From Streptomyces sp. NBC_01216 (lineage in GTDB: Bacteria; Actinomycetota; Actinomycetes; Streptomycetales; Streptomycetaceae): a DNA stretch of 64,000 bases. How positions within the stretch are numbered: the stretch's first letter is position 1; each line of letters starts with the position of its first letter. Below the pieces are notes generated by a model, which did no database searches, was not told the origin of the DNA, and worked only from the letters and a program-made list of their open reading frames with translations. Location: positions 2,852,001-2,916,000 of the forward strand of contig NZ_CP108677.1 in NCBI RefSeq assembly GCF_035994945.1, written 5' to 3'. Both the position numbers and the translations under genes were made by a program. Shown here in pieces: positions 1 through 64,000 of this stretch.

Positions 1-1584
1 GGGCTTGAAGGTCTTCGGACCCGGAACGGTCACGGCGACCGACGCGGAGGTCGTCACCTTGCCGGAGGTGTGGGTGGCCCGGACGGCCACGTTGTGCGCG
101 CCGTAGCCGGTGACCGAGGTGGTGGCGCTGCGGGCGCCGGCGCCCGGAGACGCGACGACCTGGCCGTCCACGAGCAGCTCGAACTTGTGGATCAGGGAGT
201 TCGCGGTGCTGGTGGACCAGTTGACCGTGACCGGACCGGGCGTCTCGTAGCCGGTGCCGGCCTTGGTCGCGCCGCCGGAGAGCGAGTCGACCTTCAGACC
301 GGCGACGGTGCCGGTGGCGTAGGCCCGGATGGTGGGCAGCTGCGGGTACAGCATGTTGCCGGGGCACTGGGTGTTGAAGCCGTTGCGGTGCCCGGAGATC
401 GCGTCGAAGCTGTAGGTGCTGTCCTTGGTGAAGGACTCACGGAAGAAGTTCGTCTGGGTGGCGCCCGCGGTCAGCGTGCTCTTGCCGCCGGGGTCGACGC
501 CGTACTGGCCGAGCTTGTAGGCGGCCACCCGCGAGGCGGAGACCAGCGCGGCGTTGGACGCGGCCTGGTCCGTGTAGTCGCCGAGGAGCGCGACGCTGGT
601 CGACTGGGAGTTCCAGCCGTAGGTGTGCGCTCCCTGCACGGGCTGGTCGATGCCGCCCTTGCGCCCCTCGAAGACGGTGCCGCACTTGTCGACGAGGAAG
701 TTGTAGCCGATGTCGCGCCACTTCTCGATGTCGACGTGGTAGTCGAGAATGCTCCGGACGACGTTCTTCGAGGCCGAGCACTCGTACGCGGCGCTCGTGG
801 TGTGGTGGACGAAGATCGCCTTGATCTCGCCGCCGCTGAGGTACTGGGCCGGCTCGGGGGTCTTCTCCTCGATCTCGGTCCCGCCCCACTGGGCGCGGGT
901 GACGACGGGCGGCTGCGGAGCGGTCGACGCCGGACCGGGCACGCTCGGCGGCGTGGTCGGCGGGTCCTCGGCCGCGAAGGCGGCCGGCTCGGCGTTCAGT
1001 TCGCCCCTGTCCTTGGCCTGGGCGCCCACGCCGCCCGGGTCCACCATGTTGAGCTTGAGACCCGCGGGCAGCACGCCGGCCGCGGCTCCGTCGCTCACCC
1101 GGACCTCGGCGCCGTCGGACGCGCCGACCCACACCGGTTCGGTAGAGCCGGGGGCGCCGGGCCGGTCCCCGTCCATGCCGGCGGGGTGCGGCTCGAGCTC
1201 GATCCAGTCGGACCACTTGCCCGTCTCGGCGCTTCGGGTACGCGCCTCGATCGTGCCCTTGACCTTCTCCTCGGGGTTCGTCCAGGTGACGCCGAGGAGA
1301 CCGAACGGCTCGGTGGCGCGTCGGGTCAGGGTGGCCTCCCCCTTGCCCTTGTCGGTCAGCGCCAGCTTGTGCACCTGGCTTCTGCCCTTGGCGCGATGCG
1401 CCGCCGAGGAGCTGTAGACCCCGGGCGTATCGGCCTTGGCGTCGTTCTTGTCGATCCCGGTCCCGGCACCGTTCGCCACGGCCTGGAAGCCCAGGACCGC
1501 GAGGACGCCCACCGCGGTCCCCAGCGCGGTACGACGCACCCGCGTCGCCTTCGTCGTCCGTCGTGCTCGACGTCCCGAACTCAA
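1..1584 (-). CDS. Secreted PGRP-type N-acetylmuramoyl-L-alanine amidase (3' end outside window)
   Basis: Predicted secreted zinc amidase that cleaves the MurNAc-L-Ala bond of peptidoglycan. The first 528 codons are visible and the C-terminus lies outside the window. A TTG start at 1584 follows a GGGGGAGA ribosome site. The N-terminus is Arg/Lys-rich (SSGRRARRTTK), followed by a hydrophobic signal segment (ALGTAVGVLAVLGF). The PGRP/amidase domain starts near RAQWGG. Zinc ligands are likely one of the paired His at about residues 260-261 (FVHHTTS), His399 in SGHRNG and Cys407 in QCPG. A beta-sandwich region with an Ig/FN3-like repeat (LIHKFELLVDGQVV) follows. Cell-wall remodelling is the likely role. 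It is separated from tuf by a strong terminator. Family assignment is firm; the exact substrate is not known. Confidence 0.88.
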   Translation of the reverse strand, partial: MSSGRRARRTTKATRVRRTALGTAVGVLAVLGFQAVANGAGTGIDKNDAKADTPGVYSSSAAHRAKGRSQVHKLALTDKGKGEATLTRRATEPFGLLGVTWTNPEEKVKGTIEARTRSAETGKWSDWIELEPHPAGMDGDRPGAPGSTEPVWVGASDGAEVRVSDGAAAGVLPAGLKLNMVDPGGVGAQAKDRGELNAEPAAFAAEDPPTTPPSVPGPASTAPQPPVVTRAQWGGTEIEEKTPEPAQYLSGGEIKAIFVHHTTSAAYECSASKNVVRSILDYHVDIEKWRDIGYNFLVDKCGTVFEGRKGGIDQPVQGAHTYGWNSQSTSVALLGDYTDQAASNAALVSASRVAAYKLGQYGVDPGGKSTLTAGATQTNFFRESFTKDSTYSFDAISGHRNGFNTQCPGNMLYPQLPTIRAYATGTVAGLKVDSLSGGATKAGTGYETPGPVTVNWSTSTANSLIHKFELLVDGQVVASPGAGARSATTSVTGYGAHNVAVRATHTSGKVTTSASVAVTVPGPKTFKP

Positions 1585-1696
1585 GTTGTCTCCCCCTTGA
1601 TGGACATGACATAGCCAACCGTCCGCATGCTACTGGCAGCTACTGTCACGCCCACCACAGGGGGCACACCTGTCACATAAGTCCACCGGAACGGCC

Positions 1697-1738
1697 GAGG
1701 GCCCCCGACCCGCCGCGAACGGCGGGCCGGGGGCCCTC
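1697..1738 (-). terminator. Terminator downstream of tuf
   Basis: A long GC-rich inverted repeat with a CGAA loop (arms GAGGGCCCCCG... and ...CGGGGGCCCTC) lies 45 bases past the tuf stop and before the amidase gene. It would end the ribosomal/elongation-factor transcript. Confidence 0.8.
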
Positions 1739-1782
1739 TCATGACGCTCCGTCAGAAGCGGCGCAGGTCAGACGATCGACAA

Positions 1783-2976
<1,194 letters not shown>

Positions 2977-3124
2977 TGGGGTCCTCCTGGAGTGGTTCTG
3001 AACGCCTTGCTTCATCGGCGCCAGGTGATCTTTGCTGGGATGCCATCCGCCGGGGCCCGGTCCTCGGGTTTCGGGGCTGAGCCCCGGCGACTGGTGTCAA
3101 GCCTAAAGCGTGAACTCGGGAGAG

Positions 3125-5254
<2,130 letters not shown>

Positions 5255-5292
5255 AAGGCTCAATCTTCTCTCGGTCTCGATGTGGGTAGCGA

Positions 5293-5763
5293 CTACCAGC
5301 GGTAGTGCGCGAAGGCCTTGTTGGACTCGGCCATCTTGTGCGTGTCCTCGCGCTTCTTGACCGAAGCGCCGAGGCCGTTGGAGGCGTCGAGGAGCTCGTT
5401 CATGAGGCGCTCGGTCATGGTCTTCTCGCGACGGGCGCGGGAGTAGCCCACGAGCCAGCGGAGCGCGAGCGTGGAGGCGCGACCGGGCTTGACCTCGATC
5501 GGCACCTGGTAGGTGGCGCCACCGACACGGCGGGACTTGACCTCGAGGGACGGCTTCACGTTCTCGAGAGCGCGCTTCAGCGTGATGACCGGGTCGTTGC
5601 CGGTCTTCTCGCGGAGGCCCTCCATGGCGCCGTAGACGATGCGCTCGGCGGTGGAGCGCTTGCCGTCCAGCAGGATCTTGTTGATCAGCGAGGTGACAAG
5701 AGGAGAGCTGTAGACCGGGTCGATGATGACCGGGCGCTTCGGGGCGGGGCCCTTACGAGGCAT
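5293..5763 (-). CDS. rpsG: 30S ribosomal protein S7
   Basis: S7, 156 residues, a primary 16S rRNA binder in the small-subunit head. The N-terminus [18 protein letters not shown] and the C-terminus NKAFAHYRW are family-typical. It lies two bases after rpsL, consistent with translational coupling in the rpsL-rpsG-fusA-tuf operon. In E. coli S7 autoregulates this operon; no regulatory element was recognised here. Confidence 0.98.
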
Positions 5764-5765
5764 TC

Positions 5766-6137
5766 TTACTTCTCCTTCTTGGCGCCGTAGCGGCTGCGAG
5801 CCTGCTTACGGTTCTTGACGCCCTGCGTGTCGAGGGAACCACGGATGATCTTGTAGCGAACACCCGGCAGGTCCTTCACACGGCCACCGCGCACGAGCAC
5901 GATGGAGTGCTCCTGCAGGTTGTGGCCCTCACCCGGGATGTAGGCCGTGACCTCGATGCCCGAGGTCAGACGCACACGCGCGACCTTACGGAGGGCCGAG
6001 TTCGGCTTCTTCGGGGTGGTCGTGAACACACGCGTGCAGACGCCACGACGCTGAGGGGAACCCTCGAGTGCGGGCGTCTTGTTCTTCTCGACCTTGTCCT
6101 GCCGGCCCTTACGGACCAGCTGCTGGATCGTAGGCAC
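5766..6137 (-). CDS. rpsL: 30S ribosomal protein S12
   Basis: S12, 123 residues, at the decoding centre. The streptomycin-determining positions Lys43 (in TTPKKPNS) and Lys88 (in GGRVKDLPG) are wild type, so no rpsL-type streptomycin resistance is predicted. It is the first gene of its operon, with its own promoter about 190 bases upstream and a long leader. In Streptomyces lacking inserts this gene lies a short distance from rpoC; here about 19 kb intervenes. Confidence 0.98.
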
Positions 6138-6329
6138 TACTTCTCCGGTTTCTGTGTGCCGTCGGTGAAACTAACCTGGAACATTCGCCGACCCACGCGG
6201 TCGGGTGTGTCGAATACTGCGGACTCCCGCCGGGGCGGAAAGGGCGCAGATCGCGGTGGCCGTTCTCGGACTCGCCGTGCGGTTGAGGACACGCACACGA
6301 GCCCAGGCACACCCCAGGCACAAGGTCTG

Positions 6330-6358
6330 AGCGTACCTATCGCATGGACTCCGGTCAA
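6330..6358 (-). promoter_or_regulatory. Likely housekeeping-sigma promoter of the rpsL operon
   Basis: Read on the minus strand, TTGACC is followed after 17 bases by TACGCT, close to the TTGACA-N17-TANNNT HrdB consensus. The remaining bases from here to rpsL (6138-6329) form the leader; I see no gene in it. The 105 bases between this promoter and the next gene upstream also hold nothing recognisable. Confidence 0.75.
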
Positions 6359-6463
6359 AACAAATGCCCACGCGCACGATCACCCTCCGCGCGCTGACGA
6401 CCTCGGGGAACGCCCGGAGCGGGGGGTGCGGCGCCGCTCCGGGGGCGGTCCGGCCGACAGCCT

Positions 6464-7258
6464 TCAGGGCGGTTCACGCCCAGGTGCCGGGCGCCGTGCG
6501 CGCGGCGAGGGGATCCGGGGAATGGTCGGGACCTTCGACGTGCGGCGCTTGGGCACCAGACCGGGCCGGTTCCCGGGCGCCGCGGCGGGGGGCGCGGGGA
6601 CGGCGCCCGGGGCCGGAGCCCGGCCTTCACCCGGGCCCGGACCGTCGTGCGGCCCCGTCCACCCGGCCCGCCCGCCGCGGTGACCGCCCAGGGGCACCGG
6701 TTCCCCGGCCCCGCCCGAGGCGTCGTCGGCCGTCCCGCGGCCCGCGGCCGGTGCCCGGCCCGCGTCCGACGTCATGCCCGCTCCCGGCACGCCGGCCGCT
6801 TCCACGCGGTCTCGCGGGAAGGGGATCACAGCGGCCTGCCCCGGGGTGCGGTCCACCACCCGGAGGGGACGGGCGCGGGCGCGCCGGACCTCCTCCAGGG
6901 CCGATTCGTACTCGGCGGCCGCCTCGCGCCAGCCCAGGGCGTAGGCCCGGATCTCGCGGCGCTCGATCTCCGCGCGCAGCAGGACGGCCACGTCCCCGGG
7001 GGCGTGCTCCTCCAGCAGACGGCCGAGCGCGGAGAGCAGTGCCGGGAGGTCGTCCGGACGTCCCGCCGCCTCGGGGTCGTCGGCGGCCGGCGCGGGGAGG
7101 TCGTCGGCGTGCTGCGCGCCACCCTCGCCCGCGGCCCCTGGCGGCGCCTCACCGGCCGCTCGCTCACCCCCCGGGTCCGGCGGCCCCTCGCCGCCGACCG
7201 TCGGGCCTGACCCGACGCCACCGCCCCCGGTGCCGGAGGAGCGGTCTTCCTCCTGCAT
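6464..7258 (-). CDS. Conserved hypothetical low-complexity protein
   Basis: About 264 residues, not assigned to a family. The middle holds a helical, charged core (LPALLSALGRLLEEHAPGDVAVLLRAEIERR, shown only in part: LLRAEIERREIRAYALGW) followed by RTPGQAAVIPFPRD. Both ends are Gly/Pro/Ala-rich and probably disordered, and the C-terminus is basic (RIPSPRARRPAPG). The start at 7258 was chosen because GC3 drops sharply upstream; ATGs at 7282 or further up are possible. It lies between rpsL and the tail island, on the same strand as rpsL, so it is likely the last core gene before the inserted region. Confidence 0.6.
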   Translation of the reverse strand: MQEEDRSSGTGGGGVGSGPTVGGEGPPDPGGERAAGEAPPGAAGEGGAQHADDLPAPAADDPEAAGRPDDLPALLSALGRLLEEHAPGDVAVLLRAEIERREIRAYALGWREAAAEYESALEEVRRARARPLRVVDRTPGQAAVIPFPRDRVEAAGVPGAGMTSDAGRAPAAGRGTADDASGGAGEPVPLGGHRGGRAGWTGPHDGPGPGEGRAPAPGAVPAPPAAAPGNRPGLVPKRRTSKVPTIPRIPSPRARRPAPGREPP

Positions 7259-7470
7259 ACGTGTCTCTCGCTCGCGTCCCATCGCTTCGCCGCCCATCCC
7301 GCCCCCCCGTCGGAGCGCCCCCGGCGGCGCGTCCGGACCCGGGCACGCCGCGACTTCGCCCGTCGTGACACGTGTCGTGCGCGTTCGTGCGGGGCGTACT
7401 GCCTGCGTCAGCATGGGGGGACAGGCCGTGACAGCTTACTGGGGCCCTCCGGGCACGGGGTCGTGCCTCA

Positions 7471-7505
7471 GAGGCTGTCGGTCGAGGGCCGCCCGGCAGG
7501 CCCTC
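7471..7505. repeat. Degenerate copy of the GAGCCTGTCGGGTG palindrome family
   Basis: GAGGCTGTCGG...GGCAGGCCCTC lies at the 3' end of the XRE gene. It is the weakest of six related palindromes in the window (others at 24949, 41238, 44931, 50877 and 52485). It may act as the terminator of the XRE gene. Confidence 0.5.
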
Positions 7506-7953
7506 AGTCCTGGGCGAGCGGGACCCGCCGGGCGGGCGTGGACGTGGACGGCAGGAACTGCCCCGCCACCCTGATGAACATCTCACGCTGGTCGGCGGCG
7601 ATGCCGAGACCTTCGGCGGCCTCCTCGAGCGTGAGCCTGCGCGTGCCGGACGTCGCCGGCCCCACCCCCGGCGACGGGGCCTGCGGGAGCGGCAGGTCCT
7701 CCTCGGTGAGCCGGCCGGAACGGATGAGCATCTCCCGCACCGACACGTCGAGGACGTGCGCGAGGCGCCGGGTGGTCTCCAGGTCCGGCATGGACTGCCG
7801 CTGGAGCAGGCGGGTGATCGCGGCGCGGTGGACGCCCGCCTCGTCGGCGAGCCGGGACTTGCCCCCGCCGCGCGGGCTGTCGATGTCGAAGCCGCGGCGA
7901 CGGATGAGCTCTTCGATCCAGGCGGCGAACTGGTCCAGGTCAGTGGCGGTCAT
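7504..7953 (-). CDS. XRE-family helix-turn-helix regulator of the tail island
   Basis: 149 residues. An N-terminal helical segment precedes an HTH at about residues 32-80 (KSRLADEAGVHRAAITRLL, then TRRLAHVLDVSV), typical of Cro/CI-like repressors. A Pro/Gly linker and a second short helical region (LTLEEAAEGLGIAADQREMF) follow, perhaps for dimerisation. The ATG at 7953 is preceded by GGGAGG. It is divergent from the WhiB-like gene, with 185 bases between them that carry candidate operators. By position it is the island's repressor; that role is inferred. Confidence 0.78.
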   Translation of the reverse strand: MTATDLDQFAAWIEELIRRRGFDIDSPRGGGKSRLADEAGVHRAAITRLLQRQSMPDLETTRRLAHVLDVSVREMLIRSGRLTEEDLPLPQAPSPGVGPATSGTRRLTLEEAAEGLGIAADQREMFIRVAGQFLPSTSTPARRVPLAQD

Positions 7954-7996
7954 GGGTGATGTCGCCTCCCTCCGAAGCGGACCCCAGAATATCGCG

Positions 7997-8008
7997 CTTG
8001 CGCGCACG
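7997..8008. promoter_or_regulatory. Candidate XRE operator, half-site type
   Basis: CTTGCGCGCACG matches the [GC]TTGC[GA][CA]GC[GTA]CG pattern found four times in the regulatory part of the island (also 8069, 8385 and 9986). It lies in the divergent promoter region between the XRE and WhiB-like genes. Confidence 0.35.
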
Positions 8009-8068
8009 GAATTACGTGCTCCTGCGCGCGCACGGTGTCGATTTGGCGAAGGGTGCCCGATCAAAGAA

Positions 8069-8088
8069 GTTGCGAGCGCGAGCGCAAC
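8069..8088. promoter_or_regulatory. Palindromic candidate operator upstream of the WhiB-like gene
   Basis: GTTGCGAGCGCGAGCGCAAC is an inverted repeat with GTTGCG/CGCAAC ends. It sits 50 bases before the WhiB-like start, and its left half matches sites at 7997, 8385 and 9986. It is a plausible binding site for the XRE protein. Confidence 0.45.
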
Positions 8089-8138
8089 ATGTCAGTGTGC
8101 GGGTTCGCAACATCCATTCCGACCCCGGAGACCGCCTG

Positions 8139-8438
8139 ATGCACCCGCCCGAAGCGCCGGAGACCGACGACTGGCGCGCCGCCGCCGCCTGCGTGGGGCT
8201 CTCTCCCCTGATCGTGTTCGCCCGGCGCGAGGATGAGGCCCGACCTGCACTGACGGCGTGCGGCCGATGCCCGGTGGCCCGCCGCTGCGAGGAGGTGGTG
8301 GCACCCGCGGACAGCTACTTCGACGGGGTCTCCGCCGGACGCCTCTGGCGCAACGGCCGACCGGTCCGCGCCCGCCGCAAGGACGTTGCACGCTCGCGCG
8401 CTAGCGAACAGTCCGAACGCACCGGGCACCAGGCGTGA
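8139..8438 (+). CDS. WhiB-like (Wbl) iron-sulfur transcription factor, divergent
   Basis: 99 residues with the four Wbl cysteines at 18, 41, 44 and 50 (ACVG, CGRCPVARRC), expected to hold a [4Fe-4S] cluster. The usual Gly-Trp turn is altered to DGVSAGRLW, and the C-terminus is basic (RPVRARRKD), consistent with DNA or sigma-factor contacts. The ATG at 8139 was chosen because upstream in-frame sequence reads through the regulatory region. Wbl proteins are common in actinophages and mobile elements. A role in switching the island is inferred. Confidence 0.85.
   Translation: MHPPEAPETDDWRAAAACVGLSPLIVFARREDEARPALTACGRCPVARRCEEVVAPADSYFDGVSAGRLWRNGRPVRARRKDVARSRASEQSERTGHQA
8385..8396. promoter_or_regulatory. 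Candidate operator within the 3' end of the WhiB-like gene
   Basis: GTTGCACGCTCG matches the island's recurring motif and is followed by a partial inverted arm (TAGCGAAC). It could act on the next gene, which starts at 8578. Confidence 0.3.
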
Positions 8439-8577
8439 CCGCTGCGCGACGCGTAGTCCCTCTACGCCACCGCGCCGATCCGCCGATGACGTCACGCGTA
8501 CGCCGCTCGGAGTGCGCACGTCCGGACCACCCGGGCGCCCCGGTTGTCCCTTGTTCACCGCACTGGCTGGAGGCTTC

Positions 8578-9294
8578 ATGACCACGCCCTCTCAGGACGC
8601 CGCCCTCTGGATCGAGGCGCTGCTGCGGCAGTTCCCCGAGCTGCTGTCCGAGCTCGCCCCGGGCCGGAGCGGCCCGTCGAACGGCTTCGCGGAGCGGCGG
8701 CCGACGGCGGGTGAGGCCGAGGAGCTGCGCCGGGAGCGCCGGGAGGCGCTGCTCATGGAACAACGGCACGGGCTGGCCGTGCCCGGTCACTCCGCCGCCC
8801 CGCTGCGGCTGTACGTCTCCGACGCCCTCCGGGACATCACCGACGGGGTCGTCGAGCTGGACGAGGCCGTCCACGACAAGCTCGGGCTGGGCAGGCCCCG
8901 CCACGCGCGGGTGCCGCAGCGCCTCGCACGGGTCCTCGCGCTGCTCGACAGGGCGGCGGACCACCCCACGCTCGTCGCACACGTCCGCGACGAGTCGCGC
9001 CGGATGGCCCGTCGTTGCGCCCGCGCACTCGGGGACAGCGAGTCGATGGTGCGGGTACGCGGGCGTTGCCCGTGGTGCGCGTCGGTGTCGCTGCGCGCTT
9101 TCCCCGCCCGCCGCGCGGTGCTGTGCGTCAACCCCGCGTGCCGCTGCGAGGACGAGCGGTGCGACTGCCACAGCGATCCGGCCTACCGGCACGTCTGGCG
9201 GGAGGCCGACTGGGCGGGACTGGCCGCGGCGGGCGCCGACCGTGCCGAGATCGCCGCGTCCATGGACACCGCGGACGAGGGGGTGCGCCGATGA
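8578..9294 (+). CDS. Actinophage-type zinc-ribbon protein of unknown function
   Basis: 238 residues. The N-terminal two thirds are helical and charged. The C-terminal part carries a cysteine cluster at 164, 167 (CPWC), 183, 188, 190, 195 and 197 (CVNPACRCEDERCDCH) that should bind zinc, perhaps two ions. No catalytic motif is recognised. It overlaps the next gene by ATGA, so the two are translationally coupled. Position among regulators suggests a DNA- or RNA-binding regulatory role, but this is only inference. Confidence 0.7.
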   Translation: MTTPSQDAALWIEALLRQFPELLSELAPGRSGPSNGFAERRPTAGEAEELRRERREALLMEQRHGLAVPGHSAAPLRLYVSDALRDITDGVVELDEAVHDKLGLGRPRHARVPQRLARVLALLDRAADHPTLVAHVRDESRRMARRCARALGDSESMVRVRGRCPWCASVSLRAFPARRAVLCVNPACRCEDERCDCHSDPAYRHVWREADWAGLAAAGADRAEIAASMDTADEGVRR

Positions 9295-9479
9295 CCACCG
9301 CCGCGGCCCCCCTGATCAACGCGACCCTGGCCGCCGAGGAGGCGGGGGTCGTCCCCGCCACGATCCGCAAGTGGGTGCAGCTCGGGCACCTGGTCCCGGC
9401 CGGCCGTCAGGGCCGCGCGCTGCTCTACCGGCTCGAGGACGTGTTCGCCGCCGAGCGGACCGCGCGCCGCGGGCCGTAG
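9291..9479 (+). CDS. Small MerR/excisionase-like helix-turn-helix protein
   Basis: 62 residues, almost entirely one winged HTH: ATLAAEEAGVVPATIRKWVQ followed by the GHLVPAGRQGRALLY wing and a short helix. This resembles HTH_17/MerR-type DNA-binding domains without an effector domain. It is coupled by four-base overlap to the zinc-ribbon gene and followed directly by a double hairpin terminator. Likely a small regulator. Confidence 0.72.
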   Translation: MTTAAAPLINATLAAEEAGVVPATIRKWVQLGHLVPAGRQGRALLYRLEDVFAAERTARRGP

Positions 9480-9481
9480 CG

Positions 9482-9557
9482 GGTCCGTGGACCGGGCCCC
9501 GGCCGGTCCACGGACCAGGAAGAGGTGGCCGCCCCCGCATCGGGGGCGGCCACCTCT
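9482..9557 (+). terminator. Double hairpin terminator closing the regulatory operon
   Basis: Two perfect inverted repeats in series: arms of 14 bases (GGTCCGTGGACCGG / CCGGTCCACGGACC) and of 17 bases at 9521-9537 / 9541-9557. They separate the early plus-strand genes from the convergent minus-strand gene that ends at 9574, so the element probably works in both directions. Confidence 0.85.
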
Positions 9558-9573
9558 CACGTCTGTCCCGGGC

Positions 9574-9867
9574 TCATGTCCCGGAATCCCCCTCGGGGCG
9601 CATCCGCAGGACCTGGGCGCTCACCCTCGCCCCACCGCACGCGGTCTGCGCGGGCGCGGCCCGCAGAGCCTCCTGCCACCCGCTCGTGAACCCGCGGATC
9701 TCCGCGTCCACGGCGATCCTGGCGCCGACCTTGCCGACCACTGCCGTGAGCGTGCGCGCGACCTCTCCCGTGTAGCTCCCGCGCTCCCCCGCCTCGGCGG
9801 CGACTTCCACGGCTGCCGCGACCACCTCGGTAAGCCGCTCCTGCGCACTGCCACCTCCGTCGACCAC
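9574..9867 (-). CDS. Small helical protein behind a predicted SOS box; possible island activator
   Basis: 97 residues with no recognised family. The first half is strongly helical (AQERLTEVVAAAVEVAAEAG), followed by GSYTGEVARTLTAVVGKVGA and FTSGWQEALRAA. The GTG at 9867 (GTCGAC next) was preferred because GGCGGGG sits five bases upstream; a GTG at 9873 is the alternative. A near-consensus LexA site lies just upstream at 9882-9897, over the predicted transcription start of a weak promoter (minus-strand TACCCT at 9905-9910). It is divergent from the structural module. A damage-induced antirepressor or activator role is suggested by position only. Confidence 0.6.
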   Translation of the reverse strand: MVDGGGSAQERLTEVVAAAVEVAAEAGERGSYTGEVARTLTAVVGKVGARIAVDAEIRGFTSGWQEALRAAPAQTACGGARVSAQVLRMRPEGDSGT

Positions 9868-9881
9868 ACGCACCCCGCCTT

Positions 9882-9897
9882 TCGAATTTATGTTCGA
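9882..9897. promoter_or_regulatory. Near-consensus LexA/SOS box
   Basis: TCGAATTTATGTTCGA differs at one arm position from the actinobacterial LexA consensus TCGAAC-N4-GTTCGA. It lies 14 bases before the chosen start of the 97-residue gene and about 110 bases from the structural promoter, in a conspicuously AT-rich patch. Confidence 0.68.
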
Positions 9898-9985
9898 ATC
9901 TCTGAGGGTAGCGCCCTGTACGGGTGGGCGACCACTCGCCACGCGCGCGACCCCCTCCCCCTAAAGATCGACCTCGCACGAACTG

Positions 9986-10015
9986 GTTGCGCGCTCGCAC
10001 GATCTCAATCACAAT
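9986..10015 (+). promoter_or_regulatory. Promoter of the tail structural operon with overlapping operator
   Basis: TTGCGC (9987-9992) and CACAAT (10010-10015) are separated by 17 bases, a moderate match to the housekeeping-sigma consensus. The -35 box lies inside GTTGCGCGCTCG (9986-9997), one of four related sites in the island, so a repressor bound there would block the promoter. The first structural gene starts about 98 bases downstream. Confidence 0.5.
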
Positions 10016-10112
10016 AGGTGCAGCGGCGGAGCTGTGCCCGCATCCCTCCAGGGCACCGCTCCGCCGTTCCGCTTTCCCTGTCCCCCATCGGCAACAGGAG
10101 TGATGCCCCGTC

Positions 10113-10520
10113 ATGAGCTCAGCACCGAGCACCTTCCCGGACGTGGAGGCCATCGTCGTGGACCTCCTCTCCGACCGGGCCGAACTGGCGAGCGCGACCG
10201 TCGACGACACCCCGCCCGCGGGCTTCGACGGCACCCAGCAGGCGGTGATCGTCTCCCGCCGCGGAGGCGCCTGGATCGACGACCTCCATCTCGACCAGCC
10301 GCTGATCGAGCTGGAGTGCTACGGCCCCGACAAGGCGACGGCACACCTGCTGGCCAACGCGGCGCGCGCCGAACTCCTGGCCGCGGCCGGCACGGCGTAC
10401 GGCGCGACGCAGATCACCGACGTCGTCGAGGCCGACGGCCCGCGCTGGCTTCCCGACTACCTCTACACCGCCGCCAACCGCTACCTCTGCGTGCTGCGGC
10501 TCTCCCTCCGTACGGCCTGA
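10113..10520 (+). CDS. Putative tail terminator / tail completion protein
   Basis: 135 residues, matching in size and position the small protein that caps the head-proximal end of siphophage tails. It begins with FPDVEAIVVDLLSDR, contains a conserved-looking IELECYGPDKATAHLLANAA segment and ends in a beta strand (YLCVLRLSLRTA). It is the first gene of the structural operon and lies directly before the tube gene, as in typical siphophages. The assignment relies on synteny and overall pattern rather than a diagnostic motif. Confidence 0.65.
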   Translation: MSSAPSTFPDVEAIVVDLLSDRAELASATVDDTPPAGFDGTQQAVIVSRRGGAWIDDLHLDQPLIELECYGPDKATAHLLANAARAELLAAAGTAYGATQITDVVEADGPRWLPDYLYTAANRYLCVLRLSLRTA

Positions 10521-10543
10521 CCCCGGGCGCGTACCCACCGACC

Positions 10544-10567
10544 AGGCCCCGTCGCCCGACGGGGCCT
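10544..10567 (+). terminator. Intra-operon hairpin before the tube gene
   Basis: Perfect inverted repeat AGGCCCCGTC / GACGGGGCCT with a four-base loop, followed by TTG. It sits between the tail terminator and tube genes, so it may be a partial terminator or an mRNA 3'-end stabiliser. Confidence 0.65.
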
Positions 10568-10616
10568 TTGCCGTACCCACGGCAGCCCACCGCACCACCC
10601 ATCACAAGGAGAAACC

Positions 10617-11213
10617 ATGGCAGGCAACAACGCCTCCGAGATCCGCGTGGCCGGCACCGGCCGCATCCTCGTCGCCGAGGTCGGCGCCGCCCTTCCGACC
10701 GCCTTCACCGGCGACTCCGCCGCCGACTGGGGCAGCGGCTGGGTCGACCTCGGCTACACCTCCACCGACGGCGTGGCCTTCTCCAAGAAGGACAAGCTCG
10801 ACCCGGTGGAGACCTGGCAGTCGATCAGCCCGGCCCGGTTCGTCTACGCGGACCGCGACCTGACGCTGAAGTTCTCGATGCTCCAGTTCAACGAGGACAC
10901 CCTGCCCTTCTTCCTGGGTGGCAAGAAGACGGACTTCCGCCACGACAACGCCACCAACCCGGGTGTGTACGAGTTCGACGTCCCGGACGGCCCGAGCTTC
11001 GACGAGCGGGCCCTGGGCCTGGAGTTCACCGACGGCTCCGCGGTCACCTACCGCTTCGTCATCCCGCGCGGCCAGGTGACGGCGACCGACGACCTCAAGC
11101 TCGCCCGCAAGGCCGCGGCGATGCTCGGAGTCACCTTCACCGCCCTGTCGCCGGGCGAGGGCCAGGCACTCGCCACCTTCGTCATGAAGGACGCGGCGTA
11201 CACCACCGCGTAA
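10617..11213 (+). CDS. Major tail tube protein
   Basis: 198 residues. The pattern is that of siphophage tube subunits: an extended N-terminus (MAGNNASEIRVAGTGRILVA), a start-domain phrase WVDLGYTSTDGVAFSKK, a beta-rich core (LTLKFSMLQFNEDTLPFFLG) and a C-terminal KLARKAAAMLGVTFTAL strand. It would polymerise into the hollow tube. It has an AAGGAG ribosome site and is flanked by two hairpins, consistent with a strongly expressed monocistronic segment. No contractile sheath gene accompanies it, so the tail is predicted to be non-contractile. Confidence 0.83.
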   Translation: MAGNNASEIRVAGTGRILVAEVGAALPTAFTGDSAADWGSGWVDLGYTSTDGVAFSKKDKLDPVETWQSISPARFVYADRDLTLKFSMLQFNEDTLPFFLGGKKTDFRHDNATNPGVYEFDVPDGPSFDERALGLEFTDGSAVTYRFVIPRGQVTATDDLKLARKAAAMLGVTFTALSPGEGQALATFVMKDAAYTTA

Positions 11214-11221
11214 CACCCTCG

Positions 11222-11259
11222 CGGGCGGGTGCCGGCCCCGCGCGGCCGGCACCCGCCCG
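11222..11259 (+). terminator. Hairpin after the tube gene
   Basis: A perfect 16-bp stem (arms starting CGGGCGGGTGCC) with a six-base loop, eight bases past the tube stop. It would uncouple abundant tube mRNA from downstream genes. Confidence 0.75.
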
Positions 11260-11305
11260 GCACCACCCGTTCCCCCGCTCCTCCTCAGACACGGAGAACA
11301 CATCC

Positions 11306-11596
11306 ATGGCTTCCTTCGACGTCAACGCCGCCCGCGCCCAGCGCATGGAGGCGCTCGGCCGCTCCTGGTCCTTCGAGCTCGACGGCGACACCTTCCAGCT
11401 GCCCACCGAACTCTCCCGCTCCGTGGCCAAGGGCCTGCGCGGGCTCGACGACAACGACGTGGACGGGCTGCTGAGGCTCCTGATGGGCGAGGAGCAGTTC
11501 GGTCGCTTCGAGACCCACGACATCACCATGCAGGACATCGCCGCGATCCTCGAGGCGTACGGCAAGGAGACGGGGCTGGGCCTGGGGGAAGGCTGA
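11306..11596 (+). CDS. Tail assembly chaperone, short (G-type) product
   Basis: 96 residues: MASFDVNAARAQRMEALGRS, then an FELDGDTFQLPTELS beta segment and DIAAILEAYGKETGLGLGEG. This fits the upstream member of the siphophage chaperone pair that coats the tape measure before tube polymerisation. The stop overlaps a slippery G-run, and a second open frame continues in the -1 register from that exact point. Both products are therefore expected, with the short one in excess. Confidence 0.8.
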   Translation: MASFDVNAARAQRMEALGRSWSFELDGDTFQLPTELSRSVAKGLRGLDDNDVDGLLRLLMGEEQFGRFETHDITMQDIAAILEAYGKETGLGLGEG

Positions 11597-12006
11597 GCCT
11601 CGACGCGTTCGCCGAAGAACACGCCGAGGCCCTCGAAGCCGACCTGCTGCGGCACTACGGCGTGGACCTGCTCGACTGGCACCGCGGCCGGCTCTCCTCC
11701 CGCCGGCTCGCGGTGCTGGTGAAGCACATGCCACAGGACAGCGCCGTGGGCCGCGAACTGCACGGCGAGGACTCCCAGTGGACGGTCACCGACTATCTGC
11801 TGGCCGCCGCCGTGGACCACCTGGCCGCCGCGAACTGGATGTTCGCCTCCGTCAACACGGACGAGGACTCCGACCCGCCGGAGGCCCCGGTCCCGGTGCC
11901 GCGGCCGGGTGACGGCGACCGCCCGTCGGATGCGGGCGGGGCGACTCCGGAGGAGCCGGAACCCGAGGGCCCGAGCCGGGCGGAGCTGATGCGCTTCTTC
12001 GCGTGA
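11306..12006 (+). CDS. Tail assembly chaperone, long (G-T) frameshift product
   Basis: Predicted fusion made by a -1 shift at G GGG GAA (11584-11590). The zero frame ends at TGA 11594-11596. The -1 frame is open from the slippery site, reading RLSLDAFAEEHAEALEADLL and then HYGVDLLDWHRGRLSSRRLA, down to a stop at 12006, about 233 residues in all. The T part has the (R/Y)YGVDLLDW pattern seen in actinophage tail chaperones, and its first Met is far inside the domain, which argues against independent initiation. A disordered acidic linker (DEDSDPPEAPVPVP) precedes the C-terminal RAELMRFFA. Confidence 0.75.
11584..11590 (+). other. Programmed -1 frameshift site
   Basis: GGGGGAA, in codons G GGG GAA, two codons before the zero-frame TGA. 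P-site re-pairing GGG to GGG is perfect. A-site re-pairing GAA to GGA is imperfect but acceptable in phage tail frameshifts. The downstream frame is open for 139 codons. Confidence 0.7.
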
Positions 12007-12061
12007 GCCGTGCGGGATTCCGAGAATCATCGCCTTCCTTTGCGGCTCGCGCACCCGCGAC

Positions 12062-12124
12062 GCCGGCGAGGATTTCACTCAGCCGGCGGGGAATTCTTTC
12101 GTCCGGCGCGGAGTCCTTTCACCT
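12062..12124 (+). repeat. Three imperfect 20-22-base tandem units
   Basis: Units beginning GCCGGCGAGGATTTC, GCCGGCGGGGAATTC and CCGGCGCGGAGTCC follow each other without gaps in the 198-base gap between the chaperone stop and the antisense DUF3592 gene. The rest of that gap holds nothing recognisable. Possible operator array or insertion scar. Confidence 0.4.
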
Positions 12125-12204
12125 GGAACCGCGGCCGTCGACTTCCGCACACGGGGAGGGCCACCGCCTTCCGGCCGGGAGCCGGAAAGAATGCCATGGC
12201 CGTC

Positions 12205-12588
12205 TCAGAATACATAGGCGCCGAGGATCACGACGGCTCCCAGATTCAACACGACGGCTCCGAAAGCGAACCTGAAAACCCTCCCTATCGACAGGGGCAG
12301 GAATTCGCAGTTGGCAGGGTTTCGGGGGCTGTAGGCGACGGGGATCTCGTCGCCTACAGCCGCCAGCACCGTCTTCTGGTCCATGTTCGACACTTCGCGC
12401 TCCACCCCCTCCGGGTCCACGAAGACACCCACGGTGACGACTCCCTGCTTTCCCCATTCATGCCGCACACAGGTACCCACGGCCGGCCGCCATCGCATTC
12501 GAAGAGCGATGGCTCGAAAGAGAAGCCTGTTGATGATGAACAGCGCCGCCGCCCCCAGAAAAGCGACCGCCCCCCACAAAATAATCAT
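12205..12588 (-). CDS. DUF3592-like membrane protein inserted antisense in the tail operon
   Basis: 127 residues. An N-terminal membrane helix (MIILWGAVAFLGAAALFII) is followed by a soluble beta domain (RPAVGTCVRHEWGKQG, DEIPVAYSPRNPANCEF) and a C-terminal helix (FAFGAVVLNLGAVVILGAYV), the DUF3592 layout. The ATG at 12588 has GGGGG eight bases upstream. It is the only minus-strand gene inside the structural module and its base composition is more AT-rich than its neighbours. It breaks the usual chaperone–tape-measure adjacency, so it was probably acquired later. An immunity-type role against a neighbour is possible but not shown. Confidence 0.65.
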   Translation of the reverse strand: MIILWGAVAFLGAAALFIINRLLFRAIALRMRWRPAVGTCVRHEWGKQGVVTVGVFVDPEGVEREVSNMDQKTVLAAVGDEIPVAYSPRNPANCEFLPLSIGRVFRFAFGAVVLNLGAVVILGAYVF

Positions 12589-12649
12589 TGCTCGTACCCC
12601 CAGTCGCCACGAGTAAGAATCGACACATAGTAGCACCCGGAGGTATAGG

Positions 12650-13264
12650 TTGATCGACGATCCAGGCATAGAAGGGCAGACCGTCACCCGCGGAGAACTG
12701 AGCAGCATCCTCTCGGATTTCAAGAAGGCGCTGGAGGCGAAATCACAAGGGCCGGCCGAGGAACTATTCGGTAAGTGGACTCCGGGATCGGAGTCCTGGA
12801 ACGAGGCGGCCCAGGACGTCTACTTCAGCAATCAGTGGTTCAAGTGGGATATGGAAGCCGTGTCCGTCACACCGGACGGCCTCAAGGTCGCCGGAAAGAC
12901 GGTCATCGACTTCCAGAAGTATCTCGTCGAACCCGTCTTGGAACTGGTCAAGAAGCCATTCGAAGCGAAACTCGACCAGGTCTCCGAGCTTTTCGATTTC
13001 ACGCCCGGTGAGCCGTCTCGCCCCGTCGCGGGAGAGCTGGAGTCCCGAGAGGGCCGGAGTCAGCGCGTGCGCGGGGAGATCGACAACCGCGTGGCGGACG
13101 CCGAGCGGGTCGCCGCCGACATCGCCCGGCTGCAACGCAAGGCGAACAAGTCGCACGGGCAGATGCGCGAGAACTTCATCGCCATGCGCAACATCCGCAC
13201 GCAGGAGTTCGCCGGCCTGGAGCGGGAGATCGGCAGGCTCTCCGCGCTGCTCTCAGGGGGCTGA
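12650..13264 (+). CDS. Unknown coiled-coil protein, possible cargo
   Basis: 204 residues, no recognised family. The start is TTG at 12650, five bases after a strong GGAGGT; no ATG fits. The N-terminal half is mixed (FKKALEAKSQGPAEELFGKW, SNQWFKWDMEAVSVTPDGL), and the C-terminal half from about residue 125 is a long charged helix likely to form a coiled coil (RVADAERVAADIARLQRKAN). No signal peptide or membrane segment. Early codons are less GC-biased than neighbours. It is divergent from the DUF3592 gene and directly before the tape measure genes, so the two may form a foreign pair. Confidence 0.6.
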   Translation: MIDDPGIEGQTVTRGELSSILSDFKKALEAKSQGPAEELFGKWTPGSESWNEAAQDVYFSNQWFKWDMEAVSVTPDGLKVAGKTVIDFQKYLVEPVLELVKKPFEAKLDQVSELFDFTPGEPSRPVAGELESREGRSQRVRGEIDNRVADAERVAADIARLQRKANKSHGQMRENFIAMRNIRTQEFAGLEREIGRLSALLSGG

Positions 13265-13311
13265 GAGGACGATGAGGAAACCCGCCGTCAGCAGCAGACC
13301 GAAGGACGGAC

Positions 13312-14511
13312 ATGTCACTCTCCAGCTCTCTCGGTAGAGCCGCCCAATCCCTCAAGGGCTTCAAACAGAACGCCGACCAGGCGGCCCGAGCAGTCAACGG
13401 CCTTCAGGGCAACGCCAAAACCGGCGACCGCGAACTCAAGAAGATCAAGTCCTCGGCCTCCGGCTCCGCCCGCGAGCTGCAGAAGATGCAGCGCGCCGCG
13501 GACAAGGCCGAGCGCTCCATGGCCAAGGCCGGCAAGACCGGCCAGAAGAGCGGCACCCAGGTCGGGAAGTTCAAGTCCGGCGCCGACAAGGCGTCCAAGG
13601 GCATGAAGGGCCTGAACAAGTCGATGAAGGGCAACATCATCGGCACCCTGCTCTCGCTCTTCGCACCGCTCATCGAGAAGGTGGTCGAGATGGCCACCCG
13701 GTCGAAGACCATGCAGAAGGTCCTCAAGGTCGCCTTCACCGCGATCAAGAAGGTCATCGGCACGGTCATGAAGGCCGTCGGCCCGATCATGAAGAAGGCC
13801 GGGAAGCTGATCAAGAAGGTCTGGGACGGGATCAAGAAGGCGATCACGGTCGTCGTCAAGGCCGTCGCCAAGGTCATCACGACCTACTTCAACGCCTGGA
13901 AGAAGATCATCACTACGGTCATGAAGGCCGTCAAGAAGGTCGTCTCCAGCGTCTGGAACGGCATCAAGAAGGTCATCACCCCGGTCGTCAACTGGATCAG
14001 GAACGTCGTCCCCAGGGCGTTCACCGCCGTCAAGGACAAGCTCTCCCGCGTCTGGGGCGGTCTCAAGGACATCGCCGGCCGGGCCTTCGGCAAGATCAAG
14101 GGCGCCGTCAGGGGTCCGATCAACGCCGTCATCGACCTGATCAACTCCGCGATCCGCAAGCTCAACGGCATCAAGGTCTCGATCCCCGGCTGGGTCCCGA
14201 TGGTCGGCGGCAAGACCTTCGGCGTCCACCTGCCCACCATCCCCCGGCTCGCCGAGGGCGGCGTCGTCCAGCCCCGCCGGGGCGGCGTGCACACCATCGT
14301 CGCCGAGGCCGGTGAGGCCGAGGCCGTGCTGCCGCTGTCCAAGCTGGACCGGCTGATGCGCCACACCGCACGGCGCGCACGGGCCGAGACTCTCGTCGCG
14401 GGCACCGGAACGACCGCCGGATTCCAGATCGAGAACTACTACGAGGCGTCCTCCAGCGACCTGCGGGAGACCGCCCAGGCCCTGATGTTCCTGTCCAAGG
14501 CGCGCGGATGA
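13312..14511 (+). CDS. Tape measure protein 1 (short, lysine-rich)
   Basis: 399 residues. N-terminal coiled-coil region (residues 1-105) rich in Lys/Ala, then a hydrophobic stretch (IIGTLLSLFAPLIEKVVEMA). A long run of 11-residue-type repeats follows with IKKVI, VMKAV and IKKVW phrases and Trp/Phe at regular spacing. The C-terminus has GKTFGVHLPTIPRLAEGGVV and VAEAGEAEAVLPLSKL, the classical tape-measure end motif. It is very short for the family; at about 0.16 nm per residue (lambda ratio) it would set a tail near 60 nm. It ends in an ATGA overlap with a paralogue. Extremely Lys-rich for a high-GC genome. Confidence 0.83.
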   Translation: MSLSSSLGRAAQSLKGFKQNADQAARAVNGLQGNAKTGDRELKKIKSSASGSARELQKMQRAADKAERSMAKAGKTGQKSGTQVGKFKSGADKASKGMKGLNKSMKGNIIGTLLSLFAPLIEKVVEMATRSKTMQKVLKVAFTAIKKVIGTVMKAVGPIMKKAGKLIKKVWDGIKKAITVVVKAVAKVITTYFNAWKKIITTVMKAVKKVVSSVWNGIKKVITPVVNWIRNVVPRAFTAVKDKLSRVWGGLKDIAGRAFGKIKGAVRGPINAVIDLINSAIRKLNGIKVSIPGWVPMVGGKTFGVHLPTIPRLAEGGVVQPRRGGVHTIVAEAGEAEAVLPLSKLDRLMRHTARRARAETLVAGTGTTAGFQIENYYEASSSDLRETAQALMFLSKARG

Positions 14512-15797
14512 GTGCCGCGGCGCTCGCCCCCGGAATGGACCCGTTCGCGGGGGTCGCCTCGGCGCTGCGAGGTTTCCGCGGCGGCCTCCGGAAGAGCAAC
14601 CGGTCCCTGGACGTCCTGGTCCGCCGTCTGCGCGGGGCCGCCTCGTCCGTCGACGGAGTCCGCGGCGGTGCTTCCTCGGCGGCGACCGCGGTGCGGGGGA
14701 TCAAGCCGCGCGCCGACGCCTCCGCCCGCTCCCTGGTCCAGGCGGGCCGCACCGCCGGCACCACCTCGGTCCGGCTCAAGGGTTTCGGGGCGAAGGCCCG
14801 GGGCGCCGGCTCCTCGCTCGGGTCGGTGGCCTCGGGAGCCGGTGTGTTCGGCCTGCTGGGCGGGCTGCTCGGCGGCTTCGCCGGCAGGTTCACCAAGCTG
14901 ATGGGCCCGTTCGGCACCGCCCTGACGGTGGCCTCCGGCGCCATGACGGCGGTGAACGTCGCCATGCGGGCCAACCCGCTCGGCTTCGTCCTGGGCCTGA
15001 TCGTGCCGCTGGTGGCCGCGATCATCACCTTCGCCATGAACTCCGAGGCCGGCCAGAAGATCATGAAGCAGGTCTTCGACCGGGTCCTGAAGACCTTCCG
15101 CGTCATCGCGGCCTTCCTGGGCCCGGTCCTCAAGGCGTACGCCCGGGTGATCTCGGTCTACTTCACCGCGGTGCGGACGGTCGTCACCGTCGTGGTCAAG
15201 GCCGTCGGCGGTGCCCTCTCCAAGGGGTTCACCGGGGCCCGCTCGGCGATCTCCGGCGCGACCCGGTCGGTCACCGGGATCATCCGCACGGCGTGGGGCG
15301 GTTTCCAGCGGGTGATCCAGCCCGTCCTGGACTGGATCACGAAGAAGATCCCCGACATGTTCACCCGGGTCAAGGACGCCATGTCCCGCACCCTGCACGG
15401 CATCGGGGACTTCGTCACGACCGGCATGCAGGCCCTCGTCGGCGTGATCAAGGGACCGCTGAGCGGTCTGATCGCCTTCGCCAACTGGGTCATCGACGGG
15501 CTCAACAGCCTCAGCTTCGAATTCCTCGGCAAGAAGTTCGGCGTCCACTTCTCGAAGATCCCGCAGCTCGCCGAGGGCGGCGTCGTCCAGCCCTCGCCCG
15601 GCGGCGGTCCCGGAGCCGTACGCCCGCTGGCCTCCCTGGAGCGACTGCGGCCGGCCGAGAGCGGGCACCGGGAGCCAGGACCACGGACGGCCACCCGGGA
15701 GCGCGCCCGGCTGCACTCGTACCACCCGGGCGAGGGGCGCGGCCCGCTCACCGTCGCCACGGACCTGCTGTTCCTCCACCGGACGGCCGCCGCCTGA
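14508..15797 (+). CDS. Tape measure protein 2, paralogue of the preceding gene
   Basis: 429 residues, coupled by ATGA overlap to the first tape measure. It shares the central pattern (VVTVVVKAVGGALSKGF, WITKKIPDMFTRVKDAM) and the C-terminal KFGVHFSKIPQLAEGGVVQP block, but replaces Lys with Arg/Gly/Ala and lacks the EAGEAEAVLPL ending. It has instead a Pro/Arg-rich tail and DLLFLHRTAAA. A glycine-rich membrane-like region (GVFGLLGGLLGGFAGRF) and MGPFGTALTVASGAMTAVNV could insert into target membranes. Whether both proteins enter one particle or define two particle types cannot be told from sequence. Confidence 0.8.
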   Translation: MSAAALAPGMDPFAGVASALRGFRGGLRKSNRSLDVLVRRLRGAASSVDGVRGGASSAATAVRGIKPRADASARSLVQAGRTAGTTSVRLKGFGAKARGAGSSLGSVASGAGVFGLLGGLLGGFAGRFTKLMGPFGTALTVASGAMTAVNVAMRANPLGFVLGLIVPLVAAIITFAMNSEAGQKIMKQVFDRVLKTFRVIAAFLGPVLKAYARVISVYFTAVRTVVTVVVKAVGGALSKGFTGARSAISGATRSVTGIIRTAWGGFQRVIQPVLDWITKKIPDMFTRVKDAMSRTLHGIGDFVTTGMQALVGVIKGPLSGLIAFANWVIDGLNSLSFEFLGKKFGVHFSKIPQLAEGGVVQPSPGGGPGAVRPLASLERLRPAESGHREPGPRTATRERARLHSYHPGEGRGPLTVATDLLFLHRTAAA

Positions 15798-15833
15798 ACG
15801 CGTTCCCCGACAGAAGTGAGGTGACGGCCCGTC

Positions 15834-16769
15834 ATGGCCGAGACCACAAACGCATACCGAAGCGAGACCGCACCCGGCTCACTGATCACCCGCGACGGGC
15901 AGATCCAGTGGGCCGGACTGCTGATGGGCCCCGGCACGCCCTACCCGGTCGACCGAACGGGTATCACCGGCTGGGACGACCTGCCGGCCCTCGACACCGG
16001 CGACATCCCCCGCCCCGACCAGCACGGTTCCTGGCCCGGTGCCCGCTGGGCGCAGCCGCGGCTGGTCGGCGCGACCGTCTGGCTGCTCCCCGAGGACGCC
16101 TCCCGGGCCCGCGAGGTCACTTCGGACTTCCGGGCGGCCACCGGAGCCGAGGGCGGCGAGCGGTGGCTCGCGGTCCGGCTGCACGGCGAGACGCTCGCCG
16201 TGCGGGCGCGGGTCAGCCGGCGAGTCGTCCCCCAGGACCGCTCGTACCTCCACGGCGGCACCTCCAGGACCAGCCTCCAGTGGACCGCGACCGACCCGCG
16301 CCGCTTCGGCGCCGAACTGCGCCAGGGCCGTACCGTCCTGCCTCGGACCGAACCCGGCCTCGTCTGGGGAAGCGCCGTGGCCAACGGACTGGAGTTCCCG
16401 CTCGACTGGGGCGGAACCGGCTCCGCGGGTTCGCTCACCGCCGTCAACGCGGGCTCCGCGGCGAGTCATCCGGTCGTCGAGTTCCGGGGCCCGCTGCGCC
16501 GGCCGACCCTGACCCGGCTGTCCGACGGACGGCAGCTCCAGTACGACATCGTGCTCGGCCCGCAGGACGTCCTGACCGTCGACACCGAGGCGGGCACCGT
16601 CCTCCTCAACGGCTCCGCGTCCCGGCTCTACACCGCGACCTCCACGTCCTCGCCCGAGCAGCTGTTCCTCTTCGCCCCGGGCAGCACCGCGCTGGCCTTC
16701 CGGTCGGACGACGCCACGCCCGACCCGGCCGCCTCGGTGACCGTGCTGTGGCGTGACGCCCACTGGTGA
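15834..16769 (+). CDS. Distal tail (Dit-like) protein
   Basis: 311 residues. It follows the tape measures, the usual place of the hub-adapter that links tube and fibres. The N-terminal half contains a typical Dit-like core (RWAQPRLVGATVWLLPEDAS, then GGTSRTSLQWTATDPRRFG). The C-terminal half is a galectin-like beta domain (PVVEFRGPLRRPTLTRL, DVLTVDTEAGTVLLNG). This pattern is common in phage tail family proteins of actinobacteria. Functional inference is good; no enzymatic motif is present. Confidence 0.75.
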   Translation: MAETTNAYRSETAPGSLITRDGQIQWAGLLMGPGTPYPVDRTGITGWDDLPALDTGDIPRPDQHGSWPGARWAQPRLVGATVWLLPEDASRAREVTSDFRAATGAEGGERWLAVRLHGETLAVRARVSRRVVPQDRSYLHGGTSRTSLQWTATDPRRFGAELRQGRTVLPRTEPGLVWGSAVANGLEFPLDWGGTGSAGSLTAVNAGSAASHPVVEFRGPLRRPTLTRLSDGRQLQYDIVLGPQDVLTVDTEAGTVLLNGSASRLYTATSTSSPEQLFLFAPGSTALAFRSDDATPDPAASVTVLWRDAHW

Positions 16770-16824
16770 CCGGCCGCGGCCCCCGAATCCCCTCGTCCCG
16801 TACGTCATCTCCCAGGAGGACCAC

Positions 16825-18030
16825 ATGCCCGTGCGCAGCGCATGGCTGATCAACCGCACCGAGACCGAGTCCGGCCAGTCCCGCACCGACACCCGTCTCT
16901 CGCCCACCGGGACCCTCGCCCCGAGCGGGGCGCTCACCACGGCCTCCGGCGTCATCCCCGGGTCCCTGAACGGTGAGCACCTCATGTCGGGCCTGTACGT
17001 GTACGGCGAGGCGACGGGCATGACGGCGAACGTCGCGCCGGGACGCGCCGTCGTCCAGGGCGGCGCCCAGGCCGGGGCCTACCCGGTCGTGCTGACCGAC
17101 TACACCCCGGTCACCTTCGAGGACGGCGACCCGCTCAACGCGCGTGTCGACCTCGTGGTGGTCCGGGTCTACGACGCCCAGTTCGAGGGCACCCGCACCG
17201 AGGCGACGCTGGAGATCGTCAAGGGCACGCCGGCGTCGGTACCGGAGCCGCCGGCCCTTCCCGACGGTGCGCTCCTGCTGGCCCAGGTCACCGTGCCGGC
17301 GGGAGCCTCGGTCGGTACCGGTGGCATCGACTGGCCGACCGCCGTCTACGACCTGCGCCACTCCACCGTCGCCGTCGGCGGCATCCTCGCCGAGGCGTGG
17401 AACCGCGACGTGCCGGGCGGCTACAAGGGGCAGTACCGCGACACCTCGGCCCAGCTCCAGCGCTGGGACGACGGCCGCTGGGTCTCCTACCCGCGCCAGG
17501 TCGGCGGCATCGCGCCGCAGGGCGCGCTGGCCGCGGGCGACTACGCGGGCCAGTACCGCGACGAGGGCGGACGCCTCCAGCGCTGGGACGGCACGGTGTG
17601 GCGCCCGGCCGTGGCGGCCCCGGCGAGCGCCTACGCCTTCCACAGCGACGGCGGGTACACGACCTCCACCACGTGGGTCGAGACCGTCACCGACACGACC
17701 GGTCCCACGATCACCGCGACGTTCACCGCGCCGGTCTCGGGAGCGGTCCTGGTGACGGTCGGCTTCATGGGCTACCCGCTGGCCGACGGCGAGTGGGCGA
17801 AGATGTCCGCCAACATCCGCAAGAACGGCGCCCTGGTGCTCGCCGCCGACGAGACCCGCGCCGCCCAGGCCGCGCACAAGGGCGGCTCGCACTCGGTCTG
17901 CCACACCTTCCGCGTCGGCGGGCTGGAGCCGGGCGCCACGCACACCGCCGTCTCCGCCTACCTGACCTCGGCGGCCAGCAGCCGGGCGTGGTTCGACAAC
18001 CGCTACCTCCGCGTCGACCCGGTCCTGTGA
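16825..18030 (+). CDS. Tail tip / fibre protein with duplicated Trp-rich motif
   Basis: 401 residues. The ATG was chosen for its AGGAGGA site seven bases upstream. The N-terminal half resembles a receptor-binding-protein attachment domain (LYVYGEATGMTANVAPGRAV, ARVDLVVVRVYDAQFEGTRT). Two similar units follow, GQYRDTSAQLQRWDDGRWVS and GQYRDEGGRLQRWDGTVWRP, about 40 residues apart. The C-terminal domain (TGPTITATFTAPVSGAVLVT) is a beta sandwich. The duplicated LQRWDG..W unit could be a carbohydrate-binding element. It overlaps the next gene by GTGA. Confidence 0.72.
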   Translation: MPVRSAWLINRTETESGQSRTDTRLSPTGTLAPSGALTTASGVIPGSLNGEHLMSGLYVYGEATGMTANVAPGRAVVQGGAQAGAYPVVLTDYTPVTFEDGDPLNARVDLVVVRVYDAQFEGTRTEATLEIVKGTPASVPEPPALPDGALLLAQVTVPAGASVGTGGIDWPTAVYDLRHSTVAVGGILAEAWNRDVPGGYKGQYRDTSAQLQRWDDGRWVSYPRQVGGIAPQGALAAGDYAGQYRDEGGRLQRWDGTVWRPAVAAPASAYAFHSDGGYTTSTTWVETVTDTTGPTITATFTAPVSGAVLVTVGFMGYPLADGEWAKMSANIRKNGALVLAADETRAAQAAHKGGSHSVCHTFRVGGLEPGATHTAVSAYLTSAASSRAWFDNRYLRVDPVL

Positions 18031-19145
18031 GTACGCCGGTGAACAACTCCCCGACGACCCCGGTCTACCGGGCTCTCTTCTGCGACCTGCGCACCGACCG
18101 GGTGCTCGACGTGCTGCCGCTGACGGAGGCCAAGTTCGACGACTTCATCGGCAAGCCGGGCTCGCTCACCGCGACCGTCCCCCTGCCGGAGGGCAGGCTG
18201 GCCGTCCGGGCGCGGGACGCCCTGCGGCCCGGCCGTACCGCCGTCTGGCTGGAGCGGGACGGCGACATCTGGTGGGGCGGAGTGCTGTGGACCTGCACTC
18301 CGGCCTCGGACGAGCAGGGCCGGCTGAAGGTCCAGTTCCAGGCGGGCACCTTCGACTCGTACCTCGATCACCGGATCCTCTCCGGCGACCTGGCCGGCAC
18401 GGCCGCCGACCAGTTCGACATCGCCAGGACGCTCGTCACCCACGCCCAGGAACAGCCCGGCGGTGACATCGGCATCAGCCTCGGCCACGAGCTCTCGGGC
18501 GTCACCCGGGACTACGCGTACGACTACTCGGCCCTGGGCCGGGTGCGGGAGCTGCTCGACAAGCTGGCCCAGCCGGCCGACGGGTTCGAATGGCGCGTCC
18601 ACTGCTACCGGGACACCCAGGGCCGCCGCGTGAAGCGGCTCCAGCTGGGACATCCCCGGATCCAGACCGGCCACTTCGACATCGTCCTCGACCACCCCGG
18701 ACAGGTCCTCACCTACAGCCTGCCGGCCGATTCCACGGTGCAGGCCAACGTCTGGGTGGCCCGCGGCGAGTCGGCCAACACCGACCAGGCGCAGGAGTCC
18801 CGGCCGCTGACCGTGCGCGAGGAGACACCGGACGACCTGACCGGCGGATGGCCCCGCCTGGAGCAGACCTCCGACCACAGCGGCGTGCGGGACGGGGACA
18901 CGCTGCGCTCCCTGGCCCGCGCCGAACTGTCCCGCCAGAACCGGCCCGAGACCATCCCGGAACTCACCGTCCTGCTCGACGGCCGGATCACCCCGGCGCT
19001 GCTCGGGGCCCGCGTCCGGCTGCGGATCCACGACCTGTGGCACCCGGAGGGACTCGACCGTCCGTACCGGATCGTCGGCCTCGCCGTGAACCCGCCGCAG
19101 CGCACCAAGGCCGAGACGGCCACGCTCTACCTGGAAGGGGTGTAG
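18027..19145 (+). CDS. Tail hub / tip protein (Tal- or gp27-like)
   Basis: 372 residues. It starts with GTG in a four-base overlap. It matches siphophage hub proteins by position and pattern: YRALFCDLRTDRVLDVLPL, GSLTATVPLPEGRLA, WLERDGDIWWGGVLWTC, QFQAGTFDSYLDHRIL and the C-terminal RVRLRIHDLWHPEGLDRPY ending in TATLYLEGV. Such proteins close the tube tip and position fibres. No peptidase or lysozyme motif was found, so cell-wall hydrolysis would depend on the separate amidase. Confidence 0.78.
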   Translation: MSTPVNNSPTTPVYRALFCDLRTDRVLDVLPLTEAKFDDFIGKPGSLTATVPLPEGRLAVRARDALRPGRTAVWLERDGDIWWGGVLWTCTPASDEQGRLKVQFQAGTFDSYLDHRILSGDLAGTAADQFDIARTLVTHAQEQPGGDIGISLGHELSGVTRDYAYDYSALGRVRELLDKLAQPADGFEWRVHCYRDTQGRRVKRLQLGHPRIQTGHFDIVLDHPGQVLTYSLPADSTVQANVWVARGESANTDQAQESRPLTVREETPDDLTGGWPRLEQTSDHSGVRDGDTLRSLARAELSRQNRPETIPELTVLLDGRITPALLGARVRLRIHDLWHPEGLDRPYRIVGLAVNPPQRTKAETATLYLEGV

Positions 19146-19148
19146 CGG

Positions 19149-19865
19149 ATGGCGATCATCCCCACCGACCTGCTCGACCGGATCCGCGGCCTGGAGCGTC
19201 AGGTCCGCGACCTGATGGGCAGTGCCAACACCTCGCCGCCGCTGAACCTCATCAGCGGCGGCGAAGTCGTCATCGGCGAAGGCGGCCGACTGCGGGTGCG
19301 GACATCCGGCGGCGAGGACCTGCTCTATCTCGGGCGGGTCGAGCCCGACCGGGACGAGGACACCCCGCAGCAGGGGTTCGTGGTCCGGCGGGACGACGGC
19401 TCACTGGCGCTGACGGTGTGGACGGGCAGCCCGGACACCCTCCCGGTGCAGCCGGTGCAGATCCTCGACCGGCGGGGGAACGTGGTCGTCGCCGACGACG
19501 CCGCCCGCGGAGGTCTGGCCCGCCCCTACATCCCGTACCCGCTGCCCGAGCCCGTCGACACCGGACGCTGGGAGTCGACCGGATCGACGACCTGGACCAC
19601 CCTGTACAGCGGCCCCGGCATCGCCCAGCACTCCCGGCTGCACGGCCGGATCGCCGTTCAGGGCACCGCCGGCGCGGAGGTGCGGCTGCTGGTGGACGGC
19701 GTCCAGGTGGGACCGGCCGGCACGACGGGCGCGGGCCTGGTGTTCACCGAGCCCATCACCCCGCAGTTCGGGGCGACGGTCACCTTCGAGGTCCAGGCCA
19801 GGGTCGCCGCGCCGGGTGACACCGTGCGCTGCCGCCCGCTGGCCCTGTACGGCGTCCAGTCCTGA
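19149..19865 (+). CDS. Minor tail protein, tip/fibre-associated
   Basis: 238 residues. A short N-terminal helix (TDLLDRIRGLERQVRDLMGS) could trimerise the chain. A beta-rich region (GGEVVIGEGGRLRVRTSGGE) is followed by a C-terminal jelly-roll-like domain (HSRLHGRIAVQGTAGAEVRL, ITPQFGATVTFEVQARV). It lies three bases after the hub gene and before a strong hairpin. Likely part of the tip complex; the precise role is unknown. Confidence 0.65.
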   Translation: MAIIPTDLLDRIRGLERQVRDLMGSANTSPPLNLISGGEVVIGEGGRLRVRTSGGEDLLYLGRVEPDRDEDTPQQGFVVRRDDGSLALTVWTGSPDTLPVQPVQILDRRGNVVVADDAARGGLARPYIPYPLPEPVDTGRWESTGSTTWTTLYSGPGIAQHSRLHGRIAVQGTAGAEVRLLVDGVQVGPAGTTGAGLVFTEPITPQFGATVTFEVQARVAAPGDTVRCRPLALYGVQS

Positions 19866-19870
19866 GCCCT

Positions 19871-19906
19871 GGTGGGGGACCGGACCGACCGGTCCGGTCC
19901 CCCACC
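19871..19906 (+). terminator. Intra-operon hairpin before the fibre gene
   Basis: Perfect 16-bp inverted repeat with a GACC loop (GGTGGGGGACCGGACC and its complement), five bases after the minor tail gene stop. Confidence 0.75.
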
Positions 19907-19977
19907 GGCTCCTCCTCGCCGCGCCGCGGCGCGGCGCGCCCGCCCCGCCCGGCACCTTCCCGACCCAAGGAGTCACC

Positions 19978-21423
19978 GTGCTGCCCCCGTCCATTCCCAC
20001 CGTTCAGATCACCGCCCGCTACCTGACCCCGGACGGCGGCCCGATGAGCGGATCGGTCGAGTTCCGGCCGCCCGCGCTGCTCACCCACGCGGAATCCGAC
20101 GTCTTCGTCGGCGGGCCGACCCGCGCCACCCTCGACGGCGAGGGCCGGATCAGCGTCGTGCTGCCGGCCACCGACCTGCCCGGCTGGAACCCGGTCGACT
20201 GGACCTACCGCGTCACCGAGAAGCTCGGCGGACTCGAACGCGTCCGGACCTACCAGATCGCACTGCCCGCCGCCGTCCCCGTCGTCGACCTCGCCGACAT
20301 CCGCCCCGCCGACCCGAACACACCGAACTACGTGGCCGTTCCGGGTCCTCCCGGCCCCGCCGGGGAACTCGGCCCGGAGGGCCCGGCCGGGCCCGTCCGC
20401 TCCGTGAACGGCCGCACCACCCCGGACATCACCCTCACCGCCGCCGACGTCTCCGCGCTCGCCGCCGCCGCGGCGGGAGCGGCGGGTGGCGTGGCCACGC
20501 TCGGCGCCGACGGCAAGGTCCCGGCGGCCCAGCTGCCCGCCGCCGGCGGCGCCGTGGCCTCCGTCAACGGCCAGACCGGGACGGTCGTCCTGACCGCCGC
20601 CGATCTGAGCGCGCTGACCCAGGCCGCCGGCGACCTGCGGTACATGGCGATCGACGGGGCCCCGGTCACCTCCGTCAACGGGCAGGCCGGCGCGGTCCAG
20701 CTCGACGCCGCCGACGTGTCGGCCGTCCCGTCCGGCGACGCCGTCCTGCTCGACGGCTCGCAGACGGTCACCGGGACGAAGAGCTTCACCGTCCCCCCGT
20801 CCACCACCGCCTCCCCCGCCACGGCCGACCAGCTGACCCGCCGCGGCTACGTCGACGCGGTGTCCGCCGCCGGCACCTGGTCCCCGGCCGCCCTCGGCTT
20901 CTCCGGCTGGGCCTTCGACCCGGCCGCCGCCTCCGCCGACCAGGCCCAGTACTGCACCAACGGCACGGTCTACCTGATCGGTGTCCCGCTGCACGCGGCG
21001 ACCACCGTGCGGAACGTGGTCTTCTACGTGCCGGGATACGTCGGCGGCACCCTGAGCGCCTCCTCGTACGCCGGGCTCTACACCAGCGCGGGCAGCCGGG
21101 TCGGCCTGACCGCCGCCCTCACCACGCTGATCCCGGCGACCGAGGGCACCACCGTCGTCTGCCCGCTCGCCACCCCGTACGAAGCCCAGGCCGGTCACTA
21201 CTGGGTCGGCCTGGTCGTCAACGGCCCCAGCCCCAGCTACAACGGGCCCGCCTTCCTGCGGGGCGCGAGCGTCGGCGACTTCCCGGGCGGCAGCGCCCGG
21301 ATGCCGAACGCCTTCATCCGGCACGGCCGGCTCGGGACGACCGGACAGACCTCGCTCCCGACGTCCTTCAACCCCACGACCGTGGTCGCCGACGCCAACG
21401 CCGTCTGGGCCGCGCTGGCCTGA
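19978..21423 (+). CDS. Receptor-binding tail fibre with collagen-like segment
   Basis: 481 residues, GTG start preceded by AAGGAG. An N-terminal beta domain (residues 1-115) with a DLPGWNPVDWTYRVTEKL phrase, as in actinophage fibre heads, is followed by a collagen-like stretch (GPPGPAGELGPEGPAGP). Three repeats of the type SVNGQTGTVVLTAADLSAL alternate with DLRYMAIDG-like spacers, the pattern of trimeric fibres. The C-terminal domain (about 300-481; AAGTWSPAALGFSGWAFDPA) is probably the receptor binder. It stands alone between two hairpins. Host range is likely determined here. Confidence 0.8.
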   Translation: MLPPSIPTVQITARYLTPDGGPMSGSVEFRPPALLTHAESDVFVGGPTRATLDGEGRISVVLPATDLPGWNPVDWTYRVTEKLGGLERVRTYQIALPAAVPVVDLADIRPADPNTPNYVAVPGPPGPAGELGPEGPAGPVRSVNGRTTPDITLTAADVSALAAAAAGAAGGVATLGADGKVPAAQLPAAGGAVASVNGQTGTVVLTAADLSALTQAAGDLRYMAIDGAPVTSVNGQAGAVQLDAADVSAVPSGDAVLLDGSQTVTGTKSFTVPPSTTASPATADQLTRRGYVDAVSAAGTWSPAALGFSGWAFDPAAASADQAQYCTNGTVYLIGVPLHAATTVRNVVFYVPGYVGGTLSASSYAGLYTSAGSRVGLTAALTTLIPATEGTTVVCPLATPYEAQAGHYWVGLVVNGPSPSYNGPAFLRGASVGDFPGGSARMPNAFIRHGRLGTTGQTSLPTSFNPTTVVADANAVWAALA

Positions 21424-21458
21424 GACCCGTCGGCCCACCCGCCCACCGATCCACACCC

Positions 21459-21495
21459 GACGCCCCGCGCGGTCCTCAGGACCGCGCGGGGCGTC
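21459..21495 (+). terminator. Hairpin between fibre and lysis genes
   Basis: Near-perfect inverted repeat with arms of 17-18 bases (GACGCCCCGCGCGGTCC and complement) 36 bases past the fibre stop. Confidence 0.75.
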
Positions 21496-21531
21496 CGGCT
21501 TCACCCCGCCCCACCCACGGAAGGAATCCCC

Positions 21532-22437
21532 ATGGCCACTCCCCTCTCCGCGGACCGGCTCCTCGCCGCCCTGCGCGCCGAGGGCGTCACCGTCGTCGAA
21601 CACGACGGCTGGCGCACCCACCACCGCGACCACGTCGGCGCCTGGGGCCCGGTCAACGGCGTGATGATCCACCACACCGTCTCCAGCGGCACCGCGTCCT
21701 CCGTCGAGCTCTGCTACGACGGCTATGCGGGGCTCCCCGGCCCTCTGTGCCACGGCGTCATCGCCAAGGACGGCACCGTCCACCTGGTCGGCAACGGCCG
21801 CGCCAACCACGCGGGCGGCGGCGACCCGTCCGTCCTCCAGGCCGTGATCACCGAGACCTACGGGGACCGGCCGCCGGCCCCGCGCGAGCACCAGGGCAGT
21901 TCCGGCGCCGTCGACGGCAACGCCCGCTTCTACGGGTTCGAGTGCGTCAACCTCGGCGACGGCTCGGACCCCTGGCCCCCGGAACAGCTCGACGCGATCG
22001 AGCGCGTCTCGGCCGCCGTCTGCCGCGCCCACGGCTGGGGCGCCAAGTCGGTCATCGGGCACCTGGAATGGTCCGACTGGAAGAGCGACCCCCGCGGCTT
22101 CGGCATGCCGGGCCTGCGCGACCGGGTCCAGGCCCGGCTCGGCGCCGCCCCCGCGAAGGCCGCCTCGGCCCGGCCGGACACCCCGCGTCACGAGCCGTTC
22201 CCCGGAGCCTCCTTCTTCAAGGCCCGTCCCAGCTCCCCGATCGTCACCGCGATGGGCCGCCGGCTGATGGCCGAAGGCTGCGCGGAGTACCGGATCGGAC
22301 CGGGGCCGCGCTGGACGGACGCCGACCGGCGCGCCTACGCCGCCTGGCAGCGCAAGCTCGGCTTCACCGGCTCCGACGCCGACGGCTGGCCCGGCCGCGC
22401 CTCCTGGAACGCCCTGAAGGTCCCGCACACCACGTGA
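21532..22437 (+). CDS. Amidase endolysin (Amidase_2 with C-terminal peptidoglycan-binding domain)
   Basis: 301 residues. N-terminal zinc amidase domain: His47/His48 (VMIHHTVSS), His177 (VIGHLEWSDW) and Asp186 (KSDPRG) are the likely catalytic and zinc residues of the Amidase_2 fold. After a linker (about 205-220) the C-terminus has RRLMAEGCAEYRIGPGPRW and QRKLGFTGSDADGWPGRASW, a peptidoglycan-binding type 1-like module common in actinophage lysins. No signal peptide, so export would need the holin next door. It has an AAGGAA ribosome site. In this island it would release tail particles. Confidence 0.88.
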   Translation: MATPLSADRLLAALRAEGVTVVEHDGWRTHHRDHVGAWGPVNGVMIHHTVSSGTASSVELCYDGYAGLPGPLCHGVIAKDGTVHLVGNGRANHAGGGDPSVLQAVITETYGDRPPAPREHQGSSGAVDGNARFYGFECVNLGDGSDPWPPEQLDAIERVSAAVCRAHGWGAKSVIGHLEWSDWKSDPRGFGMPGLRDRVQARLGAAPAKAASARPDTPRHEPFPGASFFKARPSSPIVTAMGRRLMAEGCAEYRIGPGPRWTDADRRAYAAWQRKLGFTGSDADGWPGRASWNALKVPHTT

Positions 22438-22512
22438 CGCCCCCGGGGAGAAGCAGCGAGTGCGCCCCTCACCACTCCCCGGAACACCGCACCGAAGCAC
22501 GAGGAGACACCC

Positions 22513-22755
22513 ATGTCCGATGCCGCCCAGCGCACGGTACGCACCGTCCTCCAGTCAGCCGTCGGCATCGCCGTCGTGCTGCCCGCCGTCGTCGACGCCT
22601 CCGGGATTCCGGCCTCCCTCCCCTGGGTCGCCGGAGCGCTGGCCGTCGCGGGAGCCCTGACCCGGATCATGGCCCTGCCCGGGGTGCAGGAGCTGCTGCC
22701 GCCCTGGCTGGGCGGCACCCCGGAAGACGCGGGGGACGCCGATGACCGAGGCTGA
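22513..22755 (+). CDS. Holin
   Basis: 80 residues with two closely spaced hydrophobic segments (LQSAVGIAVVLPAVVDASGI and LPWVAGALAVAGALTRIMAL), a short polar N-terminus and an acidic C-terminus (EDAGDADDRG). This layout, small size and placement next to the endolysin are typical of actinophage holins. It overlaps the next gene by 14 bases. Function is inferred from topology and context. Confidence 0.8.
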   Translation: MSDAAQRTVRTVLQSAVGIAVVLPAVVDASGIPASLPWVAGALAVAGALTRIMALPGVQELLPPWLGGTPEDAGDADDRG

Positions 22756-23005
22756 GCCGAACGACCCGATCACCGTGGCCGTCGAGCTGGAACGGCTCCG
22801 GGGCACCCTGGAGGCCGGCTTCGCCCGGGTCGACGGCGCGCTGGCGCTGCTCGTCCAGCGCAGCGACCAGACCGACAAGCAACTGGCCGACATGGAGTCC
22901 CGGCTGGACGCCCTGGAGCGCACCCGCTGGCCGTTGGCCAGCATCGCGGCGCTGACGGCGAGCGCGGGCCTGGTCCTCGCCGTCTGGGAGCTGGCCGGCC
23001 ACTGA
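22742..23005 (+). CDS. Small coiled-coil membrane protein (XhlA-like holin accessory)
   Basis: 87 residues. An N-terminal helical coiled coil (VELERLRGTLEAGFARVDGA, RSDQTDKQLADMESRLDALE) precedes one C-terminal membrane helix (LASIAALTASAGLVLAVWEL). This resembles haemolysin XhlA-type or phage small membrane proteins that assist holins. It overlaps the holin gene and is the last gene of the island. The following 253 bases to the next gene hold no recognised feature. Confidence 0.7.
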   Translation: MTEAEPNDPITVAVELERLRGTLEAGFARVDGALALLVQRSDQTDKQLADMESRLDALERTRWPLASIAALTASAGLVLAVWELAGH

Positions 23006-23258
23006 CCGGCCCGTGCCCCGCCGGGCGGCCCGCCGCGCGCACACGGGCGCGGCGGACCTCCCGGCCGCGCCTCTCTTCCCCCGCCCGGCAACGAACCGGC
23101 CGAAGACCTACCGGAAACCGCACCTGACGCCTTCTCCTGCCTGCTGGGAGACTGCAGCCGGGCGCTGCCGTGCGGCCGGGGGCGACTTCCCCGCCACCGA
23201 GAACGGGTCGGCGCCCCCGGCCCGGCGGGCCGGAACGACCGGCGAAGGGACCAGGACC

Positions 23259-24743
23259 GTGGGTACTCGGGTGAGCGGCGGGCAGGAAGTGACATCCCTC
23301 GCCCTCGGCACGTGGTTCGGGGCCTCACTCGCCGGCGCCGTCGGGGGATGGACACTCGAGTACCGGAGCGTGGGCGGCGGCGGTCCGGCCGTCCTGGCCG
23401 TGCTCTGTTCGGTGAGCCTGCTGCCGGCCCTGGCCGTGCTCGGCGACAAGGCCGCGTCCGGCCGCTGGGCGGCGGGCGGCGCCCTGCTGGGCGCGGTACT
23501 GATGATCGGACCCCTGCTGGCGGTCATCAACGAGGGCGCGACCCCCCTCTGGGCGGCCCGCACGGACCGGCCCCTCGGCCTGAAGGCGGTCGGCAGCTGG
23601 ACGACCGAGGACCTGGTGATCCGCTCGCGGCCCGACCGGGTGACCGCCCGCGCCCTCTCCGACGGCATCGTGGCCTGGCGCTGGACGCCTCCCCGCCGAG
23701 ACGTCGTGTGCACGATGAGCCGGGAGACCACCGAGGGGGTGGCGCTGCTCGGTCACGCCCCGGAGACGAAGCCCTGCACCTCCGTCGTCGCCCTGGACCT
23801 CGCCACCGGCCGTGTCCGCTGGACCACGACACTTCCCGCCGGCGCGGTCCCGGCCGCGGGCGCACGCCCCGATCTGGTCGCCGCCGGCCACGGCCTGGCT
23901 GTCGTGCCGGCCGCCGACGGGTGGCGGGGACTCGACGCGGCGGACGGCAAGGAGCGCTGGCGCACCGGCACCGCACCCGGGTGCGTCCCGCTGCTCGCGC
24001 ACACCGACCCCGACGGCCGTACCGCCGACGCTCCCGTCGTCACCGTCGCGGACTGCGGACCGGACAAGGCACCCGTCCTGCGCACCCTCACGGCCGGCGG
24101 CGGCCGGCGACTCTCCCGGACCGAACTTCCCGCGCGCGGCGTCCCGCGGGAACTGGCCGTCCTCGCGGCCCGCCCGCTCGCCGTGTGGGTGTGGGAGAGC
24201 GAGACACGAGGCACCCGCGCGGTCCTCTCCTACGACCCGCTCGGCAGGAAGCGGGCGACCGTCCCGGTCTCCACGCGGGACGGCGAACTCCGCGTGGTCC
24301 CCGCTCTCGGAGACCGGCCGGCACCCGTGTTCGCGGCCCGCCCGACCCGTACGGCCGTGGTCGTCGGGGAAATCCTGATCATGCCCCGGGTGCGGCCCGG
24401 GGACTACAAGGAACTGGCCAACGGCAAGGGCGGCAACGTGCGGCGCAGGTCCCGCCTCGACGGTCTCTCCCTGGCGACCGGACGCGTTCTGTGGACGACC
24501 GAGGAGTTCCACGGACACCTCCAGGGGCTCACTCGCGACGGCGCGTCCGTCTGGGCGCTGCAGGACGAGGAGATGCTGCGGATCCGCATCGCCACCGGCG
24601 GCATGGAGCAGTCGGTGTACCTGCACGGCCCCCGACCGAGTCGCCGCCCCGCGGACCTGTGGGTCAGGGGCGACGTGTACGCCGTCGTCAACGAGGACGG
24701 AACGGACGACTACGCGCCGGTCCGGGTCCTGCGCCACTCCTGA
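23259..24743 (+). CDS. Membrane-anchored PQQ-repeat beta-propeller protein
   Basis: About 494 residues. The GTG start has GAAGGGA eight bases upstream; a GTG at 23271 is possible. Three N-terminal membrane helices (GTWFGASLAGAVGGWTL; AVLAVLCSVSLLPALAVLG; GALLGAVLMIGPLLAVI) precede an extracytoplasmic domain with PQQ/quinoprotein-like propeller repeats ending in Trp: VVALDLATGRVRWTTTL, GWRGLDAADGKERWRTG and LDGLSLATGRVLWTTEE. No quinone or calcium ligand set is evident, so a scaffold or sensor role is more likely than dehydrogenase. Probably chromosomal rather than part of the tail module. Confidence 0.7.
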   Translation: MGTRVSGGQEVTSLALGTWFGASLAGAVGGWTLEYRSVGGGGPAVLAVLCSVSLLPALAVLGDKAASGRWAAGGALLGAVLMIGPLLAVINEGATPLWAARTDRPLGLKAVGSWTTEDLVIRSRPDRVTARALSDGIVAWRWTPPRRDVVCTMSRETTEGVALLGHAPETKPCTSVVALDLATGRVRWTTTLPAGAVPAAGARPDLVAAGHGLAVVPAADGWRGLDAADGKERWRTGTAPGCVPLLAHTDPDGRTADAPVVTVADCGPDKAPVLRTLTAGGGRRLSRTELPARGVPRELAVLAARPLAVWVWESETRGTRAVLSYDPLGRKRATVPVSTRDGELRVVPALGDRPAPVFAARPTRTAVVVGEILIMPRVRPGDYKELANGKGGNVRRRSRLDGLSLATGRVLWTTEEFHGHLQGLTRDGASVWALQDEEMLRIRIATGGMEQSVYLHGPRPSRRPADLWVRGDVYAVVNEDGTDDYAPVRVLRHS

Positions 24744-24802
24744 CACGGAACCGCTCCGCCGGCGCCCCTGCCGGAGCCCGGCAGGAGAACACCGCCCACA
24801 CG

Positions 24803-24949
24803 ACCGGCACAGGGCTGTGCGAGCCGGGCACCCGGCAGATGATCGCCGAGGGCGAGGGGCCGGCCCGCCCGCGGCTGGGGCTGAACGGTGTCCGCACCGT
24901 CCATGTCGCCGCCGAGGACACCTGGACGTTCACCGTGCCCCGGGCCTGA
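24803..24949 (+). pseudogene. 3' remnant of an unidentified gene
   Basis: An open stretch of 48 codons without a start (CEPGTRQMIAEGEGPARPRL, then NGVRTVHVAAEDTWTFTVPR) has coding-like composition and runs to a stop just before a terminator. It looks like the C-terminus of a lost gene, perhaps truncated when the region was rearranged. Within the 306-base gap (24744-25049) the remaining content is this fragment plus two hairpins. Confidence 0.35.
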
Positions 24950-24983
24950 GAGCCTGTCGGGTCGCCTTCGGCCGACAGGCTCT
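24949..24983 (+). repeat. Copy of the GAGCCTGTCGGGTG palindrome, terminator-like
   Basis: AGAGCCTGTCGG and its complement CCGACAGGCTCT flank an 11-base loop, right at the end of the gene fragment. The outer arm matches copies at 41238 and 52485. Confidence 0.7.
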
Positions 24984-24996
24984 GACCCGGGGACGC

Positions 24997-25032
24997 CGAA
25001 GGGCGGCCACCCCACGGGGTGACCGCCCTTCG
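24997..25032 (-). terminator. rpoBC terminator
   Basis: Inverted repeat CGAAGGGCGG...CCGCCCTTCG, with inner arms GCCACCCC / GGGGTGAC, 17 bases past the rpoC stop. A similar hairpin follows rplL at 32993. Confidence 0.8.
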
Positions 25033-25049
25033 TACGTCAGGCGACTCGC

Positions 25050-28949
<3,900 letters not shown>

Positions 28950-29007
28950 TATGCGTCAATCCCTCTCAGGGTTGAGTCTCAATTTGGTCTGATGGGGGTC
29001 CCGGGGT

Positions 29008-29040
29008 CGGTGGGGGGCTCGGGGTACGAGCCCCCCACCG
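29008..29040 (-). other. Hairpin between rpoB and rpoC
   Basis: A perfect 14-bp inverted repeat (CGGTGGGGGGCTCG / CGAGCCCCCCACCG) with a five-base loop begins eight bases after the rpoB stop. It could be an attenuator, processing site or mRNA stabiliser within rpoBC. Confidence 0.6.
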
Positions 29041-29048
29041 GACTCCCG

Positions 29049-32000
29049 TCAGACCTCTTCGACGCTGCTCGGCTCGCGCCGGGACAGGTCGATACCGAGC
29101 TCCTCCGCCGCGCGGAAGACGTCCTCGTCGGTGTCGCGCATCTCGATGGACATGCCGTCCGAGGACAGCACCTCCACGTTGAGGCACAGGGACTGCATCT
29201 CCTTGATGAGCACCTTGAAGGACTCGGGGATGCCGGGCTCAGGGATGTTCTCGCCCTTGACGATGGCCTCGTAGACCTTCACGCGGCCGGTCACGTCGTC
29301 GGACTTGATCGTCAGCAGCTCCTGGAGGGCGTACGCGGCGCCGTAAGCCTCCAGCGCCCACACCTCCATCTCACCGAAGCGCTGGCCACCGAACTGGGCC
29401 TTACCACCCAGCGGCTGCTGGGTGATCATCGAGTACGGGCCGGTCGACCGGGCGTGCAGCTTGTCGTCGACCAGGTGGTGCAGCTTGAGGATGTACATGA
29501 ACCCGATCGAGATCGGGTCCGGGAACGGCTCGCCGGAGCGGCCGTCGAACAGGCGCGCCTTGCCGGACGGCAGGACCAGACGGTCGCCGTCGCGGTTCGG
29601 GATGGTGTGCTCGAAGAGACCGGAGATCTCGTCCTCGCGGGCGCCGTCGAACACCGGGGTGGCGACGTTGGTGCCGGGCTTGACCTCGTCGGCGCCGATC
29701 ACCTGGAGGCGCTGCGCCCACTCGTCCGCCAGGCCGGAGACGTCCCAGCCGCGGCTGGCGAGCCAGCCCAGGTGGATCTCCAGGACCTGTCCCGGGTTCA
29801 TTCGGGACGGGACACCCAGCGGGTTGAGGATGATGTCGACCGGCGTGCCGTCCTCCAGGAACGGCATGTCCTCGATCGGGAGGATCTTGGAGATGACGCC
29901 CTTGTTGCCGTGACGGCCGGCGAGCTTGTCACCGTCGGTGATCTTGCGCTTCTGGGCGACGTAGACGCGGACCAGCTGGTTCACGCCCGGGGGAAGCTCG
30001 TCGCCCTCCTCGCGGTCGAAGACGCGGACGCCGATGACCTTGCCGGTCTCGCCGTGCGGCACCTTCAGCGAGGTGTCACGGACCTCACGCGCCTTCTCAC
30101 CGAAGATCGCGCGGAGCAGACGCTCCTCGGGGGTCAGCTCGGTCTCGCCCTTGGGCGTCACCTTGCCGACGAGGATGTCGCCGGCGACGACCTCGGCACC
30201 GATACGGATGATGCCGCGCTCGTCGAGGTCCGCCAGGACCTCCTCGGAGACGTTCGGGATGTCCCGGGTGATCTCCTCGGGGCCCAGCTTGGTGTCACGG
30301 GCGTCGACCTCGTGCTCCTCGATGTGGATCGAGGAGAGGACGTCGTCCTGCACGAGGCGCTGCGACAGGATGATCGCGTCCTCGTAGTTGTGGCCCTCCC
30401 ACGGCATGAACGCCACGAGCAGGTTCTTGCCGAGCGCCATCTCACCGTTCTCGGTGGCCGGGCCGTCGGCGAGGACCTGGCCCTCGATGACCCGGTCGCC
30501 CTCGGAGACGACGACCTTCTGGTTGACCGAGGTGCCCTGGTTCGAGCGGGAGAACTTGGCGATGCGGTACGTGGTGTACGTGCCGTCGTCGTTGGTGACG
30601 GTGATGTAGTCGGCGGAGACCTCCTGGATCACACCGTCCTTCTCCGCCTTGATGACGTCGCCGGCGTCGGTGGCACAGCGGTACTCCATGCCGGTGCCGA
30701 CGAGCGGGGCCTCCGACTTGATGAGGGGCACCGCCTGCCGCATCATGTTCGCGCCCATCAGGGCACGGTTGGCGTCGTCGTGCTCGAGGAAGGGGATCAT
30801 GGCCGTCGCGACCGACACCATCTGGCGCGGCGAGACGTCCATGTAGTCGACCTCGGTCGGCGGCACGTAGTCGACCTCACCGCCACGACGGCGGACCAGG
30901 ACGCGGGCCTCGGTGAACTGAAGCTCGTCGTTCAGGGTCGCGTTCGCCTGGGCGATGACGAAGCGGTCCTCCTCGTCGGCGGTGATGTAGTCGACCTCGT
31001 CGGTGACCTGACCGTCGACGACCTTGCGGTACGGCGTCTCGATGAAGCCGAACGCGTTGACGCGGCCGTACGAGGCGAGCGAACCGATCAGACCGATGTT
31101 CGGGCCTTCGGGGGTCTCGATCGGGCACATGCGTCCGTAGTGGGACGGGTGCACGTCTCGGACCTCGAAGCCGGCCCGCTCACGGGACAGACCACCCGGG
31201 CCGAGCGCCGACAGACGGCGCTTGTGGGTGAGGCCCGACAGCGGGTTGTTCTGGTCCATGAACTGCGACAGCTGGCTGGTGCCGAAGAACTCCTTGATGG
31301 AGGCGACGACCGGCCGGATGTTGATCAGGGTCTGCGGCGTGATCGCCTCGACGTCCTGGGTGGTCATGCGCTCACGCACGACGCGCTCCATACGCGCCAG
31401 ACCCGTACGGACCTGGTTCTGGATGAGCTCGCCGACGTTGCGCAGACGACGGTTGCCGAAGTGGTCGATGTCGTCGGTCTCGACGACGATCTCCCGGCCC
31501 GACTCGCCGATCGTCTCGGTCTCGCCCGCGTGGAGCTTCACCAGGTACTTGATCGTCGCGATGACGTCGTCCGTGGTGAGCACGCCGGCGTCCAGCGGCT
31601 CGTCCGCGCCGAGCTTCTTGTTCACCTTGTAGCGGCCGACCTTGGCGAGGTCGTAGCGCTTCGGGTTGAAGTAGAGGTTCTCGAGCAGCGTCTGAGCGGC
31701 CTCACGCGTCGGCGGCTCGCCCGGACGGAGCTTGCGGTAGATGTCGAGCAGCGCGTCGTCCTGGCCCTGGGTGTGGTCCTTCTCCAGGGTGGCCCGCATG
31801 GACTCGTACTCGCCGAACTCCTGCAGGATCTGCTCGGTGGTCCAGCCCAGCGCCTTGAGCAGCACGGTGACGGACTGCTTGCGCTTGCGGTCGATGCGGA
31901 CACCGACCATGTCGCGCTTGTCGATCTCCATCTCCAGCCAGGCACCCCGGGACGGGATGATCTTGGCCGAGAAGATGTCCTTGTCGGACGTCTTGTCGAT

Positions 32001-32531
32001 GGAGGAGTCGAAGTAGACACCCGGCGAGCGGACGAGCTGCGACACCACGACACGCTCGGTGCCGTTGATGACGAAGGTGCCCTTGTTCGTCATGAGCGGG
32101 AAGTCGCCCATGAAGACCGTCTGGGACTTGATCTCGCCGGTCTCGTTGTTGGTGAACTCGGCGGTGACGAAGAGCGGGGCACCGTACGTGAAGTCACGGT
32201 CCTTGCACTCGTCGATCGAGTTCTTCGGCGGCTCGAAACGGTGGTCGCGGAAGGTCAGCGACATCGACCCGGAGAAGTCCTCGATCGGGGAGATCTCCTC
32301 GAAGATCTCCTCCAGGCCGGACTTCCTGGGGACGTCCTGTCCCGACTCAAGGGCAGCCTCGACGCGAGCCTTCCAGGCGGCGTTGCCGAGGAGCCAGTCA
32401 AAGCTCTCGGTCTGCAGCGCGAGGAGGTTCGGAACCTCGAGGGGCTCCTTGATCTTTGCAAAGGAGATGCGCAGCGGGGCGGTGCTGGCGCCGTTGTTCG
32501 TATGGGTCGAGGCGTTGCGCGAGGCGGCCAA
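29049..32531 (-). CDS. rpoB: RNA polymerase beta subunit
   Basis: 1160 residues. The TTG start (then GCC, giving M-AASRNAS) has GGAAGGA seven bases upstream and fits the known Streptomyces N-terminus; the ATG 30 bases upstream would add [10 protein letters not shown]. The rifampicin region near residues 415-450 is wild type ([20 protein letters not shown], then [20 protein letters not shown]). Conserved EDAIILSQR and [10 protein letters not shown] segments are present. The C-terminus is [20 protein letters not shown]. Confidence 0.99.
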
Positions 32532-32712
32532 GAGGGGGTCCTTCCGAGGGCTCGGACTCACTACGCGCGTACCGGTCCCTTGCGGGGCACTGGGACAGAC
32601 ATTCCTGAATTGGACTGAAAAGCCAGGTCAGGGCTGGTCTGCCTACGGTGCTCTCGCGAGGGGATGCCCCTGGTGACGGGCAGGGGGCAGCTAACAGGCA
32701 GCGCAAAGGGAC

Positions 32713-32741
32713 AGTGTAGCCACTTGGCCCACTGATGTCCA
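32713..32741 (-). promoter_or_regulatory. rpoBC promoter
   Basis: Minus-strand TGGACA-N17-TACACT, a good HrdB-type match, giving a leader of about 175 bases before rpoB. The rest of the 543-base rplL-rpoB gap (32532-33074) contains the rplL terminator at 32993 and otherwise nothing recognisable. Confidence 0.7.
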
Positions 32742-32992
32742 GGGCGAGTAATTCGCGACCCTCGTTGTTCTCAACTCCGCGGTACCTCGCGCCGTGCGGC
32801 GCACCTCGATACTGCCCGTTCCGCCGTCGATCCATGCCTCGGATACGGATCGTTGTGACGACGCGTCCTGAGAATTGCGCGCTGCGTGCGGTTCGTCAAG
32901 GCCCCCCGGTGGACGGGGCGCACGGCGATGATCACCATACTCCGCGTCACCGGCCTCCCACGACCCCCGCCACGCCCGGCTCCGGGTACGCC

Positions 32993-33026
32993 GAAGGGCG
33001 ACCACCCGGATGGGTGATCGCCCTTC
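32993..33026 (-). terminator. rplJL terminator
   Basis: GAAGGGCGACCACCC and GGGTGATCGCCCTTC form a 15-bp stem with one G-T mismatch around a four-base loop, 48 bases after the rplL stop. It separates rplJL from the rpoBC promoter. Confidence 0.8.
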
Positions 33027-33074
33027 ACGAGGCGCCTGAGAGGCGCCTGAGCGAGTCAGGGGACTCGCGAGGTG

Positions 33075-33458
33075 TTACTTGACCTCGACCGAGGCGCCGG
33101 CGGCCTTGAGGGACTCGGCGGCCTTCTCGGCGGCCTCCTTCGCGACCTTCTCGAGGACCGGCTTCGGGGTGCCGTCGACGAGGTCCTTGGCCTCCTTCAG
33201 ACCCAGGGAGGTCAGCTCGCGCACGACCTTGATGACCTGGATCTTCTTCTCGCCGGCACCGGTGAGGATGACGTCGAACTCGTCCTGCTCCTCGACGGCC
33301 TCGGCGGCGGGGCCGACACCGGCCGGGCCGGCGACGGCGACGGCCGCGGCGGCGGTGACGTCGAACTTCTCCTCGAAGGCCTTCACGAACTCGGAGAGCT
33401 CGATGAGGGTCATCTCCTCGAACTGGGCGAGGAGGTCGTCCTGAGTGAGCTTCGCCAT
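33075..33458 (-). CDS. rplL: 50S ribosomal protein L7/L12
   Basis: 127 residues. N-terminal dimerisation helices ([20 protein letters not shown]), an Ala/Val-rich hinge ([20 protein letters not shown]) and the C-terminal factor-binding domain ([40 protein letters not shown]). The start was placed at MAKLTQ with a GGAAGGA site. It is downstream of rplJ in the stalk operon. Confidence 0.98.
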
Positions 33459-33571
33459 GATGGGCGATCCTTCCACTAATTCGGCAGGTGCCGGATGTAC
33501 ATGTAGGCGGGCGTACGTTCGGCCCGCTGCGACCGTCCCCCTAGCGGGCGGCGGTCAATGCGCGAGCCGAA

Positions 33572-34102
33572 TTACTCGGCACCGCCCTGCTCGGCGAGCT
33601 TGACGCGAAGCGCCTCCGCGGTGCGGACGAACTTCGACGGCAGCGCCTGGAGGAGCGAGGCAGTCTGGGACTGCTTGCCCTTGAACGCGCCGGCCAGCTT
33701 GCTGAGCAGAACCTCGCGGGACTCGAGGTCCGCAAGCTTCTTGATCTCGTCGGCGGACAGCGCCTTGCCGTCAAGGACACCGCCCTTGATGACGAGGTTC
33801 GGGTTGTCCTTGGCGAAGTCACGAAGACCCTTCGCCGACTCCACCGGGTCACCGGTGATGAAGGCAGCGCCCGTCGGACCGTTGAACTGGTCGTCGAGCG
33901 AGGTGATCCCGGCCTCGTTGGCCGCAATCTTGGTCAGCGTGTTCTTCACCACGGCGTACTGGGCGTTCTCACCGAGCGAACGACGCAGCGTCTTCAGCTG
34001 CGCCACGGTGAGACCCCGGTACTCGGTCAGCACGACGGCGCTCGAGCTCTGGAACTTGTCCTTGAGCTCGGCTACCGCGGCAGCCTTGTCGGGCCTTGCC
34101 AT
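33572..34102 (-). CDS. rplJ: 50S ribosomal protein L10
   Basis: 176 residues. [39 protein letters not shown] and the [12 protein letters not shown] segment mark L10, the stalk base that binds L7/L12 through its C-terminal helix. GGAAGGAGG precedes the ATG. The L10–L12 complex usually represses its own leader, and a structured leader is present upstream. Confidence 0.98.
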
Positions 34103-34320
34103 GAGCGTCGGCCTCCTTCCGGGTGATGAGGACCGCTCAGAAGGGGCTGAACACAACAAACGCCCCGGCGCAGGCGCACGGGGCTCAGCTCGACCGGATT
34201 GCGAGAACCCGGGAACTCTTCCACGATCACCTGCGCGGGCCGTTCGCATCCCAGCGAACCTTCGGCCACCGCACCCCTTGCGGAGCACGGCAACGACCAG
34301 CGGTCTTTGGCTTCTCGGGA
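34103..34320 (-). ncRNA. Putative L10 leader (rplJL autoregulatory mRNA structure)
   Basis: A 218-base transcribed leader between the predicted promoter and rplJ, with several complementary GC-rich segments (for example CCCCGTGCGCCTGCGCCGGGG on the minus strand, in part CCCCGTGCGCC / GGCGCCGGGG-like). L10 leaders occur widely in bacteria at this position. Structure was not computed. The total gap to the next gene (34103-34449) contains this leader, the promoter and about 100 bases with nothing recognisable. Confidence 0.5.
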
Positions 34321-34350
34321 AGAGTACGCGACGTCGGCGGCGGCGAGCAA
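34321..34350 (-). promoter_or_regulatory. rplJL promoter
   Basis: Minus-strand TTGCTC-N18-TACTCT. It fits the TANNNT -10 consensus and lies 220 bases before rplJ. Confidence 0.55.
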
Positions 34351-34449
34351 ATCCGCCCGGACGGCTCAGCGCCGCCGGGGCCCCCGGTCCGGCCGGAGGC
34401 CCCCCGGCGGGTCTCGGTACCCGTCGGGTGGCCCGGGGTCGGGCGGCTC

Positions 34450-35376
34450 TCAGCTCGCGCCCGGAACCGAGGCGTCCCCGCCCAGCTCGCCGAGCATCTG
34501 GAAGAGGTCCACCGTCTCCCCGGCCGGCGGGGCCTGGACGCGGGCCTCGGCACCGTAGTCGGTGTAGTCGGCCTTCATGTGGACGACGCCCTGGCTCATG
34601 GTCATGCCGATGACCATCCGCGCCGGGTAGCCGTCCGCGCCGACCCAGACCTCGGTGTCGTAGCCCTTCATCCCGGCCTGCTCCGCGCTCTTCAGGAAGG
34701 TCTCCCGGTCCTTGCCGGCGAGCACCCGAGAGCTGTTCCCGTTGGCGTCCAGCATCTGCTCGACGGTGAGCGTGCCCTTGTAGTGCCGGGTGTCGACGCC
34801 GTTGACCTTCTCGCTGCCGACGTGCTTGAGGTTCGGGGACTCCAGCAGCAGCGCGAGTTGCCGGGCGGGGTCCTGGTTCATGTTCTCCATGCCGCCGGTC
34901 ATCTGCTTGTGGAGGGCCTTGTCCCCGGCTGCCTCGGCCGCGGCGGCGAGGTCGAGCTTCATCCAGCGCTTGCCGTCCATCGCGGCGGCCGGCTTGGCTC
35001 CCATGTCCAGGTACATGACCTCGTCGAGCATGATCACCCGGGTCTCGTCGGGTGCCCCGGGGGCACCCGCGCCGAGGAGGGAGCTCTTCATGGTGAGGTC
35101 CATGACGCCCGGGTTCCAGCCCTGGACTCCGCTCATCTCCAGGGTGCCGCCGCCCTCCATGGCGGACGGCATGGTCACGGTCATCCGGACCTTGGCGGAC
35201 TTGGCGTCCGTCGTCTTCTGGTACGCGGCCTGGATGACCCGGGTGACGCTCTCCCCGCTCCGCGGCGCCTTCGCCGCCCCGTCCTCTTCCGTACCGCCCT
35301 GGCATCCGGTGACGCCGCCGACGACGGCCACGGCGGCCAGCGTGGCCCCGGCGCGCTTCCATCCGGACAGACTCAT
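34450..35376 (-). CDS. Secreted lipoprotein, LppX/LprG-like fold suspected
   Basis: 308 residues. A type II signal peptide has lipobox VTGC with Cys25. The mature part is a mixed alpha/beta chain with [57 protein letters not shown] and [20 protein letters not shown]. This pattern resembles the LppX/LprAFG/LolA-like lipoproteins that carry lipids at the outer membrane-facing surface. It lies between rplJ and rplA on the same strand, a conserved Streptomyces position, but has its own spacing and is probably transcribed separately. Specific function unknown. Confidence 0.82.
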
Positions 35377-35456
35377 GATTCCCCACCCCTTGAACGACTT
35401 CTCCTGCGGTCGGTCGAACGGTAGCCCACCCGGCCACCGACGCCGGAGACGCGAAA

Positions 35457-35494
35457 GCGGCCTTCCGCACCTCTGAAGAGGTGCGGAAGGCCGC
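35457..35494 (-). terminator. rplKA terminator
   Basis: Perfect 17-bp stem (GCGGCCTTCCGCACCTC and complement) with a TGAA loop, 29 bases past rplA. Confidence 0.85.
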
Positions 35495-35523
35495 TCAGGT
35501 TGCGCTCAGCGAGCCGGTGGGGC

Positions 35524-36252
35524 TCAGACCGACGCCGGGTCCTCCTCGACGAGGAGGTTGCGGGTGCGGTTGGAGTCCAGCGGGATGCCGGGGCCCATCG
35601 TCGTCGTCAGGGTCGCCTTCTTGATGTAGCGGCCCTTGGCGGCGGACGGCTTCAGACGGAGGATCTCCTCCAGGGCCGCGGCGTAGTTCTCGACCAGCTT
35701 CGTCTCGTCGAAGGAGACCTTGCCGATGATGAAGTGCAGGTTCGAGTGCTTGTCGACGCGGAACTCGATCTTGCCGCCCTTGATGTCGTTGACAGCCTTG
35801 GTGACATCGGGGGTGACGGTGCCGGTCTTCGGGTTCGGCATGAGACCACGCGGGCCGAGGACGCGGCCGAGGCGGCCGACCTTGCCCATGAGGTCCGGGG
35901 TGGCCACCACGGCGTCGAACTCGTTCAGGCGGTTGCCCTTGGAGATCTCGTCGATGAGCTCGTCGGAGCCGACGATGTCGGCGCCCGCGGCGATCGCGGC
36001 CTCGGCACGGTCACCGGTCGCGAAGACCAGGACCCGGGCGGTCTTACCGGTGCCGTGCGGAAGGTTCACGGTGCCACGGACCATCTGGTCGGCCTTGCGC
36101 GGGTCGACACCCAGGCGGAAGGCGACCTCGACGGTTCCGTCGAACTTGGTGGCGGCGGTGTCCTTGGCGAGACGGACGGCCTCGAGGGGAGCGTAGTTCC
36201 GCTCGCGGTCGATCTTGGCGTCCGCGCCGCGGAGAGCCTTGCTGCGCTTCAC
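35524..36252 (-). CDS. rplA: 50S ribosomal protein L1
   Basis: 242 residues. GTG start with GGAGAAG upstream. Typical blocks: [60 protein letters not shown] and [21 protein letters not shown]1 forms the mobile stalk at the E site and commonly represses the rplKA mRNA. It is cotranscribed with rplK (105-base gap). Confidence 0.98.
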
Positions 36253-36357
36253 TTCTTCTCCTGTTGTCTCAGGTGTGGAGTCGTGGTGCGGGCCGGCGCT
36301 GGCCCTGCCACAGAGTGACCTTTGGCGGCTGGTGCCGCGTGGTCACGAGGGGGTTGA

Positions 36358-36792
36358 TCAGCCCTCGACCGTGATGCCCATGGAACGGGCGGTGCCGGCG
36401 ATGATCTTCGATGCGGCGTCCAGGTCGTTGGCGTTCAGGTCGGGGAGCTTGACCGTGGCGATCTCGCGGACCTGGTCGCTCGTGAGCTTGGCGACCTTGG
36501 TCTTGTGCGGCTCGCCGGAGCCCTTGTCCACACCCGCGGCCTTGAGGATCAGCTTGGCGGCCGGCGGAGTCTTGGTGATGAAGGTGAAGGAGCGGTCGTC
36601 GTAGACCGTGATCTCCACCGGCACGACCATGCCACGCTGCGACTCGGTCGCGGCGTTGTATGCCTTGCAGAACTCCATGATGTTGACGCCGTGCTGACCG
36701 AGCGCGGGGCCGACCGGCGGGGCCGGGTTCGCCGCACCGGCGTTGATCTGGAGCTTGATAAGCCCCGTGACCTTCTTCTTCTTGGGAGGCAT
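36358..36792 (-). CDS. rplK: 50S ribosomal protein L11
   Basis: 144 residues. [20 protein letters not shown], the [19 protein letters not shown] segment and the C-terminal rRNA-binding domain (RSMGITVEG end) identify L11, the thiostrepton-site protein also needed for RelA activation. An AGAGAG purine tract precedes the ATG. It is the first gene of rplKA. Confidence 0.98.
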
Positions 36793-36862
36793 TGCTCTCT
36801 CCGGGTCCTAGTGAGAGTGTCCAGCCCACCATCCGGTCATCCGGATGGAGGCATACCGCACC

Positions 36863-36890
36863 ACGATAACGGGTACATACGCGCGGCCAA
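36863..36890 (-). promoter_or_regulatory. Candidate rplKA promoter
   Basis: Minus-strand TTGGCC-N16-TATCGT, about 70 bases before rplK. A small stem (CCATCCGG / CCGGATGG) lies in the leader. The rest of the 427-base gap to nusG (36793-37219) holds the nusG terminator and otherwise nothing recognisable. Confidence 0.45.
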
Positions 36891-37160
36891 AAACCGAGCA
36901 GGTCAGAGCGTCTCCCGGGGGCGGTGGAACCGCCCGCACGAGACACCGCGGACCGGTCGGAAACCCGGGCTGCCGGGGCCGCGGCCGGCGAGGTCCACGC
37001 GAAGGGCGGACACGGCCGGCAGGATGCCGGGGTCTTCCGGCGGTAGTGGCCCGATTCTCTCACGCGCCGCGCTCGCCCGGCTCGCGCATTTCCGGCCCGC
37101 GACCGTCCCGGGGAAGCCTGCCGCCCCATCCCGGCCACCACCCCGGGGCGGCTCCCGTAC

Positions 37161-37207
37161 ACGCAGGAGCCCCTGTCCGACGGGCCGTCGGACAGGGGCT
37201 CCTGCGT
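37161..37207 (-). terminator. secE-nusG terminator
   Basis: A 23-base arm beginning ACGCAGGAGCCCCTGTCCGA is repeated in exact complement, 12 bases past nusG. It shows that secE-nusG is a separate unit from rplKA. Confidence 0.88.
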
Positions 37208-37219
37208 GAGCCGGGAAGA

Positions 37220-38113
37220 CTAGTTCTTCTGGATCTGGTCGAAGCTGAGCTCGACCGGGGTCTCGCGGCCGAAGATCTCGACGAGGCCCTTGACCTTCTT
37301 CGAGTCGGCGTTGATCTCGTTGATCGTGGCCTGGAGGGTGGCGAAGGGGCCGTCCGTGACGGTGACCGAGTCGCCGACCTCGAAGTCCAGCACCTGGACC
37401 TCGACCTTGCGGGCCGGAGCCGGCTTGCCCTCGGCCTCGGCGGCCTCGCGGGCGGCCTTCTCCTCGGCCTCCGGGGCGAGCATCTTGACGATCTCGTCCA
37501 GGGTCAGCGGGTACGGGTCGTAGGCGTTGCCCACGAAGCCGGTGACGCCGGGGGTGTTGCGGACGACGCCCCAGGACTCGTTCGTCAGATCCATGCGGAC
37601 GAGAACGTAGCCGGGCAGCTTGTTCTGCCGGACGTTCTTGCGCTCGCCGTTCTTGATCTGGACGATCTCTTCCTCGGGCACCTCGGCCTGGTAGATGAAC
37701 TCCTCGACGTTCAGCGAGACGGCACGCTGCTCGAGGTTGGCCTTCACGCGCTTCTCGTAGCCCGCGTAGGTGTGGATCACGTACCACTCGCCGGGCAGCA
37801 GACGGAGCTCGTCGCGGAGGGCCTGGATCGGGTCGACCGGAGCAGCGGGCTCCGCGTCGGCCTCCTCGGCCTTCTCCTCGTCGCCCTCGTCGGACCCGGT
37901 CTCGTCCTCGACGGACTCGGCGGTGTCGAGGTCCTCGTCGGACTCCTCGGTGCCGTCCTCGTCCTCGATCCGCAGGGCAGCCGCCTCGGCCGCCTCGCCC
38001 GCAGCGGCGTCAGCAGCCTCAGCCTGGTCCTCGTCGGCCGCCTCGACGATGTCGAGCTCGTCCTCAACGGACTCGACAGAATCGACGGCGTCGTTCAGGT
38101 TCGGGTCAGACAC
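37220..38113 (-). CDS. nusG: Transcription termination/antitermination factor NusG
   Basis: 297 residues, much longer than the E. coli protein (181) because of a highly acidic N-terminal extension (residues 1 to about 105, rich in Asp/Glu/Ala), as is usual in Streptomyces. The NGN domain starts near Trp110 ([20 protein letters not shown]), and the KOW domain ends the chain ([20 protein letters not shown]). It couples RNA polymerase to Rho and ribosomes. It follows secE by 42 bases. Confidence 0.97.
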
Positions 38114-38155
38114 GGTGGCTGCTTCTTCCTGGATACAGATGGGTGGAACAAGAAA

Positions 38156-38452
38156 TCAGCCGAAGACGTACTTGACTGCTTCCTGGAAGCCATAGTCAAT
38201 CACGGTCACCAGACCGATCATGATGACGACGAAGACAATCACTACCGTGGTGTACGTCGTCAGTTGGCTGCGAGTGGGCCAGACGACCTTGCGGAGCTCC
38301 GCGATGATCTGGCGGTAGAAGAGCGCGAGGCGGCCCAGGGGGCCCTTCTTGCCGCGCTTGCCGCCCTTGCCGCCCTTGCGGGACTTCTTCTTCGAGTCCG
38401 GTGCCTCGTCCTCGGCATCAGGCATGTCGATGGAGCCCACGGCGTCCGTCAC
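38156..38452 (-). CDS. secE: Preprotein translocase subunit SecE
   Basis: 98 residues. The GTG start (TDAVGSIDMPDAEDE) was chosen by similarity to Streptomyces SecE; the ribosome site is weak. The basic N-terminus has a Lys/Gly run (KKKSRKGGKGGKRGKKG). The conserved amphipathic segment FYRQIIAELRKVVWPTRSQL precedes a single membrane helix (VVIVFVVIMIGLVTVIDYGF). It clamps SecY in the translocon. Confidence 0.96.
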   Translation of the reverse strand: MTDAVGSIDMPDAEDEAPDSKKKSRKGGKGGKRGKKGPLGRLALFYRQIIAELRKVVWPTRSQLTTYTTVVIVFVVIMIGLVTVIDYGFQEAVKYVFG

Positions 38453-38556
38453 GCTTCTCACCTGATCCCGGGTCATGGCAGTGCCGTGCCCGAATGGAGC
38501 CGCACGGCGGTGCATCGAAGTACGTACATGCGCACACATCCTGGCGGTGTGTGTAG

Positions 38557-38629
38557 CAGGGCCGGAGGGACTTGAACCCCCAACCGCCGGTTTTGGAGAC
38601 CGGTGCTCTACCAATTGAGCTACGACCCT
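38557..38629 (-). tRNA. tRNA-Trp (CCA anticodon)
   Basis: Cloverleaf on the minus strand: acceptor AGGGTCG/CGGCCCT, anticodon loop CTCCAAA giving CCA, T-loop TTCAAGT and discriminator G. CCA is not encoded. It lies upstream of secE, the usual actinobacterial neighbour. Confidence 0.96.
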
Positions 38630-38832
38630 TTGTGGCTTCCCCAACCTACCGCATCACGGGACACGGTCGGTGCGGGCCAACGAGCAGTGAGTGTACGTGG
38701 TGAGGGGGCCCCGCGTCGAACACGAGGGGCCCCGACCTGCTCCAGGACGTGCGTACGACCGGGAATGACCGTTCCTGTCCGCTCCTCGTGACCTGTGTGC
38801 GGGCCCACGAGAGGGTCTGCGAGCATGGCCGC

Positions 38833-40059
38833 ATGAGCGCTGCTACCTCTCCGACCGAGCGCCGGGTCTCCGCCCGCGTCGGTGCGATCTCCGAGTCCGC
38901 CACTCTCGCCGTCGACGCCAAGGCCAAGGCACTCAAGGCCGCCGGGCGTCCGGTGATCGGCTTCGGCGCGGGTGAGCCCGACTTCCCGACGCCGGACTAC
39001 ATCGTCGAAGCCGCCGTCGAGGCGTGCAAGAACCCGAAGTACCACCGCTACACGCCGGCCGGCGGTCTGCCCGAGCTGAAGGCCGCGATCGCCGCCAAGA
39101 CCCTGCGCGACTCCGGCTACGAGGTCGACGCCTCCCAGGTCCTGGTGACCAACGGTGGCAAGCAGGCGATCTACGAGGCGTTCGCGGCGATCCTCGACCC
39201 GGGCGACGAGGTCATCGTCCCGGCGCCCTACTGGACCACCTACCCCGAGTCGATCCGCCTGGCCGGCGGCGTCCCGGTCGAGGTCGTCGCCGACGAGACC
39301 ACCGGCTACCGCGTCTCCGTCGCGCAGCTCGAGGCCGCGCGCACGGAGAAGACCAAGGTCGTCCTCTTCGTCTCCCCGTCCAACCCGACCGGCGCCGTCT
39401 ACAGCGAGGCCGAGACCGAGGAGATCGGCCGCTGGGCGGTCGAGCACGGTCTGTGGGTGCTGACGGACGAGATCTACGAGCACCTGGTCTACGGCGGCGC
39501 GAGCGCCGTGTCCCTGCCGTCGGTCATGCCGGAGCTCCGCGAGAAGTGCATCGTGGTCAACGGTGTCGCCAAGACGTACGCGATGACCGGCTGGCGGGTG
39601 GGATGGATCATCGGCCCGAAGGACGTGGTGAAGGCCGCGACCAACCTCCAGTCGCACGCCACCTCCAACGTCAGCAACGTGGCCCAGATCGCCGCGCTGG
39701 CCGCGGTGTCGGGCAACCTGGACGCCGTCGCGGAGATGGGCCGCGCCTTCGACCGGCGCCGCCAGACCATCGTGCGGATGCTCAACGAGATCGAGGGCGT
39801 GCTCTGCCCGACGCCGGAGGGCGCGTTCTACGTGTACCCGTCGGTGAAGGCCCTGCTCGGCAAGGAGATCCGCGGCAAGCGCCCGCGGACCTCGGTCGAG
39901 CTCGCCGCGCTGATCCTGGACGAGGCCGAGGTGGCGGTCGTCCCGGGCGAGGCATTCGGCACCCCGGGATACCTGCGCCTGTCCTACGCGCTGGGTGACG
40001 AGGACCTGATCGAGGGCGTGTCGCGGATGCAGAAGCTCCTCGCGGAGGCCCGCGACTGA
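38833..40059 (+). CDS. Pyridoxal-phosphate aminotransferase, aspartate type
   Basis: 408 residues, class I/II fold. The PLP lysine is about Lys247 in [13 protein letters not shown]. Conserved [49 protein letters not shown] and the C-terminal [12 protein letters not shown] are present. This matches the subgroup 1-gamma aspartate/prephenate aminotransferases of actinobacteria; the exact amino-acid preference cannot be decided here. The ATG at 38833 begins the conserved region. It is divergent from tRNA-Trp and ends in a very strong terminator. Confidence 0.93.
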
Positions 40060-40077
40060 GTCCTCCCGAACACGCCG

Positions 40078-40135
40078 CTAGAACGCAAGAACGGGCCCCG
40101 GTTCCGAGGAACCGGGGCCCGTTCTTGCGTTCTAG
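40078..40135 (+). terminator. Long hairpin terminator after the aminotransferase gene
   Basis: A 28-base perfect inverted repeat (outer arm CTAGAACGCAAGAACGGG) around a two-base centre. One of the longest stems in the window; it separates two plus-strand genes. Confidence 0.88.
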
Positions 40136-40195
40136 CGCGGTCCCGATCGTGGAAAGGGGCTGTCCTCAGCCATTCGGGTGCGGCAAGATCCTTCA

Positions 40196-41239
40196 ATGGA
40201 GCACGTTTCCGAGCACGTTTCCCGCGACATCGGCCTGCTGCCCAAGGCCCATCTGCACCTGCACTTCACCGGTTCGATGCGGCCCTCGACGCTCATCGAG
40301 CTCGCCGACAAGTACGGCGTCCACCTGCCCGAGGCGTTGCGCAGCGGCACGCCGCCGAAGCTGCGCGCGACCGACGAGCGCGGCTGGTTCCGCTTCCAGC
40401 GGCTCTACGACCTGGCCCGGTCCTGTCTGCGGGAGCCCGAGGACATCCGGCGGCTGGTCCGCGAGGCGGCCCAGGAGGACGTCCGGGACGGCTCGGGGTG
40501 GCTGGAGATCCAGGTCGACCCGACCTCGTACGCCCCGCTGCTCGGCGGGCTGATCCCGGCCATGGAGATCATTCTGGACGCCGTGGACGAGGCGGCCCGG
40601 GAGACCGGACTCGGCATGCGGGTCCTGGTCGCGGCGAACCGGATGAAGCACCCCCTGGAGGCGCGGACCCTGGCCCGGCTCGCGGTGCGGTACGCGGACC
40701 GGGGCGTGGTCGGCTTCGGGCTCTCCAACGACGAGCGCCGGGGCATGGCCCGCGATTTCGACCGGGCCTTCGCCATCGCCCGGGAGGGCGGACTGCTCGC
40801 GGCGCCGCACGGCGGGGAGCTGACCGGCCCCTCCTCGGTACGGGACTGCCTGGACGACCTGCGGGCGTCACGGGTGGGGCACGGGGTCCGCGCCGCGGAG
40901 GATCCATGGATACTGCGCGCACTTGCCGAGAAGGGCGTGACCTGCGAGGTCTGCCCGGCCTCGAACGTGGCGCTCGGGGTGTACGAGAAGCCGGAGGACG
41001 TGCCGCTGCGGACGCTCTTCGAGGCGGGGGTGCCGATGGCGCTGGGCGCCGACGACCCGCTGCTCTTCGGCTCGCGGCTCGCGGCCCAGTACGAGATCGC
41101 CCGCCGGCATCACGCCTTCACGGACGTCGAGCTCGCCGAACTGGCCCGGCAGTCGGTCCGCGGTTCGGCGGCCCCGGAAGACGTGCGGAAGAAGCTGCTC
41201 TCCGGCATCGACGACTGGTTGGCGGCCCCCGCCGCCTGA
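40196..41239 (+). CDS. add: Adenosine deaminase
   Basis: 347 residues, metal-dependent hydrolase that converts adenosine to inosine. Zinc ligands His21 and His23 (KAHLHLHFTGS), HGGE, the SNVALGVYE segment and the C-terminal DDPLLFGS with the catalytic Asp pair are all present. A GTG 18 bases upstream is an alternative start. It may instead act on a related purine, since Streptomyces carry several paralogues. The repeat region at its 3' end probably terminates transcription. Confidence 0.9.
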   Translation: MEHVSEHVSRDIGLLPKAHLHLHFTGSMRPSTLIELADKYGVHLPEALRSGTPPKLRATDERGWFRFQRLYDLARSCLREPEDIRRLVREAAQEDVRDGSGWLEIQVDPTSYAPLLGGLIPAMEIILDAVDEAARETGLGMRVLVAANRMKHPLEARTLARLAVRYADRGVVGFGLSNDERRGMARDFDRAFAIAREGGLLAAPHGGELTGPSSVRDCLDDLRASRVGHGVRAAEDPWILRALAEKGVTCEVCPASNVALGVYEKPEDVPLRTLFEAGVPMALGADDPLLFGSRLAAQYEIARRHHAFTDVELAELARQSVRGSAAPEDVRKKLLSGIDDWLAAPAA

Positions 41240-41408
41240 GAGCCTGTCGGGTGGCCTTCGGTCGACAGGCGGGCACGGTCCGGTGTGTGCGATTCCAAGG
41301 CGCCGGGATGCCGCCGTGGCGGAGCTACCGGGGCATCCCGGCAACGCCGGCAGCGCGCGTGCCAGGGCGTGACCACCCGGCCAGAGACCACCCGACAGGC
41401 TCCGAGAG
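41238..41408. repeat. Composite palindromic repeat element, 171 bp
   Basis: Terminal arms GAGCCTGTCGGGTGG and CCACCCGACAGGCTC are exact complements. A shorter internal stem follows the left arm. The right part (GCCAGGGCGTGACCACCCGG) closely matches the complement of the copy at 52485. No coding capacity is convincing. The unit fills most of the 236-base add–murB gap; the rest holds an inverted repeat (GTCCCGGGG/CCCCGGGAC) that could end murB. Confidence 0.6.
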
Positions 41409-41475
41409 CCCGGTGGGACCGTCCCGGGGGCGTCCCGGCCGCCGGAGCGGACTCGGGTGCGGACGGCCCCGGGAC

Positions 41476-42531
41476 TCAGAGGCTGACGCCGACCGTCACG
41501 GGTTCGTTCTCCAGGGTGACCCCGAAGGCGTCCCGCACCCCGGCGACGACCTCGCGCGCGAGGCCGAGGAGGTCCTCGGTGGTGGCCTCGCCCCGGTTGG
41601 TGAGGGCGAGGGTGTGCTTGGTGGAGATGCGGGCCGGTCCGGAGCCGTAGCCCTTGGTGAAGCCGGCCCTGTCGATCAGCCAGGCCGCCGAGGTCTTCGT
41701 GAAGCCGTCCCCGACCGGGAACGCGGGCGCCGCCGCGTCGGGGCCGAGACGCTCGGCGACGCGGGCGCGGAAGACCGCGTACTCCTCGTTCGTGAGGACG
41801 GGGTTGGTGAAGAAGGACCCGGCCGACCAGGTGTCGTGGTCCTCCGGGTCGAGCACCATGCCCTTGCCCGCGCGAAGCTTGAGGACGGTCTCGCGGACGG
41901 TGGCCAGCGGAGCCCGCTCGCCGACCTCCACTCCCAGTGCCCGTGCCGTCTCCGCGTACGCGATCGGCATGCTCAGACCGCCGGCGTCCGCCAGCTCGAA
42001 CCGGACCCGCAGCACCACGTAGTCGTCCGGCAGCCTCTTGAACAGGCTGTTCCGGTACGAGAAGGCGCACTGCTCGTTCGTCAGCGTCACCACCCGGTGC
42101 TCACGCGTGTCGTAGGCGACCACCTCGGTGATCGTGGCAGCGACGTCCTGACCGTAGGCACCGACGTTCTGGATGGGCGTCGCTCCCGCGGAGCCGGGGA
42201 TGCCGGCCAGGCACTCGACGCCCGCGAGGCCCGCCTCGACGGTGCGCGCCACGGCGTCGGTCCAGACCTCGCCGGCCGCGAGTTCGAGCGTGGTGCCGTC
42301 GAGCGCGCAACCCTTGGTGGCGATGCGCAGGGCGGTGCCGTCGAAGCCCTTGTCGCCGATGACCAGGTTGGAGCCGCCGCCGATGATCAGCAGCGGGGTG
42401 CCCGTGACGTCCGCCTCGCGGACCGCGGCGACCACCTCGTCGTCGGTGGTGGCCGTGACGAGACGGTCGGCGGGGCCGCCGAGCCGGAAGGTGGTCAGGG
42501 GGGCGAGGGGGGCGTCGTGGAGTTCCTGCAC
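41476..42531 (-). CDS. murB: UDP-N-acetylenolpyruvoylglucosamine reductase
   Basis: 351 residues. It makes UDP-MurNAc for peptidoglycan. FAD-binding N-terminal domain (TTFRLGGPADRLVTATTDDE, LLIIGGGSNLVIGDKGFDGT, GIPGSAGATPIQNVGAYGQD) and the C-terminal catalytic block with SAGSFFTNPVLT. The GTG start (QELHDAPLAPL) begins the conserved part. Typical actinobacterial position near the Had-like genes and secE. No conflict with neighbours. Confidence 0.95.
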   Translation of the reverse strand: MQELHDAPLAPLTTFRLGGPADRLVTATTDDEVVAAVREADVTGTPLLIIGGGSNLVIGDKGFDGTALRIATKGCALDGTTLELAAGEVWTDAVARTVEAGLAGVECLAGIPGSAGATPIQNVGAYGQDVAATITEVVAYDTREHRVVTLTNEQCAFSYRNSLFKRLPDDYVVLRVRFELADAGGLSMPIAYAETARALGVEVGERAPLATVRETVLKLRAGKGMVLDPEDHDTWSAGSFFTNPVLTNEEYAVFRARVAERLGPDAAAPAFPVGDGFTKTSAAWLIDRAGFTKGYGSGPARISTKHTLALTNRGEATTEDLLGLAREVVAGVRDAFGVTLENEPVTVGVSL

Positions 42532-42702
42532 GGGCCCAAGACTACGGGGACGGCCCCGCCGGTGGGGGCGGGGTCGTCCCCGGCCGGGCGGGACGGGGTG
42601 CGCGCGGGGGCCGTCGCGCGGCGGGGAGCCCTGGGGGTTGGGCTCCGGCCGGGCGGCCACGCCGCGGCACGCGTGCTTCCGGACGCGGGCCACCCCGTGG
42701 GC

Positions 42703-44139
42703 TCACGCGGCGACGAGCCGCTGCCGCTCGCTCTCCCCGGGGTCGCCGTCCGGTCGCCCCGCCGTCCGGCGTCCGGGGATGAAGAGCGTCGCGACCGCCC
42801 CCAGGGCGATCATTCCGGCGCCGACCCACAGGGCCGGCCGCAGGCCGTCCACGAACTGCTGGGCCGAGCCGTAGCCGCCCTGGGCGGCGAAGATGGAGGA
42901 CATCAGGGCGACGCCGAGCGCGCCGCCCACCTCGCGCAGGGCGTTGTTGGCGCCGGAGGCGATGCCCTGCTCCGACGGGAGGACGCTGGACATGACCAGG
43001 TTGGCGGCGGGCGCGAAGTAGAGCGCCATGCCCACACCGCTCGTGATCAGGGCGGGCAGTTGGACGGCGTAGGCGGCGTCGGTCGTCACCACGGTCGCGA
43101 ACCAGGCCAGGCCGAGCGCCTGGAAGGCGAGTCCGGTGGTGGCGACGGGACGGCCGCCGACCTTGTCGGAGAGATAGCCGGCGATCGGGGCGACGATCAT
43201 CGGCATGCCCGTCCAGGGCAGCATGCGCAGTCCGGCCTCGGTCGGCGAGTAGCCGAGGACCCCCTGCATGTACTGGCTGAGCAGGAAGATCGATCCGAAC
43301 ATGCCCAGGAACATCAGCAGGCTCGCCGCGTTGATCCCGCTGAAGGCGCGGCTGCGGAAGAGCCGCATCGGGAGCATCGGCGCCCGCGCGCGGACGCCGT
43401 GGCGGACGAAGCCGGCGAGGAGCGCGACGCCCGCGATCAGCCCGGTGAGCACCGTGGCGCTGGTCCAGCCGTCGATGGGGCCGCGGATGAGTCCGTAGAC
43501 GAGGCCGAAGATGCCTCCGCTGGCGAGCAGGGTGCCGGGGGCATCGAGCCGGGCGCCGGTACCGAAGGACTCGGCGAGGCGCAGCCGGGCGAGCGGGAGC
43601 AGGGCGAGGCCGAGCGGCACGTTCACCCAGAAGATCCACTGCCAGGAGATGTGTTCGGTGAGGCTGCCGCCGATGAGGGGGCCGGAGGCCACGGCGAGGC
43701 CGTTGACGGCACCCCAGACGCCGAACGCCATACCGCGCCGGGCGGCGGGGACGGCGGCGGTGAGCAGGGTGAGGGTGAGGGGCATCATGATCGCTGCGCC
43801 GACGCCCTGGACGGCGCGGGCGGCGATCAGGGCGTCTATGCCGGGGGCGAGGGCCGCCGCGGCGGAGGCGCCGGTGAAGACGGAGAGCCCGACGAGGAAC
43901 AGCCGGCGGCGTCCGAAGCGGTCGCCGAGGGCGGCGCCGAACATCAGCAGGACGGCGAAGGTGAGGGTGTAGGCGCTCACCGTCCACTCGAGGTCGTCGA
44001 GGGCGCCGCCGAGGTCCTCGCGGATGGAGGGCAGGGCGGTGGTGACGACGAGGTTGTCGAGGGCCGCCATGAATCCGGCGGCGCCGGTGATCACCAGGGC
44101 CCAGGCGACGGAGCCGCGGCGGGCTGCGGGCTGGTTCAT
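42703..44139 (-). CDS. MFS drug efflux transporter, EmrB/QacA (DHA2) type
   Basis: 478 residues with about 14 hydrophobic helices. Motif A-like sequence GAALGDRFGRRRLFLVG, motif C-like GPLIGGSLTEHISWQWIFWV and an N-terminal MAALDNLVVTTALPSIREDL segment are typical of DHA2 proton antiporters. A 20-bp operator identical in its arms to that of the adjacent TetR gene lies just upstream, so it is very likely the TetR target. Substrate unknown. Confidence 0.88.
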   Translation of the reverse strand: MNQPAARRGSVAWALVITGAAGFMAALDNLVVTTALPSIREDLGGALDDLEWTVSAYTLTFAVLLMFGAALGDRFGRRRLFLVGLSVFTGASAAAALAPGIDALIAARAVQGVGAAIMMPLTLTLLTAAVPAARRGMAFGVWGAVNGLAVASGPLIGGSLTEHISWQWIFWVNVPLGLALLPLARLRLAESFGTGARLDAPGTLLASGGIFGLVYGLIRGPIDGWTSATVLTGLIAGVALLAGFVRHGVRARAPMLPMRLFRSRAFSGINAASLLMFLGMFGSIFLLSQYMQGVLGYSPTEAGLRMLPWTGMPMIVAPIAGYLSDKVGGRPVATTGLAFQALGLAWFATVVTTDAAYAVQLPALITSGVGMALYFAPAANLVMSSVLPSEQGIASGANNALREVGGALGVALMSSIFAAQGGYGSAQQFVDGLRPALWVGAGMIALGAVATLFIPGRRTAGRPDGDPGESERQRLVAA

Positions 44140-44156
44140 TGCTGCTCACCCTTCAG

Positions 44157-44176
44157 GTTAGTTATTGATGACTAAC
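44157..44176. promoter_or_regulatory. TetR operator upstream of the MFS gene
   Basis: GTTAGTTATTGATGACTAAC, a palindrome with GTTAGT/ACTAAC arms, 18 bases before the MFS start. The same arms recur at 44841. Confidence 0.8.
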
Positions 44177-44261
44177 TTTCATGGACAGAGAGGTGCCGGG
44201 ATACCGGACGGCGGGGCAGGGGCGGTCACCCGACGGCCGCGGGGCGGGACCCCGGGGCAGG

Positions 44262-44831
44262 TTACCCCTCCGGCGGGCCGGGGCTGCGGGCTTCGGGGTA
44301 GAAGCCCTCCCAGACCCGGTGTCCGCGCGGGAAGCCCATGGCGACGAGGGTGTTGACGAGCATCCCGTGCGCCAGGAAGGCCGTCGTCTCGTCGACGTCC
44401 GCGCCGAGCGCCAGATGGACGGTCTCCCAGAGCTCCATCCAGCCGGCCCGCACGGTCTCGCCGAATTCGTGCTCACCGGCCTCCTCCGCGGCGGCGACGG
44501 TCACGTACACCTGCATCTGCATCAGGAGCCGGTCCGGCTGCTCGGTGATCAGCCGGGTGTAGGCACCGGCCATGGCGTGCAGGGCCTCCTCGCCCGACAG
44601 CCCCTCGGACGCCTCCTCGAAGGCCCGCCGGGTGTCCTCCATGCAACGCTCGAACGCCGCCAGGAAGATGGCCTTCTTCCCGGCGAAGAGCCGGAAGAGG
44701 TACGGCTGCGAGACACCGACGCGCCGGGCGATCGCCTCCGTGGACGTGCCGTAGTACCCGCCGCGGGCGAACTCGCTCGTCGCCGCCCGGATCACGCTCT
44801 CGCGCCGTTCCTCCGCACTCATCCTGACCAT
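44262..44831 (-). CDS. TetR-family repressor of the adjacent MFS pump
   Basis: About 189 residues. HTH at the N-terminus (VIRAATSEFARGGYYGTSTE, AIARRVGVSQPYLFRLFAGK), then a helical ligand domain. ATG 44831 was chosen as it falls just past the operator; ATG 44822 is possible and a GTG at 44852 would lie inside the operator. No clear ribosome site, so the mRNA may be leaderless. It shares its operator with the MFS gene and is predicted to repress both. Confidence 0.87.
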   Translation of the reverse strand: MVRMSAEERRESVIRAATSEFARGGYYGTSTEAIARRVGVSQPYLFRLFAGKKAIFLAAFERCMEDTRRAFEEASEGLSGEEALHAMAGAYTRLITEQPDRLLMQMQVYVTVAAAEEAGEHEFGETVRAGWMELWETVHLALGADVDETTAFLAHGMLVNTLVAMGFPRGHRVWEGFYPEARSPGPPEG

Positions 44832-44840
44832 GCACACGAA

Positions 44841-44860
44841 GTTAGTGCTCAATCACTAAC
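44841..44860. promoter_or_regulatory. TetR autoregulatory operator
   Basis: GTTAGTGCTCAATCACTAAC within a 26-bp palindrome (extending as GAA...TTC on both sides, 44838-44863). It lies directly before the TetR start. Confidence 0.82.
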
Positions 44861-44930
44861 TTCGTCAACCCGGGAAAGGCGGCCGTCTTGACGCGGCCGC
44901 CCCCCTCCACCGGAGCCCCGAGCGCGTCCG

Positions 44931-44978
44931 GAGCCCGCCGGGTGACCTCCGGCCGGGCGGAGGTCACCCGGCGGGCTC
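44931..44978 (-). terminator. Terminator of the dehydratase pair; member of the palindrome family
   Basis: A perfect 21-bp stem (GAGCCCGCCGGGTGACCTCC...) with a six-base loop ends at the base before the dehydratase stop codon. The arm resembles the GAGCCTGTCGGGTGACCTC repeats at 52485 and 41238. Confidence 0.82.
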
Positions 44979-45407
44979 TCAGGCCAGCCTCACCACGGCC
45001 CGGGACATGCCCAGCACCTTCTGGCCCGCCGAGACGGCGGTCAGGTCCACCCGGACCCGGCCGTCGTCCAACTTCGCCGCGACCTTGGCACCGACCTCGA
45101 TCAGGGCGCCCGTGTCGTCGTTCGGCACCACCACCGGCTTCGTGAAGCGCACGCCGTACTCCACGACGGCCGCCGGGTCGCCGGCCCAGTCGGTCACGAC
45201 GCGGATCGCCTCGGCCATGGTGAACATTCCGTGGGCGATGACGTCGGGCAGGCCGACCCCCACCGCGAACTCCTCGTTCCAGTGGATCGGGTTGAAGTCC
45301 CCGGAGGCTCCGGCGTACCGAACGAGCGTGGCCCGCGTCACCGGGAAGGACTGGGCCGGCAGCTCCGTGCCGACCTCGACCTCGTCGTAAGCGATCTTCG
45401 CAGCCAC
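44979..45407 (-). CDS. MaoC-like (R)-specific dehydratase, HadB-like subunit
   Basis: 142 residues, hot-dog fold. Catalytic Asp37 and His42 lie in the hydratase motif ASGDFNPIHWNEEFA. In mycobacteria HadB pairs with HadA in fatty-acid synthase II dehydration. Streptomyces make no mycolates, so here the pair probably acts on acyl-ACP in ordinary or specialised fatty-acid metabolism. It lies two bases after the HadA-like gene. Confidence 0.88.
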   Translation of the reverse strand: MAAKIAYDEVEVGTELPAQSFPVTRATLVRYAGASGDFNPIHWNEEFAVGVGLPDVIAHGMFTMAEAIRVVTDWAGDPAAVVEYGVRFTKPVVVPNDDTGALIEVGAKVAAKLDDGRVRVDLTAVSAGQKVLGMSRAVVRLA

Positions 45408-45409
45408 GG

Positions 45410-45862
45410 TCAGACCTCCTCGGGGGCGCGCGAGACGAGCTTGGTCCAGGCGGTCACGACGTGCTCGCCGGACGCGTCGTACACCTCGCCGCGGATGTCC
45501 AGGATGTCGTTGCCCGCGAGGGACTTGATCGCCTCGATGGTCGAGGTGACCGACAGTCGGTCCCCCGCCCGCACCGGGCGGGAGTACGCGAACCTCTGGT
45601 CGCCGTGGACCACGCGGCTGTAGTCCAGACCCAGCTGCGGGTCCTCGACGACCTGGCCCGCGGCGGCGAAGGTGATCGCGAACACGAAGGTCGGCGGAGC
45701 GATCACATCGGGGTGACCGAAAGCCTTCGCCGCCTCCTGGTCGGTGTACGCGGGATTCGCGTCACCCACCGCCTCGGCGAACTCGCGGATCTTCTCGCGG
45801 CCGACCTCGTACGGCGCGGTGGGCGGATAGGTCCGGCCCACGAAGGACTGGTCGAGCGCCAT
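45410..45862 (-). CDS. HadA-like non-catalytic dehydratase partner (UPF0336 type)
   Basis: 150 residues, hot-dog fold. The hydratase motif is degenerate (Asp34 kept, the catalytic His replaced by Tyr39 in DANPAYT), as expected for the HadA half of a HadAB-type heterodimer that shapes the acyl tunnel. AGGAGGT precedes ATG 45862. It is coupled to the HadB-like gene and downstream of rpmG, matching the mycobacterial rpmG-hadA-hadB order. Confidence 0.86.
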   Translation of the reverse strand: MALDQSFVGRTYPPTAPYEVGREKIREFAEAVGDANPAYTDQEAAKAFGHPDVIAPPTFVFAITFAAAGQVVEDPQLGLDYSRVVHGDQRFAYSRPVRAGDRLSVTSTIEAIKSLAGNDILDIRGEVYDASGEHVVTAWTKLVSRAPEEV

Positions 45863-45944
45863 GGACTCGATACCTCCTGGATTTGTTGCCGACAAACGAC
45901 ACGAGGCCGCCCCCTGGCGGGGACGGCCTCGTGTACGAGCCTGA

Positions 45945-46109
45945 TTAGCGCGTCTCGCGGTGCGCCGTGTGAGAGTTGCAGCGAGGGCAGTGCTTCTTCA
46001 TCTCAAGACGGTCCGGGTTGTTACGCCGGTTCTTCTTGGTGATGTAGTTCCGCTCCTTGCACTCCACGCAGGCCAGCGTGATCTTCGGGCGGACGTCGGT
46101 GGCAGCCAC
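45945..46109 (-). CDS. rpmG: 50S ribosomal protein L33, zinc-binding (C+) form
   Basis: 54 residues. GTG start with AAGGAG. Cys14, Cys17, Cys41 and Cys44 (CVEC, CPRC) form an intact zinc ribbon, so this is the C+ paralogue. In Streptomyces a cysteine-free copy elsewhere usually replaces it under zinc limitation. It lies between tRNA-Met and the Had-like genes. Confidence 0.96.
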
Positions 46110-46198
46110 GTGAGTGCTCCTTGGACGGACGGATGGACGGATGAACGCATAAAAGAGTAGCCGATCGAAGGACCGACCCCACAATCGGCTACCGTGTG

Positions 46199-46271
46199 TA
46201 GCGGTGACCGGACTTGAACCGGTGACACAGCGATTATGAGCCGCTTGCTCTACCGACTGAGCTACACCGCT
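46199..46271 (-). tRNA. tRNA-Met (CAT anticodon, elongator-type)
   Basis: Acceptor AGCGGTG/CACCGCT, anticodon loop CTCATAA, T-loop TTCAAGT and discriminator A. It lacks the initiator's GGG/CCC anticodon stem pairs. A CAT-anticodon tRNA-Ile cannot be ruled out from sequence alone, but the rpmG-metT-thrT order in actinobacteria supports Met. Confidence 0.9.
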
Positions 46272-46314
46272 TTGATGTTCCGGAGCCCGCCCGAAGGCGG
46301 GTCCTTCACACCAG

Positions 46315-46387
46315 AGCCCCAATACGGAATCGAACCGTAGACCTTCTCCTTACCATGGAGACGCTCTACCGACTGAGCTATTGGGGC
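46315..46387 (-). tRNA. tRNA-Thr (GGT anticodon)
   Basis: Acceptor GCCCCAA/TTGGGGC, anticodon stem TCTCC/GGAGA with loop ATGGTAA giving GGT, and T-loop TTCGATT. It is 43 bases from tRNA-Met, with a small hairpin (CCCGCCCGAAGGCGGG) between. Confidence 0.94.
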
Positions 46388-46592
46388 GAGCGATGAAGAC
46401 ATTACACGGTCCTCCGCCGATCGCCCAAATCCGTTTCGCGGCCCCCGCTCACCCCTCCGTCGCGGCCGTCCCGCGGGCCACACGCGACCCCATCAGTACG
46501 ACTATTGCCTTCCTCCTCGAAGGGCGGCCGGACCGCCTCTAGGCTCGGCACACGCTGCGTGATCTTGATGGTGAGGAGCCTTGAGGAGCCCG

Positions 46593-47873
46593 ATGTCAGC
46601 CGACAGCAAGCAGCCCCAGCCGCCCGACGACTGGGCCGCCGCCACCGCGGACTCCCCCGCCTCCCTGCTGCTCTCCAACGCCCGGCTCACGGACGGCCGG
46701 AGCGTCGACGTACGGCTCGGCGGCGGGCGGATCGTGGCCGTCGGCACGGCGGGCAGCCTCCCCGCCGCCGGCGCCCGCGTGGACCTCGCCGGCTATCTGC
46801 TGCTGCCCGCCCCCGCCGAGCCGCACGCGCACGCCGACACCGCGCTCGGCGCCGACTTCCCCGGGCCTCTCCGCCCCACCCCCGACGAGGTGCAACGACG
46901 GGCCACCGAAGCGGCGCTGCTCCAGCTCGGGCACGGCGCGACCGCGCTGCGCGCGCACGTCCGGATCGGCGACGTACAGGGGCTCGGGGCGCTCGGAGCG
47001 GTGCTCCAGGCCCGGCGCTCGCTGCGCGGCCTGGTGGATGTGACGACGGTCGCGGTGCCCCGGCTGCTGACCGGCGTGGCCGGAGCCGACGGGCTCGCCA
47101 TGCTGCGGGACGCCGTGAAGATGGGCGCCGCCGTGGTGGGCGGCTGCCCGGACCTCGACCCCGACCCGGCCGGATACGTCGAGGCGGTCCTGGACCTGGC
47201 GGCGGAACACGGCTGCCCGGTCGACCTGCACACGGACGGCGGCGACCCGAGGCGCCTGGCCCGGCTGGCGTCGATGGCGGGCGGGCTGCGGCCGGGGGTC
47301 GCGATCGGGCCGTGCGCGGGCCTCGCGCGGCTGCCCGCCGACCAGGCCGGGCGGGCGGCGGAACGACTGGCTGCGGGCGGGGTGACGGTGGTCTGCCTGC
47401 CGCAGGGCGGCTGCGGCGGCGCCGGAACGCGCGGCGCGGCCCCGGTCGGACTGCTGCGGGCGGCCGGCGTCCGGCTCGCGGCGGGCAGCGGGGCACTGCG
47501 GGACGTCGCCAACCCGGTGGGGCGCGGGGACCCCCTGGAGGCCGCGTATCTCCTCACGTCCCTGGGCGGGCTGCCGGCGCCGGAGGCGTACGCGGCGGTG
47601 AGCGAGGCGCCGCGGGCGGCGATGGGGCTGCCGGAGGTGCGGGTGGAGGCCGGCTTCCCCGCCGAGCTGCTCGCGGTGCGCGGCGAGCGCCTGACCGGCG
47701 TGCTGTCCCTGGCGTACAGCCGCATCGTGGTGCACCGCGGCCGGGTCGTCGCCCGGACGAGTGCGGTGCGGGAGTACTGCGATTCGGCGGCGGCGCTCGA
47801 CCTGCCGCGCCAGGGGCGCCCCGAGCGGCCGGAACCGGGAAGCCCTCCGGCCGGACCCGTCGTACGGTCGTGA
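46593..47873 (+). CDS. Cytosine deaminase-like amidohydrolase, probably catalytically degenerate
   Basis: 426 residues, amidohydrolase (TIM-barrel) fold related to CodA. The first metal pair is present (His78 and His80 in EPHAHAD) and His213 is kept in DLHTDGG. However, the Glu that follows in HxDE is Gly, the expected His in the next strand (TASH-like) is replaced (GPCAGLARL), and the catalytic Asp of the GHDD/GSD motif is Gly300 (AAGSGALRDVANPVGRGDP). So deaminase activity is doubtful. The C-terminal RIVVHRGRVVAR segment is typical. It is followed after two bases by an NAD(P)-binding protein gene, likely an operon. Confidence 0.78.
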   Translation: MSADSKQPQPPDDWAAATADSPASLLLSNARLTDGRSVDVRLGGGRIVAVGTAGSLPAAGARVDLAGYLLLPAPAEPHAHADTALGADFPGPLRPTPDEVQRRATEAALLQLGHGATALRAHVRIGDVQGLGALGAVLQARRSLRGLVDVTTVAVPRLLTGVAGADGLAMLRDAVKMGAAVVGGCPDLDPDPAGYVEAVLDLAAEHGCPVDLHTDGGDPRRLARLASMAGGLRPGVAIGPCAGLARLPADQAGRAAERLAAGGVTVVCLPQGGCGGAGTRGAAPVGLLRAAGVRLAAGSGALRDVANPVGRGDPLEAAYLLTSLGGLPAPEAYAAVSEAPRAAMGLPEVRVEAGFPAELLAVRGERLTGVLSLAYSRIVVHRGRVVARTSAVREYCDSAAALDLPRQGRPERPEPGSPPAGPVVRS

Positions 47874-47875
47874 GT

Positions 47876-48532
47876 ATGCGCATCGTCATCGCTGGAGGAC
47901 ACGGTCGGATCGCCCTGCGTCTCGAGAGGCTGCTCGCGGCCCGCGGACACCGGCCGGTAGGTATCGTCCGCACCCCCGGACAGGCCGCGGACCTGCGTGC
48001 CGCGGGCGCCGAACCCGCCGTCCTGGACCTGGAGTCGGCGTCCCCGGACGAGGTCGTGGCCGTCCTGCGGGACGCCGACGCGGCCGTCTTCGCGGCGGGT
48101 GCGGGGCCGGGCAGCGGAGCGGACCGCAAGGACACCGTGGACCGCGCGGCGGCGGTCCTCTTCGCGGACGCGGCCGAACGCGCGGGCGTACGCCGGCACG
48201 TCGTCGTCTCCTCGATGGGCGCGGACGCGAACCACCAGGGCGAGGAGGTCTTCGACGCCTATCTGCGGGCCAAGGGAGCCGCCGACGACGCCGTGCGGTC
48301 CCGGACCGGCCTCGACTGGACGATCCTGCGCCCCGGCATGCTGACGGAGGACGCGGGCACCGGCCTGGTACGCCTGGCCGCCTCGACCGGACGGGGACCG
48401 GTCCCGCGTGACGACGTGGCGGCCGTCCTGGCCGAGCTGCTGGAGACCCCGGGCACGGCGGGCCTGACACTGGAACTGGTCGGCGGCTCGACCCCGTTCG
48501 ACGTCGCCGTGCGCGATGTCGCGGGCAACTGA
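47876..48532 (+). CDS. NAD(P)-binding atypical short-chain dehydrogenase-like protein
   Basis: 218 residues with an N-terminal Rossmann motif (MRIVIAGGHGRIALRLERLL) and the SSMGAD / AYLRAKGAADDAV region in place of a classical YxxxK site, then LDWTILRPGMLTEDAGTG. This is the SDR_a5-like/NAD(P)H-binding group often called YwnB/YtfG-like. Cofactor binding is likely; substrate unknown. Confidence 0.85.
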   Translation: MRIVIAGGHGRIALRLERLLAARGHRPVGIVRTPGQAADLRAAGAEPAVLDLESASPDEVVAVLRDADAAVFAAGAGPGSGADRKDTVDRAAAVLFADAAERAGVRRHVVVSSMGADANHQGEEVFDAYLRAKGAADDAVRSRTGLDWTILRPGMLTEDAGTGLVRLAASTGRGPVPRDDVAAVLAELLETPGTAGLTLELVGGSTPFDVAVRDVAGN

Positions 48533-48600
48533 CCCTCCCCTCCGGGGAACGCGTGATCCGCCGGGACAGGAGGTCCGGCGCTGCGACACTTGCACAGCAG

Positions 48601-48640
48601 AACGGCCCCTGATCAACGTTTCCGCTGATCAGGGGCCGTT
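48601..48640. terminator. Bidirectional terminator between the SDR gene and tRNA-Tyr
   Basis: AACGGCCCCTGATCA and its exact complement TGATCAGGGGCCGTT around a ten-base loop, convergent position. Confidence 0.85.
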
Positions 48641-48649
48641 CTCATCGCG

Positions 48650-48731
48650 TGGCGGCGCCAGGATTCGAACCTGGGTAGGCTAAGCCGACGGATTTACAGT
48701 CCGCTCCCATTGGCCACTCGGGCACACCGCC
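48650..48731 (-). tRNA. tRNA-Tyr (GTA anticodon)
   Basis: Class II cloverleaf with a long variable arm. Acceptor GGCGGTG/CGCCGCC, anticodon loop CTGTAAA giving GTA, T-loop TTCGAAT and discriminator A. Confidence 0.95.
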
Positions 48732-49061
48732 ATGGGACATGTCGCCGGGACCCGCGTTTCGGCGGTGCTCCGTGGCAACGACGTAAACGATACCCGATGA
48801 CCAAGGGTGCTTCGCCACCGGATAGCGCGGCGGCGGGACAGGACCCGGCGGTCGCGTTCCCCGGCGGACCGACGGACGGCGGCGGGTGCCGCAGGTCGCA
48901 CGGCGGAGGGTGCTCTCGCGAAGGCCGCGGGCGGGCGTTCCGGCGGGGTCGCGGGGCGCCCCGGCCCTCGTCCGGCACCCCCCGGGGAGTGCCGGGGAAG
49001 CCTTAGGCTTGCGCCGTACGCCCAAGCAACCGCAGGCATTCGACGCAAGGAGCCACACGTC

Positions 49062-49550
49062 ATGGCCGACTCCAGTTTCGACATCGTCTCCAAGGTCGAG
49101 CGGCAGGAGGTCGACAACGCCCTCAACCAGGCCGCGAAGGAGATCTCGCAGCGCTACGACTTCAAGGGCACCGACGCCTCGATCTCCTGGTCCGGCGAGA
49201 AGATCCTGATGCAGGCCAACGGCGAGGAGCGGGTGAAGGCGATCCTCGACATCTTCGAGACCAAGCTGATCAAGCGCGGGATCTCCCTGAAGTCGCTGGA
49301 CGCGGGCGAGCCGCAGCTGTCCGGCAAGGAGTACAAGATCTTCGCCACGATCGAGGAGGGCATCTCCCAGGAGAACGCCAAGAAGGTCGCGAAGACCATC
49401 CGCGACGAGGGCCCCAAGGGCGTCAAGGCACAGGTCCAGGGCGACGAGCTGCGAGTCAGCTCGAAGAGCCGGGACGACCTCCAGGCCGTGCAGGCGCTGC
49501 TGAAGGGCAAGGACTTCGACTTCGCCCTCCAGTACGTGAACTACCGCTGA
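49062..49550 (+). CDS. YajQ-family nucleotide-binding protein
   Basis: 162 residues, two ferredoxin-like domains. N-terminal [34 protein letters not shown] and C-terminal [20 protein letters not shown] match UPF0234/YajQ. Some members bind c-di-GMP or act in phage/temperature responses, but the role here is not known. It has an AAGGAG ribosome site and stands alone. Confidence 0.93.
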
Positions 49551-49695
49551 CCGCGGGCGGCGGCGTTCGCCCTCGGGCACCCGTCGCGCGGCCGGCGGCC
49601 ACCGGCGTGACCGCGGCGTCCGAAAACCGCCGGACCGCCGGCCGTGACCCTCGCACACTGGACGGAGACCGAGGGCGCGAGGAGAGGAACGAGCC

Positions 49696-50202
49696 ATGAC
49701 CGCAAGCGGCGTGTACGCCCGCGTCGACGGGCCGCTGGGCGAGATGACGCTGGTCGGCCGCGTCACCGCGACCGGGACCGCGGAACTCGCCTCACTGTCC
49801 CTTCCGGGACAGAAGGGCGGCGTCGGCGTCCGGGACGACTGGCGGCACGCGCCCGCGGCGTTCGAGGACGTCGCGCGGCAACTGGGCGAGTACTTCGCCG
49901 GCCGGCGCACCCGGTTCGACCTCGTGTGCGTCCCGGGCGGTACGGACTTCCAGCGACGGGTGTGGCGGGCCCTGGAGGAGATCCCGTACGGCGCGACCGT
50001 CTCGTACGGGGAGATCGGTCGCCGGGTCGGCGCCTCCGGCGCCGGGGTGCGGGCGGTGGGAACCGCGATCGGCCGCAATCCGCTGCTCGTGGTGCGGCCC
50101 TGCCACCGGGTGATCGGTGCGGACGGGACCCTGCGCGGGTACGCGGCCGGGCTGGAGCGCAAGGAACGACTGCTCGGGCTCGAAGGCGCCCTGGTGACGT
50201 GA
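49696..50202 (+). CDS. ogt: Methylated-DNA–protein-cysteine methyltransferase
   Basis: 168 residues. The active site PCHRV has Cys136, preceded by the HTH region (YGATVSYGEIGRRVGA) and followed by LRGYAAGLERKERLL. It removes O6-alkyl groups from guanine by a suicide reaction. Its stop is five bases before the AlkB-type gene, suggesting a two-gene alkylation-repair operon. Confidence 0.94.
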   Translation: MTASGVYARVDGPLGEMTLVGRVTATGTAELASLSLPGQKGGVGVRDDWRHAPAAFEDVARQLGEYFAGRRTRFDLVCVPGGTDFQRRVWRALEEIPYGATVSYGEIGRRVGASGAGVRAVGTAIGRNPLLVVRPCHRVIGADGTLRGYAAGLERKERLLGLEGALVT

Positions 50203-50206
50203 GGTC

Positions 50207-50833
50207 GTGGTGACGGACGGGCTCTTCCCCCGCGAACGCGCGGTCGTCGCCCCGGGCGCGGTGCACGTGCCCGAGTGGCTTCCGCCCCTCCGGCGGCGGG
50301 AGTTGGTCGACGCCTGCCGGGCGTGGGGGCGCGGGCCGGTCCCGTACCGGCACACCGTGCTGCCGGGCGGGGGTGTGATGTCGGTACGGTCGCTCTGTCT
50401 CGGGCGGCGCTGGGAGCCGTACCGCTATCTCGACACCGTCGGGGTGGAACTGCCCGCCTGGCTCGCGGAGCTGGGGCGCGAGGCGCTGGTCGAGGCGTAC
50501 GGGCAGCACGGCGGCTTCGCCCCGGACACCGCTCTGGTGAACTTCTACGAGCCCGGCGCGACGATGGGCATGCACCAGGACAAGGAGGAGCGGTCCGGCG
50601 CGCCGGTGGTGTCCCTGAGTCTCGGCGACTCCTGCGTGTTCCGGTTCGGGAACACCGAGAACCGCGGACGTCCCTACTCCGACGTGGAGTTGGCGTCCGG
50701 GGACCTCTTCGTCTTCGGCGGGCCCTCGCGTCTCGCGTACCACGGGGTGCCCCGGGTGCGGCCGGGCACCGCCGACCCGGCGCTCGGGCTGACCGGCCGC
50801 CTGAACATCACCCTCCGTCAGACGGGTCCGTGA
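50207..50833 (+). CDS. alkB: AlkB-type Fe(II)/2-oxoglutarate DNA demethylase
   Basis: 208 residues. Iron ligands His123, Asp125 (GMHQDKEE) and His179 (LAYHGV), with Arg198 and Arg204 (TGRLNITLR) for 2-oxoglutarate and substrate. It repairs 1-methyladenine and 3-methylcytosine. GTG start; the next codon is also GTG, so the first residue is uncertain by one. Coupled to ogt. Confidence 0.93.
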   Translation: MVTDGLFPRERAVVAPGAVHVPEWLPPLRRRELVDACRAWGRGPVPYRHTVLPGGGVMSVRSLCLGRRWEPYRYLDTVGVELPAWLAELGREALVEAYGQHGGFAPDTALVNFYEPGATMGMHQDKEERSGAPVVSLSLGDSCVFRFGNTENRGRPYSDVELASGDLFVFGGPSRLAYHGVPRVRPGTADPALGLTGRLNITLRQTGP

Positions 50834-50876
50834 CGGAGGAGCCCGGGGCGACGGCCCGGCGTCCCGCGCGGGCTCG

Positions 50877-50923
50877 GAGGCTGTCGGGTGACCGCCCGGT
50901 CAGAGGCCACCCGGCAGGCTCTC
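50877..50923. repeat. Copy of the GAGCCTGTCGGGTG palindrome family at a convergent junction
   Basis: GAGGCTGTCGGGTGACC...GGCCACCCGGCAGGCTCTC forms an imperfect hairpin between alkB and the convergent GlsB-like gene. It probably terminates both. Confidence 0.7.
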
Positions 50924-51191
50924 AGCGCGAGCGCGAGTGGCCGAAGAGGACCCGGTAGCCGATCAGCAGGACGAGCGCGCCGCCGATGGCCGAGAGCCAG
51001 GTGGCGCCGTCGTAGAACTCCGTGCTGATCGGGCGGTCCAGGAAGCGCGCCGAGATCCAGCCGCCCACGAAGGCGCCCGCGACGCCGATCAGGGTCGTGC
51101 CGATGATGCCGCCCGGGTCCCTGCCGGGCAGCAGGACCTTGGCGATGACGCCCGCGATGAGGCCGAGGACAATCCAGCTGACGATGCTCAT
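50922..51191 (-). CDS. GlsB/YeaQ/YmgE-family small membrane protein
   Basis: 89 residues, three membrane helices: SIVSWIVLGLIAGVIAKVLL, GIIGTTLIGVAGAFVGGWIS and WLSAIGGALVLLIGYRVLFG. The GRDPGGIIGTTLIGVAGAFV phrase is the family hallmark. Often called transglycosylase-associated, but no enzymatic role is established. The start fits the family length. Confidence 0.9.
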   Translation of the reverse strand: MSIVSWIVLGLIAGVIAKVLLPGRDPGGIIGTTLIGVAGAFVGGWISARFLDRPISTEFYDGATWLSAIGGALVLLIGYRVLFGHSRSR

Positions 51192-51248
51192 GCCGGGAAG
51201 GACGCGCGGGACCGCGTACCGGTTGCCGGACTGGCTAATGTGCGGCAC

Positions 51249-52484
51249 ATGACACAACTGCGCCGCTCGCTGGGAGTCTTCGACGCCGTCGTCATCGGGC
51301 TCGGTTCGATGGTGGGAGCGGGCGTCTTCGCCGCGCTCGGCCCGGCGGCACGGGCGGCCGGCTCGGGGCTGCTCCCGGCGCTCGCCGTCGCCGCCGTCGT
51401 CGCCTACTGCAACGCGACGGCCTCGGCCCGGCTCGCGGCTCTCTATCCGGCCTCCGGCGGCACGTACGTGTACGGCCGAGAACGCCTCGGCGCCTTCTGG
51501 GGGTACCTGGCGGGCTGGTCGTTCGTCGTCGGCAAGACGGCCTCGTGCGCGGCGATGGCGCTGACGGCGGGCGTGTACCTGTGGCCGGAGCACCCGCACG
51601 CCGTGGCGGTCGCGGCCGTGGTGGCGCTGACGGCGCTCAATTACGGCGGGGTCCACAAGTCGGCGCTCGTGACCCGGCTGATCGTGGCGCTGGTACTCGC
51701 CGTCCTGGCGGCGGTGGTGGTCGCCGCCCTGGTCTCCGAGGCGGTGGAACCCGGTCGGCTGACGCCCGGACCGGACGTCACGCCGGGTGGGGTGGCGCAG
51801 GCCGCGGGGCTGCTCTTCTTCGCGTTCGCGGGGTACGCGCGGATCACCACGCTCGGCGAGGAGGTGCGGGACCCCGCCCGGACGATTCCGCGGGCGGTTC
51901 CGCTGGCCCTGGGCATCACGCTGGTCGTGTACGCGGCGGTGGCGGTGTCCGTGCTGGCCGTGCTGGGGCCGGAGGGGCTGGCGGCGTCCCCCGCCCCGCT
52001 GGCGGACGCGGCCCGGACGGCGGGCGCCTCGTGGCTGGTGCCGGTGGTCACGGTGGGCGCGGCGGTCGCGGCCCTGGGGTCCCTGCTGTCGCTGATCCTC
52101 GGCGTGTCGCGCACGACGCTGGCGATGGCCCGGGACGGGCACCTGCCGGCGCCGCTCGCGGCCGTGCACCCGCGGTTCCGGGTACCGCACCGGGCCGAAC
52201 TGGCGGTCGGCGCGGTGGTGGCGGTGGTCGCGGCGACGGTGGACGTGCGGGCCGCGATCGGGTTCTCGTCCTTCGGGGTGCTCGTCTACTACGGCATCGC
52301 GAACGCCTCGGCCTGGACGCTGGGCCCGCGGGCGCGTCCGCTCGCCGTCTGCGGGCTGCTGGGCTGCGGGGTGCTGGCCTTCGCCCTGCCGCTGACCTCG
52401 GTCCTCGCGGGGCTGGGGGTGCTGGCGGCCGGTGTCGTCGCGCACGCGGCCACCCGGGGGCGGCCCGAGGACCCGCGCGGCTGA
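51249..52484 (+). CDS. APC-superfamily amino acid transporter
   Basis: 411 residues, about 12 hydrophobic helices. The N-terminal LGVFDAVVIGLGSMVGAGVF and ASGGTYVYGRERLG motifs, then FFAFAGYARITTLGEEVRDP, are characteristic of APC permeases. Substrate cannot be assigned. Divergent from the GlsB-like gene, 57 bases apart, and followed by a palindromic repeat. Confidence 0.9.
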   Translation: MTQLRRSLGVFDAVVIGLGSMVGAGVFAALGPAARAAGSGLLPALAVAAVVAYCNATASARLAALYPASGGTYVYGRERLGAFWGYLAGWSFVVGKTASCAAMALTAGVYLWPEHPHAVAVAAVVALTALNYGGVHKSALVTRLIVALVLAVLAAVVVAALVSEAVEPGRLTPGPDVTPGGVAQAAGLLFFAFAGYARITTLGEEVRDPARTIPRAVPLALGITLVVYAAVAVSVLAVLGPEGLAASPAPLADAARTAGASWLVPVVTVGAAVAALGSLLSLILGVSRTTLAMARDGHLPAPLAAVHPRFRVPHRAELAVGAVVAVVAATVDVRAAIGFSSFGVLVYYGIANASAWTLGPRARPLAVCGLLGCGVLAFALPLTSVLAGLGVLAAGVVAHAATRGRPEDPRG

Positions 52485-52531
52485 GAGCCTGTCGGGTGAC
52501 CTCTGACCGGGCGGTCACGCCCTGGCGCGCA
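52485..52531. repeat. Copy of the GAGCCTGTCGGGTG repeat family
   Basis: GAGCCTGTCGGGTGACCTCT continues as GACCGGGCGGTCACGCCCTG; the complement is nearly identical to the right end of the 41238-41408 element. It starts at the stop codon of the APC gene and may be its terminator. Confidence 0.65.
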
Positions 52532-52561
52532 CGGGGCGGGCGGGCCCCGGTCCGTGCGGGA

Positions 52562-52954
52562 TCAGTAGGCCGCGAACTGCTGGTCGGTGCGGACGATCTC
52601 CTTGCCGAGCGGGAGCAGCGAGACCGGGATCAGCTTGAAGTTCGCGATGCCCAGCGGGATGCCGATGATCGTGAGGCAGAGGGCGATGCCGGTGGTGATG
52701 TGTCCGAGCGCCAGCCACCAGCCGGCGAGGAGCAGCCACAGGACGTTGCCGACGCAGGAGGGGGCTCCCGCGTCGTGGCGGTCCACCACGGTGTAGCCGA
52801 AGGGCCAGAGCGCGTAGACGCCGATGCGGAAGGCGGCCAGGCCGAAGGGGATGCCGATGATCGTGATGCAGAGCACGACTCCGGCCAGCAGGTAGGCCAG
52901 GAACATCCAGAAGCCGCAGAGGACCAGCCAAATGACATTGAGGACTGTCTTCAT
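52562..52954 (-). CDS. YccF-family (DUF307) inner membrane protein
   Basis: 130 residues containing two similar halves with hydrophobic helices ([20 protein letters not shown] and [20 protein letters not shown]), each followed by an [18 protein letters not shown] motif. The function of the family is unknown. Its start overlaps the end of htpX by four bases, so the two are translationally coupled. Confidence 0.9.
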
Positions 52955-53814
52955 GGTCGATGACCTGCCATCTGTTCGAGTCGGGAGATGCGCTCCGCCA
53001 TCGGCGGATGCGTCGAGAACATCCTGGACAGTCCCTGGCCGGGACGAAAGGGGTTGGCGATCATCATGTGGCTGGCGGTCTCGATCCGGGGCTCGGCCGG
53101 CAGCGGAAGCTGCTTCGTGCCCGTCTCGAGCTTGCGCAGGGCGCTGGCGAGGGCGAGCGGGTCTCCGGTGAGCTGGGCGCCCGAGGCGTCCGCCTCGTAC
53201 TCCCGCGACCGGCTGATGGCGAGCTGGATGACGGAGGCGGCGACCGGACCGAGGATCATGATCAGCAGCATGCCGAGCAGACCGGGACCGTCGTCGTCGC
53301 TGGAGCGGCCGACCGGGATCAGCCAGGCGAAGTTGACCAGGAACATGATCACGGAGGCGAGCGCTCCGGCGACCGAGGAGATCAGGATGTCCCGGTTGTA
53401 GACGTGGCTCAGTTCATGGCCGATGACCCCGCGCAGTTCTCGCTCGTCGAGGATGCGGAGGATGCCCTCGGTGCAGCAGACGGCGGCGTTGCGGGGGTTG
53501 CGGCCGGTGGCGAAGGCGTTCGGTGCCTGGGTGGGCGAGATGTAGAGCCGGGGCATCGGCTGGCGGGCCTGGGTGGAGAGCTCGCGGACCATGCGGTAGA
53601 GAGCGGGCGCCTCGAACTCGCTGACCGGGCGGGCGCGCATGGCCCGCAGCGCCAGTTTGTCGCTGTTCCAGTAGGCGTAGGCGTTGGTGCCGAGCGCCAC
53701 GAGGAGCGCGACGATCAGGCCCGTACGGCCGAAGAAGCTGCCGATGAGGATGATGAGGGCCGACAGCCCTCCGAGGAGTACGGCGGTCCTCAGCCCGTTG
53801 TGCCGGCGGTGCAC
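52951..53814 (-). CDS. htpX: HtpX-family membrane zinc metalloprotease
   Basis: 287 residues. Two N-terminal membrane helices ([39 protein letters not shown]), zinc motif HELSH at 133-137 and the downstream RSREYEADA glutamate ligand. A second hydrophobic pair lies between them. It degrades damaged membrane proteins. The GTG start ([11 protein letters not shown]) fits Streptomyces homologues. Confidence 0.94.
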
Positions 53815-53971
53815 GGTACGCCCTCCCAGTGGTGCGGCGGGGGAACCCTTTGCCTGGTGCTGGTCCACTCGTCCAGTGGACCCTCCCCTACGGGTCAACG
53901 CCAGGCGGGAGGCACGGGTTCCCCTGGCCGCACCGGGCGCGAGCGCGCCGCGGTGTGGGCCGTACGGGTGA

Positions 53972-54427
53972 TCAGCGGGGGGTCGGGAGGCCGGCGTTCT
54001 CCAGGACGGCGGCGACCGGCTCGACCTCGCTGGTGCAGTGGGCGCACCGGGAGGCGACGGCGGGGATCGAGGAGAAGCAGCGGGGGCAGTCACGCTTCGC
54101 CGCCGTGGCCTCGGCCTTCTCCTCCTTGGCGAACCGCGCCTGGATCTTCGCCATCGGGACGACGACGAGGAAGTAGAGCACCGCGGCGGTGATCACGAAC
54201 GCGATGGCGGCGGCGATCAGCAGACCGTAGGGGAAGACCGTGCCGCGCAGCGTGAAGCTGGCCTCGCTGAAGTCGCCGACCGAGCCGGTGGCCAGACCGA
54301 TGAGCGGGGTGATGAACGCCTTGCTGAATCCGGTGACGACGGCGGTGAAGGCGGCTCCGACGGCCAGCCCGATGGCCATCGAGATGATGTTGCCGCGGAG
54401 GATGAATTCCTTGAAACCGTTCAGCAC
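53972..54427 (-). CDS. mscL: Large-conductance mechanosensitive channel with C-terminal zinc ribbon
   Basis: 151 residues. The channel core has TM1 ([20 protein letters not shown]) and TM2 ([20 protein letters not shown]), with RGNII and FITPLIG phrases. After the cytoplasmic helix there is a CPRC...CAHC ribbon (Cys114, 117, 128, 131) absent from E. coli MscL (136 residues). It releases osmolytes on hypo-osmotic shock. The ribbon may regulate or oligomerise the C-terminus. Ends before the nuo operon. Confidence 0.88.
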
Positions 54428-54461
54428 GGGTGATGCTCCTTGTGCGTTTCCGTGGGGAGGG

Positions 54462-56012
54462 TCAGAACAGGCCGGTGTTCGCGAAGCGGAGGGCGAGCTG
54501 CGGGTAGCCCGACAGCACGACGCCCGCGACGGCGGTCAGCGCGATCGTCAGGGTCACCGGGGCGGGGACGCGCGGGCGGACGGCCGGCGCGCCCTCCGGG
54601 GTGTCCTGGGGTCCGCGGAAGAGTACCGCCGTCCAGCGCAGGTAGTAGACCAGGGCGATCACCACGTTGACGCCCATGACCACGGCCAGCCAGCCGAGGC
54701 CCGCGTCGACCGCGGACGAGAAGACGGTGACCTTGGCGAAGAGACCGATGACGCCGGGCGGCAGACCGGCCAGGTTGAGCAGGAAGAAGCCCATGGCGAG
54801 CGCCACGGCCGGACGGCTCGCGTAGAGGCCGACGTAGTCGGAGATCCGGTTGCGGGGGTGTGTGCGGGAGACCAGCGAGGCCACCGCGAAGGCGCCGAGG
54901 TTCACGACGGCGTACATCAGTGCGTAGGCGACGGTCGCGCCGATCTGGTTGTCATCGGAGTACGCGGCGGCGGCGATCGGCACCAGGAGGTAGCCGGCCT
55001 GGGCGACGGAGGACCAGGCGAGCAGCCGGACCGCGCTCCACGCGCGGGTGGAGACCTGGCGCAGGGCGGCCACGTTGCCGACGGTCATGGTGAGCGCGGC
55101 CAGGACGGCCAGCGCGGGGCCCCATACGTCCGCGTACGAGGGGAAGGCGACGACGGTCACCAGGATGAGGCCGGTGAAGCCGACCGCCTTGCCGACCACG
55201 GAGAGGTAGCCCGCCACAGGCAGGGGGGAGCCGACGTAGGTGTCGGGGACCCAGAAGTGGAAGGGGACGGCGGCCGTCTTGAAGGCGAAGCCGACCAGGG
55301 TGAGGATCACGCCGGTGCGGGCGAGGGTGTGCAGCGGCCCGGGGACGTCGCCGAGCCGCTGGGCGATCTCGGTGAGGTGGACGGTGCCGGTCGCGGCGTA
55401 GACGAAGCTGACGCCGAGCAGCGTCACGGCCGTCGCGGTGACCGAGGAGAGGAAGAACTTCAGCGCGGCCTCGCTGGACATCCGGTCGCCGCGGCGCAGT
55501 CCGACGAGGGCGAAGGCGGGCAGCGAGGCCACTTCGAGGGCGACGACGAGGGTCGCCAGGTCGCGGGAGGCGGGCAGCAGCGCGGCTCCCGCGGCCGAGG
55601 ACAGCAGCAGGAACCAGTACTCCCCCGCGGGCAGCCGCTCCTCGGTGTCGGAAAGCGAGAGCAGCGCGGTGAGGAGGGCGCCGCCGAGTACCAGGAACTG
55701 GATGACCAGGGTGAAGTGGTCGGCGGTGTAGCTGCACGCCGCGTCGCCCGCCGCGTCGCGGGCCAGGCCGGCGGTCTCGGCCGCGCCGGGGGTGAGGCAG
55801 AACGTCGAGCGGTCGCCGGCGCGCAGCGGGATCAGCAGGGCCAGCGAGGCGACGAGTCCGGCGATCGCCGTCCAGCCCAGGTACCGCTTGCGCGCCGCGG
55901 GGAGGAACAGGTCCGCGACGAGGGCGACGAGCGCGGCCACCGCGGTGAGGGTGGGCGGCGCGATCGTGAGCCAGTCGACGGACTGGACGAGGTTCGCGGC
56001 TGTCTCGGTCAC
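54462..56012 (-). CDS. nuoN: NADH-quinone oxidoreductase subunit N
   Basis: 516 residues, an antiporter-like proton channel subunit of complex I with about 14 helices. LPAGEYWFLLLSSAAGAALL and the conserved FKTAAVPFHFWVPDTYVGSP (Lys/His region) and FLLNLAGLPPGVIGLFAKV support the call. GTG start in a GTGA overlap with nuoM. Last gene of the operon. Confidence 0.95.
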   Translation of the reverse strand: MTETAANLVQSVDWLTIAPPTLTAVAALVALVADLFLPAARKRYLGWTAIAGLVASLALLIPLRAGDRSTFCLTPGAAETAGLARDAAGDAACSYTADHFTLVIQFLVLGGALLTALLSLSDTEERLPAGEYWFLLLSSAAGAALLPASRDLATLVVALEVASLPAFALVGLRRGDRMSSEAALKFFLSSVTATAVTLLGVSFVYAATGTVHLTEIAQRLGDVPGPLHTLARTGVILTLVGFAFKTAAVPFHFWVPDTYVGSPLPVAGYLSVVGKAVGFTGLILVTVVAFPSYADVWGPALAVLAALTMTVGNVAALRQVSTRAWSAVRLLAWSSVAQAGYLLVPIAAAAYSDDNQIGATVAYALMYAVVNLGAFAVASLVSRTHPRNRISDYVGLYASRPAVALAMGFFLLNLAGLPPGVIGLFAKVTVFSSAVDAGLGWLAVVMGVNVVIALVYYLRWTAVLFRGPQDTPEGAPAVRPRVPAPVTLTIALTAVAGVVLSGYPQLALRFANTGLF

Positions 56013-57637
56013 TGCGTTCCTCCCGCGAGGAGCTTCTGGACGGCCGGGTCGGTGAGGCCGAGGAGGACCGCGGGCCAGAGGCCGGCGAGGACGGTGAGGG
56101 CGACGAGCGGGGTCCAGGCGGCGAACTCGTACCCCTGGACGTCGGCGATGGCCGCCTCGCCACCGGGCCGGGGGCCGCCCATGCAGACGCGCCGCACGAC
56201 CACGAGGAGGTAGGCGGCGGTGAGGAGGGTGCCGAGTCCGCCGATCGCCATGAAGGTGAGGAAGGCGGGGCGGCTGAGCCCCTCGGCCGGGTCGAAGGCG
56301 CCGAACAGGGCCAGCATCTCGCCCCAGAATCCGGCGAGGCCGGGCAGTCCGAGGGAGGCGACGGCGGCGAAGGCGAGGAGGCCGCCGAGGCGGGGCGCGC
56401 GGCCGTAGAGGGCGGCGCCGGTCGCGCCGGCGAGGGTGTCGAGGTCGGCGGTGCCGTACCGGTCCTTGAGCGCGCCGACCAGGAAGAAGAGCAGGCCGGT
56501 GATGAGGCCGTGGGCGATGTTGGCGAAGAGCGCGCCGTTGACGCCGGTGGGCGTCATGGTCGCGATGCCGAGCAGGACGAAGCCCATGTGGCCGACGGAG
56601 GAGTAGGCGATCAGGCGCTTGAGGTCGCCGTTGCCGCCGTTCGAGGAGCGGGGCAGGAGGCGGCTCGTCGCGGGGCGGCCGTCGGGTGACGGGAGGGCCA
56701 GGGCGAGGCAGGCGAGCGAGCCGTAGACGATGCCGGCGACGGCGAAGGCGGCGAGGTAGGGCGCGAAGACCCGCATGCCGTCGGGGGCGATCGGCAGGAC
56801 GATCCGGACGAAGCCGTAGGTGCCCATCTTCAGCAGGACGCCGGCGAGGAGGACGGAGCCGACCGTCGGGGCGGCGGTGTGGGCGTCCGGGAGCCAGCTG
56901 TGCAGCGGCCACATCGGGGTCTTCACGGCGAGGCCGAGCCCGATCGCGAGAACGGCGACGACCTGCACGGTCAGGGTGAGTCCGCGGCCGTTGCCGGCGG
57001 CCAGCGCCACCATGTCGAAGGTGCCCGCCCGCACACCGATGAGAAGCAGGCCGAGCAGCATGACGACCGAGCCGAGCAGGGTGAAGAGGATGAACTTCCA
57101 GGCGGCGGGCCGCCTGCCCTCGCCGCCCCAGCGGGCGATGAGGAAGAACATCGGGATGAGGACCGTCTCGAAGGCCAGGAAGAAGAGGACGAGGTCGAGC
57201 ACGGCGAAGGTCGCGAGCGTGCCGGCCTCGAGGACGAGCAGGAGGGCGACGAAGGCCCTCGGGGACGCGCCCGGCGGCATCTTGAAGTAGCTGTACAGGG
57301 CGCAGAGGAAGGTCAGCAGCGCGGTCAGGACCAGCAGGGGGAGCGAGATGCCGTCGACGCCGAGGTGGAGGCGCACGTCGAGTGCCGGGATCCAGGGGAC
57401 GTCGGTGGTGGCCTGCATGACCGAGGGCCGGTCGTGGTCGAAGCCGAGGGCGAGGACGATCGCGGCGGCCAGGACGGCGCCGGTGACGGTCACGCCGTGC
57501 CGGAGGACGGCCTGGTCCGGGGACCTCCCCCGCAGTCCGGGCGGGGCGGGGAGCAGCGCGGCGGCGGCGCCGAGCAGCGGTACGGCCACCACCGACGCGA
57601 GGAGGTACTGCATCACGGTTTCGCTGACAGGGATCAC
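56009..57637 (-). CDS. nuoM: NADH-quinone oxidoreductase subunit M
   Basis: 542 residues, antiporter-like subunit. HLGVDGISLPLLVLTALLTF, FLAFETVLIPMFFLIARWGG and AVKTPMWPLHSWLPDAHTAA are diagnostic. An insertion of about 16 residues (SPDGRPATSRLLPRSSNGGN) precedes the conserved DLKRLIAYSSVGHMGFVLLG. GTG start, three bases after nuoL. Confidence 0.95.
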   Translation of the reverse strand: MIPVSETVMQYLLASVVAVPLLGAAAALLPAPPGLRGRSPDQAVLRHGVTVTGAVLAAAIVLALGFDHDRPSVMQATTDVPWIPALDVRLHLGVDGISLPLLVLTALLTFLCALYSYFKMPPGASPRAFVALLLVLEAGTLATFAVLDLVLFFLAFETVLIPMFFLIARWGGEGRRPAAWKFILFTLLGSVVMLLGLLLIGVRAGTFDMVALAAGNGRGLTLTVQVVAVLAIGLGLAVKTPMWPLHSWLPDAHTAAPTVGSVLLAGVLLKMGTYGFVRIVLPIAPDGMRVFAPYLAAFAVAGIVYGSLACLALALPSPDGRPATSRLLPRSSNGGNGDLKRLIAYSSVGHMGFVLLGIATMTPTGVNGALFANIAHGLITGLLFFLVGALKDRYGTADLDTLAGATGAALYGRAPRLGGLLAFAAVASLGLPGLAGFWGEMLALFGAFDPAEGLSRPAFLTFMAIGGLGTLLTAAYLLVVVRRVCMGGPRPGGEAAIADVQGYEFAAWTPLVALTVLAGLWPAVLLGLTDPAVQKLLAGGTQ

Positions 57638-57640
57638 GGC

Positions 57641-59620
57641 TCACGCTCCGGCGGCGACGAGTACGGCGGCGATCGCCAGGACGACGGAGCCGGCGAGCAG
57701 GGCGCTGAGGTAGGTCTGCACGTTGCCGGTCTGGGCGCGGCGCGCCAGCCAGCCCAGCCCTTCGGTGCCGGCGGCGGCGCCGCGGACGTAGGTGTCGACG
57801 ACCTCGCGGTCCAGGAAGCGGACCAGGGCCGCGGCGGCCACGACGGGCCGCACGAACAGCCGTCGGTAGAGGGCGTCCAGGTGGAAGCCGGTGGCCGCGT
57901 GGGGGTGCAGCGGGCCGAGCAGCAGGCGGCCCGGGTCGGACGGGTCCGACGCGGGGTGCGGCAGGTGCAGCGCCTCGGCCTCCACCCGGCCGGCGTCCGC
58001 GTCGGGATGGGCGACGCGTGCGGGGCCGGCTGCCGGGCCGGGGGCGGCGGTCCGCGCCGTCAGCGTGTGCCAGGTGGCGTAGGTCATCAGCGCGCCGACG
58101 AGGGCGAGTCCGGTGCCCAGCACCGCCGTCGTGAGGGTCGGGGTGAGGGGCCGGCCGTCGAACCAGTCGTCGAGGTAGGTGACGGTCAGGCCGAAGCCGA
58201 GGGAGGGGATCGCGAGCACCCACAGGACGGTGGTCATGGCGAGCGGCTGGCGGCCGTGGTCGGGCGCGGCGGCGCCCCGGCCGTGGAAGGCGCGCAGCCA
58301 CAGCCGGGTGGCGTAGGCGGCCGTGAGCAGGGCGGTGAGCAGCCCCGCGAGGAGGACGGTCCAGCCGGCCCCGGCGGGGGCGTCGGCCCGCTCGCCGAGG
58401 GCGGTGTGCTCGGCGGCCACGAGGACGGCTTCCTTGGAGAAGAAGCCGGCGAACGGTGGCAGCGCGGCCAGTGCGAGCAGGGCGACGGTCATCGTCCAGT
58501 AGGCGTCGGGGACCCGCTTGGTCAGTCCGCTCATCCGGGACATCGCGGCGAGTGAGTTGGTGCCGGCGGCGTGGATGACGGTGCCGGCCGCGAGGAAGAG
58601 CAGCGCCTTGAACGCGCCGTGCGCCATCAGGTGGAAGACGGCGGCGCCGCGGTCGCCGACGGCCAGGGCGCCGGCCATGTAGCCGAGCTGGCCGATCGTC
58701 GAGTAGGCGAGGACGCGTTTGATGTCGTCCTGGGCGAGCGCGGCGAGGGCCGAGCCGACCATGGTGAGCGCGGCCATCACGGCGAGCACGGTCATGGCCG
58801 CCGCGGACTCGGTGAAGACGGGCAGCAGCCGGGCCACGAAGTAGATGCCGGCGGCGACCATCGTGGCGGCGTGGATGAGCGCCGAGACGGGGGTGGGGCC
58901 GGCCATCGCGTCCGGGAGCCAGGTGTGCAGCGGGAACTGTGCCGACTTGCCGGCGACGCCGGCGAGGAGCAGCAGGGCGATCGGGGTGGGGTGGTCGACG
59001 CCGTCGGCGGCGACGGCGTCGAGGATTCCGCCGATGTCGAAGGTGCCCGCGTCGGCGGCGAGGGCGAACAGGCCGAAGAGGAAGGGGACGTCGCCGAGTT
59101 TGGTGACCAGGAACGCCTTGAGGGAGGCGGCGCGGGCCTCGGGGGTCTCCCAGTAGTGGCCGACGAGGAAGTACGAGCAGATCCCCATGACCTCCCAGCC
59201 GACCAGGAGCACCATCAGGTCGCCGGAGTAGACGACGAGCAGCATCGCGGAGGTGAAGAGGGAGACGAGCGCGGCGTAGGAGGGGTAGCGCGGGTCGTCG
59301 CGCAGGTAGCCGGTGGAGTAGATCTGCACGCAGGTGGCGACGACGCCGACCAGGACGGCGACGAGGGCGGCGAAGCCGTCGACGCGCAGCGCCAGGTCGA
59401 TGGGGACGGACCCGGTGGGGGTGAGTTCGGTGGCGGCCTCGATCGTCTTGCCGCCGCCCTGCCGGACGGCGACGAGGACGGCGAGGACGGCCGCTGCGGC
59501 CGTCGGCAGGACGGCGAGCGGGCGGACGAACCCGGGCGCGGTGCGGCCGAGGAGGAGGCCGGTGACGGAGCCGAGGAACGGGAGGAGGGGGACGAGGACG
59601 GCGAGGGTGGTGGTGGTCAC
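57641..59620 (-). CDS. nuoL: NADH-quinone oxidoreductase subunit L
   Basis: 659 residues, distal proton-pumping subunit. The conserved region runs [40 protein letters not shown] and [20 protein letters not shown]. The C-terminal lateral helix region contains a polar insertion ([20 protein letters not shown]). Overlaps nuoK by ATGA. Confidence 0.95.
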
Positions 59621-59991
59621 GCGGCGGCCTCGGTCTTCTCGTCGTCGGACGCCGCTCGGTGTGTGTCGGCCGGGCCGTCGGTGCCGGTCTCCGCGGTGTC
59701 GCGGAGCCGGTCGATGTCCGAGGTGCCGCGGTTGCGGTAGACCATCAGGACGATCGCGAGGCCGATGCCGATCTCCGCGGCGGCGATGGCGATGGTGAAC
59801 AGGGTGAGCGCCTGGCCGGCGTGCAGGGTGTCGCGGAGCCAGACGTCGAAGGCGACCAGGTTGAGGTTGACCGCGTTGAGCATCAGCTCCACGGACATCA
59901 GGACCAGGATCGCGTTGCGGCGGGCGAGGACGCCGTAGAGGCCGACGCAGAAGAGCAGGGCGGCGAGGACGGCGGGGTAGGCGAGGTGCAT
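59617..59991 (-). CDS. nuoK: NADH-quinone oxidoreductase subunit K
   Basis: 124 residues, three membrane helices with the conserved Glu ([18 protein letters not shown] and [17 protein letters not shown]). The C-terminus has an acidic polar extension ([20 protein letters not shown]) not found in E. coli NuoK (100 residues). Shares one base with nuoJ. Confidence 0.95.
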
Positions 59992-60548
59992 CAGCGCTGC
60001 CCCTCCGGGGTCTCGGGGTCCCTGCGGGAGAGCACGATCGCGCCGACCAGGGCGGCGAGCAGGAGGACGGAGAGCGCCTCGAAGGGCAGCACCCAGTGTC
60101 GGAAGAGGAACTCGCCGGTGACGGCGGTGGACCCCTGGGCCGGTCCGTCGAGCTCGATCCAGGTGGTGCGGAACGCGTCGACGACGACCCAGACGAGCGA
60201 GGCGGCGGCGGCCAGGGCGACCACGAGGGCGACCGGGCGGTTGCCCGAGTCGGCGTCAGGGGAGCGGCCGATGGGGGCCTTGGTGAGCATGAGGCCGAAG
60301 AGGAGGAGGACGACGACGGAGCCGACGTAGATGAGGACCTGCACCCAGGCGATGAACTCGGCTGTCAGGAGCAGGTACTCGACGGCGACGCCGCCGAGCG
60401 CGACGACCAGCCACAGGGCGGCGTGGACGAGCTGCCGGGTGGTCACGCTGACGACGGCCGCGCCGAGGGTGACGAGGCCGACGAGGACGAAGGCGATCTC
60501 GACGCCGGACGGCGAGAGGAAGGCGGGGGTCTGTGTCGCGAGCGTCAC
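59991..60548 (-). CDS. nuoJ: NADH-quinone oxidoreductase subunit J
   Basis: 185 residues, five helices. [40 protein letters not shown] (pi-bulge helix) and [20 protein letters not shown] identify it. GTG start in a GTGA overlap with nuoI. Confidence 0.95.
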
Positions 60549-61234
60549 CGCTGTTCCCCCTCCGGGTCGTCGTTCGCGGTCCCGGTCCGGGTCCCGTCGC
60601 CGGGGGTTCCGCCGGTGGTTCCGCTCTGCGCCGCCTCGGCCTGGGCCGCTGCCGCTGCCTGGGCGGCGGCGGCCTTCTCGGCGGCCTTGCGCGCCGCGGC
60701 GATCTCCTTGGGCTCCTCCGCCCGGGGGTCGAGCGCGGGCGGCTCGGGGACGGTCCACATCCATTCGCGGAGCTTGTCGCGCTCGTGGGTGAGTTCGTGG
60801 ATGTCGGTCTCCGCGTACTCGAACTCGGGCGACCAGAAGAGCGCGTCGAAGGGACAGACCTCGATGCAGATGCCGCAGTACATGCAGAGCGAGAAGTCGA
60901 TCGCGAAGCGGTCGAGGACGTTGCGGCTGCGCTCGCGCCCGCCGGGGGCGGCCGCCGGGACCGTCTCCTTGTGGGAGTCGATGTAGATGCACCAGTCGGG
61001 GCATTCGCGGGCACAGAGCATGCAGACCGTGCAGTTCTCCTCGAACAGCCCGATCACCCCGCGCGTGCGGGGCGGCAGTGCGGGCTGGGCGTCCGGGTAC
61101 TGCGCGGTGTGCGCGCGCTTCGTCATCGTGCGGAACGTGACGGCGAGGCCCTTGGCGAGGCCCGAGCCGGGGAAGGAACGGGCCCGGCCGGAGGGTGTCG
61201 AGGGGGGACGGTGGTCGGGGGACGCGGTGGGCAT
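60545..61234 (-). CDS. nuoI: NADH-quinone oxidoreductase subunit I, two [4Fe-4S]
   Basis: 229 residues. Two complete ferredoxin motifs: Cys68, 71, 74 with Cys78 ([12 protein letters not shown]) and Cys117, 120, 123 with Cys127 ([12 protein letters not shown]). A long Ala-rich and Gly/Thr-rich C-terminal tail (from about residue 180) is unusual. It carries electrons towards the N2 cluster. TAATG overlap with nuoH. Confidence 0.95.
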
Positions 61235-62202
61235 TACTGGATCGCCACCTTCACGATGCCGGTGAGCGCGATCTGCGCGAGGGCGAGCGGGACGAGCGTC
61301 GTCCAGGCGAGCTTCTGGAGCTGGTCCTCGCGCAGGCGCGGGTAGCTCACGCGGAGCCAGATGACGACGAAGGCGAGGACCGCGGTCTTCAGCAGGGTCC
61401 AGACCCAGCCGAGGCCGTCGGCGCCGAACGGTCCGTGCCAGCCGCCGAGGAAGAGGACGGTGGTCAGGCCGCAGAGGACGACGATGCCGGCGTACTCGGC
61501 GAGCAGGAAGAGCGCGAACCTCAGGCCGGTGTACTCGGTGTAGGCGCCGAAGATGATCTCCGAGTCGGCGATCGGCATGTCGAACGGGGGACGCTGCAGT
61601 TCGGCGAGACCGGCGACGAAGAAGACGAGGGCGCCGACGATCTGCCAGGGCAGCCACCACCACTCGAAGGCGTCGAGGATGCCGGGGAGGGAGACGGTGC
61701 CCGCGGCCATCGCGACGGAGGCGGCGGCGAGGAGCATCGGCAGCTCGTAGGCGAGGAGCTGGGCGGCCGTGCGGAGTCCGCCGAGCAGGGAGAACTTGTT
61801 GGCGGACGCCCATCCGGCCATGAGGCTGCCGAGGACGCCGATGCCCATGACGGCGAGCACGAAGAAGATGCCCGCGTCGACGGCCTGCCCGACGGCTCCC
61901 CCGCCGGGCCCGACCGGGATGGCGACGAGGACGAGGAGGTACGGGAGCAGGGCGACGGCGGGCGCGAGCTGGAAGACGCGGCGGTCGGCGTCGGCCGGCA
62001 CCACGTCCTCCTTCTGCGCGAACTTCACGCCGTCGGCGACGAGCTGTGCCCAGCCGTGGAAGCCGCCGGCGTACATGGGTCCGAGGCGGCCCTGCATGTG
62101 GGCCATGACCTTGTGCTCGGTCTGCCCCACGACGAGGGGGAGGACGAGGAACACGGCGAAGACGACGAGCAGCCGGAGGGCGACGTCGAGTGCGTCGTTC
62201 AC
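61234..62202 (-). CDS. nuoH: NADH-quinone oxidoreductase subunit H
   Basis: 322 residues, eight-helix membrane subunit at the quinone site. [60 protein letters not shown] and [19 protein letters not shown] are diagnostic. GTG start overlapping nuoC by GTGA; no nuoD, E, F or G intervenes between nuoC and this gene. Confidence 0.95.
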
Positions 62203-63344
62203 GCGGGATCGCCTCCGGCGGGGTCGGTGGTGGGTGGGCTCGCGGACGGGTCGTCGGGCGCGGGCCGGGGGTCGGCTTCGGTGTCGGCTTCGGGCGGTGC
62301 CTGGGCCGCGGGCCGGGGGGCGGCGTCCGGCTCCGGCGCGGGTGCCGGCGTGCCCTGGGCGTCCTTGTCGTCGAAGGCCGGGCGGGGGTGGTGCCAGGGC
62401 GCGTCGGCGCCGCGGGTAAGCGGCGGTGTGGCCGCCGGGGCCGGCTGGTCCACCGCGCCGTCGGCCGCCGGCGCCGCCGCGCGCTGCGTCGCCGACCCCT
62501 GGCTCGCGGAGCGCGAACGACGCCCGGGTGCGGGTGCGGCGGCGGAGTCGGACGGGGGTGCGGATTCGGGCCCACCCGCCGTCTGGCTCGCGGAACCCTC
62601 GGCCGCGGAGCGGGCGCGGCGGGCCGGCGCGGCGGGGGCGCCCTCCGACGGGGCGGCCGGTGTGCCCGGCCGGCCGGCCGGACCCTCGGCGGCCGTGCGG
62701 GCGCGGCGCGGCGGACGGTCGCCGGCCGCGCGGGATGTACGGGCCGGAGCGGGCGGAAGCTGTCCCTTGAGCGGGCCCCACTCGTTCGGGTCCGGGACTC
62801 CCGGCGGGAGCATCTGGCGGCGCTTCGGACCGCCGTGTTCGGACTCGCCCGGTTCCTTGGCGCCCGGCCACGCCTTCGCGACGCGTGCCGCGAGCACGAA
62901 GTCCTTGCGGAGCGGGTGGCCCTCGAAGTTCTCGGGGAGCAGCAGCGGCACCAGGTGGGGGTGGCCGGTGAAGACGACGCCGAACATCTCGTGCGTCTCG
63001 CGCTCGTGCCAGTCCGCGCCCGCGTAGACCGCGACCGCCGTCGGCAGGACCGGGGCGTCGTGCGGGACGGTCGTGCGCAGCAGCATGCGGCGGACGGCCC
63101 CCGGTTCCGGCGCCACCACGTGGGCGCAGACGCGGAAGCCCGTGCCCGGCTCGTCGACGGCGCTCAGCCAGTCGAAGAAGGTGCAGCCCAGTGTGGTGCG
63201 GGCGGTCTCCAGCGCGGCGGTCCACGCGTCGGCGGGGACGTCGACGGTCAGCAGGTCGTACGCCCGCTCGGCCGTGGCCTCCTCGCCGAAGAGCTCGGTG
63301 ACCGCGTCCGGGAGGGTGTCGTACGGGTGCGCGTTCCCGGTCAC
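62199..63344 (-). CDS. nuoC: NADH-quinone oxidoreductase subunit C with long disordered tail
   Basis: 381 residues. The N-terminal 30-kDa domain (about 1-170) has [20 protein letters not shown] and [16 protein letters not shown]. The remaining 200 or so residues are Pro/Ala/Arg-rich and look disordered, with three imperfect repeats around [22 protein letters not shown] and [13 protein letters not shown]. This is not a fused NuoD, which would be 400 residues of a different fold. GTG start, coupled to nuoB. Confidence 0.9.
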
Positions 63345-63934
63345 TCGGTGCCTCCGGACGGCTTCGGCGGGGCGACCGGTCCGCTGGTCAGCTGGGCGAC
63401 GGAGGGCCGCCCCTCCGGCGTCCCGTAGCGCGCGGCCAGCGACTCCCGCGCGATCTTCTCCTGGAGCTTCAGGATTCCCTGGAGCAGCGCCTCCGGGCGC
63501 GGCGGGCAGCCCGGCACGTAGACGTCTACCGGAATGATCTGGTCCACGCCCTTGGTGACCGCGTACGAGTCCCAGTACGGGCCGCCGCAGTTCGAGCAGG
63601 CCCCGAAGGAGATCACGTACTTCGGCTCGGGCATCTGCTCGTAGAGCCGCTTCACCGCCGGAGCCATCTTGTCGGTCACCGTGCCGGAGACGATCATGAG
63701 GTCGGCCTGGCGCGGGCCGGGCGCGAAGGGGATCACGCCGAGCCGGATGAAGTCGTGCCGGGCCATCGACGCGGCGATGAACTCGATCGCGCAGCAGGCG
63801 AGGCCGAAGTTGAAGACCCACAGGCTGTAGCGGCGGCCCCAGTTCAGGACCACCTTCATCGGCTCCGGGGCGAGGCGCGCGAGCGGGCCCAGCTTCGGAG
63901 CGGGCAGCGGGGTGGGCGGCGGGGTCACGTCCAT
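63341..63934 (-). CDS. nuoB: NADH-quinone oxidoreductase subunit B
   Basis: 197 residues. Cluster N2 ligands Cys47, Cys48 ([10 protein letters not shown]), Cys113 (GACSNCGG) and Cys143 ([11 protein letters not shown]). [20 protein letters not shown] is conserved. A Pro-rich N-terminus and a polar C-terminal tail extend the core. It overlaps nuoA by ten bases and nuoC by four. Confidence 0.95.
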
Positions 63935-64000
63935 GTCAGGACGCCCTTCTTGTACGCGTAGAGCAGGCCCACGGCCAGGAAGCCGAGGAAGATGAACATC
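63925..64000 (-). CDS. nuoA: NADH-quinone oxidoreductase subunit A, C-terminal end
   Basis: Only the last 24 residues are visible ([20 protein letters not shown], then LTWT), including part of the third membrane helix and the basic end typical of NuoA. The gene begins outside the window. Confidence 0.8.

Follow-up and report, generated by a model that had tools for sequence, protein, structure and literature searches.

A headless tail island between rpsL and rpoC

The window, the whole stretch of DNA analyzed here, comprises 64,000 nt of Streptomyces sp. NBC_01216 (GCF_035994945.1; NZ_CP108677.1, positions 2,852,001 to 2,916,000). Between positions 7504 and 23005 it carries a headless, non-contractile tail module with lysis genes and its own regulators, with rpsL on one side and rpoC on the other (Table 1). 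Profile scans with Pfam and PHROGs recover a complete non-contractile tail morphogenesis set, and the siphophage parts from terminator to amidase lie where an earlier note on this DNA had placed them. The chaperone genes G and T together span 11306 to 12006, and 113 of 115 loci retain the GGGGGAA motif presumed to direct the frameshift between them. The phrog_3398 protein, present in one to four copies per relative, belongs to a family of virion structural proteins in the PHROGs category "head and packaging"; despite this label, its gene position matches the tail-tip order of phage ToastyFinz. In the lysis cassette, the amidase named in the note is clear (Amidase_2) and the holin is assigned from position alone; both holin candidates belong to unannotated families (phrog_4316 and phrog_5225).

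Table 1. Features of the island and its flanks, in window coordinates
Feature	Position	Strand	Evidence or remark
rpsL	5766..6137	-	left chromosomal flank; 98-99% identity among matches listed, 295 genomes
XRE repressor-like gene	7504..7953	-	HTH_3 3.3e-8; phrog_3949 7e-14
WhiB-like regulator	8139..8438	+	PF02467 1e-6
Cys-pair protein, zinc-ribbon-like by eye	8578..9294	+	no Pfam match
HTH_17/MerR-like regulator	9291..9479	+	HTH_17; phrog_2474 1.2e-13
Small gene mE, start uncertain	9574..9942	-	belongs to the window's sub-lineage
LexA/SOS-box-like candidate operator	9883..9896		CGAATTTATGTTCG
Tail terminator	10113..10520	+	phrog_123 4.8e-24
Tail tube	10617..11213	+	PF25681 5.2e-65
Chaperone G	11306..11596	+	phrog_10551 1.5e-27
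GGGGGAA, presumed -1 frameshift slip site, G to G-T	11584..11590	+	motif
Chaperone T, -1 frame, presumably via frameshift	11602..12006	+	phrog_3656 1.4e-27
Gene D, two-TM DUF3592-like, candidate immunity protein	12205..12588	-	PF12158 weak, 0.017; own profile
Gene U, candidate tape-measure-like effector	12650..13264	+	fast-evolving; long C-terminal helix (model)
Tape measure 1 (TMP1), 399 aa	13312..14511	+	phrog_3981 1.8e-32
Tape measure 2 (TMP2), 429 aa	14508..15797	+	phrog_3981 4.9e-27
Dit-like distal tail protein	15834..16769	+	phrog_5577 3.7e-93; SPP1_Dit
Structural protein phrog_3398	16828..18030	+	PHROGs match
Tail hub/minor tail protein	18027..19145	+	phrog_1885 9.6e-93; 54% to ToastyFinz gp18
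Tip protein phrog_9849	19149..19865	+	PHROGs match
Tail fibre	19924..21423	+	phrog_14726 7.9e-144
Amidase endolysin	21532..22437	+	Amidase_2 6.8e-22
Small protein, holin candidate by position	22513..22755	+	phrog_4316, unannotated family
Small protein, hydrophobic C terminus, holin/accessory candidate	22742..23005	+	phrog_5225, unannotated family
rpoC	25050..28949	-	right chromosomal flank

The XRE, WhiB-like and MerR-like regulators listed in the note are likewise found in place, with matches to HTH_3, PF02467 and HTH_17; the fourth regulator exists as a gene, and its zinc ribbon is recognized by eye, with no Pfam match. Among the 65 GTDB loci with a long left flank, the XRE gene and the Cys-pair protein (8578..9294) are kept in all 65, the HTH_17/MerR-like gene in 64 and the WhiB-like gene in 49. 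Gene mE has no family match in the profile scans, and a related open reading frame occurs in many loci. The site at 9883..9896 (CGAATTTATGTTCG) is one that we take to resemble a LexA/SOS box. The density of LexA-like sites is 0.121 per kb within the interval holding the regulators versus 0.031 elsewhere, and such sites are present in only 25 of 92 loci.

As the note had described, the island is tail-only and non-contractile: the 23 proteins encoded between 6.8 and 24.7 kb have no credible match to head, portal, integrase or sheath families, and neither these proteins nor the gene lists of relatives include a capsid, portal or terminase. Weak matches of the HTH_17 protein to terminase small subunits and excisionases (1.5e-4 to 8e-3) are due to its helix-turn-helix. 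Two candidate identities were rejected: an active prophage, since profile scans of the 23 proteins found no head, packaging or integration genes in the island, and a contractile injection system or R-type tailocin, since no sheath or baseplate wedge family occurs among the island proteins. PF04984, the only sheath profile used genome-wide, has zero matches across this genome.

A prophage at 6.46 Mb in the same genome does encode a portal, a scaffold and a major head protein, as might be expected if the tail did not kill but served another partner, for instance by delivering or helping a satellite or phage. This prophage encodes a terminator, a tube and a tape measure of 1938 aa for itself, and its tube is only 28% identical to that of the island, so it needs no island; head genes elsewhere, which the note named as a refutation if they completed the phage, are therefore present but do not complete the island. 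The islands L057, L059 and L062, which belong to a third class, have no match to the lysis genes and would suit a non-killing role, against which stand the amidase and holin-like genes of most islands whose right part was retrieved. We consider such a role very unlikely.

Spread and maintenance of the island

Relatives of the tube with at least 54% identity are found in 49 of 295 Streptomyces genomes. The island adjoins rpsL in 56 of the 65 GTDB loci with a long enough left flank, and where both flanks are visible, in the window and seven other loci, a headless island lies between rpsL and rpoC. Empty sites are indicated in 40 of 50 tube-negative genomes, where the start of rpoC is at most 2.4 kb from rpsL. 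The search proposed in the note, for the same gene set between rpsL and rpoC lacking head genes, succeeded in many species. A pattern-based search of viral contigs gave two weak matches (34%). The island is a widespread, domesticated element in Streptomyces.

Island genes are under purifying selection (dN/dS 0.08 to 0.60), and fusA and tail distances are correlated (Mantel rho 0.53, p 0.001, n = 53). The island is maintained by selection and inherited with the chromosome. The note's view that the reading frames are intact and not decaying agrees with a single in-frame stop among 1,218 best matches (14 genes), and frequent nonsense mutations in relatives, which it had raised as a check, are not seen; one relative, L063, has split genes, and another, L166, is eroded. 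Those two relatives, together with the resemblance to a Raleighvirus-type siphophage tail, are what could be said for a decaying prophage remnant that has no present function. Wide retention, purifying selection, the near absence of stops and the conserved slip motif all argue against a remnant, which we regard as extremely improbable. Judged by its gene content, the island reads as an F-type tailocin, an assignment that is well supported.

A variable slot holding genes U and D

Upstream of the tape measure genes, a variable slot (12205-13264) holds U and the opposite-strand gene D; neither the slot nor its opposite-strand gene appears in the earlier note. U has no credible family match, and the window U has no clear transmembrane (TM) segment. 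The window D scores 16.2 bits against PF12158, below the curated cut-off of 25.3, and is therefore called DUF3592-like. AlphaFold predicts a helix-beta-helix arrangement (mean pLDDT 90), with two long helices flanking a beta domain, and the composition is hydrophobic. D is thus a predicted membrane protein encoded in a tailed-phage element, as expected of a superinfection-exclusion protein.

D adjoins U in 44 of 95 distinct loci; the slot of the other 51 contains U and no D, so the candidate immunity gene does not occur in every producer, and most of these D-less loci showed no alternative membrane gene in the slot. With a D profile whose seed sequences were taken from slots, 74 of 77 matches within loci fall inside the slot, 66 of these 74 on the opposite strand, and arrays reach five matches per locus. 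The family occurs in 195 of 295 Streptomyces genomes, and 13 of 16 stretches around strong D matches, most of them away from tube genes, contain no island. At four loci (L166, L197, L228 and L229), the tail is gone and a near full-length D is left, while among tail-less sites sampled only 1 of 50 has D.

Given the tail backbone, U similarity and D similarity are correlated across loci (r 0.215, p 0.0005, n = 41). The correlation persists when restricted to the D nearest U (r 0.176, p 0.0005) and in single-D loci (r 0.154, p 0.02, n = 30). No such association was found with other neighbours in the same 41 loci, either for U (-0.027 with TMP1, 0.001 with T) or for D (0.012 with TMP1; 0.089 with T, p 0.11). 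Among backbone-distant pairs with a similar nearest D (>0.3), 9 of 10 have a U similarity of at least 0.14, the 95th percentile of all pairs being 0.13. The nearest D is the best match to U, and the loci matched by extra D copies have U genes of lower similarity (Mann-Whitney p 0.001), a contrast that is post hoc and involves partly related loci. U and D are adjacent, covarying and moving between backbones, a pattern that linkage alone could also give.

The slot lies between the conserved genes T and TMP1, and recombination there could shift both U and D in the absence of any functional link.

Our proposal is that U acts as an effector resembling a tape measure and that D protects the owner against its cognate U. 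The combined reading, an F-type tailocin with U as lumen effector and D as cognate protector, is in our estimate narrowly probable. Two other roles for D within an F-type tailocin have to be weighed. D may be a passenger, a superinfection-exclusion or defence moron directed against phages or foreign tails rather than its own U, and would then accompany U merely through their shared exchangeable slot. The commonness of the family outside islands and the existence of islands without D fit a passenger, and the conserved genes around the slot could serve as recombination arms. The nearest D, however, tracks U better than the extra copies do, and the window U and D have zero matches in 50,697 phage records, so that no phage target is visible for the window pair; we consider a passenger unlikely.

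D may also be a membrane partner or docking factor needed by a U that has no TM segment of its own. U has a TM segment in 45 of 51 D-less loci versus 13 of 44 D loci, lacking it in the other 31 (Fisher 4e-9, kinship ignored), which fits such a role. An analogy is CisA, which the Streptomyces contractile system needs; for that of S. coelicolor, a membrane protein is described as required for function and firing (PMC12237407). A partner role does not predict that D mostly lies opposite to the late operon strand, forms arrays of up to five or survives tail loss, and it seems to us distinctly unlikely.

Proposed function and relation to known tails

In the preferred reading, with U as effector and D as protector, the host would retain a headless, non-contractile phage tail as a bacteriocin-like particle. 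The repressor and other regulators would keep the island silent, and in the window's lineage the LexA-like operator suggests release upon DNA damage. The tail would assemble on three lumen proteins (U, TMP1 and TMP2), and the producer would be lysed by the amidase and holin-like proteins. Hub and fibre may then attach tails to relatives, and attachment would eject the lumen proteins, with U, or U together with the tape measures, breaching the target membrane. The two-TM D would block cognate U and spare its owner, an action modelled on phage superinfection-exclusion proteins that block entry through the tape measure; being mostly on the opposite strand, D could be produced outside the late operon. 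The computed results are the gene content, its conservation, the slip motif, the covariation of U with D, the D arrays and the D copies left behind; particles, induction, killing, ejection and immunity are what we infer.

A wider claim, that a toxin-immunity tailocin with exchangeable U in the lumen, cognate membrane D, and orphan D hoarded in arrays and kept after tail loss adds to receptor specificity in driving kin discrimination throughout Streptomyces, is tentative, falling a little short of probable. If true, Streptomyces would own a second widespread, domesticated tail besides its contractile systems, at a preferred chromosomal site, and tailocin specificity would be set by a toxin-immunity code as well as by fibres and receptors, in parallel to bacteriocins and type VI systems. 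The question of how non-contractile tails kill would become testable: naturally matched U-D pairs could serve as reagents to identify the lumen protein that breaches the membrane and the factor that stops it.

No immunity gene dedicated to F-type tailocins is known to us. In the literature searched, outside which lie bioRxiv preprints and most subscription papers, we found neither a non-contractile tailocin in Streptomyces nor a tailocin immunity protein. Phage-tail-like elements of the contractile kind (SLP/CIS) are described as widespread in Streptomyces (PMC8910223); unlike these, the island has no sheath family match.

The Raleighvirus ToastyFinz, a Streptomyces phage, shares the gene order of the island from tube to lysis genes, with identities of 54% for the hub, 38-55% for Dit, 43% for the phrog_3398 protein, 36% for the fibre, 32% for P9849 and 49% for P5225; the island terminator, tube and G have no match in ToastyFinz at E 1e-2. 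Unlike the island, ToastyFinz encodes a capsid, a connector and a serine integrase, and a single 683-aa tape measure (24% identical to TMP1) directly follows its chaperone, with no U or D between them.

HK97 gp15, TP-J34 Ltp and Tuc2009 Sie2009 are described as membrane-associated proteins from long-tailed phages that block DNA entry, and for two of the three escape is reported to map to tape-measure or tail genes (PMC10883804). The same paper, a precedent for the proposed role of D, describes such membrane exclusion as specific to long-tailed phages. D is likened to them by its membrane nature and phage-element origin, with no sequence kinship claimed; unlike them, it is DUF3592-like, lies beside a headless tail and is coupled to U rather than to TMP1.

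The monocin of Listeria is described as an 18-gene ftb cluster with holin and lysin at its end (PMC7076858). Like monocin and the F pyocin of Pseudomonas, the island encodes a non-contractile, siphophage-type tail; unlike them, it resides in Streptomyces, has its tape measure in several pieces and carries a polymorphic U-D slot.

Gene content and integrity of the island

In the window, a piece of Streptomyces chromosome (2852001-2916000), we scanned 23 proteins of the island stretch against Pfam and PHROGs. The genes that the earlier note had listed between rpsL and rpoC are all present, comprising a complete tail set, terminator through fibre, followed by an amidase gene and two small, holin-like ones. 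The GGGGGAA motif is the expected slip site for the G to G-T chaperone frameshift, and it is kept in 113 of 115 loci. Consistent with the note's reading of an island lacking capsid, portal, integrase and sheath, none of the 23 proteins credibly matched a head, portal, integrase or sheath family, apart from weak helix-turn-helix matches. PF03354, PF05065, PF04860 and PF04984 have no match across the whole window genome. Heads are nonetheless encoded in this genome: a separate prophage at 6.46 Mb (L069) carries portal, scaffold and major head protein genes (PHROGs). The prophage has its own tail genes, including a 1938-aa tape measure, and its tube is 28% identical to that of the island. In several relatives (e.g., L031 and L032), rpoC directly follows the island.

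Features in and around the island (window positions unless a locus is named)
Feature	Position	Strand	Remark
rpsL	5766-6137		left flank of island
Motif resembling AYxAGWxDA	within 6826-7371		by eye
Motif resembling AYxAGWxDA	within 9574-9942		by eye
GGGGGAA	11584		chaperone T in -1 frame behind it
D	12205-12588	-	slot gene
U	12650-13264	+	slot gene
PQQ_2/BamB-like gene	23013-24743		between holin-like genes and rpoC
rpoC	25050-28949		right flank of island
rpoC fragment	L168:15097-15277		between three D genes and island

Island genes show dN/dS values of 0.08 to 0.60 against three relatives, the highest being those of TMP2 (a tape-measure gene) and the phrog_3398 protein. An in-frame stop interrupts one of 109 best matches for TMP1, the other tape-measure gene, and none for the other 13 genes, for a total of 1 in 1,218 across 14 genes; the count includes twelve duplicate loci and is a lower bound on damage, since matches may end before a lesion. 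Thus, the frequent nonsense mutations in sister strains that would have spoken against the earlier reading were not seen. One locus from an assembly 88% complete (L063) has several split genes. Tail and fusA distances are correlated (rho 0.529, p 0.001, 53 loci), as expected from long descent with the chromosome. The phrog_3398 gene after Dit occurs in one to four tandem copies (L037-L068), possibly diversified receptor-binding proteins.

Distribution and chromosomal site

A tube-protein search matched 84 of 295 Streptomyces genomes (E 0.001). Counted from the search listing, 49 of these, including the window genome, match over the full length in one piece at 54% identity or more, a further two do so in two pieces, and four match at 45-47% identity; the remaining matches are weaker. 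Two of the weak matches whose surroundings were fetched (L053 and L054) look like ordinary prophages and have a head-closure gene cluster in common with the L069 prophage. Among 245 genomes drawn from across the order, 46 had a match at 1e-25; they belong to 2 of 8 genera. A GTDB scan found 132 stretches, of which 80 loci were kept (by title, 77 Streptomyces and one each of Kitasatospora, Microtetraspora and 'Actinobacteria bacterium'). A pattern-based scan of 2.9 million viral contigs, which divergent forms may escape, gave two matches (34% over about half of the protein), and the best phage-record match was 33%.

rpsL lies on the left, 3.0-7.4 kb from the tube, in 56 of the 65 GTDB loci for which roughly 10 kb of left flank was available. 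One of the other nine (L093, genome G078) is still at the rpsL/rpoC site, since rpsL is 13 kb away and rpoC is on the right. The earlier note had proposed a search for the same set between rpsL and rpoC, and it is present in seven further loci with both genes inside one 20-kb stretch, as in the window. Every called gene in these seven matches a window island gene, except for the slot genes and the unknown gene clusters c16, c18, c21, c27 and c40, of which c16 and c18 were scanned against Pfam and had no match.

We sampled the rpsL side of 50 listed tube-negative genomes, preferring few contigs and counting weak tube matches as negative. The rpoC match starts within 2.4 kb in 40, at 3.6-8.2 kb in nine, and is unreached in one; none of these 50 sites has tail genes, and one has an XRE relative. 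Islands are also found at other sites: genomes G023 and G258 have rpsL next to rpoC, with the island some 350 kb distant.

The slot genes U and D

The slot is the variable region separating T from TMP1. Its last gene, U, a candidate tape-measure-like effector, directly precedes TMP1 in 106 of 111 loci (28 assigned by hand); two of the five loci without it are the prophage-like L053 and L054. No credible family match was found for U, its sequence being too divergent, and the model of the window protein (mean pLDDT 74) shows a C-terminal helix of 78 residues predicted with confidence, whereas the middle is predicted poorly. D, a candidate immunity protein whose window member is modeled as a helix, a beta domain and a helix (mean pLDDT 90), occupies the slot of 47 of the 111 loci. 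Over all loci, 74 of 77 D profile matches fall inside the slot, a figure biased towards the slot by profile seeds that came from slots, and 66 of the 74 are opposite in strand to the tail genes; open frames were counted, and the counts include duplicate genomes and some frames that overlap. D was identified in 44 of 95 distinct U-bearing loci, 43 times by profile and once, in L086, by eye; twelve of the 44 contain between two and five matches, some being fragments. Clusters c16 and c18 are two slot genes with a common aromatic motif, AYxAGWxDA (by eye), found in many D-less and some D islands (L037, L039-L044, L047, L060 and L066-L068 among them); their L041 members have no Pfam match.

Removing identical U reduced 45 loci with D and U to 41, which we compared by ranks and local alignment scores, controlling for the backbone (terminator, tube and G). 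U covaries with D (r 0.215, p 0.0005); U with TMP1 (-0.027), U with T (0.001) and D with TMP1 (0.012) show no correlation, and D with T gives 0.089 (p 0.11). Thirteen backbone-distant pairs (backbone <0.75) have D similarity >0.35, with U similarity <=0.07 in five, all of which include loci with more than one D. Taking only the D copy nearest U, at a threshold of 0.3, leaves ten pairs, with U similarity at least 0.14 in nine and 0.07 in one; the median over all pairs is 0.044. U is less similar in the loci matched by extra D copies (median 0.136, n=17) than in those matched by nearest copies (0.404, n=26), a contrast chosen post hoc on data already seen.

Membrane exclusion proteins of long-tailed phages are linked to the tape measure (PMC10883804), and tape-measure ejection is the cell-puncturing step of a tailocin, according to a meeting report (PMC12908700). 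From these we infer that U would be the part meeting the target membrane and D would block it. Alternatively, D could be the missing membrane part for a U without a transmembrane segment, and a complementary pattern counts against a blocking role: U has its own segment in 45 of 51 D-less islands versus 13 of 44 D islands. The opposite strand, the arrays and the left-behind copies of D tend to favour protection.

Genes of the D family are not confined to islands: 195 of 295 genomes have one at 1e-5. Among 16 stretches fetched around strong D matches, mostly away from tube genes, 13 have no island. Of the other three, L166 is an eroded island that retains regulators, a D of nearly full length, a fragment of U and a remnant resembling a holin gene; no tail gene was matched there. 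In L168, three D genes separate rpsL from the island, and the 182-bp rpoC fragment there (88% identical) is a trace of rearrangement at the site. In L173, the third, D lies between rpoC and rpsL with the tail absent. The rpsL-rpoC gap holds two D in L228 and one in L229, both selected because D was already known there, and D is present at one of the 50 sites sampled regardless of D (L197, same genome as L173).

Control, other island classes and relation to known phages

A LexA-like site lies between the regulators and the terminator gene in 25 of 92 loci. The sites have two preferred places upstream of the terminator gene, one some 200-380 bp from it, mostly in the lineage of the window, and one at 1.2-1.5 kb in another class. 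Site density is 0.121 per kb in this interval versus 0.031 elsewhere; a looser pattern is not enriched there. Because 67 loci have no site and the looser pattern is unenriched, we infer damage induction for part of the family only.

A second island class (L045, L046, L048-L052, L056 and L058) has related regulators, tube and lysis genes, but its tape measure and its tip (Dit-like c22 and c23 of about 790 aa) are different; neither rpsL nor rpoC was found in the fetched 20 kb. In L036 and L061, the second-class tip lies beside rpoC; therefore, tips seem exchangeable. A third class (L057, L059 and L062) runs from terminator to hub with one tape measure, U, few or no regulators and no lysis-gene match, and adjoins host genes (glycosyl hydrolase, NACHT ATPase and DNA polymerase III alpha).

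In the literature searched, mainly open-access articles, we found no description of this island. The tip and lysis genes resemble those of Raleighvirus phages in order and sequence, but these phages have a single tape measure right after the chaperones and no slot. By its gene content, the island is a predicted F-type tailocin, in which the tape-measure genes in pieces and the polymorphic U-D slot are new.
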